NCBI RefSeq assembly: GCF_016651105.1
Contig: NZ_JAEKEL010000001.1
Location: forward strand, 1,509,501-1,573,500
Reading direction: 5' to 3'
Length of the DNA stretch: 64,000 nt
Origin: Pseudomonas sp. TH15
Lineage (GTDB): Bacteria > Pseudomonadota > Gammaproteobacteria > Pseudomonadales > Pseudomonadaceae
Part shown: positions 1 through 64,000 of the stretch, in pieces
How positions within the stretch are numbered: position 1 is the first letter of the stretch
Layout of the letters: each line of letters starts with the position of its first letter
Translations under genes and position numbers: made by a program
Notes under the pieces: generated by a model
Seen by the model: the letters and a program-made list of their open reading frames with translations, nothing else
What the model was told of the DNA's origin: nothing
Databases searched by the model: none

Positions 1-681
1 GAGGATCCAGTCGCGACGCTCCTTGCTGCGGGCCGGGTTGGCCAGCGGGTTGAAGCGCGACGGGGCTTTTGGCAGGCCGGCGATCATCGCCATCTGCGCC
101 AGGCTCACATCACGAATCGATTTGCCGTAGTAGACCTGCGCCGCCGCCTCGATGCCGTAGGCGCGGTTACCCAGATAAATCTTGTTGACGTACAACTCAA
201 GGATCTCGTCCTTGGTCAGTTGCCGTTCGATTTGAAGGGCTAGCAGGATTTCGGTGGTTTTGCGCGAGAAGCTGCGTTCGCTGCTCAGGAAGAAGTTCTT
301 CGCCACCTGCATGGTGATGGTGCTGCCGCCGGACTGGATGTGTCCGCTTTTAACCAGTTGGGTCGCGGCACGCATCAGGCTGCTGGGGTCGACACCATAG
401 TGGTTGGCGAAATTGTCGTCTTCAGCACTTAGTAACGCATTGATGAAATTGGGGGGAATGTCGGCGAAACGGATTGGAGTCCGGCGCATTTCGCCAAATT
501 CTGCAATCAACTTGTTGTCGCTGCTGTATACCCGTAGAGGAATCTGCAACTGAATGCTTCTCAGCGCCTCCACGGATGGCAAACCCGGACTAAGGTAAAG
601 ATAGGCGCCACTGAGACCTAAAAGCAGTCCGCAGAAAACGGCGACGATGGACCAACCGAAAAATTTCAGCAGACGAATCAA
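1..681 (-). CDS. mrcA: Penicillin-binding protein 1A, N-terminal part (runs off window start)
   Basis: This is a bifunctional class A PBP that polymerises and crosslinks peptidoglycan in the periplasm, anchored by one N-terminal membrane segment. Only the first 227 codons are present. The translation shows a membrane anchor at residues 5-28 and the transglycosylase (GT51) motif AEDDNFANHYG. The second motif GGSTITMQVAKNF and the downstream YLGNRAYGIEAAA block follow. No ATG is in frame near the start, so the TTG at 681 (followed by IRLLKFFGW) is the best start. The gene is divergent from pilM, the usual Pseudomonas arrangement. The C-terminal transpeptidase domain lies outside the window. Family assignment is secure; the exact start is less so. 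Confidence 0.9.
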   Translation of the reverse strand, partial: MIRLLKFFGWSIVAVFCGLLLGLSGAYLYLSPGLPSVEALRSIQLQIPLRVYSSDNKLIAEFGEMRRTPIRFADIPPNFINALLSAEDDNFANHYGVDPSSLMRAATQLVKSGHIQSGGSTITMQVAKNFFLSSERSFSRKTTEILLALQIERQLTKDEILELYVNKIYLGNRAYGIEAAAQVYYGKSIRDVSLAQMAMIAGLPKAPSRFNPLANPARSKERRDWIL

Positions 682-782
682 GGCTTTTGGACATCCAGGG
701 CAAAGAATGAATTTGGCATCAGGGTCTCGGCTACACAGAGAACGACCCGCGCCGGCAGTAAAAGCGGAAAAAAACGCTGGGC

Positions 783-788
783 ATTATA
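783..788 (-). promoter_or_regulatory. Candidate -10 box for mrcA
   Basis: A perfect TATAAT reads on the minus strand about 100 bases before the mrcA start, in the mrcA/pilM divergent gap. No convincing -35 sits at 16-18 bases, so this is tentative. Confidence 0.25.
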
Positions 789-869
789 AGCATTTTTCCG
801 CAGGGAGCGTTATTTGCGCTTCTGTCAAGAAGGGGTGATTGAACGCAACACACATTACAGAGTCCGTAA

Positions 870-1960
<1,091 letters not shown>

Positions 1961-1961
<1 letters not shown>

Positions 1962-2527
1962 TGGCGCGGATCAACCTTTTACCCTGGCGCGAAGAACTGC
2001 GCGAAGAACGCCGCAAGCGTTTTCTGCTGACGCTGGCGGGTGTGCTGGTCGGCTCGGTGGGTTTGCTCCTGATTGCCGATCAGGTCATCAGCAGCGCCAT
2101 TGATCAACAAGTGGCCCGTAACGATTACCTGGGCAAACAGATTGCCGTGGTCGATGAGCGAATCAAGCAAATCAGTGACCTCAAGGCCCGTCGCCAGCAA
2201 TTGGTGGAGCGCATGCGCATCATCCAGGACTTGCAAGGTAACCGGCAGATCAGCGGGCGAATTTTCGACCAGTTGGCGCGAACGCTGCCGGACGGGGTGT
2301 ACTTCACCGAAGTAAAACTGACCGGCAAGACCCTGGCCATCACCGGTGCGGCGGAGTCGAACAACAAAGTATCGGAGTTGATGCGCAATCTGGAGGCCTC
2401 CGACTGGTTCGACGCGCCGAGTCTGACCGAGGTCAAGGCGACGACCGCCGGTCAGCTGGACCAGGCCAACGTTTTTCAGCTGACCGTCCATCAGACTCAG
2501 CCTGCCTCGATGGAGGTCGCTAAATGA
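1961..2527 (+). CDS. pilN: Type IV pilus assembly protein PilN
   Basis: PilN is a bitopic inner-membrane protein of the alignment subcomplex. Its cytoplasmic N-terminal tail (ARINLLPWREELREER) is the conserved PilM-binding motif, and it heterodimerises with PilO through periplasmic coiled-coil and ferredoxin-like domains. The translation has that tail at residues 2-17, one membrane segment at about 22-42 and a coiled-coil stretch at about 50-90. The length of 188 residues is normal. The start ATG overlaps the pilM stop (TGATG), and the end overlaps the pilO ATG by four bases, so translation is probably coupled along the operon. Confidence 0.93.
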
Positions 2528-3146
2528 GGCCATCCGAATGGTTCGAAGGGCTGCGCAAGATCGACATCAACGATCTGGACACCAACAACATGGGTTCCTG
2601 GCCGCCGCGGTGAAAGCCATCGCCGGCGCCCTGTTGATGGTGCTGGTGCTGGCGCTTGGTTATAACTTTTTCATCAGCGACCTGGAAACCGAACTCGAAA
2701 CCAAACGCGACGAGGAGGCCACGCTCAAGGACCAATTCGCCAGCAAGGCCAGCATGGCGGCGAACCTTGAGCTCTACACCCAACAGATGAAAGAGATGGA
2801 GAACTCCTTCGGCGTGCTGTTGCGGCAATTGCCCAGCGACACCGAAGTGCCCGGCCTGCTGGAGGACATCACCCGCACCGGCCTGGGCAGTGGCCTGGAG
2901 TTCGAAGAGATCAAGTTGCTGCCGGAAGTCACCCAGCAGTTCTACATCGAGTTGCCGATCCAGATCACCGTGACCGGCGCCTACCACGACCTGGCGACGT
3001 TCGTCAGTGGCGTGGCGGGGTTGCCGCGAATCGTCACGCTGCATGACTTCGACCTTGCGCCGGCCAATCCCGAAGGTGGTGCGAAGCTGCGCATGAGCAT
3101 CCTCGCCAAGACCTACCGCTACAACGACAAGGGGCTGCAAAAATGA
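2524..3146 (+). pseudogene. pilO: Type IV pilus assembly protein PilO, disrupted by a one-base deletion
   Basis: PilO pairs with PilN in the inner-membrane alignment complex. The ATG at 2524 overlaps the pilN stop and reads RKIDINDLDTNNMGSWP, the conserved PilO N-terminus, but meets TGA at 2611 after about 29 codons. From about 2602 the +1 frame continues with AAVKAIAGALLMVLVLALGY (membrane segment). It then runs through the PilO periplasmic domain (LLRQLPSDTEVPGLLEDI, KLRMSILAKTYRYNDKGL) to 3146. Homologues read WP(A/P)AVK across the joint, so one G is missing around 2602-2610. The two halves together have normal PilO length. This is either a real null allele or a base-calling error. Flanking genes are intact. 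Confidence 0.85.
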
Positions 3147-3670
3147 CCCCGTTTCGTTGTTTATCCATCGGTGTGTTGCTGGCGAGCCTGGCCGGGTGTG
3201 GCGGTGACAATGGCTTCAGCGACCTCGACGCGTACATGAACGAAGTGCGTCTGCATCCAGCCGGCAAGATTGAACCAACGCCGACATTCCGGTCTTCCCC
3301 CACATTCACCTATAGCGCCGCCAGCCTGCGCAGCCCGTTTTCACGGCAGGTCAGAGTCGACATGGCCGGTCAAAAGCACGGTTCGCGTAACGTCAAACCT
3401 GACCTTAATCGGGTCAAGCAGTACCTCGAAGGATTCAACATCGAGCAGTTTGAAATGGTCGGCACGATCTCCAATGCCAGCGGTTCCTTTGCGCTGCTGC
3501 GTGGGGCGGGTGGTGTGCATCGGTTGAAAGTCGGCGATTACCTGGGGCGTAACGATGGGCGGATCGTCGCCATCAGCGGCTCGCAGGTCGATGTGGTCGA
3601 AATCGTTCCCGATGGCGAAGGCGCCTGGCTGGAACGGCCGCGGACCATCCCTTTGAAAGAGCACTCATAG
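3143..3670 (+). CDS. pilP: Type IV pilus lipoprotein PilP
   Basis: PilP is an inner-membrane lipoprotein that bridges PilNO to the PilQ secretin in the periplasm. The N-terminus is a lipoprotein signal peptide with lipobox LAGC (Cys19). A disordered linker follows (TPTFRSSPTFTYSAASLRSPF, about residues 43-65). The C-terminal beta-sandwich includes FEMVGTISNASGSFALLR and VHRLKVGDYLGRNDGRI, both typical of the family. The 175-residue length is normal. It starts with an ATGA overlap on pilO and precedes pilQ by 13 bases, fitting the alignment-complex operon. Confidence 0.93.
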   Translation: MTPFRCLSIGVLLASLAGCGGDNGFSDLDAYMNEVRLHPAGKIEPTPTFRSSPTFTYSAASLRSPFSRQVRVDMAGQKHGSRNVKPDLNRVKQYLEGFNIEQFEMVGTISNASGSFALLRGAGGVHRLKVGDYLGRNDGRIVAISGSQVDVVEIVPDGEGAWLERPRTIPLKEHS

Positions 3671-3683
3671 TGGAACTCGAACA

Positions 3684-5765
3684 ATGAACAGGATTTTCTC
3701 AACCTTCGGTATTTCGCTATGGATAGCGCTGCTGTCGCCGATGGTACTAGCGGCCAACCTCAATACGCTGGATGTCGCAGCACTGCCGGGTGACCGCGTC
3801 GAGTTGAAGTTGACCTTCGATGGTCCGCCACCTCCGCCCCACGGTTACACCACAGAACAACCGGCGCGAATTGCACTGGATCTGCCGGGCGTGGTCAGCA
3901 AACTGGCGAGCAAAAATCGTGAGCTGGGTGGCGGCAACGCGCGCAGTGCCACGGTGGTGGAGGCCAAGGACCGCACGCGACTGATCATCAACCTGACCCA
4001 ACTGACGCCCTATAGCACCCGGGTTGCCGGCAACACGCTGTTCGTGGTCATCGGGCAAGGCGCCAACGGCGCGGCGGCCAAACCGGTCGCCAGCGCACCG
4101 CGCGTCGCCACTGCCAAACCGGCTCCCGCAAAAACCTACGCACCCGTGAGCAAGGCTATTCGGGGCGTGGACTTTCAGCGCGGTACCCAGGGCGAAGGCA
4201 ATGTGGTGATCGATCTATCGGATCCGACCATCGCCCCGGACATTCAAGAGCGAGAAGGCAAGATCATCCTCGGTTTCGCCAGGACCCAGTTGCCCGAGCC
4301 GTTGCGCGTGCGGCTGGACGTCAAGGACTTCGCCACCCCGGTGCAGTTCGTCAACGCCGCTGCCACCGGCGACCGCGCCACGATCAGCATCGAGCCTGTC
4401 GGCGCTTATGAGTATTCGACCTACCAGACCGACAATAAGCTGACCGTCAGCATCCGGGCGGTGACCGCCGACGACTTGCAGAAGCGTAACGCCGAGCGCT
4501 TTGCGTATACCGGTGAAAAGCTTTCGCTGAATTTCCAGGACATCGACGTGCGCTCGGTGCTGCAGCTGATCGCCGACTTCACCAACCTCAACCTGGTGGC
4601 CAGCGACACCGTGCAGGGCGGCATCACGTTGCGTCTGCAGAACGTGCCGTGGGATCAGGCGCTGGACCTGGTACTGAAAACCAAGGGTTTGGATAAACGC
4701 AAGATTGGCAACGTGTTGCTGGTTGCACCCGCGGATGAGATCGCCGCCCGTGAGCGCCAGGAGCTGGAGTCGCAGAAACAGATCGCCGAACTGGCGCCGC
4801 TGCGTCGTGAGCTATTGCAGGTCAACTACGCCAAGGCTGCCGATATCGCCAAACTGTTCACCTCGGTGACCAGCGCTGAGGCGAAAGTCGACGAGCGGGG
4901 TTCAATCACCGTCGACGATCGAACCAACAACATCATCGCCTACCAGACCCAGGATCGCCTCGACGAGCTTCGCCGCATCGTTGCGCAACTGGATATCCCG
5001 GTGCGTCAGGTGATGATCGAAGCGCGGATCGTCGAAGCCAACGTCGATTACGACAAGAGTCTCGGCGTGCGCTGGGGCGGGTCGGTCCAGAACAAGGGTA
5101 ACTGGAACACCTCGGGTGTCAGTAATGGGACTTCAACCACTATTGGTACGCCCGGCAGCACCAGCACCAACTCACCGTTCGTCGACATGGGCACGGCGGG
5201 CAATACGTCGGGGATCGGCATCGCCTTCATCACCGACAATGTGTTGCTCGACCTTGAGCTGACGGCCATGGAGAAGACCGGTAACGGCGAAATCGTCTCG
5301 CAACCCAAAGTGGTCACATCCGACAAGGAAACCGCGAAAATCCTTAAAGGCACCGAGATTCCCTATCAGGAAGCCAGCTCCAGCGGTGCGACATCCGTGT
5401 CGTTCAAGGAGGCGTCGCTGTCCCTGGAGGTGACGCCGCAAATCACCCCGGATAACCGCATCATCATGGAGGTCAAGGTCACCAAGGACGAACCGGACTA
5501 CCTCAACAAAGTGCAGGACGTACCGCCAATCAAGAAAAACGAGGTCAACGCCAAGGTGTTGGTCAATGACGGCGAGACCATCGTCATCGGCGGGGTTTTC
5601 TCAAATACTCAGAGCAAGGTTGTAGATAAGGTGCCATTTCTCGGCGATGTGCCGTATCTTGGCCGCCTTTTCCGGCGTGACGTGGTTTCGGAGAAAAAAT
5701 CCGAGCTGCTGGTATTTCTCACTCCGCGTATCATGAATAACCAGGCGATTGCTGTGAGTCGTTGA
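3684..5765 (+). CDS. pilQ: Type IV pilus secretin PilQ
   Basis: PilQ forms the outer-membrane secretin pore through which the type IV pilus passes. The 693-residue precursor has a Sec signal peptide (cleavage near VLAA, residue 24). Two AMIN peptidoglycan-binding domains follow (about 27-120 and 158-260), then an STN/N0 domain (about 280-345, [20 protein letters not shown]). A NolW/N1 domain (about 375-440) and a C-terminal secretin domain (about 505-685) complete it. The secretin domain contains [13 protein letters not shown] and [17 protein letters not shown] Ser/Thr/Gly-rich insert sits near residues 475-505. It is last of pilMNOPQ, with aroK four bases downstream. Confidence 0.95.
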
Positions 5766-5769
5766 TTCT

Positions 5770-6288
5770 GTGCGAAATTTGATTCTTGTAGGACCGATGG
5801 GGGCTGGTAAAAGCACCATCGGCCGGTTGCTGGCCAAAGAGCTGCGCCTGCCATTCAAAGATTCCGACAAGGAAATTGAATTGCGCACGGGCGCCAATAT
5901 CCCGTGGATCTTCGATAAGGAAGGCGAACCCGGCTTTCGTGATCGCGAGCAAGCGATGATCGAGGAGCTGTGCGCGTGCGACGGCGTGGTACTGGCGACC
6001 GGCGGCGGTGCAGTCATGCGCGAAGCCAATCGTCGGGCCCTGCATGCCGGGGGGCGTGTGGTTTATCTCCACGCATCCGTCGAGCAGCAAGTCGGCCGCA
6101 CCGCCCGTGACCGCAATCGTCCGCTGTTGCGCACCGCCGATCCGGCCAAGACCCTTCGGGACTTGCTGGCGATCCGCGATCCGCTTTATCGGGAAATCGC
6201 CGATCTGGTGGTTGAAACCGATGAGCGGCCACCGCGAATGGTGGTGCTCGACATCCTCGAACGCTTGCAGCAGCTACCTCCCCGTTAA
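5770..6288 (+). CDS. aroK: Shikimate kinase
   Basis: Shikimate kinase phosphorylates shikimate at O3 with ATP in the chorismate pathway, in the cytosol. The 172-residue protein has the Walker A motif GPMGAGKST (residues 8-16), the shikimate-binding DSD motif (32-34), the FRDRE motif and the GGGAV loop. The start is a GTG four bases after the pilQ stop. The order pilQ-aroK-aroB is conserved in gammaproteobacteria. aroB follows after a 151-base gap with no evident terminator. Confidence 0.95.
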
Positions 6289-6439
6289 AGCGCAGCGCGA
6301 AATGCGCTATCCTCGGCGTCCTGTCATGGCCGCTCAAGGTTGTGGCGGATGGCTATCAACCGGCGTCATGCCAGCAGATGCCGCGGACATTGGTTAACTC
6401 AAGGCAGGACGCCTGATTCCATCTTCACTGTGGGGACAC

Positions 6440-7540
6440 ATGCAGACACTCAAGGTCGATCTAGGCGAGCGCAGCTACCCGATTCATATTGGCGAAGGTT
6501 TGTTGGATCAGCCCGAGTTGCTAGCCCCTCACGTTCGCGGGCGGCAAGTGGCAATCATCTCCAACGAGACTGTGGCACCGCTCTATCTCGAACGTCTGAC
6601 CAAAAGCCTCGCACAGTTCTCGGTCGTCTCGGTGGTATTGCCCGATGGCGAAGCCTTCAAGACCTGGGAAACCCTGCAATTGATTTTCGACGGTCTGCTG
6701 ACCGCCCGGCACGACCGCCGCACCACAGTGATCGCCCTCGGTGGCGGCGTGATTGGTGACATGGCCGGTTTTGCAGCGGCCTGCTACCAGCGCGGCGTCG
6801 ATTTCATCCAGGTGCCGACCACATTGCTGTCGCAAGTCGACTCGTCGGTGGGCGGCAAGACCGGCATCAACCATCCGCTGGGCAAGAACATGGTCGGCGC
6901 CTTCTATCAGCCCAATGTGGTGCTGATCGATACCGCCACCCTCAATACTTTGCCGGCTCGCGAACTGTCTGCGGGCCTGGCGGAAGTCATCAAATACGGG
7001 TTGATCTGCGACGAGCCGTTCCTCACCTGGCTTGAAGAAAACGTCGATCGCCTGCGCGCCCTGGATCAGGTGGCCCTGACTTATGCGATCGAACGCTCCT
7101 GCGCGGCCAAGGCTGCGGTGGTCGGTGCCGACGAAAAGGAAACCGGCGTGCGCGCCACGCTGAACCTGGGGCACACCTTCGGCCACGCCATCGAAACCCA
7201 CATGGGCTATGGTGTGTGGTTACACGGTGAAGCGGTGGCTGCTGGCACCGTAATGGCGCTGGAAATGTCTGCACGCCTGGGCTGGATCAGCGAGCAAGAG
7301 CGAGATCGCGGTATTCGCCTGTTCCAGCGTGCCGGCCTGCCGGTCATCCCGCCTGAAGAGATGACTGAAGCCGATTTTCTCGAACACATGGCAATTGACA
7401 AGAAAGTGATCGACGGTCGTTTGCGCCTGGTGCTGCTGCGCCAAATAGGCGAAGCAGTGGTGACCGACGATTATCCGAAAGAGGTTCTACAGGCCACGCT
7501 GGGAGCGGATTACCGCGCCCTGGCTCAGCTTAAAGGTTAA
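6440..7540 (+). CDS. aroB: 3-dehydroquinate synthase
   Basis: AroB converts DAHP to 3-dehydroquinate, the second step of the shikimate pathway, using NAD and a divalent metal. The 366-residue protein shows the NAD-binding and substrate blocks [32 protein letters not shown] and NMVGAFYQP. The metal-site segment [12 protein letters not shown] is also present. Its length and motifs are normal. It sits between aroK and the DamX-like gene. The conserved aroK-aroB-damX order is also seen in enterics. Confidence 0.96.
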
Positions 7541-7550
7541 TAAGATCCCG

Positions 7551-9152
7551 ATGACTAGTTTGCATGCCGACGAGGCTTTCCTCGGCCATTACCAGTTAAG
7601 TCATGACCCTTTTGCTCCACGGGTGCCTGGCTTCAAATTTTTCCCGGCCCAGCGCAAACCGGTGCTGGGACAACTGCATCACCTGGCCCGTTACAGCCAG
7701 TTGCTGCTGGTGGTCACCGGCCCGCAAGGTAGCGGCAAGACCCTGTTGCGTCAGGCCCTGGTGGCCAGCACCAACAAGCAGTCCGTGCAGAGCGTGGTGG
7801 TTTCCGCTCGTGGTGCCGGCGATGCTGCAGGTGTGCTGCGTCAGGTCGCCCAAGCGCTGAACGTGGCCCAGGCTGAGGTCGGCGCGATTCTGGCCCAAGT
7901 GGTTCAGCTTGCCCTCACCGGGCAGGAAGTCTACTTGCTGGTGGATGACGCCGAGCAGCTCGACGAATCCGCACTCGAGGCCTTGATGGCCCTGGCGGCC
8001 GGTGCACCGGAAGGTCGCCCGCACGTGTTCCTGTTCGGTGAATCGTCGCTGATCGCTCAACTGGAGGCGCTGAGCCTTGAGGAAGAGCGCTTCCACGTCA
8101 TCGAATTGCAGCCTTACACCGAAGAAGAAACTCGCGAATATCTGGACCAGCGGCTCGAAGGCGCCGGTCGGGGTATCGAACTTTTTACCGCGGATCAGAT
8201 CTCTGATATTCACGAAAGCTCCGACGGTTGGCCTGGCAACATCAACCAGGTCGCCCGCGATGCGATGATCGAAGCCATGATTGCCAGCCGCACAGCGGTG
8301 AAGCGTCCAAGTATGGGGTTCAACATGCCGAAGAAACACGTATTGGCGATTTCTGCCGTAGTCGTGGTCGCGGTAGCCGCCGCCTGGTTGATGCCGGGCC
8401 GCAGCAAGACACCGACCACCGGCGCACCGGCCAACGAACAGGCTCAGCTGCCACTGGGCACGCCAAAACCGAACGCCGCCGGAGGTGCTCCATCCGTGGA
8501 GTTCGCCGGTAACACGCAGCCGATGCCGTTGCCGCTGGTCGGCCAGTCGCAACCGGTCATGCGCAGCCCGCTGGCCGAAGCGGCCGGTGGCATCACTGAG
8601 GGCGACGACGGCGTGCCGGTCGAAGGCTCCAGCGCTACGCCGCCGACCGTGACCACTATCGCGCCGCCTACGGGCATCCAGCCGGGTCCTGCGCCGACGC
8701 CTGCCGCCAAGCCTGTGCCTGCTGTCAAACCGGCTCCGGCACCGACTCAGGTCGCTACTGCCAAGCCAGCGCCTGCCCCCGTGGCCAAACCGGCGCCAGC
8801 GCCTGCCAAGCCTGTGGTTGCTGCCAAACCTGCCGAGAAGCCGGTTGCCGTGGCCAAGGCCGCCGGTAGCGGCTGGTACGCCGGGCAAGCGCCGGGCAAC
8901 TACGTGGTGCAGATTCTCGGCACCAGCTCCGAAGCCTCTGCGCAAACCTTCGTCAAGGAGCAGGGCGGCGAGTACCGTTATTTCAAGAAAGTCCTCAACG
9001 GCAAACCGCTTTACGTCATCACCTACGGCAGCTTCGCCAACCGCGATGCAGCTGTTACCGCTATCAAGGCCTTGCCAGCGAAGGTTCAGGCTGGTAAACC
9101 TTGGCCTCGCTCCGTCGCCAGCGTCCAACAGGAACTGGCAACAGCTCGCTGA
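7551..9152 (+). CDS. DamX-like cell-division protein (AAA ATPase domain plus SPOR domain)
   Basis: This is a 533-residue composite protein. Residues about 30-250 form an ExeA-like AAA ATPase domain with P-loop GPQGSGKT (about 59-66) and a Walker B-like YLLVDDAE. A single membrane segment follows at about 263-281, then a long Ala/Pro/Lys-rich linker (about 380-435) made of repeated AKPAPAP-type units. The C-terminal SPOR domain (about 445-525) binds denuded septal peptidoglycan in this family. Position after aroB matches damX in enterics, although enteric DamX lacks an intact P-loop ATPase. A role at the division septum is inferred. Confidence 0.8.
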   Translation: MTSLHADEAFLGHYQLSHDPFAPRVPGFKFFPAQRKPVLGQLHHLARYSQLLLVVTGPQGSGKTLLRQALVASTNKQSVQSVVVSARGAGDAAGVLRQVAQALNVAQAEVGAILAQVVQLALTGQEVYLLVDDAEQLDESALEALMALAAGAPEGRPHVFLFGESSLIAQLEALSLEEERFHVIELQPYTEEETREYLDQRLEGAGRGIELFTADQISDIHESSDGWPGNINQVARDAMIEAMIASRTAVKRPSMGFNMPKKHVLAISAVVVVAVAAAWLMPGRSKTPTTGAPANEQAQLPLGTPKPNAAGGAPSVEFAGNTQPMPLPLVGQSQPVMRSPLAEAAGGITEGDDGVPVEGSSATPPTVTTIAPPTGIQPGPAPTPAAKPVPAVKPAPAPTQVATAKPAPAPVAKPAPAPAKPVVAAKPAEKPVAVAKAAGSGWYAGQAPGNYVVQILGTSSEASAQTFVKEQGGEYRYFKKVLNGKPLYVITYGSFANRDAAVTAIKALPAKVQAGKPWPRSVASVQQELATAR

Positions 9153-9158
9153 AGATTC

Positions 9159-9179
9159 GGCGGCCTTACCCAGGCCGCC
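9159..9179 (+). terminator. Possible hairpin terminator after the damX-like gene
   Basis: GGCGGCC and GGCCGCC form a perfect 7-bp stem seven bases after the stop codon, with a 7-base loop. No T-run follows, so intrinsic termination is uncertain. Confidence 0.4.
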
Positions 9180-9364
9180 TCTCCCGGCACCTCAAAATTT
9201 CTACAAGCGCATGCCGCCTCTACAGGCCGCGTGCCTTGTGGTGTCTGCGTCACAGTAGTCTTTGAGTCGTTGCGGTCAACATTAAAAATGTTTTGACTAG
9301 CACAGCAGATCGCTTTAAACCTTTCACAAATGCGACATAGATTTGCGACAGATCGTCGTCAAAT

Positions 9365-9393
9365 TTGTGAGCCCCTGTGTCGGTGTGTACAAT
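9365..9393 (+). promoter_or_regulatory. Candidate sigma-70 promoter for gltBD
   Basis: TTGTGA (9365-9370) and TACAAT (9388-9393) are separated by 17 bases, about 110 bases before the gltB start. They lie in the 350-base gap after the damX-like gene. The rest of that gap is AT-richer than its surroundings and holds no gene that can be supported. Confidence 0.4.
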
Positions 9394-9502
9394 GACCTCC
9401 CTTTTGCTCCCGCAAAGCCGACGTACGTTCGGCGTGGGCGGCAAGTGGTTGAATTGAAAAGAAATTTGCCTCGAAAAGAGGCAGCCTGGTGAGAAAGTGT
9501 CT

Positions 9503-12500
9503 ATGAAAGCAGGTCTGTACCAACCAGATGAATTCAAGGATAACTGCGGTTTTGGCCTGATAGCCCATATGCAGGGCGAGCCCAGTCATACCCTTTTGCA
9601 AACGGCCATTGAGGCCCTGACCTGCATGACCCACCGCGGTGGGATCAACGCCGACGGCAAGACCGGTGACGGTTGCGGCTTGCTGATTCAAAAGCCGGAT
9701 GTGTTCCTGCGAGCCATCGCCCAGGAAACCTTCGGCGTCGAATTGCCCAAGCAATATGCCGTGGGCATGGTCTTCTTCAATCAGGACCCGGTCAAAGCCG
9801 AGGCCGCTCGCGAGAACATGAACCGCGAGATCCTCGCTGCCGGCCTGACACTTGTCGGCTGGCGCAAAGTGCCGATCGATACCAGCGTCCTCGGCCGCCT
9901 GGCCCTCGAGCGCCTGCCGCAGATCGAGCAGGTGTACATCGGCGGTGAAGGTCTGAGCGATCAGGAGATGGCGGTCAAACTGTTCACCTCCCGTCGTCGC
10001 TCGTCGGTGGCCAACGCCGCTGACGCCGATCACTATGTCTGCAGCTTTTCGCACAAAACCATTATTTATAAAGGCCTGATGATGCCGGCGGACCTCACCG
10101 CCTTCTATCCAGACCTCAGCGACCAGCGCCTGCAAACCTCGATTTGCGTGTTCCACCAGCGCTTCTCGACCAACACCCTGCCGAAATGGCCGTTGGCGCA
10201 GCCGTTCCGCTTCCTCGCCCACAACGGCGAGATCAACACCATCACCGGCAACCGTAACTGGGCCGTGGCGCGTCGTACCAAGTTCACCAACGATTTGATG
10301 GACCTGGAAGAACTCGGCCCGCTGGTTAACCGTGTTGGCTCCGACTCCTCCAGCATGGACAACATGCTCGAGCTGATGGTCACCGGCGGCATCGACCTGT
10401 TCCGTGGCGTGCGGATGATCATTCCGCCTGCGTGGCAGAACGTCGAAACCATGGACCCGGATCTGCGGGCGTTCTACGAATACAACTCGATGCACATGGA
10501 ACCGTGGGACGGCCCGGCCGGCGTGGTAATGACCGATGGTCGTTACGCGGTGTGCCTGCTCGACCGTAACGGTCTGCGTCCGGCGCGTTGGGTCACCACC
10601 AAAAACGGTTTCATCACCCTGGCGTCGGAAATCGGTGTCTGGAACTACCAGCCTGAAGACGTGATCGCCAAGGGCCGCGTTGGTCCGGGCCAGATCTTTG
10701 CCGTGGACACCGAAACCGGTCAGATCCTCGACACCGACGCGATCGACAACCGCTTGAAGTCTCGTCATCCGTACAAGCAATGGCTGCGCAAGAATGCCCT
10801 GCGCATCCAGGCGACCATGGAAGACAACGACCACGGTTCAGCTTTCTACGACGTCGACCAGCTCAAGCAGTACATGAAGATGTACCAGGTCACTTTCGAA
10901 GAACGTGATCAGGTGCTGCGTCCGCTCGGCGAGCAAGGCTACGAAGCCGTTGGCTCGATGGGCGACGATACGCCGATGGCCGTGCTGTCCCAGCGCGTGC
11001 GTACGCCGTACGACTATTTCCGCCAGCAGTTCGCGCAGGTCACCAACCCGCCGATCGACCCGCTGCGTGAAGCCATCGTCATGTCGCTGGAGATCTGCCT
11101 CGGTGCCGAGCGCAACATCTTCCAGGAGTCGCCGGAACACGCTTCGCGCGTGATCCTCAGCTCGCCGGTGATTTCCCCGGCCAAGTGGCGCTCGCTGATG
11201 AACCTCGACCGTCCGGGTTTCGAACGGGCGATCATCGACCTCAACTACGACGAAAGCGTCGGCCTCGAAGCGGCGATCCGCAACGTCGCCGATCAGGCTG
11301 AAGAAGCCGTTCGCTCCGGTCGTACCCAGGTTGTATTGAGTGACCGTCACATTGCCCCGGGCAAGTTGCCGATCCACGCTTCGCTCGCCACCGGCGCGGT
11401 ACACCACCGCCTGACCGAAAAAGGCCTGCGTTGCGACTCCAACATCCTCGTGGAAACGGCGACTGCTCGCGACCCGCATCACTTTGCGGTGTTGATCGGT
11501 TTCGGCGCCTCGGCGGTTTATCCGTTCTTGGCCTACGAAGTGCTGGGCGATCTGATCCGTACCGGTGAAGTGCTGGGCGACCTCTATGAGGTGTTCAAGA
11601 ACTACCGCAAAGGCATCACCAAAGGTCTGCTGAAGATATTGTCGAAGATGGGCATCTCGACCATTACTTCGTACCGCGGTGCGCAGTTGTTCGAAGCCAT
11701 TGGCCTGTCCGAAGAAGTTTGCGAATTGAGCTTCCGCGGCGTGCCGAGCCGCATCAAGGGTGCGCGTTTCGTCGACATCGAAGCCGAGCAGAAAGCCCTC
11801 GCCGCCGAGGCCTGGAGCCCGCGCAAGCCGATCCAGCAGGGCGGTCTGCTGAAATTCGTCCACGGTGGCGAATATCACGCTTACAACCCGGACGTGGTCA
11901 GCACCCTGCAAGCCGCTGTGCAGCAGGGCGACTACAGCAAGTTCAAGGAATACACGGCGCTGGTGGACAACCGTCCGGTGTCGATGATCCGCGACATGTT
12001 CAAGGTCAAAACCCTGGACACGCCGCTGGACATCAGCGAGATCGAACCGCTGGAATCGGTGCTCAAACGCTTCGACTCCGCGGGCATCTCCCTCGGTGCA
12101 CTGTCGCCAGAAGCCCACGAAGCCCTGGCCGAAGCCATGAACCGCCTCGGTGCCCGTTCCAACTCCGGCGAAGGCGGCGAAGACCCGGCGCGCTACGGCA
12201 CCATCAAGAGCTCGAAAATCAAGCAAGTGGCGACTGGTCGTTTCGGTGTAACTCCGGAATACCTGGTCAACGCTGAAGTGCTGCAGATCAAAGTCGCTCA
12301 GGGCGCCAAGCCCGGCGAAGGTGGTCAGTTGCCAGGGGGCAAGGTCAACGGTCTGATCGCCAAGCTGCGTTACGCAGTGCCGGGCGTGACCCTGATTTCG
12401 CCGCCGCCGCACCACGACATCTATTCGATTGAAGACTTGTCGCAGCTGATTTTCGACTTGAAACAAGTCAACCCGAAGGCCCTGGTCTCGGTGAAATTGG

Positions 12501-13948
12501 TTGCAGAAGCGGGCGTCGGCACCATCGCCGCCGGTGTGGCCAAGGCCTACGCGGACTTGATCACCATCTCCGGCTACGACGGCGGCACCGGCGCATCGCC
12601 GCTGACCTCGATCAAATACGCGGGCGCTCCGTGGGAACTCGGCCTGGCCGAAACCCACCAGACCCTGCGCGGCAACGACCTGCGCGGTAAAGTCCGGGTA
12701 CAAACCGACGGCGGCCTGAAAACCGGCCTCGACGTGATCAAGGCAGCCATTCTCGGCGCTGAAAGCTTCGGCTTCGGCACCGCGCCAATGATCGCCCTGG
12801 GCTGCAAATACCTGCGCATCTGCCACCTGAACAACTGCGCCACCGGCGTCGCGACTCAGAACGAGAAGCTGCGTAAAGACCACTACATCGGCACCGTCGA
12901 CATGGTGATCAACTTCTTCACCTACGTCGCTGAAGAAACCCGTGAGTGGCTGGCCAAGCTGGGCGTGCGCTCCCTCGAAGAGCTGATCGGTCGTACCGAT
13001 CTGCTGGACATCCTCGAAGGCCAGACCGCCAAGCAGCAACATCTGGACCTGACCCCGTTGCTGGGCAGCGATCACATCCCGGCAGACAAGCCTCAATTCT
13101 GCCAGGTCGACCGCAACCCGCCGTTCGACAAAGGCCTGCTGGCCGAGAAAATGGTCGACATGGCCACTTCGGCCATCAACGACATGAGCGGCGCCGATTT
13201 CGCGCTGGATATCTGCAACTGCGACCGTTCGATCGGCGCGCGGATCTCCGGTGAAATCGCGCGCAAGCACGGCAACCAAGGCATGGCGAACGCGCCGATC
13301 ACCTTCCGCTTCAAAGGGACGGCTGGTCAGAGCTTCGGTGTGTGGAACGCCGGCGGCCTGAACATGTACCTGGAAGGCGACGCCAACGACTACGTCGGCA
13401 AAGGCATGACCGGCGGCAAGCTGGTCATCGTGCCGCCCAAGGGCAGCGTCTACAAGACTCAGGACAGCGCCATTATCGGCAACACCTGCCTGTACGGCGC
13501 CACGGGCGGCAAGCTGTTCGCCGCTGGCACCGCGGGCGAGCGTTTCGCCGTGCGTAACTCCGGTGCTCACACCGTGGTTGAAGGCACCGGCGATCACTGC
13601 TGCGAGTACATGACCGGTGGTTTCGTCTGCGTCCTGGGCAAGACCGGTTACAACTTCGGCTCAGGCATGACCGGCGGTTTCGCCTACGTGCTCGACCAGG
13701 ACAACACCTTCGTTGACCGGGTCAACCACGAACTGGTGGAAATCCAGCGGATCAGCGGCGAAGCGATGGAAGCCTATCGCAGCCACCTGCAACGCGTGCT
13801 GGACGAATACGTCGCGGAAACCGACAGCGAATGGGGTCGTAACCTCGCTGAAAACCTCGACGACTATCTGCGCCGTTTCTGGCTGGTCAAGCCCAAGGCT
13901 GCCAACCTGAAATCGTTGCTTTCCAGCACCCGTGCCAATCCGCAGTGA
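9503..13948 (+). CDS. gltB: Glutamate synthase (NADPH) large subunit
   Basis: GltB, with GltD, makes two glutamates from glutamine and 2-oxoglutarate. It has an N-terminal class II glutaminase domain whose nucleophile Cys15 ([11 protein letters not shown]) is exposed after propeptide removal. A central linker and the FMN-binding synthase domain (about 800-1200, [20 protein letters not shown]) follow. The 3Fe-4S cluster motif [12 protein letters not shown] fits C-x5-C-x4-C, and a GXGXG beta-helix forms the C-terminus. ATG at 9503 (1481 residues) is preferred to GTG at 9497 because homologues begin MKAGLY. gltD follows 33 bases downstream. Confidence 0.96.
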
Positions 13949-15400
<1,452 letters not shown>

Positions 15401-15430
15401 TCACTTTCCAGAATTGGAATGCGATCAAAA

Positions 15431-15520
15431 TGTGGGAGCGGGCTTGCTCGCGAAGGCGGTGTAACAGTCAATATTGATGTCGACTGACACACCGCTTTCG
15501 CGAGCAAGCCCGCTCCCACA
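15431..15520. repeat. REPIN (REP doublet) between gltD and hemE
   Basis: Two inverted REP palindromes (GTGGGAGCGGGCTTGCTCGC and its complement) flank a 40-odd-base spacer, 90 bp in total. It differs at only three positions from the element at 55070-55159, so the two are recent copies of one REPIN. No REP-associated transposase lies in the window. Confidence 0.9.
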
Positions 15521-15653
15521 TTGGTTTCAGGGTGTTACCAATACCGGAGTTTCACCGCAATAAATTGACCCGATAGACAAAAGGCTGACCTGCAACCGTG
15601 CCTTTTGCGTCGCGCTCTGAGAAAATGCCCGCACTTTTTTTCCGGATGCCGAC

Positions 15654-16721
15654 ATGACTGCCCTGAAGAACGACCGTTTCCTTCGCGCCCTGCTCAAGCA
15701 ACCTGTAGACGTCACGCCGGTATGGATGATGCGTCAGGCCGGTCGCTACCTGCCTGAATACCGCGCCAGCCGTGCCAAGGCCGGTGACTTCATGAGCCTG
15801 TGCATGAACCCGGAGTTCGCTTGCGAAGTCACGATGCAACCGCTCGACCGCTATCCACAACTGGACGCGGCGATCCTCTTCTCCGACATCCTGACCATCC
15901 CGGATGCCATGGGCCAAGGCCTGTACTTCGAGACCGGCGAAGGTCCGCGCTTCAAGAAAGTCGTCAGCACCCTGGCCGATATCGAAGCCCTGCCGATTCC
16001 TGACCCACAAAAAGACCTTGGCTACGTCATGGACGCGGTCAGCACCATCCGCCGCGAACTGAACGGCCGCGTGCCGCTGATCGGCTTCTCCGGTAGCCCA
16101 TGGACCCTGGCCACCTACATGGTCGAAGGCGGCTCGTCGAAAGACTTCCGCAAGACCAAAGCCATGCTCTACGACAACCCGCAAGCCATGCACCTGCTGC
16201 TGGATAAACTTGCGCAGTCGGTCACCAGCTACCTCAACGGCCAGATCATGGCTGGCGCGCAAGCGGTGCAGATCTTCGACACTTGGGGCGGCAACCTCTC
16301 GGCGGCGGCGTACCAGGAATTCTCCCTGGCCTACATGCGTAAAATCGTCAGCGGCCTGATCCGCGAACACGAAGGCCGCAAAGTGCCGGTCATCCTGTTC
16401 ACCAAAAACGGCGGCCTGTGGCTGGAAAGCATCGCCGACGCTGGCGCGGACGCGTTGGGCCTGGACTGGACCTGCGACATCGGCGAAGCCCGCCAGCGCG
16501 TCGGCAACAAAGTCGCCCTGCAAGGCAACATGGACCCGACCGTGCTGTACGCCAAGCCAGAAGCCATCCGTACCGAAGTCGGCCGCATCCTCGCCAGCTA
16601 CGGCAAGGGCAGCGGCCACGTGTTCAACCTCGGTCATGGCATCACCCCGGAAGTTGATCCGGAACATGCAGGCGCGTTCATGCGCGCGGTGCATGAGTTG
16701 TCGGCGCAGTATCACGAGTGA
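15654..16721 (+). CDS. hemE: Uroporphyrinogen decarboxylase
   Basis: HemE removes four carboxyl groups from uroporphyrinogen III to give coproporphyrinogen III in heme biosynthesis. The 355-residue protein has the signature [16 protein letters not shown] near the N-terminus and the [14 protein letters not shown] block with the catalytic Asp. A conserved [13 protein letters not shown] segment follows. The length is normal. It is a single-gene unit ended by a strong hairpin. Confidence 0.96.
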
Positions 16722-16737
16722 TCGTCGCCCGATAACG

Positions 16738-16770
16738 AAAACGCCCGGCATTTGCCGGGCGTTTTTGTTT
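16738..16770 (+). terminator. Rho-independent terminator of hemE
   Basis: GCCCGGCA and TGCCGGGC form a perfect stem with a two-base loop, followed by GTTTTTGTTT. It starts about 17 bases after the hemE stop. Confidence 0.9.
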
Positions 16771-16799
16771 CCACAATCCAAAGTCAGACACAGATCAAA

Positions 16800-16888
16800 T
16801 GTGGGAGCGAGCCTGCTCGCGAAAGCGGTGGATCAGCAACATTTGCATTAACTGATAAAACGCTATCGCGAGCAGGCTCGCTCCCACA
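16800..16888. repeat. REPIN between hemE and the ynfM-like gene
   Basis: An 89-bp doublet of inverted REP palindromes of the GAGCGAGCCTGCTCGC subtype. It lies immediately downstream of the hemE terminator and of the convergent ynfM-like gene. Confidence 0.9.
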
Positions 16889-16899
16889 TGGGTTTTGTA

Positions 16900-18174
16900 T
16901 CAGGCCTTAACACCCTGCAATGGCGGCAACTTCGCCAGCTTCAACGCCACCAGCAACGCAATCACCAACAACCCGCCAATAAACAACCCAATCCCGTTCC
17001 ACCCGCCCAAATGCCAGAACACCCCACCTGCCGTCCCGGCAATGCTCGACCCGGCGTAATAACTGAACAGATACAGCGAAGACGCCTGCCCCTTGGCCTT
17101 GATCGCCCGGCGCCCAATCCAGCTACTGGCCACCGAATGCGCGCCGAAGAAGCCGAAGGTGAAGATCAGCATGCCAATTATCACCACCGGCAGCGGTGTG
17201 AACATCGTCAGTGTGAGGCCGGCAAGCATCAGCACAATCGTCGCCCAAAGCACTTTGCGCCGGCCCAGTTTGTCGGCCAACGAGCCGATTTTCGCCGAGC
17301 TATAAATCCCCGACAGGTACACCACCGACAACAGTCCAACGAACGCTTGGTCCATGTTGTACGGCGCAGCCAGCAGGCGATAGCCGATGTAGTTGAACAG
17401 CGTGACGAACGCGCCCATCAGCACAAAGGCTTCGACAAACAGCAGCGGCAGGCCGGCGTCGCGAAAGTGCATGGTGAAGCCGTCGAGCAGGCTGCGCGGG
17501 TGCATCGAGCGGGAACGGAAGTTGCGCGATTCGGGGAGGATCTTCCAGAACACCGTCGCTGCAATTAGCGCCAGACCGCCGATCACCAGCATCGCCGTGT
17601 GCCAGCTGACGAAATCGATCAAAACCCCGGTGATCAAGCGCCCGCTCATCCCGCCAATCGCGTTGCCACCGATGTACAACCCCATCGCCAAGCCGATGTG
17701 CTGCGGATGAATTTCTTCGCTCAGGTAAGTCATGGCCACCGCCGCCAGGCCGCTCAACGACAGCCCGATCAACGCGCGCATGATCAACACACCTTCCCAG
17801 CTCGGCATCATCGCGCTGGCCATGGTGCACAGAGCCGCGGCGAACAACGCCGTCACCATCACCGGCTTACGCCCGACGCGGTCGGAAATCGGGCCAGTGA
17901 TCAGCAGACCAATCGCGAGCATGCCAGTGGCCACCGACAGAATCAGGCTGCTCTGCGCTGCGTTGATCGAATATTCGTGGGACAGCAGCGGCATCATCGG
18001 CTGCACGCAATACAGCAAGGCAAACGTCGCGAAGCCGCCGGAGAACAGCGCCAGCACCGTGCGCATGAACATCGGCGTGCCTTTTTCGATGTAGATCTCG
18101 TTCAGCTCGGCGACGACATCGTCCAGCGCGGTGGGCTGTATTTCATGGGCGAGTGGGGCGACAGCAGTTTTCAC
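16900..18174 (-). CDS. ynfM: MFS exporter of the YnfM type
   Basis: This is a 12-helix major facilitator superfamily transporter in the inner membrane, very close in pattern to enteric YnfM. Matching blocks include ALFSGGFATFALLYCVQPMM, the motif A loop GPISDRVGRKP, ALIGLSLSGLAAVAMTYLSE and AHSVASSWIGRRA. Its substrate is unknown; arabinose or drug efflux has been suggested for relatives. A longer in-frame start exists, but GTG at 18174 (424 residues) has GAGG six bases upstream and is preferred. It is divergent from a LysR gene of the YnfL type, the same pairing as in enterics, so that regulator probably controls it. Confidence 0.85.
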   Translation of the reverse strand: MKTAVAPLAHEIQPTALDDVVAELNEIYIEKGTPMFMRTVLALFSGGFATFALLYCVQPMMPLLSHEYSINAAQSSLILSVATGMLAIGLLITGPISDRVGRKPVMVTALFAAALCTMASAMMPSWEGVLIMRALIGLSLSGLAAVAMTYLSEEIHPQHIGLAMGLYIGGNAIGGMSGRLITGVLIDFVSWHTAMLVIGGLALIAATVFWKILPESRNFRSRSMHPRSLLDGFTMHFRDAGLPLLFVEAFVLMGAFVTLFNYIGYRLLAAPYNMDQAFVGLLSVVYLSGIYSSAKIGSLADKLGRRKVLWATIVLMLAGLTLTMFTPLPVVIIGMLIFTFGFFGAHSVASSWIGRRAIKAKGQASSLYLFSYYAGSSIAGTAGGVFWHLGGWNGIGLFIGGLLVIALLVALKLAKLPPLQGVKA

Positions 18175-18293
18175 TTCGGACCTCGGAGGGCGCAGCCGGT
18201 CAGGCAATGGAAAAAAGCATATAGCTGCCTAACGATTCAATCCAATATATTATTCGACCTGTTTAAGACGTTTCACGACCTAATGGGGTTTTC
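18175..18293. promoter_or_regulatory. Divergent promoter region of the ynfM/ynfL-like pair
   Basis: The 119-base gap between divergent starts is AT-rich around 18226-18260. This is where a LysR protein would be expected to bind, but no confident T-N11-A dyad was fixed by eye. Confidence 0.35.
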
Positions 18294-19196
18294 ATGGAAT
18301 TGCGTCACCTGCGCTACTTCATCGCCGTCGCCGAAGAACTGCATTTCGGCCGCGCCGCCCAAGTGCTGGGCATCTCTCAGCCGCCCTTGAGCCAGCAGAT
18401 TCAGGCACTGGAAGCCGAGGTTGGCGCGCGGCTTTTCGAGCGTACCAATCGTCGGGTCGAACTCAGCGAAGCCGGTCGGTTGTTTCTGGAAGAGGCTCGG
18501 TTGGCGTTGGCCCAGGTCGACAAAGCGGCAGATGTCGCCCGGCGGGCGCAACTCGGTGAGTTGGGTGAACTGAAAATCGGCTTCACCTCGTCGGCACCGT
18601 TTAACTCGACCATCCCCCAGGCGATCTTCTCGTTTCGCCAACGCTTCCCGGCGGTACACCTGAACCTGCGGGAAATGAGCAGCACCCAAGTGGCCGACGC
18701 ACTGGTGGATGAGTCGATTGAAGTCGGGATCATGCGCCCGCTCGGTTTGCCGGATTCCCTCAGCGTCGTCGAATTGATGCGCGAGCCACTGGTGGCAGTG
18801 CTCAGCTCCAAGCATCCGCTGGTGAACGGCAGCGAAGAAGGCTTGTTCCTGTCGGCCCTGGCCCTCGAACCGTTCGTATTTTTCCCACGCAGTTACGGCA
18901 GTGGTCTGTACGCCCAGTTACTGACCTTGGCCCGAGATGCCGGCTTCAGCCCGCACTTCGCCCAAGAGGCCGGCGAGGCGATGACCATCATCGGCCTGGT
19001 AGCGGCGGGGTTGGGCGTGTCGGTGTTGCCGGCGTCATATCAGCGGATGCGCATTGATGGCGTGGTCTATCGGCCGCTGCTGGACCCGGAAGCGGTGTCG
19101 GCAGTGTGGCTGGTGCAACGCAAGGATCAGAAATCGCCGATGGCCAAGGCGTTTGTGGAATTGCTGACGCGCAAAGTCGACCCATTGAAAAACTGA
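18294..19196 (+). CDS. ynfL: LysR-family transcriptional regulator of the YnfL type
   Basis: This 300-residue regulator has an N-terminal winged helix-turn-helix (residues 1-60, MELRHLRYFIAVAEELHFG, then PPLSQQIQALE). The C-terminal LysR substrate-binding domain covers about 90-295 (IGFTSSAPFNSTIPQAI, GVSVLPASYQRM). It most likely binds the shared gap and controls its own gene and the divergent MFS gene. The inducer is unknown. A double ATG-proximal context leaves the start as annotated. Confidence 0.85.
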   Translation: MELRHLRYFIAVAEELHFGRAAQVLGISQPPLSQQIQALEAEVGARLFERTNRRVELSEAGRLFLEEARLALAQVDKAADVARRAQLGELGELKIGFTSSAPFNSTIPQAIFSFRQRFPAVHLNLREMSSTQVADALVDESIEVGIMRPLGLPDSLSVVELMREPLVAVLSSKHPLVNGSEEGLFLSALALEPFVFFPRSYGSGLYAQLLTLARDAGFSPHFAQEAGEAMTIIGLVAAGLGVSVLPASYQRMRIDGVVYRPLLDPEAVSAVWLVQRKDQKSPMAKAFVELLTRKVDPLKN

Positions 19197-19210
19197 CTGC
19201 TGCGCAGTCA

Positions 19211-19274
19211 TTCGCGAGCAGGCTCGCTCCCACCCTGGAATGCGTTCCCCTGTGGGAGCGAGCCTGCTCGCGAA
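19211..19274. repeat. REPIN, outward-facing doublet
   Basis: Two REP palindromes of the GAGCGAGCCTGCTCGC subtype in inverted order relative to most others here, only 18 bases apart. They lie between the convergent LysR gene and the small secreted protein gene. Confidence 0.88.
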
Positions 19275-19299
19275 GGCGTCCACTCAACCACTGCAGCTT

Positions 19300-19737
19300 T
19301 CAGGGCAACCGCACCAAATCGCCCTTCAACGCCACCCGCGTGACAAAAATCCCCGCCCGACACTCGTATGTATTCAAATCCTTGCGCACATGCTGGTCGT
19401 AGTAGCTGACGATATTGACCACCGCATTCGCCCCGACACGCTTGGCGTCGGCCTGCAACCTGATCAGATTCGACTGCAATACCCACTCGCAGGAATCATG
19501 ATCGCTCTTGTTGAAACCATTGGTTTTCAGGTCGCTGATCACCTCCCGGCGCAGCAACTGCTGAGTGCCCTGCGGCCCGTTGCCGGCCAGATAAAACTTC
19601 ACACTGCCATCCAGCCGCCCGGCCCGCAGCGCGTCCGAGACGACGGTTTCGAACGGCATGTACATCAGGTTGGTGGCATGGCTGGCGCTGGGCATCAGCG
19701 CGAAAAGCGTGGCGGCGATCAGGGCTTTCACTTGCAT
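19300..19737 (-). CDS. Small secreted protein, paralogue of the next gene (unknown function)
   Basis: A 145-residue protein with a Sec signal peptide (MQVKALIAATLFALMPSASHA). The mature part includes GSVKFYLAGN, NGFNKSDHDSCEWVLQS, GANAVVNIVSYYDQHVRKDLNTYECRAGIFV and ALKGDLVRL. A longer reading exists, but AAGGAG lies six bases before the ATG at 19737. It is clearly homologous to the protein at 20067-20513, so the pair is a tandem duplication. I do not recognise a characterised function; members of this family are sometimes mislabelled as excinuclease subunits. Two cysteines per mature protein could form a disulfide. Confidence 0.75.
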   Translation of the reverse strand: MQVKALIAATLFALMPSASHATNLMYMPFETVVSDALRAGRLDGSVKFYLAGNGPQGTQQLLRREVISDLKTNGFNKSDHDSCEWVLQSNLIRLQADAKRVGANAVVNIVSYYDQHVRKDLNTYECRAGIFVTRVALKGDLVRLP

Positions 19738-19832
19738 GGTCATCTCCTTGACGGTGAAAGAGAAGCGCGTATACAGGCGATGTGCTGAGGCCTGCATCAG
19801 CGAGTGTAGACGCCGTCCAAACGCTACACCTT

Positions 19833-19959
19833 TGTGGCGAGGGGATTTATCCCCGTTGGGTCGCGAAGCTGCCCCAGATCCAGTGTTCGCGGTTCGTCAG
19901 CTAATCCGCCTCGCCAGATTTCGCCGCGCAGCCGAGCGGGAGCAAGCTCCCTCGCCACA
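19833..19959. repeat. REP doublet of the GTGGCGAGGG subtype
   Basis: Imperfect inverted pair (TGTGGCGAGGGGATTTATCC at one end, GGGAGCAAGCTCCCTCGCCA at the other) occupying most of the gap between the two secreted paralogues. Nothing else is visible in that gap of about 330 bases. Confidence 0.7.
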
Positions 19960-20066
19960 GGTTCAGCACAATTCAATCAGTGTTTGAAGCAGACAGGGGG
20001 TCGGCCATGACCAGCCAACCTATTTGTGAAAGGGCGCCGAATGGCGCCGCTTGTCGTTTCCGGCGG

Positions 20067-20513
20067 TTACTGAACCTTCGCCAAATCCCCTTTCAACGCA
20101 ACGCCCGCCATGATCGCGCCAGCGTGGCATTCATAGTTCGTTGCATCCTTACGCTCGTTGCTCTTGTAGAAGCTGACGATGTTGGTCACCGCGTTAGCAC
20201 CAGCGCCCTTGGCCGCTTGGAACAGGCTGATGATTGCCGATTGCGCGACCCATTCGCAGGCGACTGCGTCGGTCTTGTTGAAGGCGTTGGTTTTCTTGTT
20301 GGTCACGGCGCCGGGGCTGACGACGGTGACGGTGCCGGTCGGGGTGTTGCCGGCCAGGTAGAATTTCACGCTGCCATCGATTTTGCCGGTGCGGGTGGCC
20401 TCGGCAACGGCTTTATCGAGAGGCAGGTACACCGTGGTGTCGCGGGCCTGGCTGACGGCCGGTAGGGCGCAGATCAGCAGGGTGGCGGCCGCGGCGAGTT
20501 TCTTGACGTGCAT
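20067..20513 (-). CDS. Small secreted protein, paralogue of the preceding gene (unknown function)
   Basis: A 148-residue protein with a Sec signal peptide (cleavage near SQARD, about residue 23). Its mature domain shares GSVKFYLAGN, NAFNKTDAVACEWVAQS, GANAVTNIVSFYKSNERKD, YECHAG and ALKGDLAKV with the protein at 19300-19737. AAGGAG precedes the ATG by six bases. It is transcribed in the same direction as, and 29 bases downstream of, the last aryl polyene gene, so it could be read through from that operon. Function unknown. Confidence 0.75.
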   Translation of the reverse strand: MHVKKLAAAATLLICALPAVSQARDTTVYLPLDKAVAEATRTGKIDGSVKFYLAGNTPTGTVTVVSPGAVTNKKTNAFNKTDAVACEWVAQSAIISLFQAAKGAGANAVTNIVSFYKSNERKDATNYECHAGAIMAGVALKGDLAKVQ

Positions 20514-20542
20514 GGAGGTCTCCTTGACCTTGATTAATACGG

Positions 20543-21769
20543 TTACGACCAGCGGCGAAAGATCAGCGAGGTGTTGACGCCGCCGAAGGCGAAGTTGTTG
20601 TTCATTACGTACTGGTTGCTCATCTGCCGGAACTCGCCGCGCAGGTAGTCGAGCTTGCCGCAGTGCGGGTCGACCTCGTCGAGGTTGAAAGTGTGCACGT
20701 ACAGGTCGCGGTTCATCATTTCGATGCTGAACCAGGATTCCAGCGCACCGCAGGCCCCGAGGGTGTGGCCGAGGAAGCTTTTCTGCGAGCTGATCGGCAT
20801 GTGCTCGCCGAACAACGAACTGGTTGCCTGTGTTTCGGCGATGTCGCCCTGTTCGGTCGCGGTGCCGTGACCGTTTACGTAGCCGATGTCCGACGGCTGC
20901 AAACCGGCGTCTTCCAGGGCCAGTTCCATGGCGCGGCGCATGGTCGCTTGCTCTGGACGGGTGGTGTGCTGGCCGTCGGCGTTGCTGCCGAAACCGACGA
21001 GTTCGGCATGGATGTGTGCGCCACGGGCCAAAGCGTGTTCGAGTTCTTCGAGCACCAACATGCCGCCGCCTTCACCGATCACCAGGCCGTCACGGTCCTT
21101 GTCGTACGGCCGTGGGCTGGTTTGCGGCGCGTCGTTTTTCAGGCTGGTGGCGTAGAGCGCGTCGAAGACCATCGCTTCGGTCGGGCACAGTTCTTCGGCG
21201 CCGCCGGCCAGCATCAGCGGCAAGCGGCCGAACTTGATCGACTCGTAGGCGTAGCCAATGCCCTGGCTGCCGCTGGTGCAGGCGCTGGACGTCGGGATCA
21301 ACCGGCCGGTGAGGCCGAAGAAGATGCTGATATTCGCTGCTGTGGTGTGCGGCATCATCCGCACGTAGGAGTTGGCGTTCAGGCCTTCGGCTACGGAGTT
21401 GAGCAGCATGTTGCCGAACGCTTTTATCTCGTCGGTGCTGCCGGTGGACGAACCACAGGCGACGCCCATGCGCCCGTCCTTGATCGATTCATCGCCCAAC
21501 AGCCCCGCGTCGGCCAACGCTTGCTCAGCAGCACCCACAGCGAGCCGCGAGACGCGACCCATGCTGCGCAGTTGCTTGCGGGTCCAGTGGCTCGGGACTT
21601 TGAAGTCATCGATCGGCCCGGCGAGACGGGTGTTGAGTTCAGTGAAGCGGTCCCACTCGTCCATCCGGCGAATGCCGCTGCGGTTGGCCTTGAAGTTGGC
21701 GGCGATGGTCTCCCAATCGCTGCCCAGTGAGGTGATGCCGGCCATGCCGGTGACGACGACGCGCTTCAT
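20543..21769 (-). CDS. apeR: Beta-ketoacyl-ACP synthase of the aryl polyene pathway (ApeR type)
   Basis: A FabF-like ketosynthase of 408 residues. The catalytic triad is visible: Cys in TSSACTSGSQG, His in NGHGTATEQGD and His in SFLGHTLGACG, with a C-terminal NNFAFGGVNTS. In characterised APE systems a second KS (ApeR) acts alongside the ApeO/ApeC pair, probably in early chain building. It is the last gene of the minus-strand cluster. The ATG at 21769 overlaps the ketoreductase stop (TGATG), so GTG at 21775 is not used. Letter assignment follows the O-P-Q-R gene order of the E. coli cluster. Confidence 0.85.
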   Translation of the reverse strand: MKRVVVTGMAGITSLGSDWETIAANFKANRSGIRRMDEWDRFTELNTRLAGPIDDFKVPSHWTRKQLRSMGRVSRLAVGAAEQALADAGLLGDESIKDGRMGVACGSSTGSTDEIKAFGNMLLNSVAEGLNANSYVRMMPHTTAANISIFFGLTGRLIPTSSACTSGSQGIGYAYESIKFGRLPLMLAGGAEELCPTEAMVFDALYATSLKNDAPQTSPRPYDKDRDGLVIGEGGGMLVLEELEHALARGAHIHAELVGFGSNADGQHTTRPEQATMRRAMELALEDAGLQPSDIGYVNGHGTATEQGDIAETQATSSLFGEHMPISSQKSFLGHTLGACGALESWFSIEMMNRDLYVHTFNLDEVDPHCGKLDYLRGEFRQMSNQYVMNNNFAFGGVNTSLIFRRWS

Positions 21770-22497
21770 CAGCACAGGCCTCCGTTGACGGCCAGAACCT
21801 GCCGGGTGATGTACGAGGCTTCCGCCGACATCAGGAAATTCACCGCACCGGCCACCTCTTCAGGTGTGCCCATGCGTTGTGCGGGGATCATTTTCATCAG
21901 TTCTTCCACCGGCACGTTTTCGTCGAGCATGGCGGTGTCGATCAGGCCGGGTGCGACACAGTTAACGGTGATTTTGCGCTTGCCCAGTTCGATCGCCAAC
22001 GCTTTCGCCGCACCGATCAAACCCGCCTTGGAGGCGCTGTAGTTGACCTGGCCACGGTTGCCGATCAACCCGGAAACCGAGGTGATGCAAACAATTCGCC
22101 CGGCGGCGCGACGACGAATCATCGGCATCATCACCGGGTGCAGCACGTTGTAGAAACCGTCGAGGTTGGTGCGCATCACCACATCCCAATCATCCTCGCT
22201 CAGCGCCGGAAAAGCACCGTCGCGAGTCAACCCGGCGTTGAGCACCACGCCGTAATAGGCGCCGTGAGCTTCAACGTCAGCTTCGAGAATGGCTTTGCAA
22301 CTGGCGCGGTCAGACACATCAAATTGCAGCACGCGGGCGTTGCGGCCCAGCGCTTCGATTTCGGCCTTCACGGCCTCGGCCTCGGCCAGACCGCTGCGGC
22401 AATGCAGCACGATGTCGTGGCCAGCCTGGGCCAGACGCAGGGCGATAGCGCGGCCAATGCCACGGCTGGAGCCGGTGACCAGTACGAATTCAGTCAT
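21769..22497 (-). CDS. apeQ: 3-ketoacyl-ACP reductase of the aryl polyene pathway (ApeQ)
   Basis: A FabG-like short-chain dehydrogenase of 242 residues that would reduce the beta-keto group on the growing ACP-bound polyene with NADPH. Visible motifs are the cofactor loop TGSSRGIGRA, NAGLTRDG, the catalytic Ser in CITSVSG and YSASKAG (Tyr and Lys). The ATG overlaps the dehydratase stop. Context between ApeP and ApeR supports the role. Confidence 0.9.
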   Translation of the reverse strand: MTEFVLVTGSSRGIGRAIALRLAQAGHDIVLHCRSGLAEAEAVKAEIEALGRNARVLQFDVSDRASCKAILEADVEAHGAYYGVVLNAGLTRDGAFPALSEDDWDVVMRTNLDGFYNVLHPVMMPMIRRRAAGRIVCITSVSGLIGNRGQVNYSASKAGLIGAAKALAIELGKRKITVNCVAPGLIDTAMLDENVPVEELMKMIPAQRMGTPEEVAGAVNFLMSAEASYITRQVLAVNGGLC

Positions 22498-22955
22498 CAC
22501 TCGACTCCTTGGATTTCTTGAAGATATTGCGCCGCCTGGGGCGGGCGGTACACGTTGAGCCGGGCGGTGGCGTGGATGCCGGGGGCGTTGATGTGGCATT
22601 CGAATACTCCCATGCCGCTGTCGTCTTCCAGCGAGCGCAGCCCGTGGATGGTCAGCTCGGTGCCGGCAGGAAAGTGTTCGACGTTGCATTCGAATTTGCG
22701 GGTGCCGAGCAGGAAGCCCAGCTCCACCGCATCGCCGCGCGCACGGGCATGGCAACCGGCGTAAGCCGCCACACTTTGGGCCATCAGTTCGATGCCGACC
22801 CAGGCCGGCAGGCTGCCGTCGGGACGGTTGAACAGGCCATCGGGTTTGACGGTGAGGCGGGTGTGAATCTGCTCGTCATCGAACGACAGGATCTGCTCGA
22901 TGAGGATCATGTCGCCAGCGTGAGGCAGCAGTTCGGCGATCGGCCAGTCAATCAT
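22497..22955 (-). CDS. apeP: Aryl polyene dehydratase, hotdog fold (ApeP)
   Basis: A 152-residue single-hotdog protein that would dehydrate beta-hydroxyacyl-ACP to the trans-enoyl form, keeping the double bonds conjugated. It opens MIDWPIAELLPHAGDMILIE with the likely catalytic His, and WVGIELMAQSVAAYAG holds the paired acidic residue. A longer reading exists, but the ATG at 22955 overlaps the apeO stop (ATGA) and matches family length. Confidence 0.87.
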   Translation of the reverse strand: MIDWPIAELLPHAGDMILIEQILSFDDEQIHTRLTVKPDGLFNRPDGSLPAWVGIELMAQSVAAYAGCHARARGDAVELGFLLGTRKFECNVEHFPAGTELTIHGLRSLEDDSGMGVFECHINAPGIHATARLNVYRPPQAAQYLQEIQGVE

Positions 22956-24148
22956 GGGGCGTCTCCGATAATCAGGCTGACGTTGTTGCCGCCGAAGGCA
23001 AACGAATTGCTCATCAGGTAGCGAGGTGCAATGGACGCCAGGCGAGTGGCCGGGGTCACCCAATTGAGCGCAGGCAGGTCGGGGGCGGGCTGGCCGTCCC
23101 AGACGTGGGGCGGCAGGGCGTGTTCGGGATTGTCGGCGCTCAGGCTCAACCAGCAGAATGCCGCTTCCAGGGCACCGGCGGCGCCGAGGGTGTGACCGGT
23201 CATCGGCTTGGTCGACGAGCACGGCACGCCGTCCGGAAACAACGCGGCCACGGCCAGGCTTTCCATGGCGTCGTTGTGTTGAGTGGCGGTGCCGTGCAGG
23301 TTCAGGTAACTGATTTGCGACGGTTGCAGCGCGGCACGGCTCAAGGCCTGGTACATCGCTTGCTGGGCGCCACGGCCGGTTGGTTCCGGTGCGGAAATGT
23401 GGTGCGCATCAGAGCTGGCGCCGCTGCCGAGCAGGGCAATCGAGGGGCCGTCGCCAGCACTTTTACTCATCAAAAACAGCACCGCCGCTTCGCCGATGTT
23501 GATGCCGTTACGGTTGGCGGAAAACGGGTTGCAGCGCTGCTCGGACACTGCTTCCAGAGCCGAGAAACCGTTGAGCGTCAGTTTGCACAAACTGTCGACA
23601 CCGCCACACAGCACAGCGTCGCACATGCCCAGATCGAGCAAGCGCTGGGCGCTCATCAAGGCTCGGGCGCTGGAAGTACAAGCGGTGGAAATCACATAGG
23701 CCGGGCCGCTCAATTGCAGCCAGTCGGCGAGGAAGTTTGCCGGCGCGCCGAGCTCCTGCTGCTGATAGTCGTATTCGGCGGGGAATTGCTGCTGGCGAAT
23801 GTAATGCGCCAGACCACGGCTGGCCTCGTCGATCCCCGACGTGCTGGTGCCCAATACCACACCGATGCGCTCGCGGCCGTAGGTCTGGATGGCTTGATCG
23901 ATGGCATCGCGAATCTGCAACGCGGCTTCGAGCAACAGCTGATTGTTGCGGCTGCTCTGATCGGCCAGTTCTGCCGGAATCGCCGCCAGATCACCGTGAA
24001 CCGCCGCGACTGGCAGTTCACGCTCCGGCACCCAGCCGGACTCGCGACGCATGCCCGAGCAGTCACCGGCAAACAGGTTGCGCGCAACGGTCGATTTGTC
24101 ACGGCCCAACGAACAGATCACGCCGAGAGCGTTCAGGTAAGCGGTCAT
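22952..24148 (-). CDS. apeO: Beta-ketoacyl-ACP synthase of the aryl polyene pathway (ApeO)
   Basis: A ketosynthase of 398 residues with active-site Cys in ISTACTSSARAL and His residues in NLHGTATQHND and TGHTLGAAGALEA. In the E. coli APE system ApeO forms the elongating heterodimer with the chain-length factor ApeC. Here the ApeC homologue lies at the opposite end of the same operon. The ATG overlaps the stop of the DUF3261 lipoprotein gene (ATGA). Confidence 0.87.
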   Translation of the reverse strand: MTAYLNALGVICSLGRDKSTVARNLFAGDCSGMRRESGWVPERELPVAAVHGDLAAIPAELADQSSRNNQLLLEAALQIRDAIDQAIQTYGRERIGVVLGTSTSGIDEASRGLAHYIRQQQFPAEYDYQQQELGAPANFLADWLQLSGPAYVISTACTSSARALMSAQRLLDLGMCDAVLCGGVDSLCKLTLNGFSALEAVSEQRCNPFSANRNGINIGEAAVLFLMSKSAGDGPSIALLGSGASSDAHHISAPEPTGRGAQQAMYQALSRAALQPSQISYLNLHGTATQHNDAMESLAVAALFPDGVPCSSTKPMTGHTLGAAGALEAAFCWLSLSADNPEHALPPHVWDGQPAPDLPALNWVTPATRLASIAPRYLMSNSFAFGGNNVSLIIGDAP

Positions 24149-24741
24149 GGCGTCGATTCACCCAACGGAGAAACGCGATAGTGCGGGCCTTGGGGCAGGT
24201 TCAATTCGAAGTGCAACGGTTGTGCATAACGGATGGCCCAACGCGGCGGCAGAGTTCGTTGCTCACCGTGTTGCTGCGCATCGGGATAATTGCGCAGCAG
24301 CTCGCCGGACGGGGTCAGGGCGAACAGCAGGGCCGCGAACAGCTCGCGGGCCTCGGGGTTCGGCGGCAGCAGGCCATCGGCTTGCCAATGACCGTCGATC
24401 AATTGCTGACGCGCCTGGGGGATGCCCAGCGGGTCCATCATCGACCAACGGATGCCCGTACCTTCGCGCTGGATCACCAAAAGCCAGTCCTGGCGTTGCT
24501 CGGCTTGCTGGCGCTCGATGTGCAGTTGCAGTGGCAGGGGCAGCGTCGGGTTGCCCGCTGGCAATGGCGCGTGGCTGGCGCAGGCACTTAACAGAAGTAA
24601 AATGCTCAGCACCAATAGCCGCCACACAGCGGACACTGTGGGAGCGAGCCTGCTCGCGAAGGCGCGGGCCCATTCAACAAAGAGGCTGGCTGGCCCACCG
24701 CTTTCGCGAGCAGGCTCGCTCCCAAAAGTCATGTGTCGCAT
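24145..24741 (-). CDS. apeN: DUF3261 lipoprotein (ApeN) with REPIN-encoded N-terminal extension
   Basis: An outer-membrane-type lipoprotein of the APE export set. The lipoprotein signal core WRLLVLSILLLLSAC (lipobox Cys54) starts only at residue 40. Residues about 7-35 are encoded by a REPIN (24637-24723). The ATG at 24741 overlaps the methyltransferase stop (TAATG) and has AAGGT about eight bases upstream. It therefore looks like the native start, with the repeat inserted in frame behind it. GTG codons at 24636 and 24627 would give a normal signal peptide but lack a ribosome site. Function inferred from cluster position. Confidence 0.75.
   Translation of the reverse strand: MRHMTFGSEPARESGGPASLFVEWARAFASRLAPTVSAVWRLLVLSILLLLSACASHAPLPAGNPTLPLPLQLHIERQQAEQRQDWLLVIQREGTGIRWSMMDPLGIPQARQQLIDGHWQADGLLPPNPEARELFAALLFALTPSGELLRNYPDAQQHGEQRTLPPRWAIRYAQPLHFELNLPQGPHYRVSPLGESTP
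24637..24723. repeat. REPIN inside the 5' end of apeN
   Basis: REP doublet of the GAGCGAGCCTGCTCGC subtype (one end has lost the terminal CACA). It lies between the apeN start codon and its signal peptide, within a polycistronic operon, and keeps the frame open. Confidence 0.88.
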
Positions 24742-25466
24742 TAACGATCACCTTCAAGAGGTTTGCGCGCCACGACATTGACCAGGGTTTCTTCCCGTTG
24801 GCCAAACGGCTTCGGCTTACGCAAACCAAAACGTTCAAACAGCCCGAAATCCTTTGCGCGGCTCCACCACAAGTACGGATAAGACACATTCTGCGGGCCG
24901 AATTCAAAACCCTGCTGGCGAATCATTTCCAGATACCCGGCTGCACTCTTCTGCACGTGCATCGGATGACGGAACAACCAGCGAATCACCCACGTATCAA
25001 TGTAAGCCTCGGTGGACTCGGCGAACAGCAGATAGCCGCCCGGCTTGAGCACGCGATAGAACTCGGCCAGGGCCAAGTCCTGCTCGACGAGGTGATGAAA
25101 GGTCTGGTGACAGAACAGCAGGTCGACGCTGGCGTTGGCCACGTTGAGCGTCGCGCAGTCGCTGCCGATCAGCTCCACCGTCATGCCCTGACGCGCCGCC
25201 TCTTCACCGCTGAGGTGCAGGCTGTGCGGGTCGGCATCGACACCGATCAGGCGTTGCGGCGAAAAAGTCTGGCGCAGGTACTGGAACGACTTGCCCTGGC
25301 CGCAACCGGCATCCAGCAACACCGGGTTGCTGGGCAGCGAATCGCTGAACAGGTTGCGCAGGTCGTTGATTGCCACCCGCAGCACATGGTGCTGCCAGGT
25401 GTGGCTGCGCAGGAACCAGAAACCGAATTTGGTTTCTTCGACGTAGTTGTCGCTCAGGTAACTCAT
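24741..25466 (-). CDS. SAM-dependent methyltransferase of the aryl polyene cluster
   Basis: A class I methyltransferase of 241 residues. The SAM-binding motif I is VLLDAGCGQGKSFQYL, followed by an acidic loop GVDAD and motif FYRVLKPGGYLLFAES. APE head groups often carry methyl groups on the aromatic ring, so ring methylation is the likely job (inference). It overlaps the upstream flavoprotein gene by four bases (ATGA) and the downstream apeN start by one codon. Confidence 0.83.
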   Translation of the reverse strand: MSYLSDNYVEETKFGFWFLRSHTWQHHVLRVAINDLRNLFSDSLPSNPVLLDAGCGQGKSFQYLRQTFSPQRLIGVDADPHSLHLSGEEAARQGMTVELIGSDCATLNVANASVDLLFCHQTFHHLVEQDLALAEFYRVLKPGGYLLFAESTEAYIDTWVIRWLFRHPMHVQKSAAGYLEMIRQQGFEFGPQNVSYPYLWWSRAKDFGLFERFGLRKPKPFGQREETLVNVVARKPLEGDR

Positions 25467-26710
25467 GTCGCATCCCTTGCACAGATTTCCGAAATCACCT
25501 TCAACCGACGCTTCGCTTCGCTGACGAACGGATTGCGCTCATCCCAGGCGTAACCGGCGAGGATCGAGGCGATCATCCGGCGGATGTCCGGTGAGCTGCC
25601 ATCATGGAAAATCACGTCCTGGAAGGTCCCGGCGTACCAGCCTTCGACGTAGCAGCGGAAGGTGTCGACGCCACGTTTGAGCGGGGCGGCGAACTCGGTC
25701 TGCCAGTCGACGCTTTCACCCTGCAATTGGCGATGCAATACGCCGGCGGCCATGCTCGCCGAGCGCATCGCGATGGTCACACCAGAGGAGAACACCGGGT
25801 CGAGGAATTCCGCCGCGTTGCCCAGCAGCGCAAAGCCCGGGCCGTGCAGGGTTTTGACGTTGGCCGAGTAGCCGCCGATGGTCCGCGCCGGGGTGTCCCA
25901 CACCGCGTTGTTCAGCACACCGGCCAGGCTTGGGGTTTCGGCGATAAAGCCGCGCAGGCAGTCGTCCAGATTGTCGGTACGACCGTCGAAATGTTCGGCG
26001 GCGGCCACCACACCCACCGAGCACCGGCCGTTGCTGAACGGGATGGTCCAAAACCAGATGTCGCGATGGGTCGGATGGGTGGTGACGAGGATCTTGGTCC
26101 GGTCGAAGGCCGGGTTGTCGATCAGGTCCTCAACGTGGGTGAACACGGCTTGGCGCACCGGGAAATTCGACGGTGCTTCGAGGTCGAGCAGGCGCGGCAG
26201 CACGCGGCCGTAGCCGCTGGCGTCGAGCACGAAGTCGGCTTCGACGCGATACTCGCTGCCGTCCTCGCGCAGCACATTCAGCTGCGGTTTCGGCAGGTCG
26301 AAATCAGCGCTGACGATGGCTTCGCCGTAACGCAATTCCACACCTTGCAACGCTGCTTGATCGGCCAGCAACTTGTCGAAATCGGCGCGTTGCACCTGAA
26401 ACGTGGTCGGCTTGCCGTTGCTGAACGTGTCGCCGAAATCGAAGTCGCTGTACTGCTCGCCCCACGCGAACGCAGCGCCGGTTTTTATCTGAAAACCAGC
26501 GGCGTTCACCGCTTCAAGCATGCCGGCCTCTTCGACGAAATCGAGGCAATGGGACAACAGGCTTTCACCGATGGAAAACCTTGGAAAATGTTGGCGCTCG
26601 ATCACCAATACATCGTGACCCTTGCGCTTGAGCAGCGCGGCGGCGATGGCGCCCGAAGGGCCTGCGCCGATGACCACAACCTGACGACGTTCCATTTCAA
26701 CGGTTGGCAC
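25463..26710 (-). CDS. FAD-dependent oxidoreductase, flavin-halogenase-like
   Basis: A 415-residue flavoprotein of the geranylgeranyl reductase / halogenase superfamily. It has the FAD Rossmann motif GAGPSGAIAA (15-24), FPRFSIGESLL and a conserved Lys76 in KTGAAFAWGE. WFWTIP at 219-224 fits the WxWxIP motif used to recognise flavin-dependent halogenases. FALLGNAAEFLDPVFSSGV binds the FAD pyrophosphate. In the pathway it could oxidise, hydroxylate or halogenate the aryl head; which of these cannot be told from sequence. GTG at 26710 with GGAG five bases upstream is the start. It overlaps the antiporter-like gene by 14 bases. Confidence 0.8.
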   Translation of the reverse strand: MPTVEMERRQVVVIGAGPSGAIAAALLKRKGHDVLVIERQHFPRFSIGESLLSHCLDFVEEAGMLEAVNAAGFQIKTGAAFAWGEQYSDFDFGDTFSNGKPTTFQVQRADFDKLLADQAALQGVELRYGEAIVSADFDLPKPQLNVLREDGSEYRVEADFVLDASGYGRVLPRLLDLEAPSNFPVRQAVFTHVEDLIDNPAFDRTKILVTTHPTHRDIWFWTIPFSNGRCSVGVVAAAEHFDGRTDNLDDCLRGFIAETPSLAGVLNNAVWDTPARTIGGYSANVKTLHGPGFALLGNAAEFLDPVFSSGVTIAMRSASMAAGVLHRQLQGESVDWQTEFAAPLKRGVDTFRCYVEGWYAGTFQDVIFHDGSSPDIRRMIASILAGYAWDERNPFVSEAKRRLKVISEICARDAT

Positions 26711-27857
26711 GGGAGCTCCTTGCCGGGGCGGCGATATTCAGCGGGATTCGGTGCATGCCGGCCAGTGCCGGCAGCAATGTTGCGATCAGGCCCATCAACA
26801 TCAGCGCGAAGTACAGCGCCGGGCTGATGAGTTGTTGTTGCAGCAGCAGGTTGAGAAAGACGATCTCGCTCAAGCCGCGAATGTTCAGCAGCAGGCTTTC
26901 CCGCCAGCGGCTGGCGCCGTCAAACGAGGCGCCGGCCCAGCCCAGGCCGAGCCAGTTGCCCAGCAGTTTGCTGATGATCGGGAATAACAGCAGCGCGGTC
27001 AGTTGCAACCAGCCGAGGCTGGCCATGGCGCTGTGCACGTCGATCTGCACGATGCCGAACGTGAGAATCAGCGGGATGGCGATCCAGGTCTGCAAGCGAT
27101 TCATCCAGACCGCCGGCAACGGCAACACCAGCGGCACTTTGAGCACGGCCATGCACAGCAGATAGCCGATACCGAAAATCAGTGCGTTGAGCTTGAAATG
27201 CTCGGCCACCACCAGCAGCGCGAAGAAGCAGCCGCTGTGCAGCAGCGGTTGGCGCAAACCGAGCAGGCGCAACAGCAACGGCAGGCACGCGCCGGCCAGT
27301 GGCAGCAGCAAACTGCTCAGGTGCAGGCTGCCTTGGGCGAAGCCGAACAACGTCCAGCACGTGAGGTCGATGAGGATCGCGGTTTGCACCAAACGCCGGG
27401 TGGCGGCGGGCGGGTAGTTGATGTGTCGCAGGTACAGGTACAACACCGGGATCGCGGTGATGGCGAACACCAAACCGACCGCCAACGAGCTGATCCACGA
27501 TTGCGTCGGCAACAGCCAGACCGCTGTCGCCAGCCCGCAGGCGAAGGGCAGGCAGAAACTCGGCAGGGCGATTTTCAGGCTCTGGCGATCCAGCCGCAGG
27601 TCGATCACGTCGCTGAGGATGTGTCCCAGCAGCAAGGCGAAACTCAGGCTGTAGAGGTTTTTCAACCATACCGGCGAGATCAGATCGGCGCCGCTGAGCT
27701 GCCAGCCCGGCTCGATCCAGAAATACATCAACAGCGGCAAGCCAAACGTCGCCAGCAGCAATTGGCTGACAATCGGGATCAACCCGAAATGCCGGCCGAC
27801 GCGGGTCGCGACGGCGAACAGCCCCAGGGCCATCGCCCAAAACAGCACGATCATCAT
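26697..27857 (-). CDS. Cation:proton antiporter-like membrane protein in the aryl polyene cluster
   Basis: A 386-residue protein that is almost wholly hydrophobic, with about 11-12 membrane segments. Its organisation recalls the CPA2 Na+/H+ exchanger fold (RESLLLNIRGLSEIVFLNLL resembles the conserved RG(L)xE helix). The start ATG at 27857 overlaps the MMPL gene stop. A much longer upstream reading is an artefact inside the MMPL gene. A transport role in the APE context is inferred. It is not part of the minimal E. coli gene set as I know it. Confidence 0.65.
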   Translation of the reverse strand: MMIVLFWAMALGLFAVATRVGRHFGLIPIVSQLLLATFGLPLLMYFWIEPGWQLSGADLISPVWLKNLYSLSFALLLGHILSDVIDLRLDRQSLKIALPSFCLPFACGLATAVWLLPTQSWISSLAVGLVFAITAIPVLYLYLRHINYPPAATRRLVQTAILIDLTCWTLFGFAQGSLHLSSLLLPLAGACLPLLLRLLGLRQPLLHSGCFFALLVVAEHFKLNALIFGIGYLLCMAVLKVPLVLPLPAVWMNRLQTWIAIPLILTFGIVQIDVHSAMASLGWLQLTALLLFPIISKLLGNWLGLGWAGASFDGASRWRESLLLNIRGLSEIVFLNLLLQQQLISPALYFALMLMGLIATLLPALAGMHRIPLNIAAPARSSRANR

Positions 27858-30196
27858 GCTGCCGGCTCCGCGACGGCAGTGGCATGGACGTGACGCCCGG
27901 CCCATGGCGCGAGGATGAAGCTGAACGCCAGCCCGAGGCTCACCGATAGACCGAAGTTGCTCACCGCCGGCGTACTCGACACCGCCAGCAACCCGAACGA
28001 CAGCCAAGTGGTCAACGCCGCCAGCAAGGTGCCCAGCAGGCTCACAGCGGCACCGCCGACTTGTTCGCGCATGAGGATCGCGTAATCGACGCTGATGGCC
28101 GTCACCAGCAGCAGGCCGAACAGGCTGAACAGTGTCAGCGGCTGGCCGAGCCAACCGAGGCTGGCGAGGCTGCACAGTGCGGCGAGCAATGGCAGGGCGA
28201 CGATGCGCAACGCGCCGCTGAGGCCGAATGGCAGGATCAACACCAGCACGATCAGCACGCAGGAGGCGAGTTTCAATTCAGCGGCGCTGATCTGCGTAGC
28301 AGCGAAGACCTTGTTCAGCTCGCCGAGGCGATCCACCAATTGCACGCCCGGTAAATCCAGCGCCTGAACCCGCAGCAGCGACGGGTTGTTCAAGCCTTGC
28401 AGGCTGATCATGGCTGCCACGCCGCCGTCAGCGGTCGGCCCCAGCCACAGGGTGCGATAAGGTTCGGCTAACGGCCCGGCCAGCGCCGCATCGATATCTT
28501 CGGTGGGCAGCGCTTGCAACTCTTGCAGTTCGGCTTGCAGCGCCTCGACTGGTACGCCGACGTCGAGCAACGGTTGCCAGAATTGCGGCAGTTTATTTAG
28601 CGCTTCACGTACTTGCTTCTGCTCACTTGGCTGGCTGACCAGTTGATTGAGGGACAGAAAGCCCTGGAGTTTGTCGAGGTTGACCAGTTGCTCCAGGCGA
28701 TCAGTCAGGGCGCTTTGGCGTTCGAGTAATTCTTGCTGGTTGGCGGCGCGGATCAGGAAGAACTGGCTGGTGGGTTGGTAGCCGGTAATGCGCGCGATGG
28801 TCTGGGCTTCGTCGGTCAGGTGTTGCGGCATACCGACCCATTGGCGAATGTCGTTCTTGGTGCTGAGTTGCAACAGACCGCCGACACAGAAGACGATCAG
28901 CAGCGCCAGCAACACTGGCGTGCGAGCGCGTTGGAGAAGCGCTTCACGCAGGTTCACCAGAAACTCGGCAACCCGCAGCGGCCATTGCGCCGGCCGCAGG
29001 TCAGTGCCCTTGAGCAGGGCCGGCAGCAGGCACACCGCCGACAGGTAGGCGCCGAACAGGCCGGCGGCGGAGAACACGGCGATTTGGGTCAGCGCCGGGA
29101 ACGGCGTCCAGGCCAAGGCGAGGTAGCCGATGCAACTGGTGATCAGGCTCAATGTCAGCCCCGGCAAGGTCAGGCGCAGGGCTGGCCAACTGTTCCAGGG
29201 TTTCAGGCTCCAGCTCTTGGACAGGTAGTGCAACGGGTAATCGACGGCAACGCCGATCAGGCTGGAACCGAGCACCAATGTCATCACGTGCAGATGGCCG
29301 AACAGCGCGATGCAGGCCACTCCACCGAACAGCATGCCCACCAGCACCGGGACAAACGCGAGCAACACGCGCAGCCGCCGGAAGGCCAGCAACAGCAACA
29401 ACAGGATGCCGAGTGTGGCGCCGCCACCGACCCAAGTCATTTCCCTGGTCGCTTGTTGCTGACCGTTGGCCGCATAGAGCAAGCCGCTGGCAGCGAGCAA
29501 CTGCACGTCGCCCTGAGCCGCTTCTTCACGACTGTGTTTGAGCAGTGCGGCCACTTGCAGCGGCAGGTTCATGTCGAAGGCGTTGCCGGTGGTCCGCGCT
29601 CGCAGCAGCACCCAACTCTTGCCGTCTGCATCGGCGACCAAGGCACCGCTGCCGATGTCCAGTTGCACCGCGCCGTGTTGTGGCTGGCTGTTCTGGATGC
29701 GCCCGGTCAGGCCCAGCCAGTCATCCTGGCTCGGCACCAGGCTGAAACCGGTGAACGGGTCGAACAGCGCTTGCACGCGCTGTTGAATGAAAGCGTCGGG
29801 ATGCTCGATCAGTTGTTGCCGATCCGCGTCCGAGAGCATCGCCAGCCGACCTTGCAGCAGCTGCGTGCGCAGCGCCGGCAAGTCGGCTTGCAGGGTCCAT
29901 TGGACCTTTTCGAACAGACCGCTGGCCTGCCATTGCTCGCCGAGTTTCTGCGCCATGGCCACGGCTTGCTGGCGATCGGTATGGCCGACCAGCACCAGCA
30001 TTTCGCGGTTCAGCGGTTCTTGCATGCGTTGTTCGGCGCGCAGTTCCAGCGCGTCCGGCGCCGTACCTGGCACCAGTTCCATCAGGTTGGCCGACAGCGG
30101 TGCGCCGTCACGCCATTGCCAGCCGGCGAGCGCGAGCACCGCCAGCAGCAGGATCAGGAACAGCCGTGGGAGCATCCGTTCACTCGGCAAAGTCAT
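27854..30196 (-). CDS. apeM: MMPL/RND-family exporter of aryl polyenes (ApeM)
   Basis: A 780-residue RND-superfamily inner-membrane protein with two repeats, each with one membrane helix, a large periplasmic domain and a bundle of five helices. Examples are LVLGSSLIGVAVDYPLHYLS in the first half and LFGLLLVTAISVDYAILM in the second, with the Asp-Tyr pair at the equivalent helix. It is the expected exporter of the lipidated polyene. ATG at 30196 has GGAG four to five bases upstream and overlaps apeL by 17 bases. Confidence 0.85.
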   Translation of the reverse strand: MTLPSERMLPRLFLILLLAVLALAGWQWRDGAPLSANLMELVPGTAPDALELRAEQRMQEPLNREMLVLVGHTDRQQAVAMAQKLGEQWQASGLFEKVQWTLQADLPALRTQLLQGRLAMLSDADRQQLIEHPDAFIQQRVQALFDPFTGFSLVPSQDDWLGLTGRIQNSQPQHGAVQLDIGSGALVADADGKSWVLLRARTTGNAFDMNLPLQVAALLKHSREEAAQGDVQLLAASGLLYAANGQQQATREMTWVGGGATLGILLLLLLAFRRLRVLLAFVPVLVGMLFGGVACIALFGHLHVMTLVLGSSLIGVAVDYPLHYLSKSWSLKPWNSWPALRLTLPGLTLSLITSCIGYLALAWTPFPALTQIAVFSAAGLFGAYLSAVCLLPALLKGTDLRPAQWPLRVAEFLVNLREALLQRARTPVLLALLIVFCVGGLLQLSTKNDIRQWVGMPQHLTDEAQTIARITGYQPTSQFFLIRAANQQELLERQSALTDRLEQLVNLDKLQGFLSLNQLVSQPSEQKQVREALNKLPQFWQPLLDVGVPVEALQAELQELQALPTEDIDAALAGPLAEPYRTLWLGPTADGGVAAMISLQGLNNPSLLRVQALDLPGVQLVDRLGELNKVFAATQISAAELKLASCVLIVLVLILPFGLSGALRIVALPLLAALCSLASLGWLGQPLTLFSLFGLLLVTAISVDYAILMREQVGGAAVSLLGTLLAALTTWLSFGLLAVSSTPAVSNFGLSVSLGLAFSFILAPWAGRHVHATAVAEPAA

Positions 30197-30938
30197 GTTG
30201 CTCCGCGTCGCTCAACGGTTGGGCGCTAGTGCTGTCCTGCATGCGCATGAGGGTGCTGTCTCCCTGGGTTTCCAGCAGTTCGATGCTGTTCACCAACTCG
30301 CCGCCGTCGATGTTGATCTGGTTGAACACTTGCTTGAGCAGCATCGAGCGCGGGGTGAGGGTCAGCTTCCATTTCTGCGCATCGCCGCTCAGCGACAGCT
30401 CGAAATCCCGTTGCAAACCGCTGCTGTCACCTTGCAGTACGGCGAGGAACAAACGGTTCTGCTCGGCACCGGCGCTCTTGCCCGGCAGCAGTTGCCAGCC
30501 GCTGGCGTCACGCCGGGCGATGCCCTTGGCGTTGATGCGGTAATCCTGTTGCAGCGGGGTTTTCAGCAGCCAGAGCAAGCCGTGATTTTTAGCGAGGACG
30601 AAGGTGCCCTTGCTGGTCAGCGGCTGGGGCAGGGCGCGCAGGTGTTTTTCCTGGACGAAGTTGCCGTGGATCACATCCGGCTTGGCCAGCTGATCGCTGA
30701 GTTGTTGCAGGTCGAAGGCCTGCGCGAGCGATGGCAGCCCTAGTAGCGCCAACACGGTCAGACACGTGATCGCTGAAAAACGTGGCGAGCGAGCTTGCTC
30801 GCGCTGGGCTGCGAAGCGGCCCCAAAAACTTGCCAACCATTGCCCTGATTGTGAGTGCTGCGCACTCAAGCGCGAGCAAGCTCGCTCGCCACAGGGGACT
30901 GGGTTGGCCTCAGAAGAGGTGTCGATACCGGTGTTCAT
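30180..30938 (-). CDS. apeL: LolA-like outer-membrane carrier (ApeL) with REPIN-encoded N-terminal extension
   Basis: A periplasmic LolA-fold lipid carrier (LSDQLAKPDVIHGNFVQEKHL, QPLTSKGTFVL, MLLKQVFNQINIDGG). The Sec signal core AITCLTVLALLGLPSLAQA ends near residue 74, far from the start. Residues about 16-53 are encoded by a REPIN (30782-30893). The ATG at 30938 overlaps the thioesterase stop (ATGA) and has AAGGA about eight bases upstream, so it looks native. No credible start lies between the repeat and the signal core. The product would have a signal peptide with a roughly 50-residue n-region, which may impair export. LolA fold and cluster role are well supported. Confidence 0.78.
   Translation of the reverse strand: MNTGIDTSSEANPVPCGERACSRLSAQHSQSGQWLASFWGRFAAQREQARSPRFSAITCLTVLALLGLPSLAQAFDLQQLSDQLAKPDVIHGNFVQEKHLRALPQPLTSKGTFVLAKNHGLLWLLKTPLQQDYRINAKGIARRDASGWQLLPGKSAGAEQNRLFLAVLQGDSSGLQRDFELSLSGDAQKWKLTLTPRSMLLKQVFNQINIDGGELVNSIELLETQGDSTLMRMQDSTSAQPLSDAEQHDFAE
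30782..30893. repeat. REPIN inside the 5' end of apeL
   Basis: REP doublet of the GTGGCGAGCGAGCTTGCTCG subtype, 112 bp, with inverted ends. It lies in frame between the apeL start codon and its signal-peptide core. Confidence 0.88.
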
Positions 30939-31360
30939 GGCAGCATCCTTTCTACAGCGTCGGTGAACACTTTCGGCGAGGCCAATTGCATCTCACGGCT
31001 GCTCATGTCGACAGCGACCTGCACGGAAACGGCGCGGGTCAGGCGCTCACCGGTTTGCAGATCGCTGATCAGATAATTGATCTTCAGGCGGTTTTCCCAC
31101 TCCACCAGGCTGGCGCGCACGTTGATCTTCTGGCCGAACACCGCACCGCGCACATAGCGCAGTTGCAGGTCGATCACCGGCCAGGCAAAACCCGACTCGA
31201 CCATGGCGGTGTAGTTGTGGCCGAGCTTGTCCAGCAGCGCACACCGGGCGACTTCCAGGTATTTGACGTAATGGCCGTGCCAGACCACGTTCATGGTGTC
31301 GACGTCAAAGAACGGCACGAGGATTTCCGTATCGGCGTGAAGCACTCCCTTGCTACGCAT
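30935..31360 (-). CDS. apeK: Thioesterase of the aryl polyene pathway (ApeK), 4HBT hotdog family
   Basis: A 141-residue hotdog thioesterase. FFDVDTMNVVWHGHYVKYLEVAR carries the 4-hydroxybenzoyl-CoA thioesterase signature with the catalytic Asp. It would hydrolyse the finished or stalled polyene from its ACP (inference from the E. coli system). The ATG overlaps the end of the ammonia-lyase gene by eight bases, and the stop overlaps apeL. Confidence 0.87.
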   Translation of the reverse strand: MRSKGVLHADTEILVPFFDVDTMNVVWHGHYVKYLEVARCALLDKLGHNYTAMVESGFAWPVIDLQLRYVRGAVFGQKINVRASLVEWENRLKINYLISDLQTGERLTRAVSVQVAVDMSSREMQLASPKVFTDAVERMLP

Positions 31361-32897
31361 GCAGCCTCCAGTGTTGCTCGGCGATTCGTTTCAGGCACAG
31401 ACGCAATTCGCCTTCCAGGGCACGGTCTTCGATGACCGGCGGGAAGTCTTTGGCCAGCTCTTCGTGCATCGCGGCCAGGGACGGTGGCAGTGGCCGTGCG
31501 TCCTCAACCTGGCTGCGCAGCCAGACGCCTTGGTTGGCGGCCAGCAGGGTGGCGGCGGCGACTTGTTCGGTCAGCTCCAGCACACGGATCGCATCGCGGG
31601 CGGCGATGGTGCCCATGCTCACCTTGTCCTGGTTGTGGCACTCGGTGGAACGCGAGAACACGCTGGCCGGCATGGTGTTTTTCAGGGCTTCGGCGGTCCA
31701 GGCGCTGGTGCCGATCTGCACGGCTTTGAAGCCGTGGTTGAGCATGGCGCGGTCGGCAGTGGCGCCAGACAGGTTGCTCGGCAAACCGTGGTTGTAACGC
31801 TCGTCCACCAGCAGCGCGAGTTGCCGATCCAGCAAGTCAGCAACGTTGGCGACGAGGGTTTTCAGGCTGTCCATGGCGAACGCGATGTGGCCGCCGTAGA
31901 AGTGCCCGCCGTGCAGCACGCGTTCGGCTTCGGCGTCGATGATCGGGTTGTCATTGGCGCTGTTGAGCTCGATCTCGATGAACGAACGCAGCCAGTTCAG
32001 GCTATCGGCCAACACGCCGAGCACATGCGGGGCGCAACGCAGGGAGTAGCGGTCTTGCAGACGATGCAACGGCGCGGTCGGCGCGTCGATGGCCAGGTCT
32101 TTGCGCAGCCATGCGGCGACTTGCATCTGCCCCGGATGCGGCTTGGTAGCGAACAGGCGTTCGTCGAAATGCTCAGGATTGCCTTGCAGCGCCACCACGT
32201 TCAACGCGGTGATGCGCGTGGCCAGTTGCAGCAGGTAATCGGCGCGGGCGAAGGCCAGGCAAGCGATGCCGGTCATCACGGCGGTGCCGTTCATCAGTGC
32301 CAGGGCTTCTTTAGGCCGCAGCACCAGCGGCTGCCAACCGAGTTCGCGATGCACGTCGGCGGCTTCGCGACGTTCGCCACGGAACATCACTTCGCGCTCG
32401 CCGGACAATGTCGCGGCTACGTAGGACAGCGGCGTCAAATCACCGCTGGCGCCCACCGAGCCTTCTTCCGGGATCAGCGGCAGGATGTCGTGTTCCAGGA
32501 ACGCTTGCAGGCGTTCCAGCAGTTCCACGCGCACCCCGGACACGCCGTGGCACAGTGACTGCAAACGCGCCGCGAGTACTGCGCGGGTGGCCTGGGCGTC
32601 GAGCAGTTTGCCCAAGCCACAGCCGTGGAACGTGTACAGATGACGCGGCAGTGCTTCGACGTGATGCAGCGGCACCGCAACCACGCAGGAATCACCGTAA
32701 CCGGTGGTCACGCCGTAGATCACGCCTTCCTTGTCCAGCAGCGAATCCAGGAATCGCGCACCCTTGGCGATGCGCTCGCGATATTCAGGGTCGCCCTGCA
32801 ACTGCGTCGGCGCCTGACGGTTGGCCAGGGCCAGCACGTCTTCGATGCGCAAAGGGAGTTCGCCGAAGGTTACCGGCTCAAGCGTTGGCGTCGTCAT
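31353..32897 (-). CDS. Aromatic amino acid ammonia-lyase (HAL/PAL/TAL family) of the aryl polyene cluster
   Basis: A 514-residue MIO-cofactor lyase. The cofactor triad Ala150-Ser151-Gly152 lies in GSVGASGDLTPLSYVA, and the catalytic Tyr61 in YGVTTGYG. LNSANDNPIID and the C-terminal NQDKVSMGT segment are family-typical. The substrate-selectivity pair is Phe90-His91 (TFHGCGLG), unlike His-Leu of tyrosine lyases, Phe-Leu of plant phenylalanine lyases or Ser-His of histidine lyases. It probably supplies a cinnamate-type starter for the AMP ligase. ATG at 32897 has GGAAG close upstream and removes a 16-residue unsupported extension. It overlaps the acyltransferase gene. Confidence 0.87.
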   Translation of the reverse strand: MTTPTLEPVTFGELPLRIEDVLALANRQAPTQLQGDPEYRERIAKGARFLDSLLDKEGVIYGVTTGYGDSCVVAVPLHHVEALPRHLYTFHGCGLGKLLDAQATRAVLAARLQSLCHGVSGVRVELLERLQAFLEHDILPLIPEEGSVGASGDLTPLSYVAATLSGEREVMFRGERREAADVHRELGWQPLVLRPKEALALMNGTAVMTGIACLAFARADYLLQLATRITALNVVALQGNPEHFDERLFATKPHPGQMQVAAWLRKDLAIDAPTAPLHRLQDRYSLRCAPHVLGVLADSLNWLRSFIEIELNSANDNPIIDAEAERVLHGGHFYGGHIAFAMDSLKTLVANVADLLDRQLALLVDERYNHGLPSNLSGATADRAMLNHGFKAVQIGTSAWTAEALKNTMPASVFSRSTECHNQDKVSMGTIAARDAIRVLELTEQVAAATLLAANQGVWLRSQVEDARPLPPSLAAMHEELAKDFPPVIEDRALEGELRLCLKRIAEQHWRLHA

Positions 32898-33825
32898 CGG
32901 TCTTCCAGAAAGGGTAAAAGTTGAACCATTGTTGGGGCGCTTCAAGGCAATAGTGACCCAAGCGTTCGGCGTAGCGGGATGCCCACTGATGAATGACCTG
33001 TTCGCGGTCGCTGCGCTTCCACACCACGGCCTCGGCGAACGGTTCGAGGGTCAGTCGATAGTCGCCGGTCGGCTTCTTCAAACACAGCAACAGATTGACC
33101 TGACATTTGAGCAAACCGGCCAGCAGCCACGGACCTTGGGGGAACGCTGCCGGATGGCCGAGGAAATCCACAGTCACGCTGCGCCCGCCATGCAAGGGCA
33201 CACGGTCACCGGCAATCGCCAGCCACTCGCCGCGCTCCAGGCGTTCGTGCAGTTGCAGCATGATCACCGGGTTCAGTTCGCTGACCTGGATCAGCCGCAA
33301 ATTGGTCGCCCCGGCTTCGCCCAGCAAGCGGTTGAACTGCTCGGCGTGCTTGGTGTGCACCAGCACGTTCATCGTGACTTTTTCGCCGATCTCGGCCAGC
33401 GCGCGGCAGACCTCGAGATTGCCCAGGTGCGCGCCGACCAGCATCTGCCCACGGGCGCCGCGCAGCTGCGTGCGCAACAGCGCCGGGTCGATGATTTCGA
33501 TCTGCTCGATGCTCAGCTTGCCGTTCCAGACGTCGAGCTTGTCGAGCATCGAATCGGCGAAGGCCATGAACTGCCCGAAAACCCGCCAATGGGTCGGGCG
33601 CAATTCATTGCGGCCACTCCAGTCGGCGAGGCGTTGCTGGTATTGCCAGGCGCTTTTACGAGCGCTGCGGCCGAACAGGAAAAAGTACAAGACGATGCCG
33701 TACAGCAGCGGGCTCAACAGCCGCCGGCCCAGCACTTTGGCGCAGAGGGCGGTGAATTTCATCAGCCAGAAACTGCCGCGCTCCTCGCGGTCAGCCCAGT
33801 GCTTTTTGTCTGTCTCGGTGCTCAT
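32878..33825 (-). CDS. LpxL/HtrB-type lysophospholipid acyltransferase of the aryl polyene cluster
   Basis: A 315-residue acyltransferase with one N-terminal membrane segment (about 36-52) and an HX4E active site in GAHLGNLE. It resembles the lipid A late acyltransferases and corresponds to the C-terminal half of ApeJ, which in E. coli is fused to a glycosyltransferase. The start ATG at 33825 overlaps the glycosyltransferase stop (ATGA). A longer upstream reading is not real. It probably acylates the glycan or lipid anchor of the polyene. Confidence 0.83.
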   Translation of the reverse strand: MSTETDKKHWADREERGSFWLMKFTALCAKVLGRRLLSPLLYGIVLYFFLFGRSARKSAWQYQQRLADWSGRNELRPTHWRVFGQFMAFADSMLDKLDVWNGKLSIEQIEIIDPALLRTQLRGARGQMLVGAHLGNLEVCRALAEIGEKVTMNVLVHTKHAEQFNRLLGEAGATNLRLIQVSELNPVIMLQLHERLERGEWLAIAGDRVPLHGGRSVTVDFLGHPAAFPQGPWLLAGLLKCQVNLLLCLKKPTGDYRLTLEPFAEAVVWKRSDREQVIHQWASRYAERLGHYCLEAPQQWFNFYPFWKTDDDANA

Positions 33826-34556
33826 GCTCGCCACCGCCGCCAGAGGATGACCGGGGCTCGCAGCAACATGCCGAAGAACAACCGGGTGTGCATGCTCGAG
33901 ATCAGTACGTTGTCGCGGAATAGGCGAAAATGCGAGACGCCGTCCAGCGGGTAATGGACCTTGGTGTGCAGCCACTGCATCGGCAGGTTGCGCCAGGCCA
34001 GGCGCACCAGAATGTCCGAGTCGAAATCCATGCGTTTGCCGATCTTCGCTGAGTCGATCAACGCCAGGGTTGGCGGCAATGGATAGACGCGAAAACCGCA
34101 CATCGAATCGCGGATCTGCAACGACAACGTGTTGATCCAGACCATCACGTGGGTGAGGTAGCGCGCATACAAACGGCCCTTGGGCACGCTGGCGTCGTAG
34201 AGCGGATAACCGCAAATCACGGCTTCGGGATGGGCGCGGGACTGTTCGATAAAAACCGCGACGTCGGTGAGGTCATGCTGACCGTCGGCGTCCACCTGCA
34301 AGGCGTGGCTGAAACCCAGGCGCGAGGCTTCGCGAAAACCGGTCATGACGGCGGCGCCCTTGCCTTGATTGATGGTGAGGCGAATCAGGTAGGTGTGCTC
34401 ACGTTGTGCCAGTTGATCGAGCACTTTTGCACAGGCCGGGGTGCTCGCGTCGTCTACCAGGATGCACGGCAAACCTTGGGCGAGCAGTGCGTCGACCACC
34501 GTGGTGATGGCGGTTTCGTGGTTGTAGACCGGGATGATGGCGCAGGGGTTATGCAT
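33822..34556 (-). CDS. Family 2 glycosyltransferase of the aryl polyene cluster
   Basis: A 244-residue GT-A fold transferase with CAIIPVYNH at the N-terminus, LVDDAS, NQGKGAAVMTGF and the metal-binding VDADGQHD. It matches the N-terminal half of ApeJ and would add a sugar to the polyene lipid. ATG at 34556 (MHNPCAIIP) has GGAGG nine bases upstream and is preferred to an earlier in-frame ATG. The gene is separated from apeH by 173 bases that hold a REPIN, the only substantial gap in the operon. Confidence 0.83.
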   Translation of the reverse strand: MHNPCAIIPVYNHETAITTVVDALLAQGLPCILVDDASTPACAKVLDQLAQREHTYLIRLTINQGKGAAVMTGFREASRLGFSHALQVDADGQHDLTDVAVFIEQSRAHPEAVICGYPLYDASVPKGRLYARYLTHVMVWINTLSLQIRDSMCGFRVYPLPPTLALIDSAKIGKRMDFDSDILVRLAWRNLPMQWLHTKVHYPLDGVSHFRLFRDNVLISSMHTRLFFGMLLRAPVILWRRWRA

Positions 34557-34581
34557 GGCGAAGAGCCTCCGCCAATCCATT

Positions 34582-34692
34582 GTGGCGAGGGAGCTTGCTC
34601 CCGTCCGAGTGCGAAGCGCTCGTAATGAAATCTGCGGCGACTGGTTTTGGGTCTGCTACGCAGCCCAGCGGGAGCAAGCTCCCTCCCCACAG
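34582..34692. repeat. REP doublet between the apeH fusion gene and the glycosyltransferase gene
   Basis: An inverted pair of the GTGGCGAGGGAGCTTGCTCC subtype, about 110 bp. It fills most of the only sizeable intergenic gap inside the aryl polyene operon, where it could act on transcript stability or termination. Confidence 0.85.
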
Positions 34693-34729
34693 AGATCTCC
34701 ACTGCAACAGTGATTTCCATTGCCAAAGA

Positions 34730-36409
34730 TTAAGCATTCGCCGCCTCCAGCACGATCCGCCCGCTGGAGCAGGTGGCAGTGTCGTTGCGATAGGCGAAGT
34801 ACAACTTGCCGCGCACCGGGTCGAACCGCAGGTGCAGCTGGATTTCATCCCCTGGACGCACCAGTTGCTGGAATTTCAGCACTTCCATGCCGGCGAATCT
34901 AGTCGGCAAGTCCATCAACTGCTGACCCAGGCTCAAGGCCCAATCCACCTGCACCACGCCGGGCAATACCGGTGCCTGTGGAAAGTGGCCGCTGAAGTAG
35001 GCCAGGTCTGGCGGCACCGCCAGTTGCAGGCTCCACTCGCCGTCGGTTTCGACCTGTTCCAGCACCTCTGGCGCCTTCGGGCGTGGGGCCAGCAGCAGGG
35101 CTTCGACGTCGGCCTGGGGCAGTTTGCCTTGGGCGTTCAACGGCAACTGGCGCAGCAAACGCCAGCGCCGAGGCAAGGCGAGGGCTTCGCAATGTTGGCT
35201 CAGGTGCTGACGCAGTTCTTGAGTGAGGGTGCGCCGACCCTGATTGCGCAGGGCGTGCAGCCCTTGCTGACTGAGCACCAGCAACGCGCCCAGCGAGGCA
35301 CGGTTTTCCTGAACCACCCCGAGGCGCGCTTCGGCGACCCAGTCGTGGGCCATCAGCGCCTGTTCCAGCATCGGTAGCGAGATACGTTTTTCTTCCAGTT
35401 TGACGATCCGGTCCAGCCGTCCCAGCAGTTCGAAACGGCCGTCGGCAGCAATCCGCGCAGCGTCGGCGGTGTGTTCAATGTGGCCGGCCGGCAAGTAGGG
35501 CGAGGCGATGAGCAACGCGCCGTCGCTGTCCTGGCTCAACACGACGTCGGCGAACGGCTGCCAGAGGTTCTGGTCCTGACGCCAGGCAATACCGCCGGTT
35601 TCCGAGCTGCCGAGGATTTCCGTCGGCCATTGCTCCAGGCGTTCGAACAGGCTTTGCGCAGCCTCGGCGGGCAGGGCGCCGCCGGAGGAAAATACCCGGC
35701 GCACCGCGCTCAAGGCTGGCCAGTCGAGGTTATCGCCCATGCGTTTGAGCAGCGCCGGGCTGGCGACCCAGGCGAACGCCGAGTGTTCGCGGCTGGCGCG
35801 CTGCAAGTCTTCCGGGAAGGCCAGTTGCTTGCGCACGAACGGCCGCCCGGCGCACAGCGGCCAGAGCACCCGGAACAGCAAACCGTAGATGTGCTGGGTG
35901 GCGACACTGCCGATGATGCAGGCTTCGCCAAGATCGGCGCCCCACAGTTGCTCCAGCGCTTCGACCTCGTTGGCCAGTTGGCGCAGGGTCTTGTCGATGC
36001 GTTTCGGTTCGCCACTGGAGCCGGAAGTGCACAGACTCAGTTGGCACTGATCGAGATCCAGTTCGGCGCCGGGTAATGCCGGCTGAAGAAAGTCATGCAA
36101 GTGACGATCATCGCTGTGATCGGTCAGCCACAGATCGACTTCAGTCGACCAGCGCTGGCGAGTCTGGGCTTGCAGGTCGGCGGGCAGCAGCACGCTGACC
36201 CCGGCGCGCCAGGCGCCCAGCAGCGCAATCGCCAGGTCGGCGCCATCTTCGAGGTGCACGGCAATGCGCTGCACACCCTGGGCTTGCAGGCCGGCGGCGA
36301 GGCGCAGGGCCTGTTCGCACAATTGCGCGTGGTTCAGCGCCGGTTCGGCCGTCACGGCACGTTCCGGCTGAGCCTTGAGCAGCAGTTGCTCAAGTGTTAT
36401 CCAATTCAT
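34730..36409 (-). CDS. apeH: Aryl polyene AMP ligase fused to a hotdog dehydratase (ApeH-ApeI)
   Basis: A 559-residue fusion. Residues 1 to about 440 form an adenylate-forming ligase (ANL family) with [11 protein letters not shown] (about 127-137), SSETGG and [16 protein letters not shown]. It should activate the aryl acid and load an ACP. Residues about 455-559 form a FabA/FabZ-like hotdog domain with [19 protein letters not shown] (His475), which corresponds to separate ApeI in E. coli. ATG at 36409 overlaps the apeG stop (ATGA), so an 11-residue longer start is rejected. The fusion ties starter loading to dehydration in one polypeptide. Confidence 0.85.
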
Positions 36410-36951
36410 GGGTGGCCTCGTACCCGTTGTCGTATCAGCCATTCAATGGCAAACATCAGGCCGATCAATCCATAGGAGATCAGGCCGGTGTACAACATCC
36501 ACCAACTCAGCGGCGCCCAAAGGGTCAGCGCGGCGGCGCACAATCCGTTGCAGAGAAAAAACACACTCCAGGCCACGGTGACCTGGCGGGTGTAAACAAT
36601 TGCCTTGGCCGGCAGGTGCGGTTCACGCAGACGGGCCAGGCGTTCGGCCATCGGCGGGCCGTATTTCAGGCTCAGCCCGAATAGCGCCAACATGAAGCCG
36701 CTGATCAGCACCGGATACCAACGCAACAGCGCCGGGCTGTCGAACAGCGCTAGCAGCAGGCAAAACGCGATGGCGACGATGGCCATCCACAGGCTTCCGG
36801 GCCGCCGCACGCCGGTCAACGCGCGAGCCAGCCACAGGCTGCCCAGGAGCAGGCCGAACTGCCACGGGGCGAAATGCTCCATGCCGAAATACACCGCAAA
36901 GGGGTACAGCAGGCCCGCCAGCAGCAGGCCGAGGCCGATCAATCGGCTCAT
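36406..36951 (-). CDS. apeG: Small multi-helix membrane protein of the aryl polyene cluster (ApeG, COG4648 type)
   Basis: A 181-residue protein with about five or six membrane segments (for example LIGLGLLLAGLLYPFAVYFG and WSVFFLCNGLCAAALTLWA). It belongs to the uncharacterised membrane protein family always found next to the APE AMP ligase. Its biochemical role is unknown. Starts and stops overlap neighbours on both sides (ATGA), so it is co-translated with apeF and apeH. Confidence 0.78.
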   Translation of the reverse strand: MSRLIGLGLLLAGLLYPFAVYFGMEHFAPWQFGLLLGSLWLARALTGVRRPGSLWMAIVAIAFCLLLALFDSPALLRWYPVLISGFMLALFGLSLKYGPPMAERLARLREPHLPAKAIVYTRQVTVAWSVFFLCNGLCAAALTLWAPLSWWMLYTGLISYGLIGLMFAIEWLIRQRVRGHP

Positions 36952-37202
36952 GCGGCCGGTTGAACCAGACGGTAGACCGCCTCGACCACGTCGCTGACGG
37001 TACGCACCGTTTTGAATTCTTCGGCGGCGATTTTCTTGCCGGTCTGGCGCTTGATGTGATCGATCAGGTCGACCGCGTCGATGCTGTCGATTTCCAGGTC
37101 CTGGTACAGGTTGGATTCCAGGCTGACGCGCTCGGGGTCCAGCTCGAAGAGTTCGACCAGCGCATCGCGCAGGGTGTTGAAGATGTCGTCACGAGTTTGC
37201 AT
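36948..37202 (-). CDS. apeF: Acyl carrier protein (ApeF)
   Basis: An 84-residue acidic ACP. The phosphopantetheine Ser is in LEIDSIDAVDLI. It lies nine bases after the first ACP gene. In APE systems one ACP usually carries the starter and the other the growing chain; which is which here cannot be told. Confidence 0.9.
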   Translation of the reverse strand: MQTRDDIFNTLRDALVELFELDPERVSLESNLYQDLEIDSIDAVDLIDHIKRQTGKKIAAEEFKTVRTVSDVVEAVYRLVQPAA

Positions 37203-37211
37203 GGTCCGGTC

Positions 37212-37472
37212 TCAAGCTGCCTGTTTTGCAGTGACGAACGCCGCAAGGCTCGCCACATTGGAGAAGTGGTTACGGGTGTCTTTGGCGTCGGCATCGATCT
37301 TGATGCCGTACTTTTTCTGAATCGCCAGGCCGAGTTCCAGGGCGTCGACCGAGTCCAGGCCCAGGCCTTCGCCGAACAGGGTCTGGTCGTCGCCGATGTC
37401 GTCGACGCTGATGTCTTCGAGGCCCAGGGCGTCGATGATCAGCGTTTTAATTTCACGGTGTAGATCGCTCAT
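37212..37472 (-). CDS. apeE: Acyl carrier protein (ApeE)
   Basis: An 86-residue ACP with the phosphopantetheine Ser in LGLDSVDALELGLAI. It overlaps the acyltransferase gene by 20 bases. It is one of two distinct ACPs in the cluster. Confidence 0.9.
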   Translation of the reverse strand: MSDLHREIKTLIIDALGLEDISVDDIGDDQTLFGEGLGLDSVDALELGLAIQKKYGIKIDADAKDTRNHFSNVASLAAFVTAKQAA

Positions 37473-38262
37473 CTTCGGCGAGCTCCTTAATAAAGTAATG
37501 GTGCAAATAGTCGTTGAGCTTGCGCGAGGCTTGTGGCGGAGGCCCCTGCTCGGAAAAGGTCTGTGGATCTATATCGGCCCCCACACGGAAACTGAAGTGC
37601 ACGCGGCGTTTTGGGATCCGATACCAGGGCTCGGCCTTGGTCAATGTGGTCGGGCTGACTTTGATGATCACGGGGGTGAGGATTTTCGCACCCCGCAGGG
37701 CAATGGCCGCAGCGCCCCGATGAAAGGCCGGCGGTTGGCCGGGTTGGGTGCGGGTGCCCTCGGGAAAAATGATCAAGGTCTGGCTGCTTTTCAGCGCGTC
37801 GGCCGCGGCGTCGAGCATGTCCATGCTGCCGTCGTTGCTGATGTATTCGGTGCGGCGCAACGGACCGCGGGTGAAGGGGTTCTCCCAGAGACTCTTTTTG
37901 ACCACGCAGTTGGCGTGCGGCACCAGACCAATCAAAAACACCACGTCGATCAGCGACGGGTGATTGGCGATGATCATTTGCCCCGGACGGCCGAGTTTTT
38001 CCGCGCCCTGAATGTCGTAGGTCAGCACGCCGCTGCGGGCCATGAACCGGACAAAAAACCAGAAGCAGCGACTGACGGTCTTTCGCGCCCGCAGCCGATG
38101 GGCCTGGGCATCGCCAGGCAGGCAGCCGAGCAGCGGGAAAACCAGCAACCGCAGGCACAGCCCGCCCAGCCCGAAAAGGGTAAAGCTCGCGGCGGTGGCC
38201 AGCAGGCGCCAGTAGTAGGCGTCGCGGTTTTTTTCAGTTACGGGTTGCGTTGCCAGGTCCAT
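37453..38262 (-). CDS. apeD: PlsC-type acyltransferase of the aryl polyene cluster (ApeD)
   Basis: A 269-residue 1-acylglycerol-3-phosphate acyltransferase-like protein. It has the HX4D motif NHPSLIDVVF, FPEGTRT and an N-terminal hydrophobic segment (about 20-45). It probably joins the polyene or a fatty acid to the lipid anchor. It overlaps apeC by 25 bases and apeE by 20 bases. Confidence 0.85.
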   Translation of the reverse strand: MDLATQPVTEKNRDAYYWRLLATAASFTLFGLGGLCLRLLVFPLLGCLPGDAQAHRLRARKTVSRCFWFFVRFMARSGVLTYDIQGAEKLGRPGQMIIANHPSLIDVVFLIGLVPHANCVVKKSLWENPFTRGPLRRTEYISNDGSMDMLDAAADALKSSQTLIIFPEGTRTQPGQPPAFHRGAAAIALRGAKILTPVIIKVSPTTLTKAEPWYRIPKRRVHFSFRVGADIDPQTFSEQGPPPQASRKLNDYLHHYFIKELAEDERSTP

Positions 38263-38957
38263 ACACGATTTTTCCAGGCATGTTGGCAGGTTGACTGCTG
38301 GCCGAGCAGGGTACGCAACAGATTCAAGGCATGGGGCCAGTGAGTTTTGGACAACTCGTCCGGGTTGCTGTTCAGGGACAGCTGCCAGTCATTGCCGGGT
38401 GTGACTAACAAACCGACCGCATAAGGGAACGGCACATCGTCGATCCAGGTCGAGTAGGCCTCGGGCGGCTGTTCTTCGGTTACCACCAGCAACACTGCGG
38501 GCGCGCCTTCCGAAAGCAGCGCCGCCGCCTCCAGCATGCCGTGCTCAAGGCCATCGCCAGCCGCGGCGAGCGCGGTCATTTCACTGGTTTCGCTGCGCAT
38601 GATCGACCACAGGCCAATGACCGCGTTGTGCACCGAAAGACTGAATTGAGTCGGCGATAGCGGCTGATCGGCCGCCAGATCACTGAGGATTTCGAAGGTG
38701 CGCGGGGTCTCGCCGTGACGGGAAATAAAGACCAACGGTAGGTCTTGCCGACCATCGGCCAACGGCCAGCCGACACTGAAGGCCATCCGCGCCAGGCGGC
38801 TGAGTCGCCGGCGCTGCATGGCCGGCAAAAACGACACGTCAGGGGCGGCATCGCTGCTCTGGAGCACGACCGGTTGTCGGCTCCAGGCCTGCCAATCGTC
38901 CACGCTTTCGAGCCCAGGGGCCCATGCGCGCCATTGGGCGATGTTGAAGTTGATCAC
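38238..38957 (-). CDS. apeC: Ketosynthase chain-length factor (ApeC)
   Basis: A 239-residue ketosynthase-like protein equivalent to the N-terminal half of a KS (FSLSVHNAVIGLWSIM is the family hallmark) and lacking the active-site Cys. It is the expected partner of ApeO that sets polyene length. It is the first gene of the operon and starts with GTG (MINFNIAQW). No ATG is in frame nearby. Confidence 0.85.
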   Translation of the reverse strand: MINFNIAQWRAWAPGLESVDDWQAWSRQPVVLQSSDAAPDVSFLPAMQRRRLSRLARMAFSVGWPLADGRQDLPLVFISRHGETPRTFEILSDLAADQPLSPTQFSLSVHNAVIGLWSIMRSETSEMTALAAAGDGLEHGMLEAAALLSEGAPAVLLVVTEEQPPEAYSTWIDDVPFPYAVGLLVTPGNDWQLSLNSNPDELSKTHWPHALNLLRTLLGQQSTCQHAWKNRVWTWQRNP

Positions 38958-39100
38958 AAAGATTCATCCCGCCCCTGCGGGCTTTCCTTGACGCGGCGGC
39001 TCGCACAATCTGCGGCCGACCTTACGTGGCGCTTAACGCCGAGTGGCGCGCATTATCCCGGTGCGGCGGGCGGGTAGCAAATGCTGGTTACATTTTGCAC

Positions 39101-39121
39101 AACCAAATGTACCGTTCGGTT
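39101..39121. promoter_or_regulatory. Candidate operator upstream of the aryl polyene operon and the ParA-like gene
   Basis: AACCAAATG and CGTTCGGTT form an inverted repeat (7 of 9 matches) around a central TAC. The site lies in the 362-base gap between two divergent starts. The size and symmetry suit a TetR-like regulator. The rest of the gap shows no gene. Confidence 0.35.
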
Positions 39122-39319
39122 CGTGAAAAAGCTGTCGTATGGCTATTGTCCACATTGAGGTCGGCCGATCTGTCGGCTCTGTCTGCGATCAGCGCACGAG
39201 TTCGCGGCTTTTTCATCAAGAGATTGCGCCTGACTCTGTAGTCCCTTTGCCCGCGAGGTAGCTAAGCAACGCCGTGGACTACTACACTCGGTCATTCTTT
39301 GATACACGGAGGTTTTGAC

Positions 39320-40090
39320 ATGCGGCGCGTGGTGTTCAATCAGAAAGGTGGTGTGGGTAAATCCAGCATTGCCTGCAATCTGGCAGCGGTCAGTGCCAGC
39401 GAGGGCTATCGCACCCTGTTGGTGGATCTCGATGCCCAGGCCAACTCCACTCAGTACCTGACCGGCCTCACCGGTAATGACATCCCGATGGGGATCGCCG
39501 ATTTTTTCAAGCAGACCCTGTCGTCCGGGCCGTTCTCGAAGAAAAATCAGGTCGATATCTACGAAACTCCGTTCGACAACCTCCACGTCATCACCGCCAC
39601 CGCCGAGTTGGCCGACCTGCAGCCCAAGCTTGAGGCCAAACACAAGATCAACAAACTGCGCAAACTGCTCGATGAGCTGAGCGAAGACTACGATCGGATC
39701 TACCTCGATACCCCGCCAGCGCTGAACTTCTACGCGGTGTCGGCATTGATTGCCGCTGATCGGGTGCTCATTCCTTTCGACTGCGACAGCTTCTCGCGCC
39801 AGGCGCTGTATGGCCTGCTGGCAGAAATCGAAGAATTGAAGGAAGACCACAACGAAGGCCTGGAAGTTGAAGGCATCGTGGTCAACCAATTCCAGGCCCG
39901 GGCGAGCCTGCCTCAGCAAATCCTCGACGAACTGATTGCCGAAGGGTTGCCAGTGTTGCCGGTGTATCTGGGTAGTTCGGTGCGCATGCGTGAGTCGCAC
40001 CAGGCCAATACGCCGCTGATCCACCTTGATCCGCGACACAAGCTGACCCAGCAGTTTGTTGAACTGCATAACCTGCTCGAAGACCACTGA
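39320..40090 (+). CDS. Orphan ParA/MinD-family ATPase
   Basis: A 256-residue deviant-Walker ATPase with KGGVGKSS (residues 9-16), the DLDAQANST Walker A' block and [10 protein letters not shown] as Walker B. Such proteins position cargo (chromosomes, chemotaxis arrays, flagella) by ATP-driven surface binding. No ParB or parS is visible here. A longer reading exists, but ATG at 39320 has GGAGG seven bases upstream. It flanks the APE operon and also occurs in this neighbourhood in other pseudomonads (general knowledge). Its cargo is unknown. Confidence 0.83.
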
Positions 40091-40114
40091 TCCCCGGATT
40101 GCACCCAACCTACC

Positions 40115-40204
40115 TGTGGGAGCGAGCCTGCTCGCGAAGAGGCCGGTAGATTCAACACCTGAGTTGACTGACCGGACGCCTTCGCGAGCAGGCTCGCTCC
40201 CACA
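40115..40204. repeat. REPIN between the ParA-like gene and trxC
   Basis: A 90-bp doublet of the GAGCGAGCCTGCTCGC subtype between two convergent genes. Confidence 0.9.
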
Positions 40205-40221
40205 ATTGGATTTGTGTTGGG

Positions 40222-40656
40222 TCAAATGCCCTGGCTACGCAGCCACGCCATCAACTGCGGCAACGGAAACGCGCCACTCTGCCGCGCTACCTCCCGACCG
40301 TTCGCGAACAGAATCAGACTCGGAATCGAGCGAATCCCCAACTGCGCCGACAACTGCTGATTGGCCTCGCTGTCGAGCTTGGCCAACCGACACTTGCCCG
40401 CCAGTTGCGCCGCCGCCTGCTCGAACACCGGCGCAAACGACTTGCACGGCCCACACCAATCCGCCCAGACATCCACCAGCAACGGCAAATCCCCCTTGAT
40501 CTGGCTGGCGTAGTCGCCTTGCTTGAGTTCGAAGGGTTTGTTCAGCAGCACAGCAGATTTGCAGCGTCCGCACTTGGGTTGATCGGCGAGGCGCTCGGCG
40601 GGAATGCGGTTGAGGCCGTTGCAGGAGGGGCAGGGGATGAGGAGTGGGTCGGACAT
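40222..40656 (-). CDS. trxC: Thioredoxin 2
   Basis: A 144-residue cytosolic thioredoxin with the zinc-binding N-terminus CPSCNG and CGRC (residues 9-32) that separates TrxC from TrxA. The active site WCGPC and cis-Pro IPSL are present. It reduces protein disulfides, and in other bacteria it is induced by oxidative stress. Confidence 0.95.
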   Translation of the reverse strand: MSDPLLIPCPSCNGLNRIPAERLADQPKCGRCKSAVLLNKPFELKQGDYASQIKGDLPLLVDVWADWCGPCKSFAPVFEQAAAQLAGKCRLAKLDSEANQQLSAQLGIRSIPSLILFANGREVARQSGAFPLPQLMAWLRSQGI

Positions 40657-40782
40657 GATCGAGTTCCAGTTAAGAGCGGATAACAGCTAATTGGAGACGT
40701 TTGCTCATATTTTCAATCGTGCAGTGTTCGACGTTGAACCTAGGCTGAGATGACTGGGCACGGCCATTGGTCTGCCTATCGT

Positions 40783-40799
40783 TATCGCAACTTGCGATA
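40783..40799. promoter_or_regulatory. HigA-type operator 1 of higBA
   Basis: A perfect palindrome, TATCGCAA and TTGCGATA around one C, lies 50 bases before higB. Autoregulation by the antitoxin is inferred. Confidence 0.6.
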
Positions 40800-40821
40800 T
40801 TTCGGATCTGTGATTAACTTT

Positions 40822-40838
40822 CATAGCAAAATGCGATA
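40822..40838. promoter_or_regulatory. HigA-type operator 2 overlapping the higB ribosome-binding region
   Basis: An imperfect copy of the upstream palindrome (TAGCA and TGCGATA half-sites) placed 40 bases further on, next to AAGGA of higB. Confidence 0.45.
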
Positions 40839-40848
40839 AGGATGTTGC

Positions 40849-41145
40849 ATGCATGTGTTCACCGAAAAACCAATTCGGGAGGCTAAAGCCAAATGGCCTC
40901 AGGCGGCCAATGCGTTGGATCAGTGGTATCGAATGGCCAAGAGGATCAAGCCAAATGATTTTGCGTCTATGAAATCCTCATTTCCTGCGATCGACAAAGT
41001 AGGCGATCTTCACGTATTCGATATCGGTGGCAACAAGTTACGGTTGATCGCTTATGTCCGGTACGGGCATCAAAAGCTGTACATCAAGCATGTGATGGAT
41101 CACCGCGAATATGACCGGGGAAAATGGAAGGAGGGAAGGGTATGA
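40849..41145 (+). CDS. higB: HigB-family toxin (ribosome-dependent mRNA endonuclease)
   Basis: A 98-residue RelE-superfamily toxin of the HigB family (FDIGGNKLRLIAYVRY and LYIKHVMDHREYDRGKW are diagnostic). AAGGA sits six bases before the ATG. Toxin precedes antitoxin, the usual hig order, and the ATGA overlap couples their translation. Local GC is lower than in neighbours, consistent with horizontal gain. Confidence 0.9.
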   Translation: MHVFTEKPIREAKAKWPQAANALDQWYRMAKRIKPNDFASMKSSFPAIDKVGDLHVFDIGGNKLRLIAYVRYGHQKLYIKHVMDHREYDRGKWKEGRV

Positions 41146-41543
41146 GTGTTTTGGTCAAAAAGGCTGCCGAGCATTGGGAGTACGTTGCTCCTTTGCTCCG
41201 AAAACCAAAAAACGAAGAAGACTACGACCTGTTGGTACTAGCGCTCGACGAATTGTTAGAGATGACCAAGCTTGATGAGTCGCACCCATTGATGAGTCTG
41301 GTGGATATCATCGGCGACTGGATTGCGGAGTGGGATCACCAACACCACCCGATGCGCGAAGCGAGTGGTGCTGAGGTTCTGGGTTACATGATGCGCGAGC
41401 ATGGTTTGACCCAAAGCGACCTGCCCGGCGTAGGCCCCCAATCGGTGGTCTCGGAGATATTAAGCGGCAGGCGCCAGCTCAACCTGCGGCAGATCCGCTG
41501 GTTGGCTGAGCACTTCAAGGTACCGGTCGATGTGTTTATCTGA
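41142..41543 (+). CDS. higA: HigA-family antitoxin
   Basis: A 133-residue antitoxin. The N-terminal helical part would bind HigB. The C-terminal Cro/C1-type helix-turn-helix (about 85-133, HGLTQSDLPGVGPQSVVSEIL) would bind the palindromes upstream of higB. The ATG at 41142 overlaps the higB stop. It ends two bases before the convergent selO. Confidence 0.9.
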   Translation: MSVLVKKAAEHWEYVAPLLRKPKNEEDYDLLVLALDELLEMTKLDESHPLMSLVDIIGDWIAEWDHQHHPMREASGAEVLGYMMREHGLTQSDLPGVGPQSVVSEILSGRRQLNLRQIRWLAEHFKVPVDVFI

Positions 41544-41545
41544 AA

Positions 41546-43057
<1,512 letters not shown>

Positions 43058-46000
43058 TTAGTCGAGTTTGGCCGGCGGCGGTTCTTGCGGCGGTTTTTGC
43101 TCGTCGGGCACCGCGACGATGGTTTTCGTCTCTGCTTCGACCGGCACCAACTTGTATTCCTGGCCGTGCAGGTTCTTCAGGTAAACCTCCATCTGGCGGA
43201 AGGAGATGTTGATGTGCTGCTTCTTGAACTCACGGTTGATGAAGCGGTTGACCTCGTCGATCACCGGGTTGCGGTCACCGAGGTCGCGCACGTGCATGCG
43301 CAACTCGTGGTCGAGGGTGCTTTCACCGAAGTTCAGGAAGTACACATGTGGCTCGGGTTCCTTGAGCACGCGCGGGTTTTCCCGGGCGGCTTGCAGCAAC
43401 AAGGCCCTGACCAGATCCAGGTCCGAACCGTAATCGACGCCGAGCTTGAGGGTCACTCGGGTGATGGTGTCGGTCAGCGACCAGTTGATCAGTTGCCCGG
43501 TGATGAACGTCTTGTTCGGGACGATGATGTCCTTGCGGTCGAAGTCGGTGATGGTCGTGGCGCGAATGCGGATCTTGCTCACCGTGCCCGACAGGTTGCC
43601 GATGGTGATGGTGTCGCCGATCCGCACCGGACGTTCGAACAGGATCATGATGCCGGAGATGAAGTTCGCAAAGATCTCCTGCATCCCGAAACCGAGGCCT
43701 ACCGAGAGCGCCGCCACCAGCCATTGCAACTTGTCCCAACTCACGCCGAGTGTGGACAGGGTCGTGACAAAACCGACGCCGGCGATCACGTAGGACAGCA
43801 AGGTGGTCGTGGCGTAAGCGCTGCCCTGGGCCAGATTGAGCTTGGACAGCACCAACACTTCCAGCAGGCCGGGTAAGTTGCGCGCCAGGGCGAAGGTGAT
43901 ACCAATGATGATCAGCGCTCCGAGCAGGTCGCCGATGCTGATCGGCACCATGCTCATGTTGGCGCCGGTGCCGCTGGTGTATTCGTAGAGGGTGATGTTG
44001 TCCAGGTACGAGAACACTGAAATCAGGTCCGACCAGACCCAGTACAGCGCCGCGATGAAACCGCCGAGCAATGCCAGACGAATCAGGCGCAGGGACTGTT
44101 CGTTGACCTTCTCGATGTCCAGCGTTGGTTCTTCGATCACCGCTTCGCCGTCGCCCGCCTCTTTGGCAGCCTGACGTTTGGCCAGGGCGCGTTGATAGGC
44201 CAGGCGTCGGGCCGCAACGCTCAAACCACGGACGAACGTCGCTTCAATCACCAGCCAGAACATCAGCAGGTACAGGGTGTTGATCAGCCGGTCGCTGAGT
44301 TTCAGCGCGGTGTAGTAGTAGCCAAAGCACACGGCCACGAACAACGCGACGGGCAGGACGGTGAACATGATCCCAACCGCTTTGCGAAACAGCGAGGCGC
44401 TCTCGTGGGTCGGGCTGCTGATCAGCAGGCGACTGAGCAGCCAGGCCATCAAGGCATAACACGTCAGCACCACCGGCATACCGAGTACGTCATCGGCCAG
44501 GGCCGCCGGTTGCAATTCAGCAACCGCCACCACAGCCACCAGTGCCATGACCACCAGCCCGAGTCGACGGACCCAGCCCTGGAGGAATTCGACCTGAGGT
44601 TTTTCCCAGCGGAAATGCAGCTCAGCCACGCCGCCCGGCGCGAGGATCCGGTAGGCGGTGTAGAACACCAGCCAGGCCTGGCCCATTTGCAGCAGCGCGG
44701 CGCCCATGTTGGTGTTCTGCCCACGGGCGTCGATCTGCAAGGCATAGCCACACAAGGCCAGGCCCAGCGCCACCGGCATCGCCAGCAGAATATTGATCAG
44801 GATCGCCTGGGGCGTGTGCCACTGGCTGTCACGCTTGAAGTGGCCGATGTCCTGGTGAACCTTGTTCAGTCGGGCATACAGACTTTTGCGGCGCCACAGC
44901 AGGGCGCCGATCATCAATACCAAGGGCAGGAACAGCAGCGGTCGCTGAATCAGGCCGTCGCTCAGTTCGCTCAGGCTCGAAGTCCAGGGCAGCGTGGTGA
45001 CTTGACGTTGCAGACGCTCGGGCACGCCGCGCATCCACTCCAGGTCCAGCGGCTTGTTGCTGGGAATCCAGAACATCTGCTCGTCCAGCGTCGCCCGCAG
45101 GCTTTGCGCGGTGCTGAGCAATTGCTTCTGGTTGAGTTGCAGGGTGATGGATTCGTTGAGTACCGCACTCAGTTCGCGGTTCAGCCGTTCGAGCAGGTCG
45201 GCGCGGGTGTTGGCCAGGTCCAGCAGGTTCTTGCGCAACTGCGGGGTGACTTGCTCTGGCGGTTGAGTCGCCAGCAGGTTGTCGACGTAAGTGGCCGGGT
45301 TGCTGAGCAGTTCCCGTTGCTGGCTGACTTCAAACTGATACAGACGAATGTCGGCGATCTGGTCTGCCAGGTCGCGGTCGAGCTTGAGGCGCGGCAGGGC
45401 CTGTTTCTGTTTATAGAGAATCTTGGAGAGCAGCAGGCTGCCCCTGAGCACGTTGATTTGCTCGTCCAGGGCCGAATCGCTCTGGGTCACGCTGTCCAGT
45501 TGTTGCTTGGTCTGCAGGTTCTGCTGGGTAACTTCGTTGAGACGGTCGGTGCTTTTGAGCAGGTAGTCCGAGAGCTTCAGGTTCGCCGCGCTTTCAGTGG
45601 CCAGCAAGCTGCTGCCGCCGGACTTCTGGGCTTCGATGGACTGTTGGGTCACCGTCTCTTGGGACTGGGCCAGGCGCTTCTGGTTGATTAGGGTTTGCAG
45701 GTCCTGGATTTCCTGATCCTGGCGCGCGACTTTTTCCGAGAGCACGTCATGCTGGCTGTTGCCCAGGTCTTGCAGTTGGCTGTTGCCGGCCAGTTCCTGG
45801 CGGCGCAGCGGAATCAGGGCGTTGAGTGCCGCGAGTTCGGCGTTGAGCTGATCACGCTGCTCGCCGCTCAAGGTTTTGCCGTTGTCTTTACCGGCCTTGA
45901 GGATGTTGTTGATCTGCTGAATGCGCGTCTGGCTGCTGGCGATCTCGGCCTGGGCGCGCTCGGGGCGGGTCTGGGCGGTGATGATCAGGCTGTTGGCGTC

Positions 46001-46411
46001 GGCCAGGGCTTTTTGCAGATCGCTTTGCTGGGTCGAACGCTCGGTCAGCATCTGCTCGAGTTGCGCGATCGACAGATTGGCGTAGCGTTGCTCGATCGGC
46101 ACCACTTTGGTGGCTTTGAGCCGGGCCAGCTCGCGCTGGTTCTCTATGTTCTGCTTGGGCGCAGTGGCCAGTTGCTGCTTCAAATCGATCAGTTTCTGAT
46201 CGTAATCACGCCTGTTGTTGAGCTGGGTCAGCGTGTTCTGCAGGACGGTTTGCAGGGCTTTCTGATCGGCTTCCGGCAGTTTGCGGTCGGCGATTTTGTC
46301 CAGGCTCGCCTGCACGGCTTCGCTGGACGGCGGTTCGGCAGCTTGAAGTGTACCGACGGAGAGGCTCAAGCCCAGCAGGGCCATGATTAAAAAATTGCGC
46401 AGGGTTGGCAT
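43058..46411 (-). CDS. Large mechanosensitive channel of the MscK/KefA type
   Basis: An 1117-residue inner-membrane channel. It has a signal peptide (residues 1-24) and a long periplasmic coiled-coil domain rich in Gln/Leu (about 25-490). Several membrane helices follow (about 500-880) and then the MscS-like pore and beta domain (about 900-1080). That domain contains SVGLGFGMQEIFANFISG, FERPVRIGDTITIG and VPNKTFITGQLINW. The Pro-rich tail is KPPQEPPPAKL. It would open under hypo-osmotic shock. Family is clear; whether it is MscK or a related YjeP-type channel is not settled. Confidence 0.88.
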   Translation of the reverse strand: MPTLRNFLIMALLGLSLSVGTLQAAEPPSSEAVQASLDKIADRKLPEADQKALQTVLQNTLTQLNNRRDYDQKLIDLKQQLATAPKQNIENQRELARLKATKVVPIEQRYANLSIAQLEQMLTERSTQQSDLQKALADANSLIITAQTRPERAQAEIASSQTRIQQINNILKAGKDNGKTLSGEQRDQLNAELAALNALIPLRRQELAGNSQLQDLGNSQHDVLSEKVARQDQEIQDLQTLINQKRLAQSQETVTQQSIEAQKSGGSSLLATESAANLKLSDYLLKSTDRLNEVTQQNLQTKQQLDSVTQSDSALDEQINVLRGSLLLSKILYKQKQALPRLKLDRDLADQIADIRLYQFEVSQQRELLSNPATYVDNLLATQPPEQVTPQLRKNLLDLANTRADLLERLNRELSAVLNESITLQLNQKQLLSTAQSLRATLDEQMFWIPSNKPLDLEWMRGVPERLQRQVTTLPWTSSLSELSDGLIQRPLLFLPLVLMIGALLWRRKSLYARLNKVHQDIGHFKRDSQWHTPQAILINILLAMPVALGLALCGYALQIDARGQNTNMGAALLQMGQAWLVFYTAYRILAPGGVAELHFRWEKPQVEFLQGWVRRLGLVVMALVAVVAVAELQPAALADDVLGMPVVLTCYALMAWLLSRLLISSPTHESASLFRKAVGIMFTVLPVALFVAVCFGYYYTALKLSDRLINTLYLLMFWLVIEATFVRGLSVAARRLAYQRALAKRQAAKEAGDGEAVIEEPTLDIEKVNEQSLRLIRLALLGGFIAALYWVWSDLISVFSYLDNITLYEYTSGTGANMSMVPISIGDLLGALIIIGITFALARNLPGLLEVLVLSKLNLAQGSAYATTTLLSYVIAGVGFVTTLSTLGVSWDKLQWLVAALSVGLGFGMQEIFANFISGIMILFERPVRIGDTITIGNLSGTVSKIRIRATTITDFDRKDIIVPNKTFITGQLINWSLTDTITRVTLKLGVDYGSDLDLVRALLLQAARENPRVLKEPEPHVYFLNFGESTLDHELRMHVRDLGDRNPVIDEVNRFINREFKKQHINISFRQMEVYLKNLHGQEYKLVPVEAETKTIVAVPDEQKPPQEPPPAKLD

Positions 46412-46447
46412 AGAGACCGATCGAAGCTAGGTGAAAAGAATGGCAGT

Positions 46448-48190
46448 TTAGAGGAACAAGCCCGGACCGGGGCGACTTCCTTCGGGGAATCTGACGCCCA
46501 CTTTGCCGATCTTGTTCCCTTCCATGACCGCAACGGTCCAGATGGTGTTGTTCCACTCCACCTGGTCGCCCACGACCGGCGCACCGCCGACCTTCTGGGC
46601 AATGAAGTGGGCCAGGGACATGTCCGGATCGATGCCTTCGACTTTCAACCCGTAAAGCGCCGCAACCGCAGCCAGCTGGGCGTCTCCTTCGAGTACGAAG
46701 TCGCCGAAGAAGCGCAAATCGAGGCCGCGTTGCGGTGCCTGGCTGAAGAGTTTTCCGAGCGCTGCCAAGTTGTGTTCGTGACCGATTACGCAGAGCAAAT
46801 CGTCGACTTCGAGCACTGTACTACCCGACGGATGGAGTAGTTGCTGGCCACGAAACAACGCCGCGATACGCGTGCCGTCGGGCATTTTCAGTTCACGTAG
46901 AGGCGAGCCGATGCACCATTTCTCGGCACCGAGGCGATAAACGAACATTTCCCACTCGCTGGTGACGTGGACTTCCAGTGCTGAACGGGAGATCGGTGCC
47001 GGCTCTGGCGGAACCGTCACCTTCAACAATTTGGCGACCCACGGCAGGCTCGTGCCCTGCACCAGCAGCGACACCAACACGATAAAGAAGGCGAGGTTGA
47101 AATAGAGCTGAGCGTTCGGCAGCCCGGCCATCAGCGGGAACACTGCCAGAATGATCGGGACCGCGCCGCGTAGGCCTACCCAGGAAATAAAGGCTTTTTC
47201 GCGGCCATGGAACGCTTTGAACGGCAGCAGGCCGACCATCACCGACAGCGGCCGGGCGAATAAAATCATCCACAGCGCCAGGCCCAGCGCGGGCAGAGCG
47301 ATCGGCAACAAGTCGTGAGGCGTGACCAGCAGCCCCAGCACCAGGAACATGCCGATCTGGGCCAGCCACGCCATGCCGTCGAGCATGTGCAGAATGCCGT
47401 GACGGCTGCGCACCGGACGGTTGCCGATCACCAGACCGCACAGATAAACAGCGAGGAAGCCGCTGCCATGCAAGGCGTTGGTCAGGGCGAACACCAGCAG
47501 ACCGCCGGCAATCACCAGAATCGGGTACAAGCCGTTGGCGAGGTTGATGCGGTTGACCAGTTGCAGCATGACCCAGCCGCCGCCCAGGCCGATCACACCG
47601 CCGATGCCGAACTCGCGCACCAGATGACCGAGCAGGCTCCAGTGCAGGCCGGTCTGACCGCTGGCGAGCATGTCGATCAGGGTCACGGTGAGGAACACCG
47701 CCATCGGGTCGTTGCTGCCGGATTCGATTTCGAGGCTGGCGGTCACCCGTTCGTTCAGGCCTTTGCCGCCCAGCAGCGAGAACACCGCCGCGGCATCGGT
47801 GGAGCCGACGATGGCGCCGATCAGCAGGCCTTGAATGATGTTCAGGTTGAACAGCCAGGCTGCCGCCATGCCGGTCAGCCCGGTGGTGATCAACACGCCG
47901 ACGGTGGCCAGCGATAGCGCCGGCCACAAGGCCACGCGGAAACTCGCCACCCGTGTGCGTAAACCGCCGTCGAGCAAAATGACCGCCAACGCGAGGTTGC
48001 CGACCAGATAGGCCGTTGGGTAGTTATCGAAAATAATGCCGCCGCCGTCGACGCCAGCGGCCATGCCCACGGCCAGGATGATCACCAGAATCGGGATACC
48101 GAGGCGGGACGAAAGGGAGCTCACCAGAATGCTCGCACCTACCAGCAACGCGCCGATCAAGAACAGGCTGTTGATGGTCGTAGCATTCAA
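46448..48190 (-). CDS. nhaP2: Potassium/proton antiporter of the NhaP2/CvrA type
   Basis: A 580-residue CPA1 antiporter. About 12 membrane helices ([44 protein letters not shown] with the ion-binding Asp) are followed by a TrkA-C domain (about 395-470). A CorC_HlyC-type C-terminal domain ends the protein. The start is taken as TTG at 48190 ([10 protein letters not shown]) because GGAG lies eight bases upstream and it matches family N-termini. A 31-residue longer reading has no such support. Confidence 0.88.
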
Positions 48191-48341
48191 AGGCAATACT
48201 CCAGAAAGCTGAAAGGCGGACACAAACTGACCATGCAGTCTGCGTGCCAGCGATTCTAACCTGTTGAAATGTGATGCTGTCAAAAAGCTTTTTGCGCAGG
48301 CGTGTTCGGGATTTTGGTTCGGCTAAGGATTGCTGCCCCCA

Positions 48342-48511
48342 CCCTAACCCTCTCCCGGGGGAGAGGGGACTGGCCGAGCAGTTCTTGCGAGGCACATCGA
48401 CCTGAGATATCGAGCCGAACTCACTGGGATATCGAGCCAAACTCAGGTCTTGAAGAGCATGAAGATCTGCTCCTTTCCCCCTCTCCCTCTGGGAGAGGGC
48501 TGGGGTGAGGG
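48342..48511. repeat. BOX-like inverted repeat pair with internal tandem repeat
   Basis: CCCTAACCCTCTCCC with GGGAGAGGG at one end and CCCTCTCCCTCTGGGAGAGG at the other form short hairpins. Between them GATATCGAGCC(G/A)AACTCA is repeated twice at a 22-base period (48406 and 48428). The element fills the gap of about 345 bases between nhaP2 and the chemoreceptor gene, where no gene is visible. Confidence 0.65.
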
Positions 48512-48535
48512 TGTTTTTGATCTTGATCTACTGAA

Positions 48536-50161
48536 TCAGAGGCTAAACCGTCCAACCATGTTGTTCAGGTCCAGCGCCAGGCGGGACAGCTCGTTGCTCG
48601 CAGCACTCGTCTGATTCGCCCCGGTCGCCGATTGCACCGACAGATCACGGATGTTCACCAGGTTGCGGTCCACTTCACGGGCCACTTGAGCCTGTTCTTC
48701 GGCCGCGCTGGCGATCACCAGGTTGCGTTCGTTGATCTCGACAATCGCACTGTTGATGGTGTCCAGAGACATGCCGGCACCACGCGCGATGTTCAATGTC
48801 GATTCCGCGCGTTCGGTGCTATTACGCATCGAATCCACCGCGTGTTCGGTGCCGCTCTGGATGCTGCCGATCATGCGCTCGATTTCGCTGGTGGACTGCT
48901 GAGTCCGGTGCGCCAGGGCACGAACCTCATCCGCAACCACCGCAAAACCACGTCCGGCTTCACCGGCACGGGCCGCTTCGATGGCCGCGTTCAGGGCCAG
49001 CAGGTTGGTCTGGTCCGCCAGACCGCGAATCACATCCAGCACCTTGCCGATGTCGCGGGATTCGTTGGCCAGGTCGCCAATCAGCGTCGCCGTGCTCTGC
49101 ACATCGGCGCTCATGCGTTCGATGGCGCTGACGGTTTCCTGCACCAGGTCACGGCCGTCACCGGCAGAGGTCGTGGCATTTTTCGAGGCTTCGGAAGTGC
49201 TCACGGCGTTGCGGGCGACTTCTTCCACGGCGCTGGTCATTTCGTTGACTGCGGTGGCGGCTTGTTCGATTTCATTGTTCTGCTGAGTCAGGCCGCGAGC
49301 ACTTTCGTCGGTGACGCTGTTCAGTTCTTCAGCGGCGGACGCCAGTTGCGTCGCCGAGCCGGAAATCCGTTGCAGGGTGTCGCGCAGTTTGTCCTGCATT
49401 TTCGACATGGCCAGCAGCAAACGGCCCGCTTCATCTTCGCCGTCGACGGTGATCGGACGGGTCAGGTTGCCTTCAGCGATTTCTTCAGCGGCGCTCAATG
49501 CATTGGCGATTGGCTTGGTGATGCTATTGGTCAGCAACCAGGCGAACAGGAACGTCAGTCCGGTGGCGATCACCAGCAGCGTGACAACCAGATTGAAGGC
49601 CGAAGCATATTGATCGGAGGCCTGCTGGTTGGTGTCGATGGTCTGCTGGGTATTGATTTCCAGCAGGCGGTTCAGCGCGGTGTTGATCGCGTCAGAGTTT
49701 GTCAGCAAATCGGTGTTGAGCAGGGTGCGCAGTTCATCGACCTGATTGTTACGCGACAGCGACTTCATCCGGTCTTCAATCTGGCGATACTGACCCAGCA
49801 GCTGCACGTATTGATCATAGGTCGCACGTTCTTGAGGGCTGCTGATCAGCTTTTCATAAACGGTCTGTGCGGTGCGGATCTGCTGGTTGCGGGTTTCCAG
49901 CAGATCGATGGTTTTCTGCTGAACGTCCGGCTCGCGGTTAACCATCAGGCGATACGACAACACCCGCTGGCGCAGGGTCAACTGAGTGAACTCATCCAGA
50001 CTCTTGATGCTTGGCACGCTGTTGGAGGTGATGTCTTCGGCGGCCGCGCGAATCTTGCTCATCTGGTTCAGGGCGAACACACCCAGGATCAGCATCAGAG
50101 CGCCAATCAGGGTAAAACCGAGGAACGCCCGCGGAGCGATATTCATATTACGAAGGGACAT
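48536..50161 (-). CDS. Methyl-accepting chemotaxis protein with four-helix-bundle sensor
   Basis: A 541-residue chemoreceptor. The first membrane helix is at about 11-30. A mostly helical periplasmic domain of the 4HB type covers about 31-190, and the second membrane helix is at about 191-212. A HAMP domain and a long signalling coiled coil follow. Its tip, [19 protein letters not shown] then [15 protein letters not shown], contacts CheA/CheW. The ligand is unknown. No CheR-docking pentapeptide is seen at the C-terminus. Confidence 0.9.
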
Positions 50162-50435
50162 GGTGTTTACCGAAAAAGCGCATCCGTGCGGGGCTGAGAC
50201 TGCTGTATGGATGACTTATCGGTCATACGACTAAAGTCTTGAGGCACTGCGTGTATTTGTCGCAGGAAGGGCTCGGCGACGAAGTGCAGGAACCAGATCC
50301 GCCTATCACAGTCTTTAAAGTTCGCGAGGAAGGTCGCCCGCCAGGAAAATCAAGGCCTTGCGCCCCAATAACCCTGGCATCGGTGGTGACTTTTCTTTAT
50401 CGTACGCGCCCTTTGAAAATGCTTGGAAAATCAAA

Positions 50436-50666
50436 ATGTTGGAAGCATCCCTTAGCCAATTGGAACAACTGGTCAGCGACCTGGTGCAACAGAACCAGAC
50501 CCTGCTGGGCACCAACCAGACCCTGAGTGCAGAACTGGCCCAGGCCAAGGACGAAAACGAAAGCCTGCAACTGAGCCTGATGGAACAGGAAGAAAAACAA
50601 GGCGCCACCGCCGCCCGCATCCAGGCCTTGGTTGAGCGCGTCAGCGCCGGCCCTGTCAGCGCATGA
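50436..50666 (+). CDS. TIGR02449 / ZapB-like small coiled-coil protein
   Basis: A 76-residue coiled coil (LEASLSQLEQLVSDLVQQN then LQLSLMEQEEKQ) like the small protein encoded before zapA in pseudomonads. ATG at 50436 is chosen because the family starts with a Leu-rich heptad and GGAAAA lies upstream. It overlaps zapA by four bases (ATGA). The 270-base gap before it, up to the chemoreceptor start, holds no other gene. Confidence 0.7.
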   Translation: MLEASLSQLEQLVSDLVQQNQTLLGTNQTLSAELAQAKDENESLQLSLMEQEEKQGATAARIQALVERVSAGPVSA

Positions 50667-50965
50667 ATCATGGCACCGCAGGGGTAAAAGTCGTCTCGAT
50701 CCTGGGGGAGGACTATTCGATCAAGGCGCCGGCCGGGGAAGAGCAAACCCTGCTGGATGCCGCATTGATGTTGAAGGCAGCCCTGGCCGACACCAAAAGG
50801 AAGTACCCGACGCTGATCGGTGACCGCTTGTTGGTGCTGGCGGCGATGAATCTGTGTTCCCAGCAGATCGAAATGAAAAAGCAGCACAAGCTCGAACTCG
50901 ACCGTTACCAAGAGCAAGTCAGCGCCACGGTTGAAGTGATCTCCAAGACGATCAATCAGGCCTGA
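50663..50965 (+). CDS. zapA: ZapA-like cell-division protein
   Basis: A 100-residue ZapA-family protein. It has an N-terminal beta-hairpin domain ([20 protein letters not shown]), a helix [12 protein letters not shown] and [12 protein letters not shown] leading to a C-terminal coiled coil. ZapA crosslinks FtsZ filaments at midcell. The sequence is divergent from the typical Pseudomonas ZapA as I recall it. The usual downstream 6S RNA is absent because a chemoreceptor follows after 101 bases. It may be a second copy. Confidence 0.75.
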
Positions 50966-51006
50966 TCGGCTTTGCGCACAACCAAAGAATAAAATTGTCG
51001 TTTGCG

Positions 51007-51016
51007 TTGTATACAA
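51007..51016. promoter_or_regulatory. Candidate operator before the dCache chemoreceptor gene
   Basis: TTGTATACAA is a perfect 10-bp palindrome, 50 bases before the ATG. The pattern resembles GntR-type operators. No such regulator lies in the window. Confidence 0.35.
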
Positions 51017-51066
51017 TCGGCACGGCTGTTGCAGTGTTTCAGCCTCTTATTCTTTGGGGGTGCTCC

Positions 51067-53016
51067 ATGCAGTTCTGGCGACGCAGTATTCAATGGCAGT
51101 TGATCCTGAGTATGGGCACCGCCCTGCTGGTCAGTATTCTGATCGTGGTTGGCGTTTATACCCTGGTGGTCAACCGCCTCGCCCAGAGTTATCTGGTCGA
51201 ACAGGCACTGCCGTCGAGCATCGAAGCGATGCGCAACGACATCGAGCGAATCCTCGTCCAACCCCTCACCGCCGCCAAGGACATCGCCAGCAACAGCATG
51301 GTGCGTGAGTGGCTGGCAGCGGGCGAAGACAGTGCCCAGACCGACACCTTCGCGAAGTACCTGGAAGGCATCCGCGCCGAACACAAAGCCTTTACCGCGT
51401 TGATTATCGGCACGGCTTCAAACCATTACATCACTGAAAAAGGCCTGGACCGGACTCTCAGTCGTTCCAACCCCAAAGACGCCTGGTTCTACTCCTTCCT
51501 CGACAGCAATCAGCCGCGCACCCTCAATATCGACAATGACACCGCGACCGGAGAATTGGCGCTGTTCATCGACCTCAAGGTCGAGCAGGCCGGTAAAGTC
51601 GTGGGCGTTGCCGGCCTCGGGCTGAGCATGAAAGAGCTGTCGGAACTGATCCACAACTTCAACTTCGGTGCGCGCGGCAAGGTCTATCTCGTGCGTTCCG
51701 ACGGTTTGATCCAGGTTCACCCTGAGGCGCAATTCAGCGGTAAACGCACACTGGCCGAGCAAATCGGTGCCTCGGCGGCGCAAGCAGTAATGGGTCAGCT
51801 CTCTACCTCCAAAGCGTCTGCCACCAGCAGTTTTACCCGCAATGGCGAAGATTTTCTGGCGTTGAGCCTGCCACTGCGAGATCTCGGTTGGACCCTGGTG
51901 GCCGAAGTGCCGCAATCGCAGATCTACGCCGAGGCCCGTCGGGCCATGTGGATGAGCAGCGGCATCGGCCTGGCGGTGGCGCTGGTGTGTCTGATGTTGG
52001 TTGTGTTATTAGCCCGCGGGATGGTTCGACCGATCCGTCAGGTAACAGCCGCATTGGTAGCCATCGGTAGCGGTGGTGGAGATTTGACCCACAGGTTAGA
52101 TTCCAGTCGCGCCGATGAGCTGGGCGACCTGGCGCGAGGCTTCAATCGATTCCTCGAAAGCCAACGCGACATGATCGGCGAAGTGCTGACCACCAGCGAG
52201 CGTTTGCGCACCGCCGTCGGCCAAGTGGCTGCGGTGGTGGACAACACCGCCGAGCGCTCCAGTCGCCAGCAGGAAATGACCGACATGGTCGCTACCGCCG
52301 TCCACGAAATGGGCCTGACCGTACAGGAAATCGCCCAGAACGCTGGCAATGCCGCGGTCGCGTCGCAAACCGCCCGCGATGAAGCGATGCAGGCGCGGGA
52401 AGTGGTCGGTGGTTCAATCCGGCATATTGAAAGCATGTCCGATGAAATCGGCGTCGCGGCCACGGCGGTGGGCGAGTTGGCGCATCAAGTGGCGTCCATC
52501 GATCAAGTGCTGGCTGTGATTCGCGGGATATCCGAGCAGACCAACCTGTTGGCGCTTAATGCTGCGATTGAGGCGGCACGGGCCGGCGACATGGGCCGTG
52601 GATTTGCGGTGGTGGCGGATGAAGTGCGGACCTTGGCGCGGCGCACGCAGTCATCGACGGATGAGATTCAACAGATGATCGGCAGTCTCAAGCAAGGTGC
52701 GGAAAATGCCGTGTCGTCCATGCATTCGGGGCAAGCGGCGACCGGGACTGGTGTTGAGTCGAGCCAGCGCACCGGGACGTCGTTGACCGCGATTACCGGG
52801 CAGATCGAGCGCATCAGTGACATGAATCATCAAGTGGCGACGGCCACGGAAGAGCAGTCGGCGGTGACGGAGGAGATCAACCGCAATGTGCAGGGGATTT
52901 CCGATCTGGCGCGGGCGACGGCGGGTGAAGTCAGAGCTTGCCGCGAGGATTGTCAGACGTTGCAGCGGTTGGCGGATGATTTGGCGCGGCAGATGGGTGG
53001 GTTCAAGTTGAGTTGA
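51067..53016 (+). CDS. Methyl-accepting chemotaxis protein with double-Cache sensor
   Basis: A 649-residue chemoreceptor. The N-terminal membrane helix is at about 12-35 and a periplasmic dCache-like domain covers about 36-285 ([19 protein letters not shown], then [19 protein letters not shown]). The second membrane helix is at about 288-310, followed by HAMP and the signalling tip [21 protein letters not shown] at 51067 has a G-rich ribosome site (GGGGG) seven bases upstream, so the longer reading from 50995 is rejected. Many dCache relatives bind amino acids or organic acids; the ligand here is not identified. Confidence 0.9.
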
Positions 53017-53037
53017 TGTGTTGTCGGTGCGGGCCTC

Positions 53038-53118
53038 TTCGCGAGCAAGCCCGCTCCCACATTTGACCGCGTTGTGTGGTTGAACGCGGACCACTGTGGG
53101 AGCGGGCTTGCTCGCGAA
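53038..53118. repeat. REPIN, outward-facing doublet
   Basis: Two REP palindromes of the GGGCTTGCTCGC subtype in outward orientation, between the convergent chemoreceptor and acyl-CoA dehydrogenase genes. Confidence 0.88.
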
Positions 53119-53148
53119 TGGATTTCTGCACCACCACATTACTTCTGG

Positions 53149-54951
53149 TTAGAACCACTCATCCTGCATCCCAAGACACACATCATCCCGCGCCTCAAGA
53201 ATTGCCAACTCATGGTGACAACCCGGCACTTCCCACGTCAGGAAATACCGCGCCGCTTGCAGCTTGCCTTTATAGAAGCTCACATCCGCGGCGTTGCCCT
53301 TGGCCAACCCTTCCTCAGCGCGAATCGCCTGTTCCAGCCAGCGCCAGCCAATCACCGTGTGCCCGAACACTTTCAGGTACAGCGCCGAGTTCGCCAGGCT
53401 GCTGTTGACCTTGCCTTGGCCCAGATCCGTCAGCAGGCCGATGGTCACGGTTTGCAGGCGCGCTACCAGTTTTTCCAGCGGTTCACGCAATGGCGTCAGC
53501 GACTCGTACGCGGTTGCGCGCTCGGCGGTGTTGGCGATCAGTCGAATCAGTTGCTTGAGCCCGGCGCCGCCGTTCTGCGCCAGTTTGCGGCCGAGCAAGT
53601 CCAGCGACTGGATGCCGTGGGTGCCTTCATGGATCGGATTCAGACGGTTATCGCGATAGTACTGCTCCACCGGGTATTCGCGGGTGTAGCCGTGGCCGCC
53701 GAGGATCTGGATCGCCAGTTCGTTGGCCTTCAGGCAAAACTCCGACGGCCAGGATTTGACGATCGGCGTCAGTAAATCCAGCAGCTCATGGGCCTGCTTG
53801 CGCTCGGCTTCGGTCTCAAGGGTCGTGGTGTCGTCGAACAGCCGCGCCGCGTACAACCCGAGGTCGAACGCCCCTTCGACGTAGGACTTTTGCGTCAGCA
53901 ACATGCGTTTGACGTCGGCGTGTTGAATGATCGCCACCGGCGCGGTGTTCGGGTCCTTGCTGTCCGGCACGCGACCCTGTGGACGCTCGCGGGCGTACTC
54001 CAGCGAATACAGATAACCGGCGTAACCGAGCATTACCGCGCCCATGCCGACGCCGATCCGCGCCTCGTTCATCATCTGGAACATGTAGCTCAAGCCGTGG
54101 TGCGGCTTGCCCACCAGATAGCCGATACACTCACCGTTATCGCCGAAGTTCAGCGCGGTGGACGTGGTGCCGCGCCAGCCCATCTTGTGGAACAGCCCGG
54201 CCAGCAACACGTCGTTGCGCTTGCCGAGGCTGCCATCATCATTGACCAAAAACTTGGGCACGATAAACAGCGATATGCCCTTCACGCCGGCCGGGGCGTC
54301 CGGCAACTTGGCCAGCACCATGTGCACGATGTTTTCCGACAGCGGATGGTCGCCGCCGGAGATGAAGATTTTGTTGCCCTTGAGTCGATAGGTGCCGTCA
54401 GACGCAGGCTCCGCCCGTGTGCGGATATCCGACAGCGACGACCCGGCGTGGGGCTCGGTCAGCGCCATGGTGCCGAAGAAACGCCCGTCGATCATCGGTT
54501 GCAGGAAGCGTTGCTTTTGCTCCTCTGTGCCGAAACTTTCGATCAGGTTCGCCGCACCCATGGTCAGGAATGGGTAAGAGGTCGATGCCGCGTTAGCCGA
54601 CTGGAAATGCGCAAAGCACGCCTGGGACAGCAGCGTAGGAAGTTGCATGCCGCCGGCGTCGAAACTTCGCGCGGCGTTGAGGAAACCGGCTTCAAGGAAC
54701 GCATCCACCGCCGGTTTCACTTCCGGAATCAGAATCGCCTGACCGTTCTCGTAGCGCGGCTCGTTCTCGTCGCCCTTGCGGTTGTGCGGGGCGAAGAATT
54801 TCTCGGCGATGCTGCGGGCGGTGCCGATGGCTGCGTCGAAGGTCTCGCGGTTGTGCTCGGCGAACCGCTCACGCTGGGTCAGGCCCTCGGCATCGAGGAC
54901 TTCATACAGCTCGAAAGCCAGATTGCGGGAACTGAGCAGCGTCTCGGACAT
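53149..54951 (-). CDS. Acyl-CoA dehydrogenase (600-residue type)
   Basis: An FAD enzyme for the first step of fatty-acid beta-oxidation. It shows FFGTMALTEPHAGSSLSDIRT (flavin site), MNEARIGVGMGAVMLGYAGY, the catalytic-Glu region HEGTHGIQSLDLLGRK and ILGGHGYTREYPVEQYYRD. The C-terminal extension (about 470-600) is typical of the long FadE-like subfamily in Pseudomonas. Chain-length preference is unknown. Confidence 0.9.
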   Translation of the reverse strand: MSETLLSSRNLAFELYEVLDAEGLTQRERFAEHNRETFDAAIGTARSIAEKFFAPHNRKGDENEPRYENGQAILIPEVKPAVDAFLEAGFLNAARSFDAGGMQLPTLLSQACFAHFQSANAASTSYPFLTMGAANLIESFGTEEQKQRFLQPMIDGRFFGTMALTEPHAGSSLSDIRTRAEPASDGTYRLKGNKIFISGGDHPLSENIVHMVLAKLPDAPAGVKGISLFIVPKFLVNDDGSLGKRNDVLLAGLFHKMGWRGTTSTALNFGDNGECIGYLVGKPHHGLSYMFQMMNEARIGVGMGAVMLGYAGYLYSLEYARERPQGRVPDSKDPNTAPVAIIQHADVKRMLLTQKSYVEGAFDLGLYAARLFDDTTTLETEAERKQAHELLDLLTPIVKSWPSEFCLKANELAIQILGGHGYTREYPVEQYYRDNRLNPIHEGTHGIQSLDLLGRKLAQNGGAGLKQLIRLIANTAERATAYESLTPLREPLEKLVARLQTVTIGLLTDLGQGKVNSSLANSALYLKVFGHTVIGWRWLEQAIRAEEGLAKGNAADVSFYKGKLQAARYFLTWEVPGCHHELAILEARDDVCLGMQDEWF

Positions 54952-55069
54952 GGCGGCTTACCTTTTTTGGATTGGGCCGAGTCTAGGCGTGCTGATAAAG
55001 GCTGAACAGGATGATTGATAAGCGTGATGTTGGGCCAGAGCGCCGACTTAACAAACACCGCAAAACAAC

Positions 55070-55159
55070 TGTGGGAGCGGGCTTGCTCGCGAAGGCGGTG
55101 TAACAGTCAATGTTGATGTCGACTGACACTCCGCCTTCGCGAGCAAGCCCGCTCCCACA
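55070..55159. repeat. REPIN between the acyl-CoA dehydrogenase gene and putA
   Basis: A 90-bp element that differs at only three positions from the one at 15431-15520, including the spacer, so both derive from one recent source. Confidence 0.92.
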
Positions 55160-55172
55160 AGGGTTTCGCATT

Positions 55173-55197
55173 CCAGGCGTCCATTGCGGGCGCCTGG
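55173..55197 (-). terminator. Possible hairpin terminator of putA
   Basis: CCAGGCG and CGCCTGG form a 7-bp stem with an 11-base loop starting 12 bases after the putA stop. No T-run is present. Confidence 0.4.
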
Positions 55198-55208
55198 TTT
55201 GTACCGGT

Positions 55209-58200
55209 TTAGCCGATAGTCATCAAGCTCGCATTACCACCTGCCGCTGCAGTGTTAACGCTCAACGCCCGCTCGATCACCAGTCGCTCCAGCGCAATGT
55301 TGGTCTCGCCCTGGGACAGCCCGTGAACCCCGACAATCGCCCCGGCACGCTTGGCCACTTGCTGGCAAACCGCACGCAGTTGATCGGAATGGCCATGATG
55401 CAGAACCGCATCAAACACCACTTCGTCCTTGTTCCAGTCGGAAACCAGCTTGATCCTCGCCTGAACTTCCTTCGGCAGACGTGCGAACAATGCCTTGGTC
55501 AGGTCAGCTTCCGGCCATACCGCCGAACCACCTACGGCCAATACCGCTGTCAGTTGAGTCAGCAGATCGCCTTCAACTTCCGCCAGGCACAGCACGTGTT
55601 CCCGTGGCAGGATCGCGTAGCTGTTGCGCTCACCGGTCGGGCCGGCCAGAACACGGGTGATCCCGCTTTGCGATTGCGCGGCGAACTGCACGCACAGGGC
55701 GCTCAGGTCGGCAAACTTGTTGCTGTCAGCCCAGGTTTGCAGGGCGGTCAGCGGCTTGCTCATGGCATCACGCAGACGAACGTCCGGCGCTGCGATGGCA
55801 TCACCGCGAGCGAAGGATTGTTCGATCGCATCCGTAGGACGCGTCGACAGCAGACGGTACAGGTACAGCGGACCACCCGCCTTCGGACCTGTGCCCGACA
55901 AGCCTTCGCCACCGAACGGTTGCACGCCAACCACCGCGCCCACGATGTTGCGGTTCACGTAGACGTTACCGGCGTTGACGTTGTCGATCACCTTGGCGAT
56001 GGTCTCGTCGATGCGGGTGTGCACGCCCAGGGTCAGGCCGTAGCCGGAAGCGTTGATCTGGCCGATCAGTTGATCGATGTCTTTACGCTTGTAGCGAACC
56101 ACGTGCAGCACCGGGCCGAAGATCTCCCGTTGCAGCTCGTCGAAGCTCTCCAGTTCGATCAGCGTTGGCATCACGAAGGTGCCGCGTTTGACTTCTTCGG
56201 CGTCGGCGATGGCCACCTGATACACGTTGCGACCTTTGTCGCGCATGGCCTGAATGTGCTTCTCGATGCCAGCCTTGGCTTCGGCGTCGATCACCGGGCC
56301 GATGTCCACGGACAGGCGCTCCGGGTTGCCGAGACGGCATTCAGCCATGGCGCCCTTGAGCATTTCGATGACACGGTCGGCGGAATCTTCCTGCAAGCAC
56401 AGAACCCGCAGTGCCGAGCAACGTTGACCGGCGCTGTCGAAGGCCGACGACACCACATCAATTACAACTTGTTCGGTGAGTGCCGAAGAGTCGACGATCA
56501 TCGCGTTCTGGCCGCCGGTTTCGGCGATCAGCGGAATCGGACGACCCTGTGCATCCAGACGACCGGCGACGTTGCGTTGCAGCAAGCGAGCGACTTCGGT
56601 CGAACCGGTAAACATCACGCCTTTGACCCGATCGTCACCGACCAGACGGGCGCCAACGGTTTCGCCACGGCCCGGCAACAGTTGCAACACGCCTTCCGGA
56701 ATCCCGGCTTCGAGCAGCAAGCGCACGGCTTGAGCCGCTACCAGCGGGGTTTGTTCCGCGGGCTTGGCCAGGACCGGGTTACCGGCGGCCAGCGCCGCAG
56801 CAACTTGGCCACTGAAGATTGCCAACGGGAAGTTCCAAGGGCTGATGCAAACCACCGGACCCAATGGGCGATGGGCGTCGTTGGTGAAATCGTTGCGTGC
56901 CTGCACCGCGTAGTAACGCAGGAAGTCCACGGCTTCGCGCACTTCGGCGATGGCGTTGGCGAAGGTCTTGCCGGCTTCACGAGCCAGCAGGCCCATCAGT
57001 GGCTGAATCTCGCCTTCCATCAAATCGGCGGCACGTTCCAGAATCGCGGCGCGTTCGGCGGGCGGGGTGGCCTGCCAGATCGGGCCAGCGTTCAGGGCGC
57101 ACTGGATCGCGTTGTCGACGTCCTCGACGGTCGCTTCTTGTACGTGGCCCACCACGTCACGCAGATCGGACGGGTTCAGCACCGGTGCCGGTGCTTCGCT
57201 GCTGGAGGCGCAACCTAGCATCGGCGCAGCTTTCCAGCTGTTGTGAGCGCTGGCCAGCAGCGCGCAGGACAGCGAAGCCAGACGATGTTCGTTGGCCATG
57301 TCGATGCCGCTGGAGTTGGCGCGCTCGGCACCATAAAGGTCGCGCGGTAGCGGGATGCGCGGGTGCGGCAGACCGAAGCCGCCTTCCACCGTGGCCATCT
57401 GCTCGATGCTGGCCACTGGATCGGCCACCAACGCCTGAATCGAGATCGACTGATCGGCAATCTGGTTGACGAACGAGGTGTTCGCACCGTTTTCCAGCAG
57501 ACGACGCACCAGGTACGCCAACAGTGTTTCGTGAGTGCCGACCGGTGCGTACACGCGGCACGGACGGTTCAACTTGCCTTCGGAAACTTTGCCTACAACC
57601 TGTTCGTACAGCGGTTCGCCCATGCCGTGCAGGCATTGGAACTCGTACTGACCGGGGTAATAGTTCTGACCGGCGATGTGGTAAATGGCCGACAGGGTGT
57701 GGGCGTTGTGCGTGGCGAATTGCGGGTAGATGACTTCCGGCACCGACAGCAATTTGCGCGCGCAAGCAATGTAGGAAACGTCGGTGTAAACCTTGCGGGT
57801 GTAGACCGGATAGCCTTCCAGGCCTTCGACTTGGGCGCGTTTGATTTCGCTGTCCCAGTACGCGCCTTTTACCAGACGGATCATCAGGCGATGACGGCTG
57901 CGGCGAGCCAGGTCGATCACATAGTCGATCACGTACGGGCAACGCTTCTGGTAGGCCTGGATCACAAAACCGATGCCGTTCCAGCCAGTCAGCTGCGGTT
58001 CGAAGCACAGGCGCTCAAGCAGATCCAGCGACAGCTCGAGACGGTCGGCTTCTTCGGCGTCGATGTTCAGGCCGATGTCGTATTGCTTGGCCAGCAGGGT
58101 CAGCGACAGCAGGCGCGGGTACAACTCGTCCATCACACGCTCGTACTGCGCACGGCTGTAACGCGGGTGCAGTGCCGACAGCTTGATGGAAATGCCCGGG

Positions 58201-59159
58201 CCTTCATAAATCCCACGACCGTGGGACGCTTTGCCGATGGAGTGAATGGCTTGTTCGTACGAGGCCAGGTACTTCTGGGCGTCGTGTTCGGTGAGTGCTG
58301 CTTCACCGAGCATGTCGTAGGAATAGCGGAAGCCCTTGGCTTCGAACTTGCTCGCATTGGCCAGGGCTTCGGCGATGGTTTCGCCGGTAACGAACTGCTC
58401 GCCCATCAGGCGCATGGCCATGTCGACGCCCTTGCGGATCATCGGCTCGCCGCTCTTGCCGATGATGCGGCTCAGGGACGAAGTCAGGCCGGTTTCGTTG
58501 TGGGTCGCGACCAATTTACCGGTCAGCAACAAGCCCCAAGTGGCGGCGTTGACGAACAGCGACGGGCTGTTGCCCAAGTGCGGCTGCCAGTTGCCGGTGC
58601 TGATCTTGTCGCGGATCAGGGCGTCACGGGTGCCTTTGTCCGGGATGCGCAGCAGCGCTTCGGCCAGGCACATCAGCGCTACGCCTTCCTGGGACGACAG
58701 GGAAAACTCCTGCAACAGGCCCTGAACAATCCCTGCACGGCCGCCGGCGCTTTTCTGATTGCGCAGTTTCTCGGCAATCGAAGAGGCGAGCTTATTGGTG
58801 GCTTCGGCCATCGCGGCAGGCAGACGTGCCTGTTCCATCAGCATCGGCACCACTTCCGGTTCCGGGCGACGGTAAGCGGCGGTGATCGAGGCGCGCAGGA
58901 CTGATTGCGGCAGGATGCTTTCGGCGAATTCGAGGAAGCACTGATGGGTATGATCCGTTGGCGCATCGACGGCGTCGTCGGAATCCTTAGTCAAACCGCT
59001 CAGCTCGGTCAGGGTTGCACCACCCTCGAGTTTCTCCAGGTAATTGAAAATTGCCTGCTTGATCAGCCAGTGCGGCGTGCGATCAATCGAGGTCGCGGCG
59101 GCCTTCAGCCGTTCGCGGGTTGGGTCGTCAAGTTTGACCCCAAGGGTGGTGGTAGCCAT
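55209..59159 (-). CDS. putA: Trifunctional PutA: repressor, proline dehydrogenase and P5C dehydrogenase
   Basis: A 1316-residue peripheral membrane flavoenzyme that oxidises proline to glutamate and represses put genes when proline is absent. It has an N-terminal ribbon-helix-helix (about 2-47, [19 protein letters not shown]), the PRODH barrel (about 250-560, [26 protein letters not shown]) and the P5CDH domain (about 640-1110). In the latter, [11 protein letters not shown] holds the catalytic Cys and PWNFPLAIF binds NAD. A C-terminal domain follows. ATG at 59159 has AGGA eight bases upstream, so the 12-residue longer reading is rejected. It is divergent from putP with PutA-type boxes between. 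Confidence 0.96.
59013..59021. promoter_or_regulatory. PutA-type box inside putA
   Basis: GGTTGCACC matches the GTTGCA core used by enteric PutA and the intergenic copies, but lies about 140 bases into the putA coding region. Confidence 0.4.
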
Positions 59160-59229
59160 ATTTTTATCCTCATGTTTGCCACGACCGCGTGGCATCAGCT
59201 GGCCGCAAGATTAGCTGCGCTCTGACAGA

Positions 59230-59248
59230 GGTGCAACCGGGTGCAACC
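59230..59248. promoter_or_regulatory. Tandem PutA-type boxes upstream of putA
   Basis: Two copies of GGTGCAACC (59230-59238 and 59240-59248) are spaced by one base, about 70 bases before the putA start. They match the GTTGCA operator core on the opposite strand. Confidence 0.65.
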
Positions 59249-59398
59249 CTTTTTTGTCGGAATAATTAGCGGGTGATCATGAAATAAATTCCGAAACGGA
59301 ATGGCGGCCTCTCCTTGGTGCCTTTATTGACTTAAATGCCCTGTCTCTGCCCTGAAAGGGAGCAAAAAAGCGCTGTGTTTCGATGAAAAGCCACCTAG

Positions 59399-59430
59399 GT
59401 GCAACTAATTCTCAAGAAACAGGTTGCACC
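59399..59430. promoter_or_regulatory. Inverted PutA-type boxes in the put control region
   Basis: GGTGCAACT (59399-59407) and GGTTGCACC (59422-59430) face each other in the middle of the putA/putP gap. Confidence 0.6.
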
Positions 59431-59463
59431 TTATTTACGTTGTTGAATAGGATTCGCGCCCAA

Positions 59464-59472
59464 GGTGCAACC
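59464..59472. promoter_or_regulatory. PutA-type box nearer putP
   Basis: A further GGTGCAACC, about 150 bases before putP. Together with the others it makes five boxes in the 463-base divergent gap, which otherwise holds no gene. Confidence 0.6.
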
Positions 59473-59597
59473 GGCTAAAAAGTCTGGTGCGCCGGCTGAT
59501 GGCTTTCCTGGGGAAACATCGGTCATAAATGCGCGGGACCGGAAATCGTCTGAACGGCATCGTTGTTCGTGCACGGTTTCACACCCCGTCGCTACAT

Positions 59598-59606
59598 AAA
59601 AACAAA
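59598..59606 (+). promoter_or_regulatory. Candidate Hfq/Crc catabolite-repression motif before putP
   Basis: An A-rich AAAAACAAA tract lies 17 bases before the putP start, close to the ribosome site. It resembles the A-rich AAnAAnAA sites through which Hfq/Crc block translation in Pseudomonas. Tentative. Confidence 0.35.
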
Positions 59607-59622
59607 GCCAGGGCGTATTTGA

Positions 59623-61107
59623 ATGAGCGTAAGCAATCCAACCCTGATCACGTTCGTGATCTACATCGCAGCAATGGTGCTGATTGGCTTGATGGCCTAT
59701 CGCTCTACCAACAACCTTTCTGACTATATTCTGGGCGGTCGCAGCCTGGGCAGCGTCGTGACTGCATTGTCCGCCGGCGCCTCCGACATGAGCGGCTGGT
59801 TGTTGATGGGCTTGCCTGGCGCGATTTACATGTCCGGCCTTTCCGAAAGCTGGATCGCCATCGGCCTGATCGTCGGTGCTTACCTGAACTGGCTGTTCGT
59901 CGCCGGCCGTCTGCGGGTGCAGACCGAGCACAACGGCGATGCGTTAACCCTGCCGGATTACTTCTCCAGTCGCTTCGAAGACAAAAGCGGCCTGCTGCGG
60001 ATCATTTCCGCCATCGTGATTCTGGTGTTCTTCACCATCTATTGCGCCTCCGGCATCGTGGCCGGCGCCCGTCTGTTCGAAAGTACTTTCGGCATGTCCT
60101 ACGAGACAGCACTGTGGGCCGGTGCTGCGGCGACGATTGCCTACACCTTCATCGGCGGTTTCCTGGCCGTGAGCTGGACCGACACCGTACAAGCCACGCT
60201 GATGATCTTCGCCCTGTTGCTGACGCCGATCATCGTGCTGCTGGCGACCGGTGGCGTCGACACCACGTTCCTGGCCATCGAAGCGAACGATCCAAGCAAC
60301 TTCGACATGCTGAAAAACACCACCTTCATCGGCGTGATTTCGCTGATGGGCTGGGGTCTGGGTTACTTCGGCCAGCCGCACATCCTTGCGCGTTTCATGG
60401 CGGCGGATTCGGTCAAGTCGATCGCTAAAGCACGTCGCATCTCCATGACCTGGATGATCCTGTGCCTGGGCGGCACCGTCGCTGTGGGTTTCTTCGGTAT
60501 TGCGTACTTCTCGGCACACCCCGAGCTGGCCGCTCCTGTGACCGAAAACCACGAACGTGTGTTCATTGAACTGGCGAAAATCCTGTTCAATCCGTGGGTT
60601 GCCGGTGTACTGCTGTCGGCCATTCTGGCTGCCGTGATGAGCACCCTGAGCTGCCAGTTGCTGGTGTGCTCGAGCGCCCTGACCGAAGACTTCTACAAAA
60701 CCTTCCTGCGCAAATCCGCCTCCCAGATTGAGTTGGTCTGGGTCGGCCGCGCCATGGTGTTGCTGGTTGCGTTGATCGCCATCGCACTGGCCGCCAACCC
60801 GGAAAACCGTGTGCTCGGTCTGGTCAGCTACGCCTGGGCTGGTTTCGGCGCTGCGTTCGGTCCGGTTGTCTTGATCTCCGTAATCTGGAAAGACATGACC
60901 CGCGACGGCGCACTGGCCGGCATCCTGGTCGGCGCGATCACCGTGATCGTCTGGAAGCACTTCAACGTGTTGGGTCTGTACGAAATCATCCCGGGCTTCA
61001 TCTTCGCCAGCCTGGCGATCTACATCGTCAGCAAACTGGGCGAACCGACCAAAGGCATGCTGATGCGCTTTGATGCGGCCGAGAAGGACTATCGTCTGAA
61101 CAAGTGA
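59623..61107 (+). CDS. putP: Sodium/proline symporter
   Basis: A 494-residue SSS-family transporter with 13 membrane helices. The Na+/proline site is visible in LSAGASDMSGWLLMGLPGAIY. GWGLGYFGQPHILARFMA and AILAAVMSTLSCQLLV are diagnostic of PutP. It imports proline for PutA, with which it forms a divergent unit under PutA-type boxes. Confidence 0.96.
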   Translation: MSVSNPTLITFVIYIAAMVLIGLMAYRSTNNLSDYILGGRSLGSVVTALSAGASDMSGWLLMGLPGAIYMSGLSESWIAIGLIVGAYLNWLFVAGRLRVQTEHNGDALTLPDYFSSRFEDKSGLLRIISAIVILVFFTIYCASGIVAGARLFESTFGMSYETALWAGAAATIAYTFIGGFLAVSWTDTVQATLMIFALLLTPIIVLLATGGVDTTFLAIEANDPSNFDMLKNTTFIGVISLMGWGLGYFGQPHILARFMAADSVKSIAKARRISMTWMILCLGGTVAVGFFGIAYFSAHPELAAPVTENHERVFIELAKILFNPWVAGVLLSAILAAVMSTLSCQLLVCSSALTEDFYKTFLRKSASQIELVWVGRAMVLLVALIAIALAANPENRVLGLVSYAWAGFGAAFGPVVLISVIWKDMTRDGALAGILVGAITVIVWKHFNVLGLYEIIPGFIFASLAIYIVSKLGEPTKGMLMRFDAAEKDYRLNK

Positions 61108-61151
61108 TGGGGGATGAGCTGAGGCTCTGACCTTTCGCTGAACATGAAAAC

Positions 61152-61185
61152 GGTCCGCTTCCTTTTGGAGGTGGGCCTTTTTTTT
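61152..61185 (+). terminator. Rho-independent terminator of putP
   Basis: An 11-bp stem (GGTCCGCTTCC with GGAGGTGGGCC, three G-U pairs) with a TTTT loop is followed by eight T residues, 45 bases after the putP stop. Confidence 0.85.
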
Positions 61186-61214
61186 GCGCGGATTTCGTGG
61201 CGTCGACGTTCAAA

Positions 61215-61304
61215 TGTGGGAGCGGGTTTGCTCGCGAATGCGGTGAGTCAGCTTGCACCCATGCGGAATGTGGAACCGCATTCGCGAGCAAGCCCGCTCC
61301 CACA
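61215..61304. repeat. REPIN between putP and vgrG
   Basis: A 90-bp REP doublet of the GGGCTTGCTCGC subtype with one mismatch in the first arm. It sits directly after the putP terminator. Confidence 0.9.
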
Positions 61305-61364
61305 GGGTCAGTGGTACTCCTGAAGGGAATGTCTGTAGCCAAACATCCTAATTTGTGAAGGATA

Positions 61365-61386
61365 TTTCCCTAAAAAAGTAGGGAAA
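61365..61386 (+). promoter_or_regulatory. Inverted repeat upstream of vgrG
   Basis: TTTCCCTA and TAGGGAAA form a perfect 8-bp stem around AAAAAG, about 80 bases before the vgrG ATG. It could be an operator or a 5' leader hairpin. Nothing else stands out between the REPIN and vgrG. Confidence 0.4.
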
Positions 61387-61467
61387 ATCTGATTTTCCTG
61401 ACCTCCGCTCAACCCCCCTTGTCGCTCATGCAGAATCGCCCGCCTTCATTCTGCAGAGAGACATCGG

Positions 61468-63482
61468 ATGTTCGCGCCTGCCAATCAACCGCGTTTCACG
61501 TTGACCCTCGACGGCGTCCAGAATGAGCTCAAGGTGCTTGAGTTCACGGGTAAGGAAGCCATCAGCCAACCCTTCCGTTTCGATCTGGAACTGGTCAGCG
61601 AACGGCCAGACCTCGAACTGGAAAGTCTCCTGCACTGTCAGGCGTTTCTGAGTTTTGATGGCGGCGGTTCCGGCATTCACGGTCAGATTTATCGGGTTGG
61701 CCAAGGGGATAGCGGCAAGCGTCTGACACGCTACCAAGTCAGCCTGGTCCCGCGTCTGGCCTACCTCGGCCGGCGCATCAATCAGCGGATCTTCCAGCAC
61801 CTCAGCGTTCCGCAAATCGTTGAGAGGATCCTCAAGGATCACGCGATCCTGCGCGATGCCTTCGAATTCCAGCTCGGCAGCGACTACCCGCCGCGTGATT
61901 ATTGTGTGCAGTACGCCGAGAGCGATCTGGCGTTCATCCAGCGCTTGTGCGCCGAAGTCGGCATCCACTACCACTTTCAGCACAGCCCCGAGGGGCATCG
62001 CCTGGTGTTCGGCGATGACCAGACCGTGTTTCCCCGACTGGCCGAACCAACGCTCTATCTGCCCGGCAGTGGCATGGCCGGTGGTGCCCCGGCCATCAAG
62101 CGTTTCAACGTGCGCGTGGAAACGCGTACCAGCGTGGTTACCCGGCGCGACTACAACTTCATCAAACCGCGCTTGCAACTGGAAAGCCGCATCGACGGGG
62201 AAAAGCGGCCGGTACTTGAGGACTATCACTTTCCTGGCCAATTCAACGATCGTGAAACGGGCAAGCACCTCGCCCAGCGCGCACTTGAGCGACATGTCGC
62301 CGATTATCGTCAGGCCGAGGGCATCAGCGATGAATCCTCGCTGGTTTGCGGACATTTCCTGCAACTTACCGAGCATCCGCGCCAGGACTGGAATGATCTG
62401 TGGCTACTCACCGCCGTTGAACACCATGGCCGACAGCCGCAAGTGCTGGAGGAATCGGTCACCAGCGACGGGGAAGAATTCCAGGGTTACCGTAATACCT
62501 TTCTCGCCACGCCGTGGGCAGTGTTCTTTCGCCCGCCGCTGGGCCCGGAAAAACCGCGAATGCTCGGTTATCAACCGGCGGTTGTCACCGGCCCGAGCGA
62601 CAGCGAGATCCATTGCGATGAGTTCGGCCGGGTAAAGGTTCAACTGCTTGGGATCGCGATGGCGAGCTCAATGAGCATTCCAGTTGCTGGCTGCGAGTGG
62701 CCACTGGCTGGGCTCACGACCGTTATGGCAGCGTGTTGATTCCGCGGGTTGGCATGGAAGTGCTGGTGGGTTTCATCGACGCCGACGCCGACAAACCGTT
62801 GGTGATGAGTTGTCTGCCGAACGCCGCGACGCCCGTTCCGCTGGACCTGCCGGCCGACAAGACCCGCAGTATTTTCCGCAGCCAGAGCAGTCCCGGCGGC
62901 GGTGGCTACAACGAAGTTCGCATCGAGGATCGCAAAGGCGCCGAGGAAATCTACCTGCGGGCCCAGCGAAACTGGACCCAGCACGTGCTGAATGATCAAC
63001 AGGTACAGGTCGATAACGCCCGCAGCATCGTCGTCACCGGCACCGCCCGGCATGAATTGAAGGCCGACGAACAGCGCATCACTCACGGCCAGCGCCAGAC
63101 CGAAGTGCGACAGGACGACCACTTGCTGGTGAGCGGCGACCGGCACATTCGGGTGAACAGCCAGGCGCTAAATGCCAGCCAGCAATTCCATGTCAGCGCC
63201 GGCCAGCAAGTGGTCATCGACGGCGGCGCCAGCGCGACCATTCAGGCCGGTGGGCAGTGGATCAACATTGGCCCCGGCGGGATTTTCAGCAGCGTGCCGA
63301 TTCAGGTCGGTGGTGCGCCGATGCCGGTCATGGCAGCAGTGGCGAGTTCGTCGGATGTTCCGTTGAAACTCGCCGCAGCCCCGGCGGCGTTGCTCAGCGC
63401 GGCGCAGATCATGAGCCTGAAAGGTGATGCTCCGTTCTGTGAAGAGTGTGAGCGTTGCAAGGACGGTGTTTGTGCCTTCTGA
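61468..63482 (+). pseudogene. vgrG: T6SS spike protein VgrG, disrupted by a one-base deletion
   Basis: VgrG trimers form the type VI secretion spike tip. The gp27-like part (RFTLTLDGVQNELKVLEF, then HYHFQHSPEGHRLVF) runs to GPSDSEIHCDEFGRVKVQL, where the frame is lost near 62647. From there the +1 frame continues with WDRDGELNEHSSCWLRVATG, IPRVGMEVLVGFID and the gp5-like OB fold and beta-helix, to 63482. Joined, the protein is about 671 residues, the normal size. One base is missing just before TTGGGATCGC. The tail ends CEECERCKDGVCAF, Cys-rich. The DUF4123 gene overlaps its end. Confidence 0.85.
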
Positions 63483-64000
63483 ATGTCTAGCGCCGTCGGC
63501 GTGGCTGGCGAACGTACCGCTGAAACCGTCGGAACAATTGTTCGCGATTTTCAGCAAAACCAGCGACGCCAATCCATCCAGGGCTTGGCAAGGGGCGTCG
63601 AGCCCAATCTGGGCCGACACTATTTACGCCGAGTGGGATGCGGTGATGCCCTTCGTGGGAATTGTCCCGGCAGGCAGTGAGTTTCTCGATTGGGTGGCGA
63701 CTACTGAGTCTCTTGATTGGGGCTGGCTGGCGGTTTCTTCGGCGAGCCTTGAAGGGGTGGTTGAGCATTTTCGCAGTTTGACCCAGGTGTTGATGCCGGA
63801 CGGCAAAGCGGTGTTTTTCCGTTTTTGGGATGGGCGGTTTTTGTCGCCGATCTTGCAGTCCGAGGCGGTCAGCGCGGCGCAACTGTTGCCGGTGATCTCG
63901 CGTGGACTGATTAATGGTCAGGACATTGATATCGGGGGAAGGCGCAGGTTTCCGGGCAGGTGTTTCCATGGTGGAAAGTGCCGGAATCGGTGTTGGCAGC
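63472..64000 (+). pseudogene. DUF4123 T6SS adaptor protein, frameshifted and cut by window end
   Basis: DUF4123 proteins are chaperone/adaptors that load effectors onto VgrG. GTG at 63472 has AAGGA eight bases upstream and overlaps the vgrG stop. The frame reads WADTIYAEWDAVMPFVGIV, SEFLDWVATTESLDWGWLAV, VEHFRSLTQVLMPDGKAVFF and RFWDGRFLSPIL, the typical core. At a five-G run (63934-63938) the frame changes. The +1 frame then gives KAQVSGQVFPWWKVPESVLA, clearly the authentic continuation, so one G is missing. The C-terminus lies beyond the window, as would the cognate effector. Confidence 0.7.

Follow-up and report, generated by a model that had tools for sequence, protein, structure and literature searches.

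A predicted aryl polyene gene cluster with an ammonia-lyase beside a parA-like gene in Pseudomonas sp. TH15

Gene content and layout of the cluster

We analysed a window of 64,000 nt from Pseudomonas sp. TH15 (GCF_016651105.1, NZ_JAEKEL010000001.1, positions 1,509,501 to 1,573,500 of the forward strand), in which 20 genes, all on the minus strand, run from 38957 to 20543 (coordinates are those of the window). With the start codons chosen here, 17 of the 19 gene junctions are overlaps of 1 to 37 bases; a 9-base gap separates apeE from apeF and a 149-base gap separates the apeH/apeI fusion from the GT2 gene. The originally predicted run of genes on a single strand with mostly overlapping junctions was therefore borne out, and an operon-like layout is supported. 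Upstream of apeC lies a candidate promoter-like site, TTGCTA-17-GATAAT (39052..39080, minus strand; 1 found against 0.2 expected). Its 17-base spacing is kept in the window, in all 11 cluster-bearing relatives and in the apeC scar described below, and its -35 letters are altered in three of the compared sequences.

Pfam and NCBIfam back 17 of the 20 gene assignments, with the Pfam search giving no match for ApeG, the antiporter-like protein and the N protein. The run begins with apeC (38238..38957), encoding a chain length factor with a beta-ketoacyl synthase N-terminal domain (PF13723, 3e-80; 35% to E. coli ApeC), followed by apeD (37453..38262), a lysophospholipid-type acyltransferase (PF01553) with an E. 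coli tblastn match. Two acyl carrier proteins follow, apeE (37212..37472; PF00550, 53% to E. coli, with the Ser attachment motif GLDS) and apeF (36948..37202; PF00550, NF003757 over cut-off), and then the membrane protein gene apeG (36406..36951; 47% to its E. coli counterpart across 119 aa). The apeH/apeI fusion (34730..36442) joins an AMP ligase to an ApeI-type dehydratase (PF00501, PF22818). Beyond it, a GT2 glycosyltransferase (33822..34580; PF00535, 55%) and an acyltransferase (32878..33825; PF03279, 35%) correspond to the first and second halves of E. coli ApeJ. An aromatic amino acid ammonia-lyase with the Ala-Ser-Gly (MIO) triad (31353..32897; PF00221, 2e-161) precedes the thioesterase gene apeK (30935..31360; PF13279, 47% to E. 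coli), the LolA-like carrier gene apeL (30180..30938; PF03548) and the MMPL/RND-type exporter gene apeM (27854..30196; PF03176, 30% to E. coli ApeM).

The second part of the run holds an antiporter-like membrane protein of 386 aa (26697..27857), a flavoprotein of the flavin-dependent halogenase type (25463..26710; PF04820, 375 bits to 3nix), a SAM methyltransferase (24741..25466; PF08241) and a lipoprotein-like gene at the apeN position (24145..24741). It ends with apeO (22952..24148), the ketosynthase partner of ApeC, assigned from its domains and E. coli match and carrying the Cys motif STACTSS; the dehydratase gene apeP (22497..22955; PF22817); the ketoreductase gene apeQ (21769..22497; PF13561, 59% to E. 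coli); and a second ketosynthase gene, apeR (20543..21769; NF006587 over cut-off, 54% to E. coli), which has an alternative GTG start at 21775.

Overlapping starts and REP palindromes

The overlapping ATG of apeL and that of the N gene each lead into REP palindromes that are read in frame. Pattern searches placed one palindrome pair in the 5' end of the apeL open reading frame (30786..30888), where it makes up codons about 17-51, and another in the 5' end of the N open reading frame (24641..24722). The pair in apeL is missing in several relatives, for example L054. A further REP-like pair lies in the gap between apeH/apeI and the GT2 gene (34581..34690), one arm being recognized by pattern with 3 mismatches and the other by eye. 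The cluster had been described as a single coupled operon; the overlaps at 17 of 19 junctions agree with this, but because these two ATGs run into palindromes, translational coupling is uncertain at the starts of apeL and N.

Comparison with the E. coli ape region

Gene order was compared with one annotated E. coli region by means of tblastn positions, with gene functions and the gene table taken from PMC8253772. Fifteen of the 20 proteins match the E. coli ape region in conserved order, so that C, D, E, F, G, H, I, J, K, L, M, O, P, Q and R are alike in order and type; H and I are fused in the window, and J is split. The proteins at the E. coli apeA and apeB places have no tblastn match anywhere in the window (best E 0.71). 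Conversely, the lyase, the antiporter-like protein, the flavoprotein, the methyltransferase and the N protein had no tblastn counterpart in the E. coli region, the first four being additions to the APE_Ec set (apeA-apeR) and N being too diverged for a match. The methyltransferase is thus a fourth gene unmatched in the E. coli region, beside the three originally named as added.

Three sets of features by which an APE cluster is recognized are present: a ketosynthase-chain length factor pair with a second ketosynthase (ApeO, ApeC and ApeR); two acyl carrier proteins, an AMP ligase, ApeI- and ApeP-type dehydratases and a ketoreductase; and an attachment and export set comprising acyltransferases, GT2, LolA, MMPL and ApeG. 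The domain matches and tblastn results therefore uphold both the aryl polyene identity and the E. coli gene order that had been proposed. We conclude that the 20 genes very probably form an ammonia-lyase-bearing APE cluster for a predicted outer-membrane aryl polyene lipid, with the same parA-like neighbour in 11 of 11 cluster-bearing regions. As predicted from the genes, the product is likely to be a yellow, protective outer-membrane pigment.

The N protein had been called a DUF3261 protein. Its gene does occupy the apeN position, and its predicted structure suggests, among the matches listed, a LolB/LolA-like fold, but Pfam gave no match to DUF3261, and profile comparison and tblastn returned nothing or weak matches.

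Related clusters in other genera and within Pseudomonas

The clusters of Acinetobacter baumannii, Pseudoalteromonas sp. THAF3 and Burkholderia multivorans share the core order of the window. By tblastn, each has the ammonia-lyase in the same place at 61-62% identity, and the flavoprotein is found in all three at 53-55%. As in the window, apeH/apeI is one open reading frame in Acinetobacter and Burkholderia, whereas it is two in E. coli and Pseudoalteromonas. Of these three clusters, that of B. multivorans alone gives a methyltransferase match; there the methyltransferase and flavoprotein genes sit beyond apeR, pointing apart. The antiporter-like gene has no match in any of the three. The proposal that the lyase, antiporter-like and flavoprotein genes define a distinct subtype was rejected, because lyase and flavoprotein are common to the clusters of these other genera.

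An ammonia lyase has already been named as an APE gene of Pseudomonas in two papers, in which the reference for Pseudomonas clusters is APE_Vf of Aliivibrio fischeri, according to print also a lyase-bearing cluster. Of 298 Pseudomonas genomes searched, 236 have the lyase; as close relatives of this marker gene occur in most of them, the cluster is ordinary for the genus. In all 11 lyase-bearing Pseudomonas regions the cluster lies beside ParA and the lyase lies within the gene run. A methyltransferase match was obtained in 65 of 80 named Pseudomonas loci, the best 80 among 308; of the 15 loci lacking one, two are incomplete stretches.

The flavoprotein and the antiporter-like protein

All four of GxGxxG, a catalytic Lys, WxWxIP and FxxPxxSxG, which we take to be the motifs of flavin-dependent halogenases, occur in 15 of 15 flavoproteins aligned, the window's included. 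Among the best 80 of 308 Pseudomonas loci, WxWxIP, FLDPVFSSG and the Lys pattern are found in all 80 and GAGP[SA]GA in 79. These motifs suggest a flavoprotein of the flavin-dependent halogenase type, which may halogenate the product. A literature search, with most subscription journals outside its scope, found no halogenated, chlorinated or brominated aryl polyene.

The assignment of an antiporter-like gene stood in part: neither Pfam nor NCBIfam has a family that fits the protein, but its AF2 model (pLDDT 82) predicts a cation/proton antiporter (CPA) fold of the NapA/NhaP/NhaA type, by Foldseek comparison (NapA 5bz2, E 2.3e-6, probability 1.00, TM 0.64). Asp D164, preceded by Ile or Met, is invariant in 18 sequences and may be an ion site. 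The gene is optional in the cluster: of 20 genomes with the lyase 16 have it, and of 20 without the lyase none does. Its place is between apeM and the flavoprotein gene in all 80 carrying loci examined. These are the best 80 among 308 in a profile scan; their titles are all Pseudomonas, and the scan has no bearing on more distant genera. A defence-gene library gave no match for the antiporter-like or the MMPL protein.

Proposed pathway and starter unit

We propose that a cinnamate-type acid would arise from tyrosine (or phenylalanine) through deamination by the lyase, and that the ApeH half of the fusion would load this acid, or 4-hydroxybenzoate, onto an acyl carrier protein. As in a type II PKS, ApeO-ApeC with ApeQ, ApeP and the ApeI half would then extend it with malonyl units to a conjugated polyene, whose ring might be decorated by the flavoprotein and the methyltransferase. 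ApeD, GT2 and the second acyltransferase would join the polyene to a lipid, and ApeM, ApeL and the LolB-like N protein would move the product to the outer membrane. A broader proposal is that the aryl polyene lipid of most Pseudomonas is halogenated and built on a cinnamate-type starter derived from an aromatic amino acid, and that in many of them a dedicated antiporter-fold protein together with the MMPL exporter drives its export; this is speculative and we consider it unlikely.

The MIO-forming Ala-Ser-Gly triad is present in the window lyase, in 14 of 14 cluster-type homologs and in 78 of 78 lyases from the best 80 of 308 Pseudomonas loci. Its selectivity pair is Phe-His, the position being read from alignments without RsTAL in them; Phe thus replaces the His that marks tyrosine ammonia-lyases at the position of RsTAL His89. 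According to PMC8773403 and PMC9002059, Phe at this position switches RsTAL to phenylalanine. However, FlxA of flexirubin, described in PMC3992019 as a tyrosine ammonia-lyase supplying 4-coumarate, prefers tyrosine despite histidine-lyase-like residues at the selectivity pair. By this precedent, the Phe-His motif alone would not decide the substrate. The best NCBIfam model for the ligase is 4-coumarate--CoA ligase, at 98 bits against a cut-off of 334.7; since this model also ranks first for E. coli ApeH (75 bits) and both fall far below the cut-off, the leaning to coumarate is weak. Neither active-site residues nor ligase family decides between tyrosine and phenylalanine.

The ligase's likeness to ApeH and the Phe at the selectivity position would also suit a 4-hydroxybenzoate starter made from chorismate, as in E. 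coli, with another role for the lyase, such as feeding a side-pathway or providing the cinnamate of a head group that is not hydroxylated. We regard this as a real possibility, though a somewhat improbable one, as the lyase sits within the gene run in all 11 Pseudomonas regions and also within the Acinetobacter, Pseudoalteromonas and Burkholderia clusters, and its active-site motif makes a histidine lyase unlikely. Alternatively, the product might be a flexirubin- or arcuflavin-like dialkylresorcinol ester instead of a simple APE lipid. Flexirubin clusters share an ammonia-lyase with the window (in their case a tyrosine ammonia-lyase), and the halogenase arcA, Na+/H+ antiporter arcG and methyltransferase arcM of the arcuflavin loci (Azoarcus BH72) resemble by description the flavoprotein, antiporter-like protein and methyltransferase. 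Arcuflavin differs in its two separate arc loci, along with a chorismatase and genes for the dialkylresorcinol. No dialkylresorcinol-forming enzyme domain was noted among the 20 cluster genes; we therefore consider such an ester very unlikely and favour the aryl polyene lipid.

History of the locus

The cluster had been predicted to be an insertion in the core genome between the ynfL-like/secreted-protein region and the ParA-like gene, and comparison of the ParA-side interval in other Pseudomonas yielded both cluster-bearing and cluster-free regions. The place of the proposed site is borne out: in four of nine cluster-free regions (L067, L068, L070 and L071) the LysR gene adjoins ParA at about 100-235 bases, and in a fifth it lies across an apeC scar. 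On the ParA tree, which is weak, cluster-bearing and cluster-free genomes are interspersed, and its starred branches require no fewer than 4 changes. Both observations would fit a recent horizontal acquisition by this lineage, since repeated gains are another way to such changes, but a simple event of this kind is doubtful and we hold it to be very unlikely. The window contains no tRNA genes, and GC per 1-kb window is 0.59-0.66 inside the cluster against 0.54-0.65 outside. The protein distances of nine cluster genes track those of ParA (r 0.79-0.91, permutation p 0.001; 12 taxa, or 8 for the antiporter-like gene). Finally, the cluster-free G070 carries a scar that retains 44 codons of apeC, from which we conclude that the cluster has been lost at least once.

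Gene content and comparison with clusters of other genera

The cluster consists of 20 unidirectional open reading frames on the minus strand, running from 38957 to 20543. With the starts as chosen here, neighbouring genes overlap by 1 to 37 bases at 17 of the 19 junctions, which bears out the original prediction of a one-strand run of 20 genes, nearly all overlapping; the two remaining junctions are gaps of 9 bases (E–F) and 149 bases (between the apeH/apeI fusion, H/I, and the GT2 gene). Pfam and NCBIfam models identified a chain length factor, two ketosynthases, a ketoreductase, an ApeP-type dehydratase, a ligase–dehydratase fusion, two ACPs, two acyltransferases, GT2, an aromatic amino acid lyase, thioesterase, LolA, MMPL, flavoprotein and methyltransferase. 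Three of the 20 proteins (ApeG, the antiporter-like protein and the N protein) had no Pfam match.

We used tblastn (E 1e-3) to compare all 20 proteins with one region each from E. coli, Pseudoalteromonas, Acinetobacter and Burkholderia. Fifteen of the 20 proteins matched the annotated E. coli ape region in the same order, in agreement with the order predicted; the lyase, antiporter-like protein, flavoprotein, methyltransferase and N protein found no match there. PMC8253772 gives a gene table and an export model for the E. coli cluster. Conversely, when the products of the apeA, apeB and apeN places of E. coli were searched against the full window, none was matched (best E 0.71). Of the 20 proteins, 17 matched in each of Pseudoalteromonas sp. 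THAF3 and Acinetobacter baumannii, the exceptions being the antiporter-like protein, methyltransferase and N; ketosynthase structures of A. baumannii are given in PMC8358021. The unannotated Burkholderia multivorans region matched 18, all but the antiporter-like protein and N, with the flavoprotein and methyltransferase genes located past apeR in divergent orientation. The lyase and flavoprotein, which had been read as added genes defining a distinct subtype, are thus matched in all three of these genera and therefore mark a wider aryl polyene type rather than this genome. PMC3949708 places a halogenase, a Na+/H+ antiporter and a methyltransferase in arcuflavin loci, and the P. donghuensis cluster is reported to contain an ammonia lyase (PMC5851621). 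We conclude that the cluster is real, complete, conserved and of a kind already recognised.

The assignment of the N gene to DUF3261 is not supported by Pfam: the window protein has no match to that family, unlike the N proteins of E. coli, Pseudoalteromonas and Acinetobacter, which are annotated DUF3261 and do match it. The Acinetobacter record (L006, CP035931.1) is labelled a plasmid, yet genes of chromosome type, among them der, bamB and a histidine–tRNA ligase, lie next to its cluster.

Distribution and history at the ParA locus

The lyase was found in 236 of 298 Pseudomonas genomes (E 1e-150 or better). We sampled 40 genomes, namely 20 of the 62 lyase-free ones and 20 lyase-bearing ones hand-picked among single-contig genomes. 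ParA was present in all 40. The antiporter-like protein occurred in 16 of 20 lyase-bearing genomes versus none of 20 lyase-free ones. Two similar small proteins are encoded directly 3′ of apeR on the minus strand (19300–19740 and 20067–20513; 49% identity to each other), and a relative of the one adjoining apeR (20067–20513) was found in 14 of 20 lyase-bearing genomes versus none of 20 lyase-free ones.

Twenty regions of about 20 kb adjoining ParA were examined, from 11 of the lyase-bearing genomes (deliberately including all four without the antiporter-like gene) and nine of the lyase-free ones. The cluster adjoins ParA in all 11 of the former, the antiporter-like gene being absent from the cluster in those four, and is absent from all nine of the latter. 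LysR lies at the far end of the cluster in the window and in three of the 11 stretches; the rest stop short or show no match. Among the lyase-free regions, LysR is about 100–235 bases from ParA in L067, L068, L070 and L071 and about 1.4 kb away in L073, and is not within the stretch in the other four. Cluster-free loci therefore exist at the ParA interval, as the proposed insertion had anticipated, but L073, from genome G070, retains a scar. Between its ParA and LysR genes (967–1260 of L073; G070:C4) lies a decayed apeC remnant, 281 alignment columns at 76.5% to the apeC start region, that keeps 44 of 239 ApeC residues at 80% together with a promoter-like site. Judged from these sequences, the history of the cluster at this locus involves loss at least once, and not gain alone.

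The cluster may also have been gained repeatedly. On a 21-row ParA tree, cluster state requires six changes, four of them forced by starred branches, and presence and absence labels are no more clustered than shuffled ones (150 of 500 shuffles as low); this tree is weak evidence, because ParA is short and 10 of its 18 inner branches are open. For nine cluster proteins, pairwise distances track those of ParA (r 0.79 to 0.91; 12 taxa, eight for the antiporter-like protein), with permutation p 0.001, the minimum possible with 999 shuffles.

Antiporter-like protein, lyase and ligase

The antiporter-like protein matched no curated Pfam or NCBIfam family, and its close homologs are mostly named sodium:proton antiporter or hypothetical protein by their sources. 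An AlphaFold model (mean pLDDT 82.3, 18 sequences) retrieved NapA, NhaP and NhaA with Foldseek (best 5bz2, E 2.3e-6, TM 0.64). We found 308 loci using this protein itself as the query and analysed the best 80; in all 80 of these named Pseudomonas loci the gene lies between apeM and the flavoprotein gene. Since four of 20 lyase-bearing genomes lack the protein, it is dispensable for keeping a cluster. As a guess, it might serve ion balance or power export.

The window lyase has an intact Ala-Ser-Gly triad, as do 14 of 14 aligned cluster-type homologs and the lyases of 78 of 78 named loci from the best 80 of 308. In the alignment, the selectivity pair is Phe-His in the window lyase and Tyr-His in Burkholderia, and the cluster lyase has Asn-Gln-Asp where the host's histidine lyase has Gln-Glu-Asp, whose Glu we take to mark histidine lyases. 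The window protein is therefore unlikely to be a histidine lyase. The substrate may be tyrosine or phenylalanine. The active-site residues do not appear to discriminate between them, because two precedents point opposite ways: RsTAL His89Phe shifts preference to phenylalanine (PMC8773403, PMC9002059), and FlxA has histidine-lyase-like residues there, yet prefers tyrosine to phenylalanine with 1010-fold selectivity (PMC3992019). Elsewhere in the same genome, a second HutH-like lyase (L002, G000:C1:1465771–1467144), with an alignment gap at the triad position, adjoins a normal HutH (L001).

The best NCBIfam model for the ligase is 4-coumarate–CoA ligase, at 98 bits against a cut-off of 334.7; two lyase-bearing relatives score 102 and 95 bits, and E. 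coli 75.

Flavoprotein and methyltransferase

The solved structure nearest to the flavoprotein is 3nix, named Flavoprotein/dehydrogenase (375 bits), with halogenases such as CmlS (151 bits) ranking after it. Of the best 80 of the 308 loci, all 80 carry the catalytic-Lys pattern, WxWxIP and FxxPxxSxG and 79 carry the FAD motif, and all four motifs also occur in Pseudoalteromonas, Acinetobacter and Burkholderia. Halogenation by this protein is a prediction.

The methyltransferase gene (24741–25466, minus strand) is absent from several otherwise complete Pseudomonas clusters, and a match was found in 65 of the same best 80 of 308 loci. Two of the 15 misses are stretches ending at a contig end. 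Six misses were inspected; in five, the flavoprotein and N matches are only about 40–90 bases apart and the gene is therefore gone, and the sixth is a contig-end stretch. Head-group methylation would vary among clusters, if that is the methyltransferase's job.

REP elements, promoter-like site and neighbouring genes

The window contains 19 REP-type palindromes (up to 3 mismatches) versus 0.23 expected. Three pairs lie within the gene run: at 24641–24722, in frame in the N gene; at 30786–30888, in frame in apeL, which encodes the LolA-like carrier; and at 34581–34690, in the H/I–GT2 gap, where one arm of the pair was identified by eye. The first two are read as putative N-terminal extensions of the envelope proteins N and L. 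In the compared region L054 both proteins open with a plain signal peptide directly 3′ of the upstream gene; insertions occur at the same junctions in several other relatives.

A promoter-like site, TTGCTA-17-GATAAT, lies 5′ of apeC (39080–39052, minus strand; one found versus 0.2 expected). The window, 11 of 11 relatives and the L073 scar each carry a site of the same spacing 111–168 bases upstream of apeC; its −35 letters are altered in L057, L062 and L063. On the plus strand, a short two-gene pair (40849–41543), the second gene of which has a weak helix-turn-helix match under the cut-off, resembles a HigBA-type toxin–antitoxin pair in its layout only.
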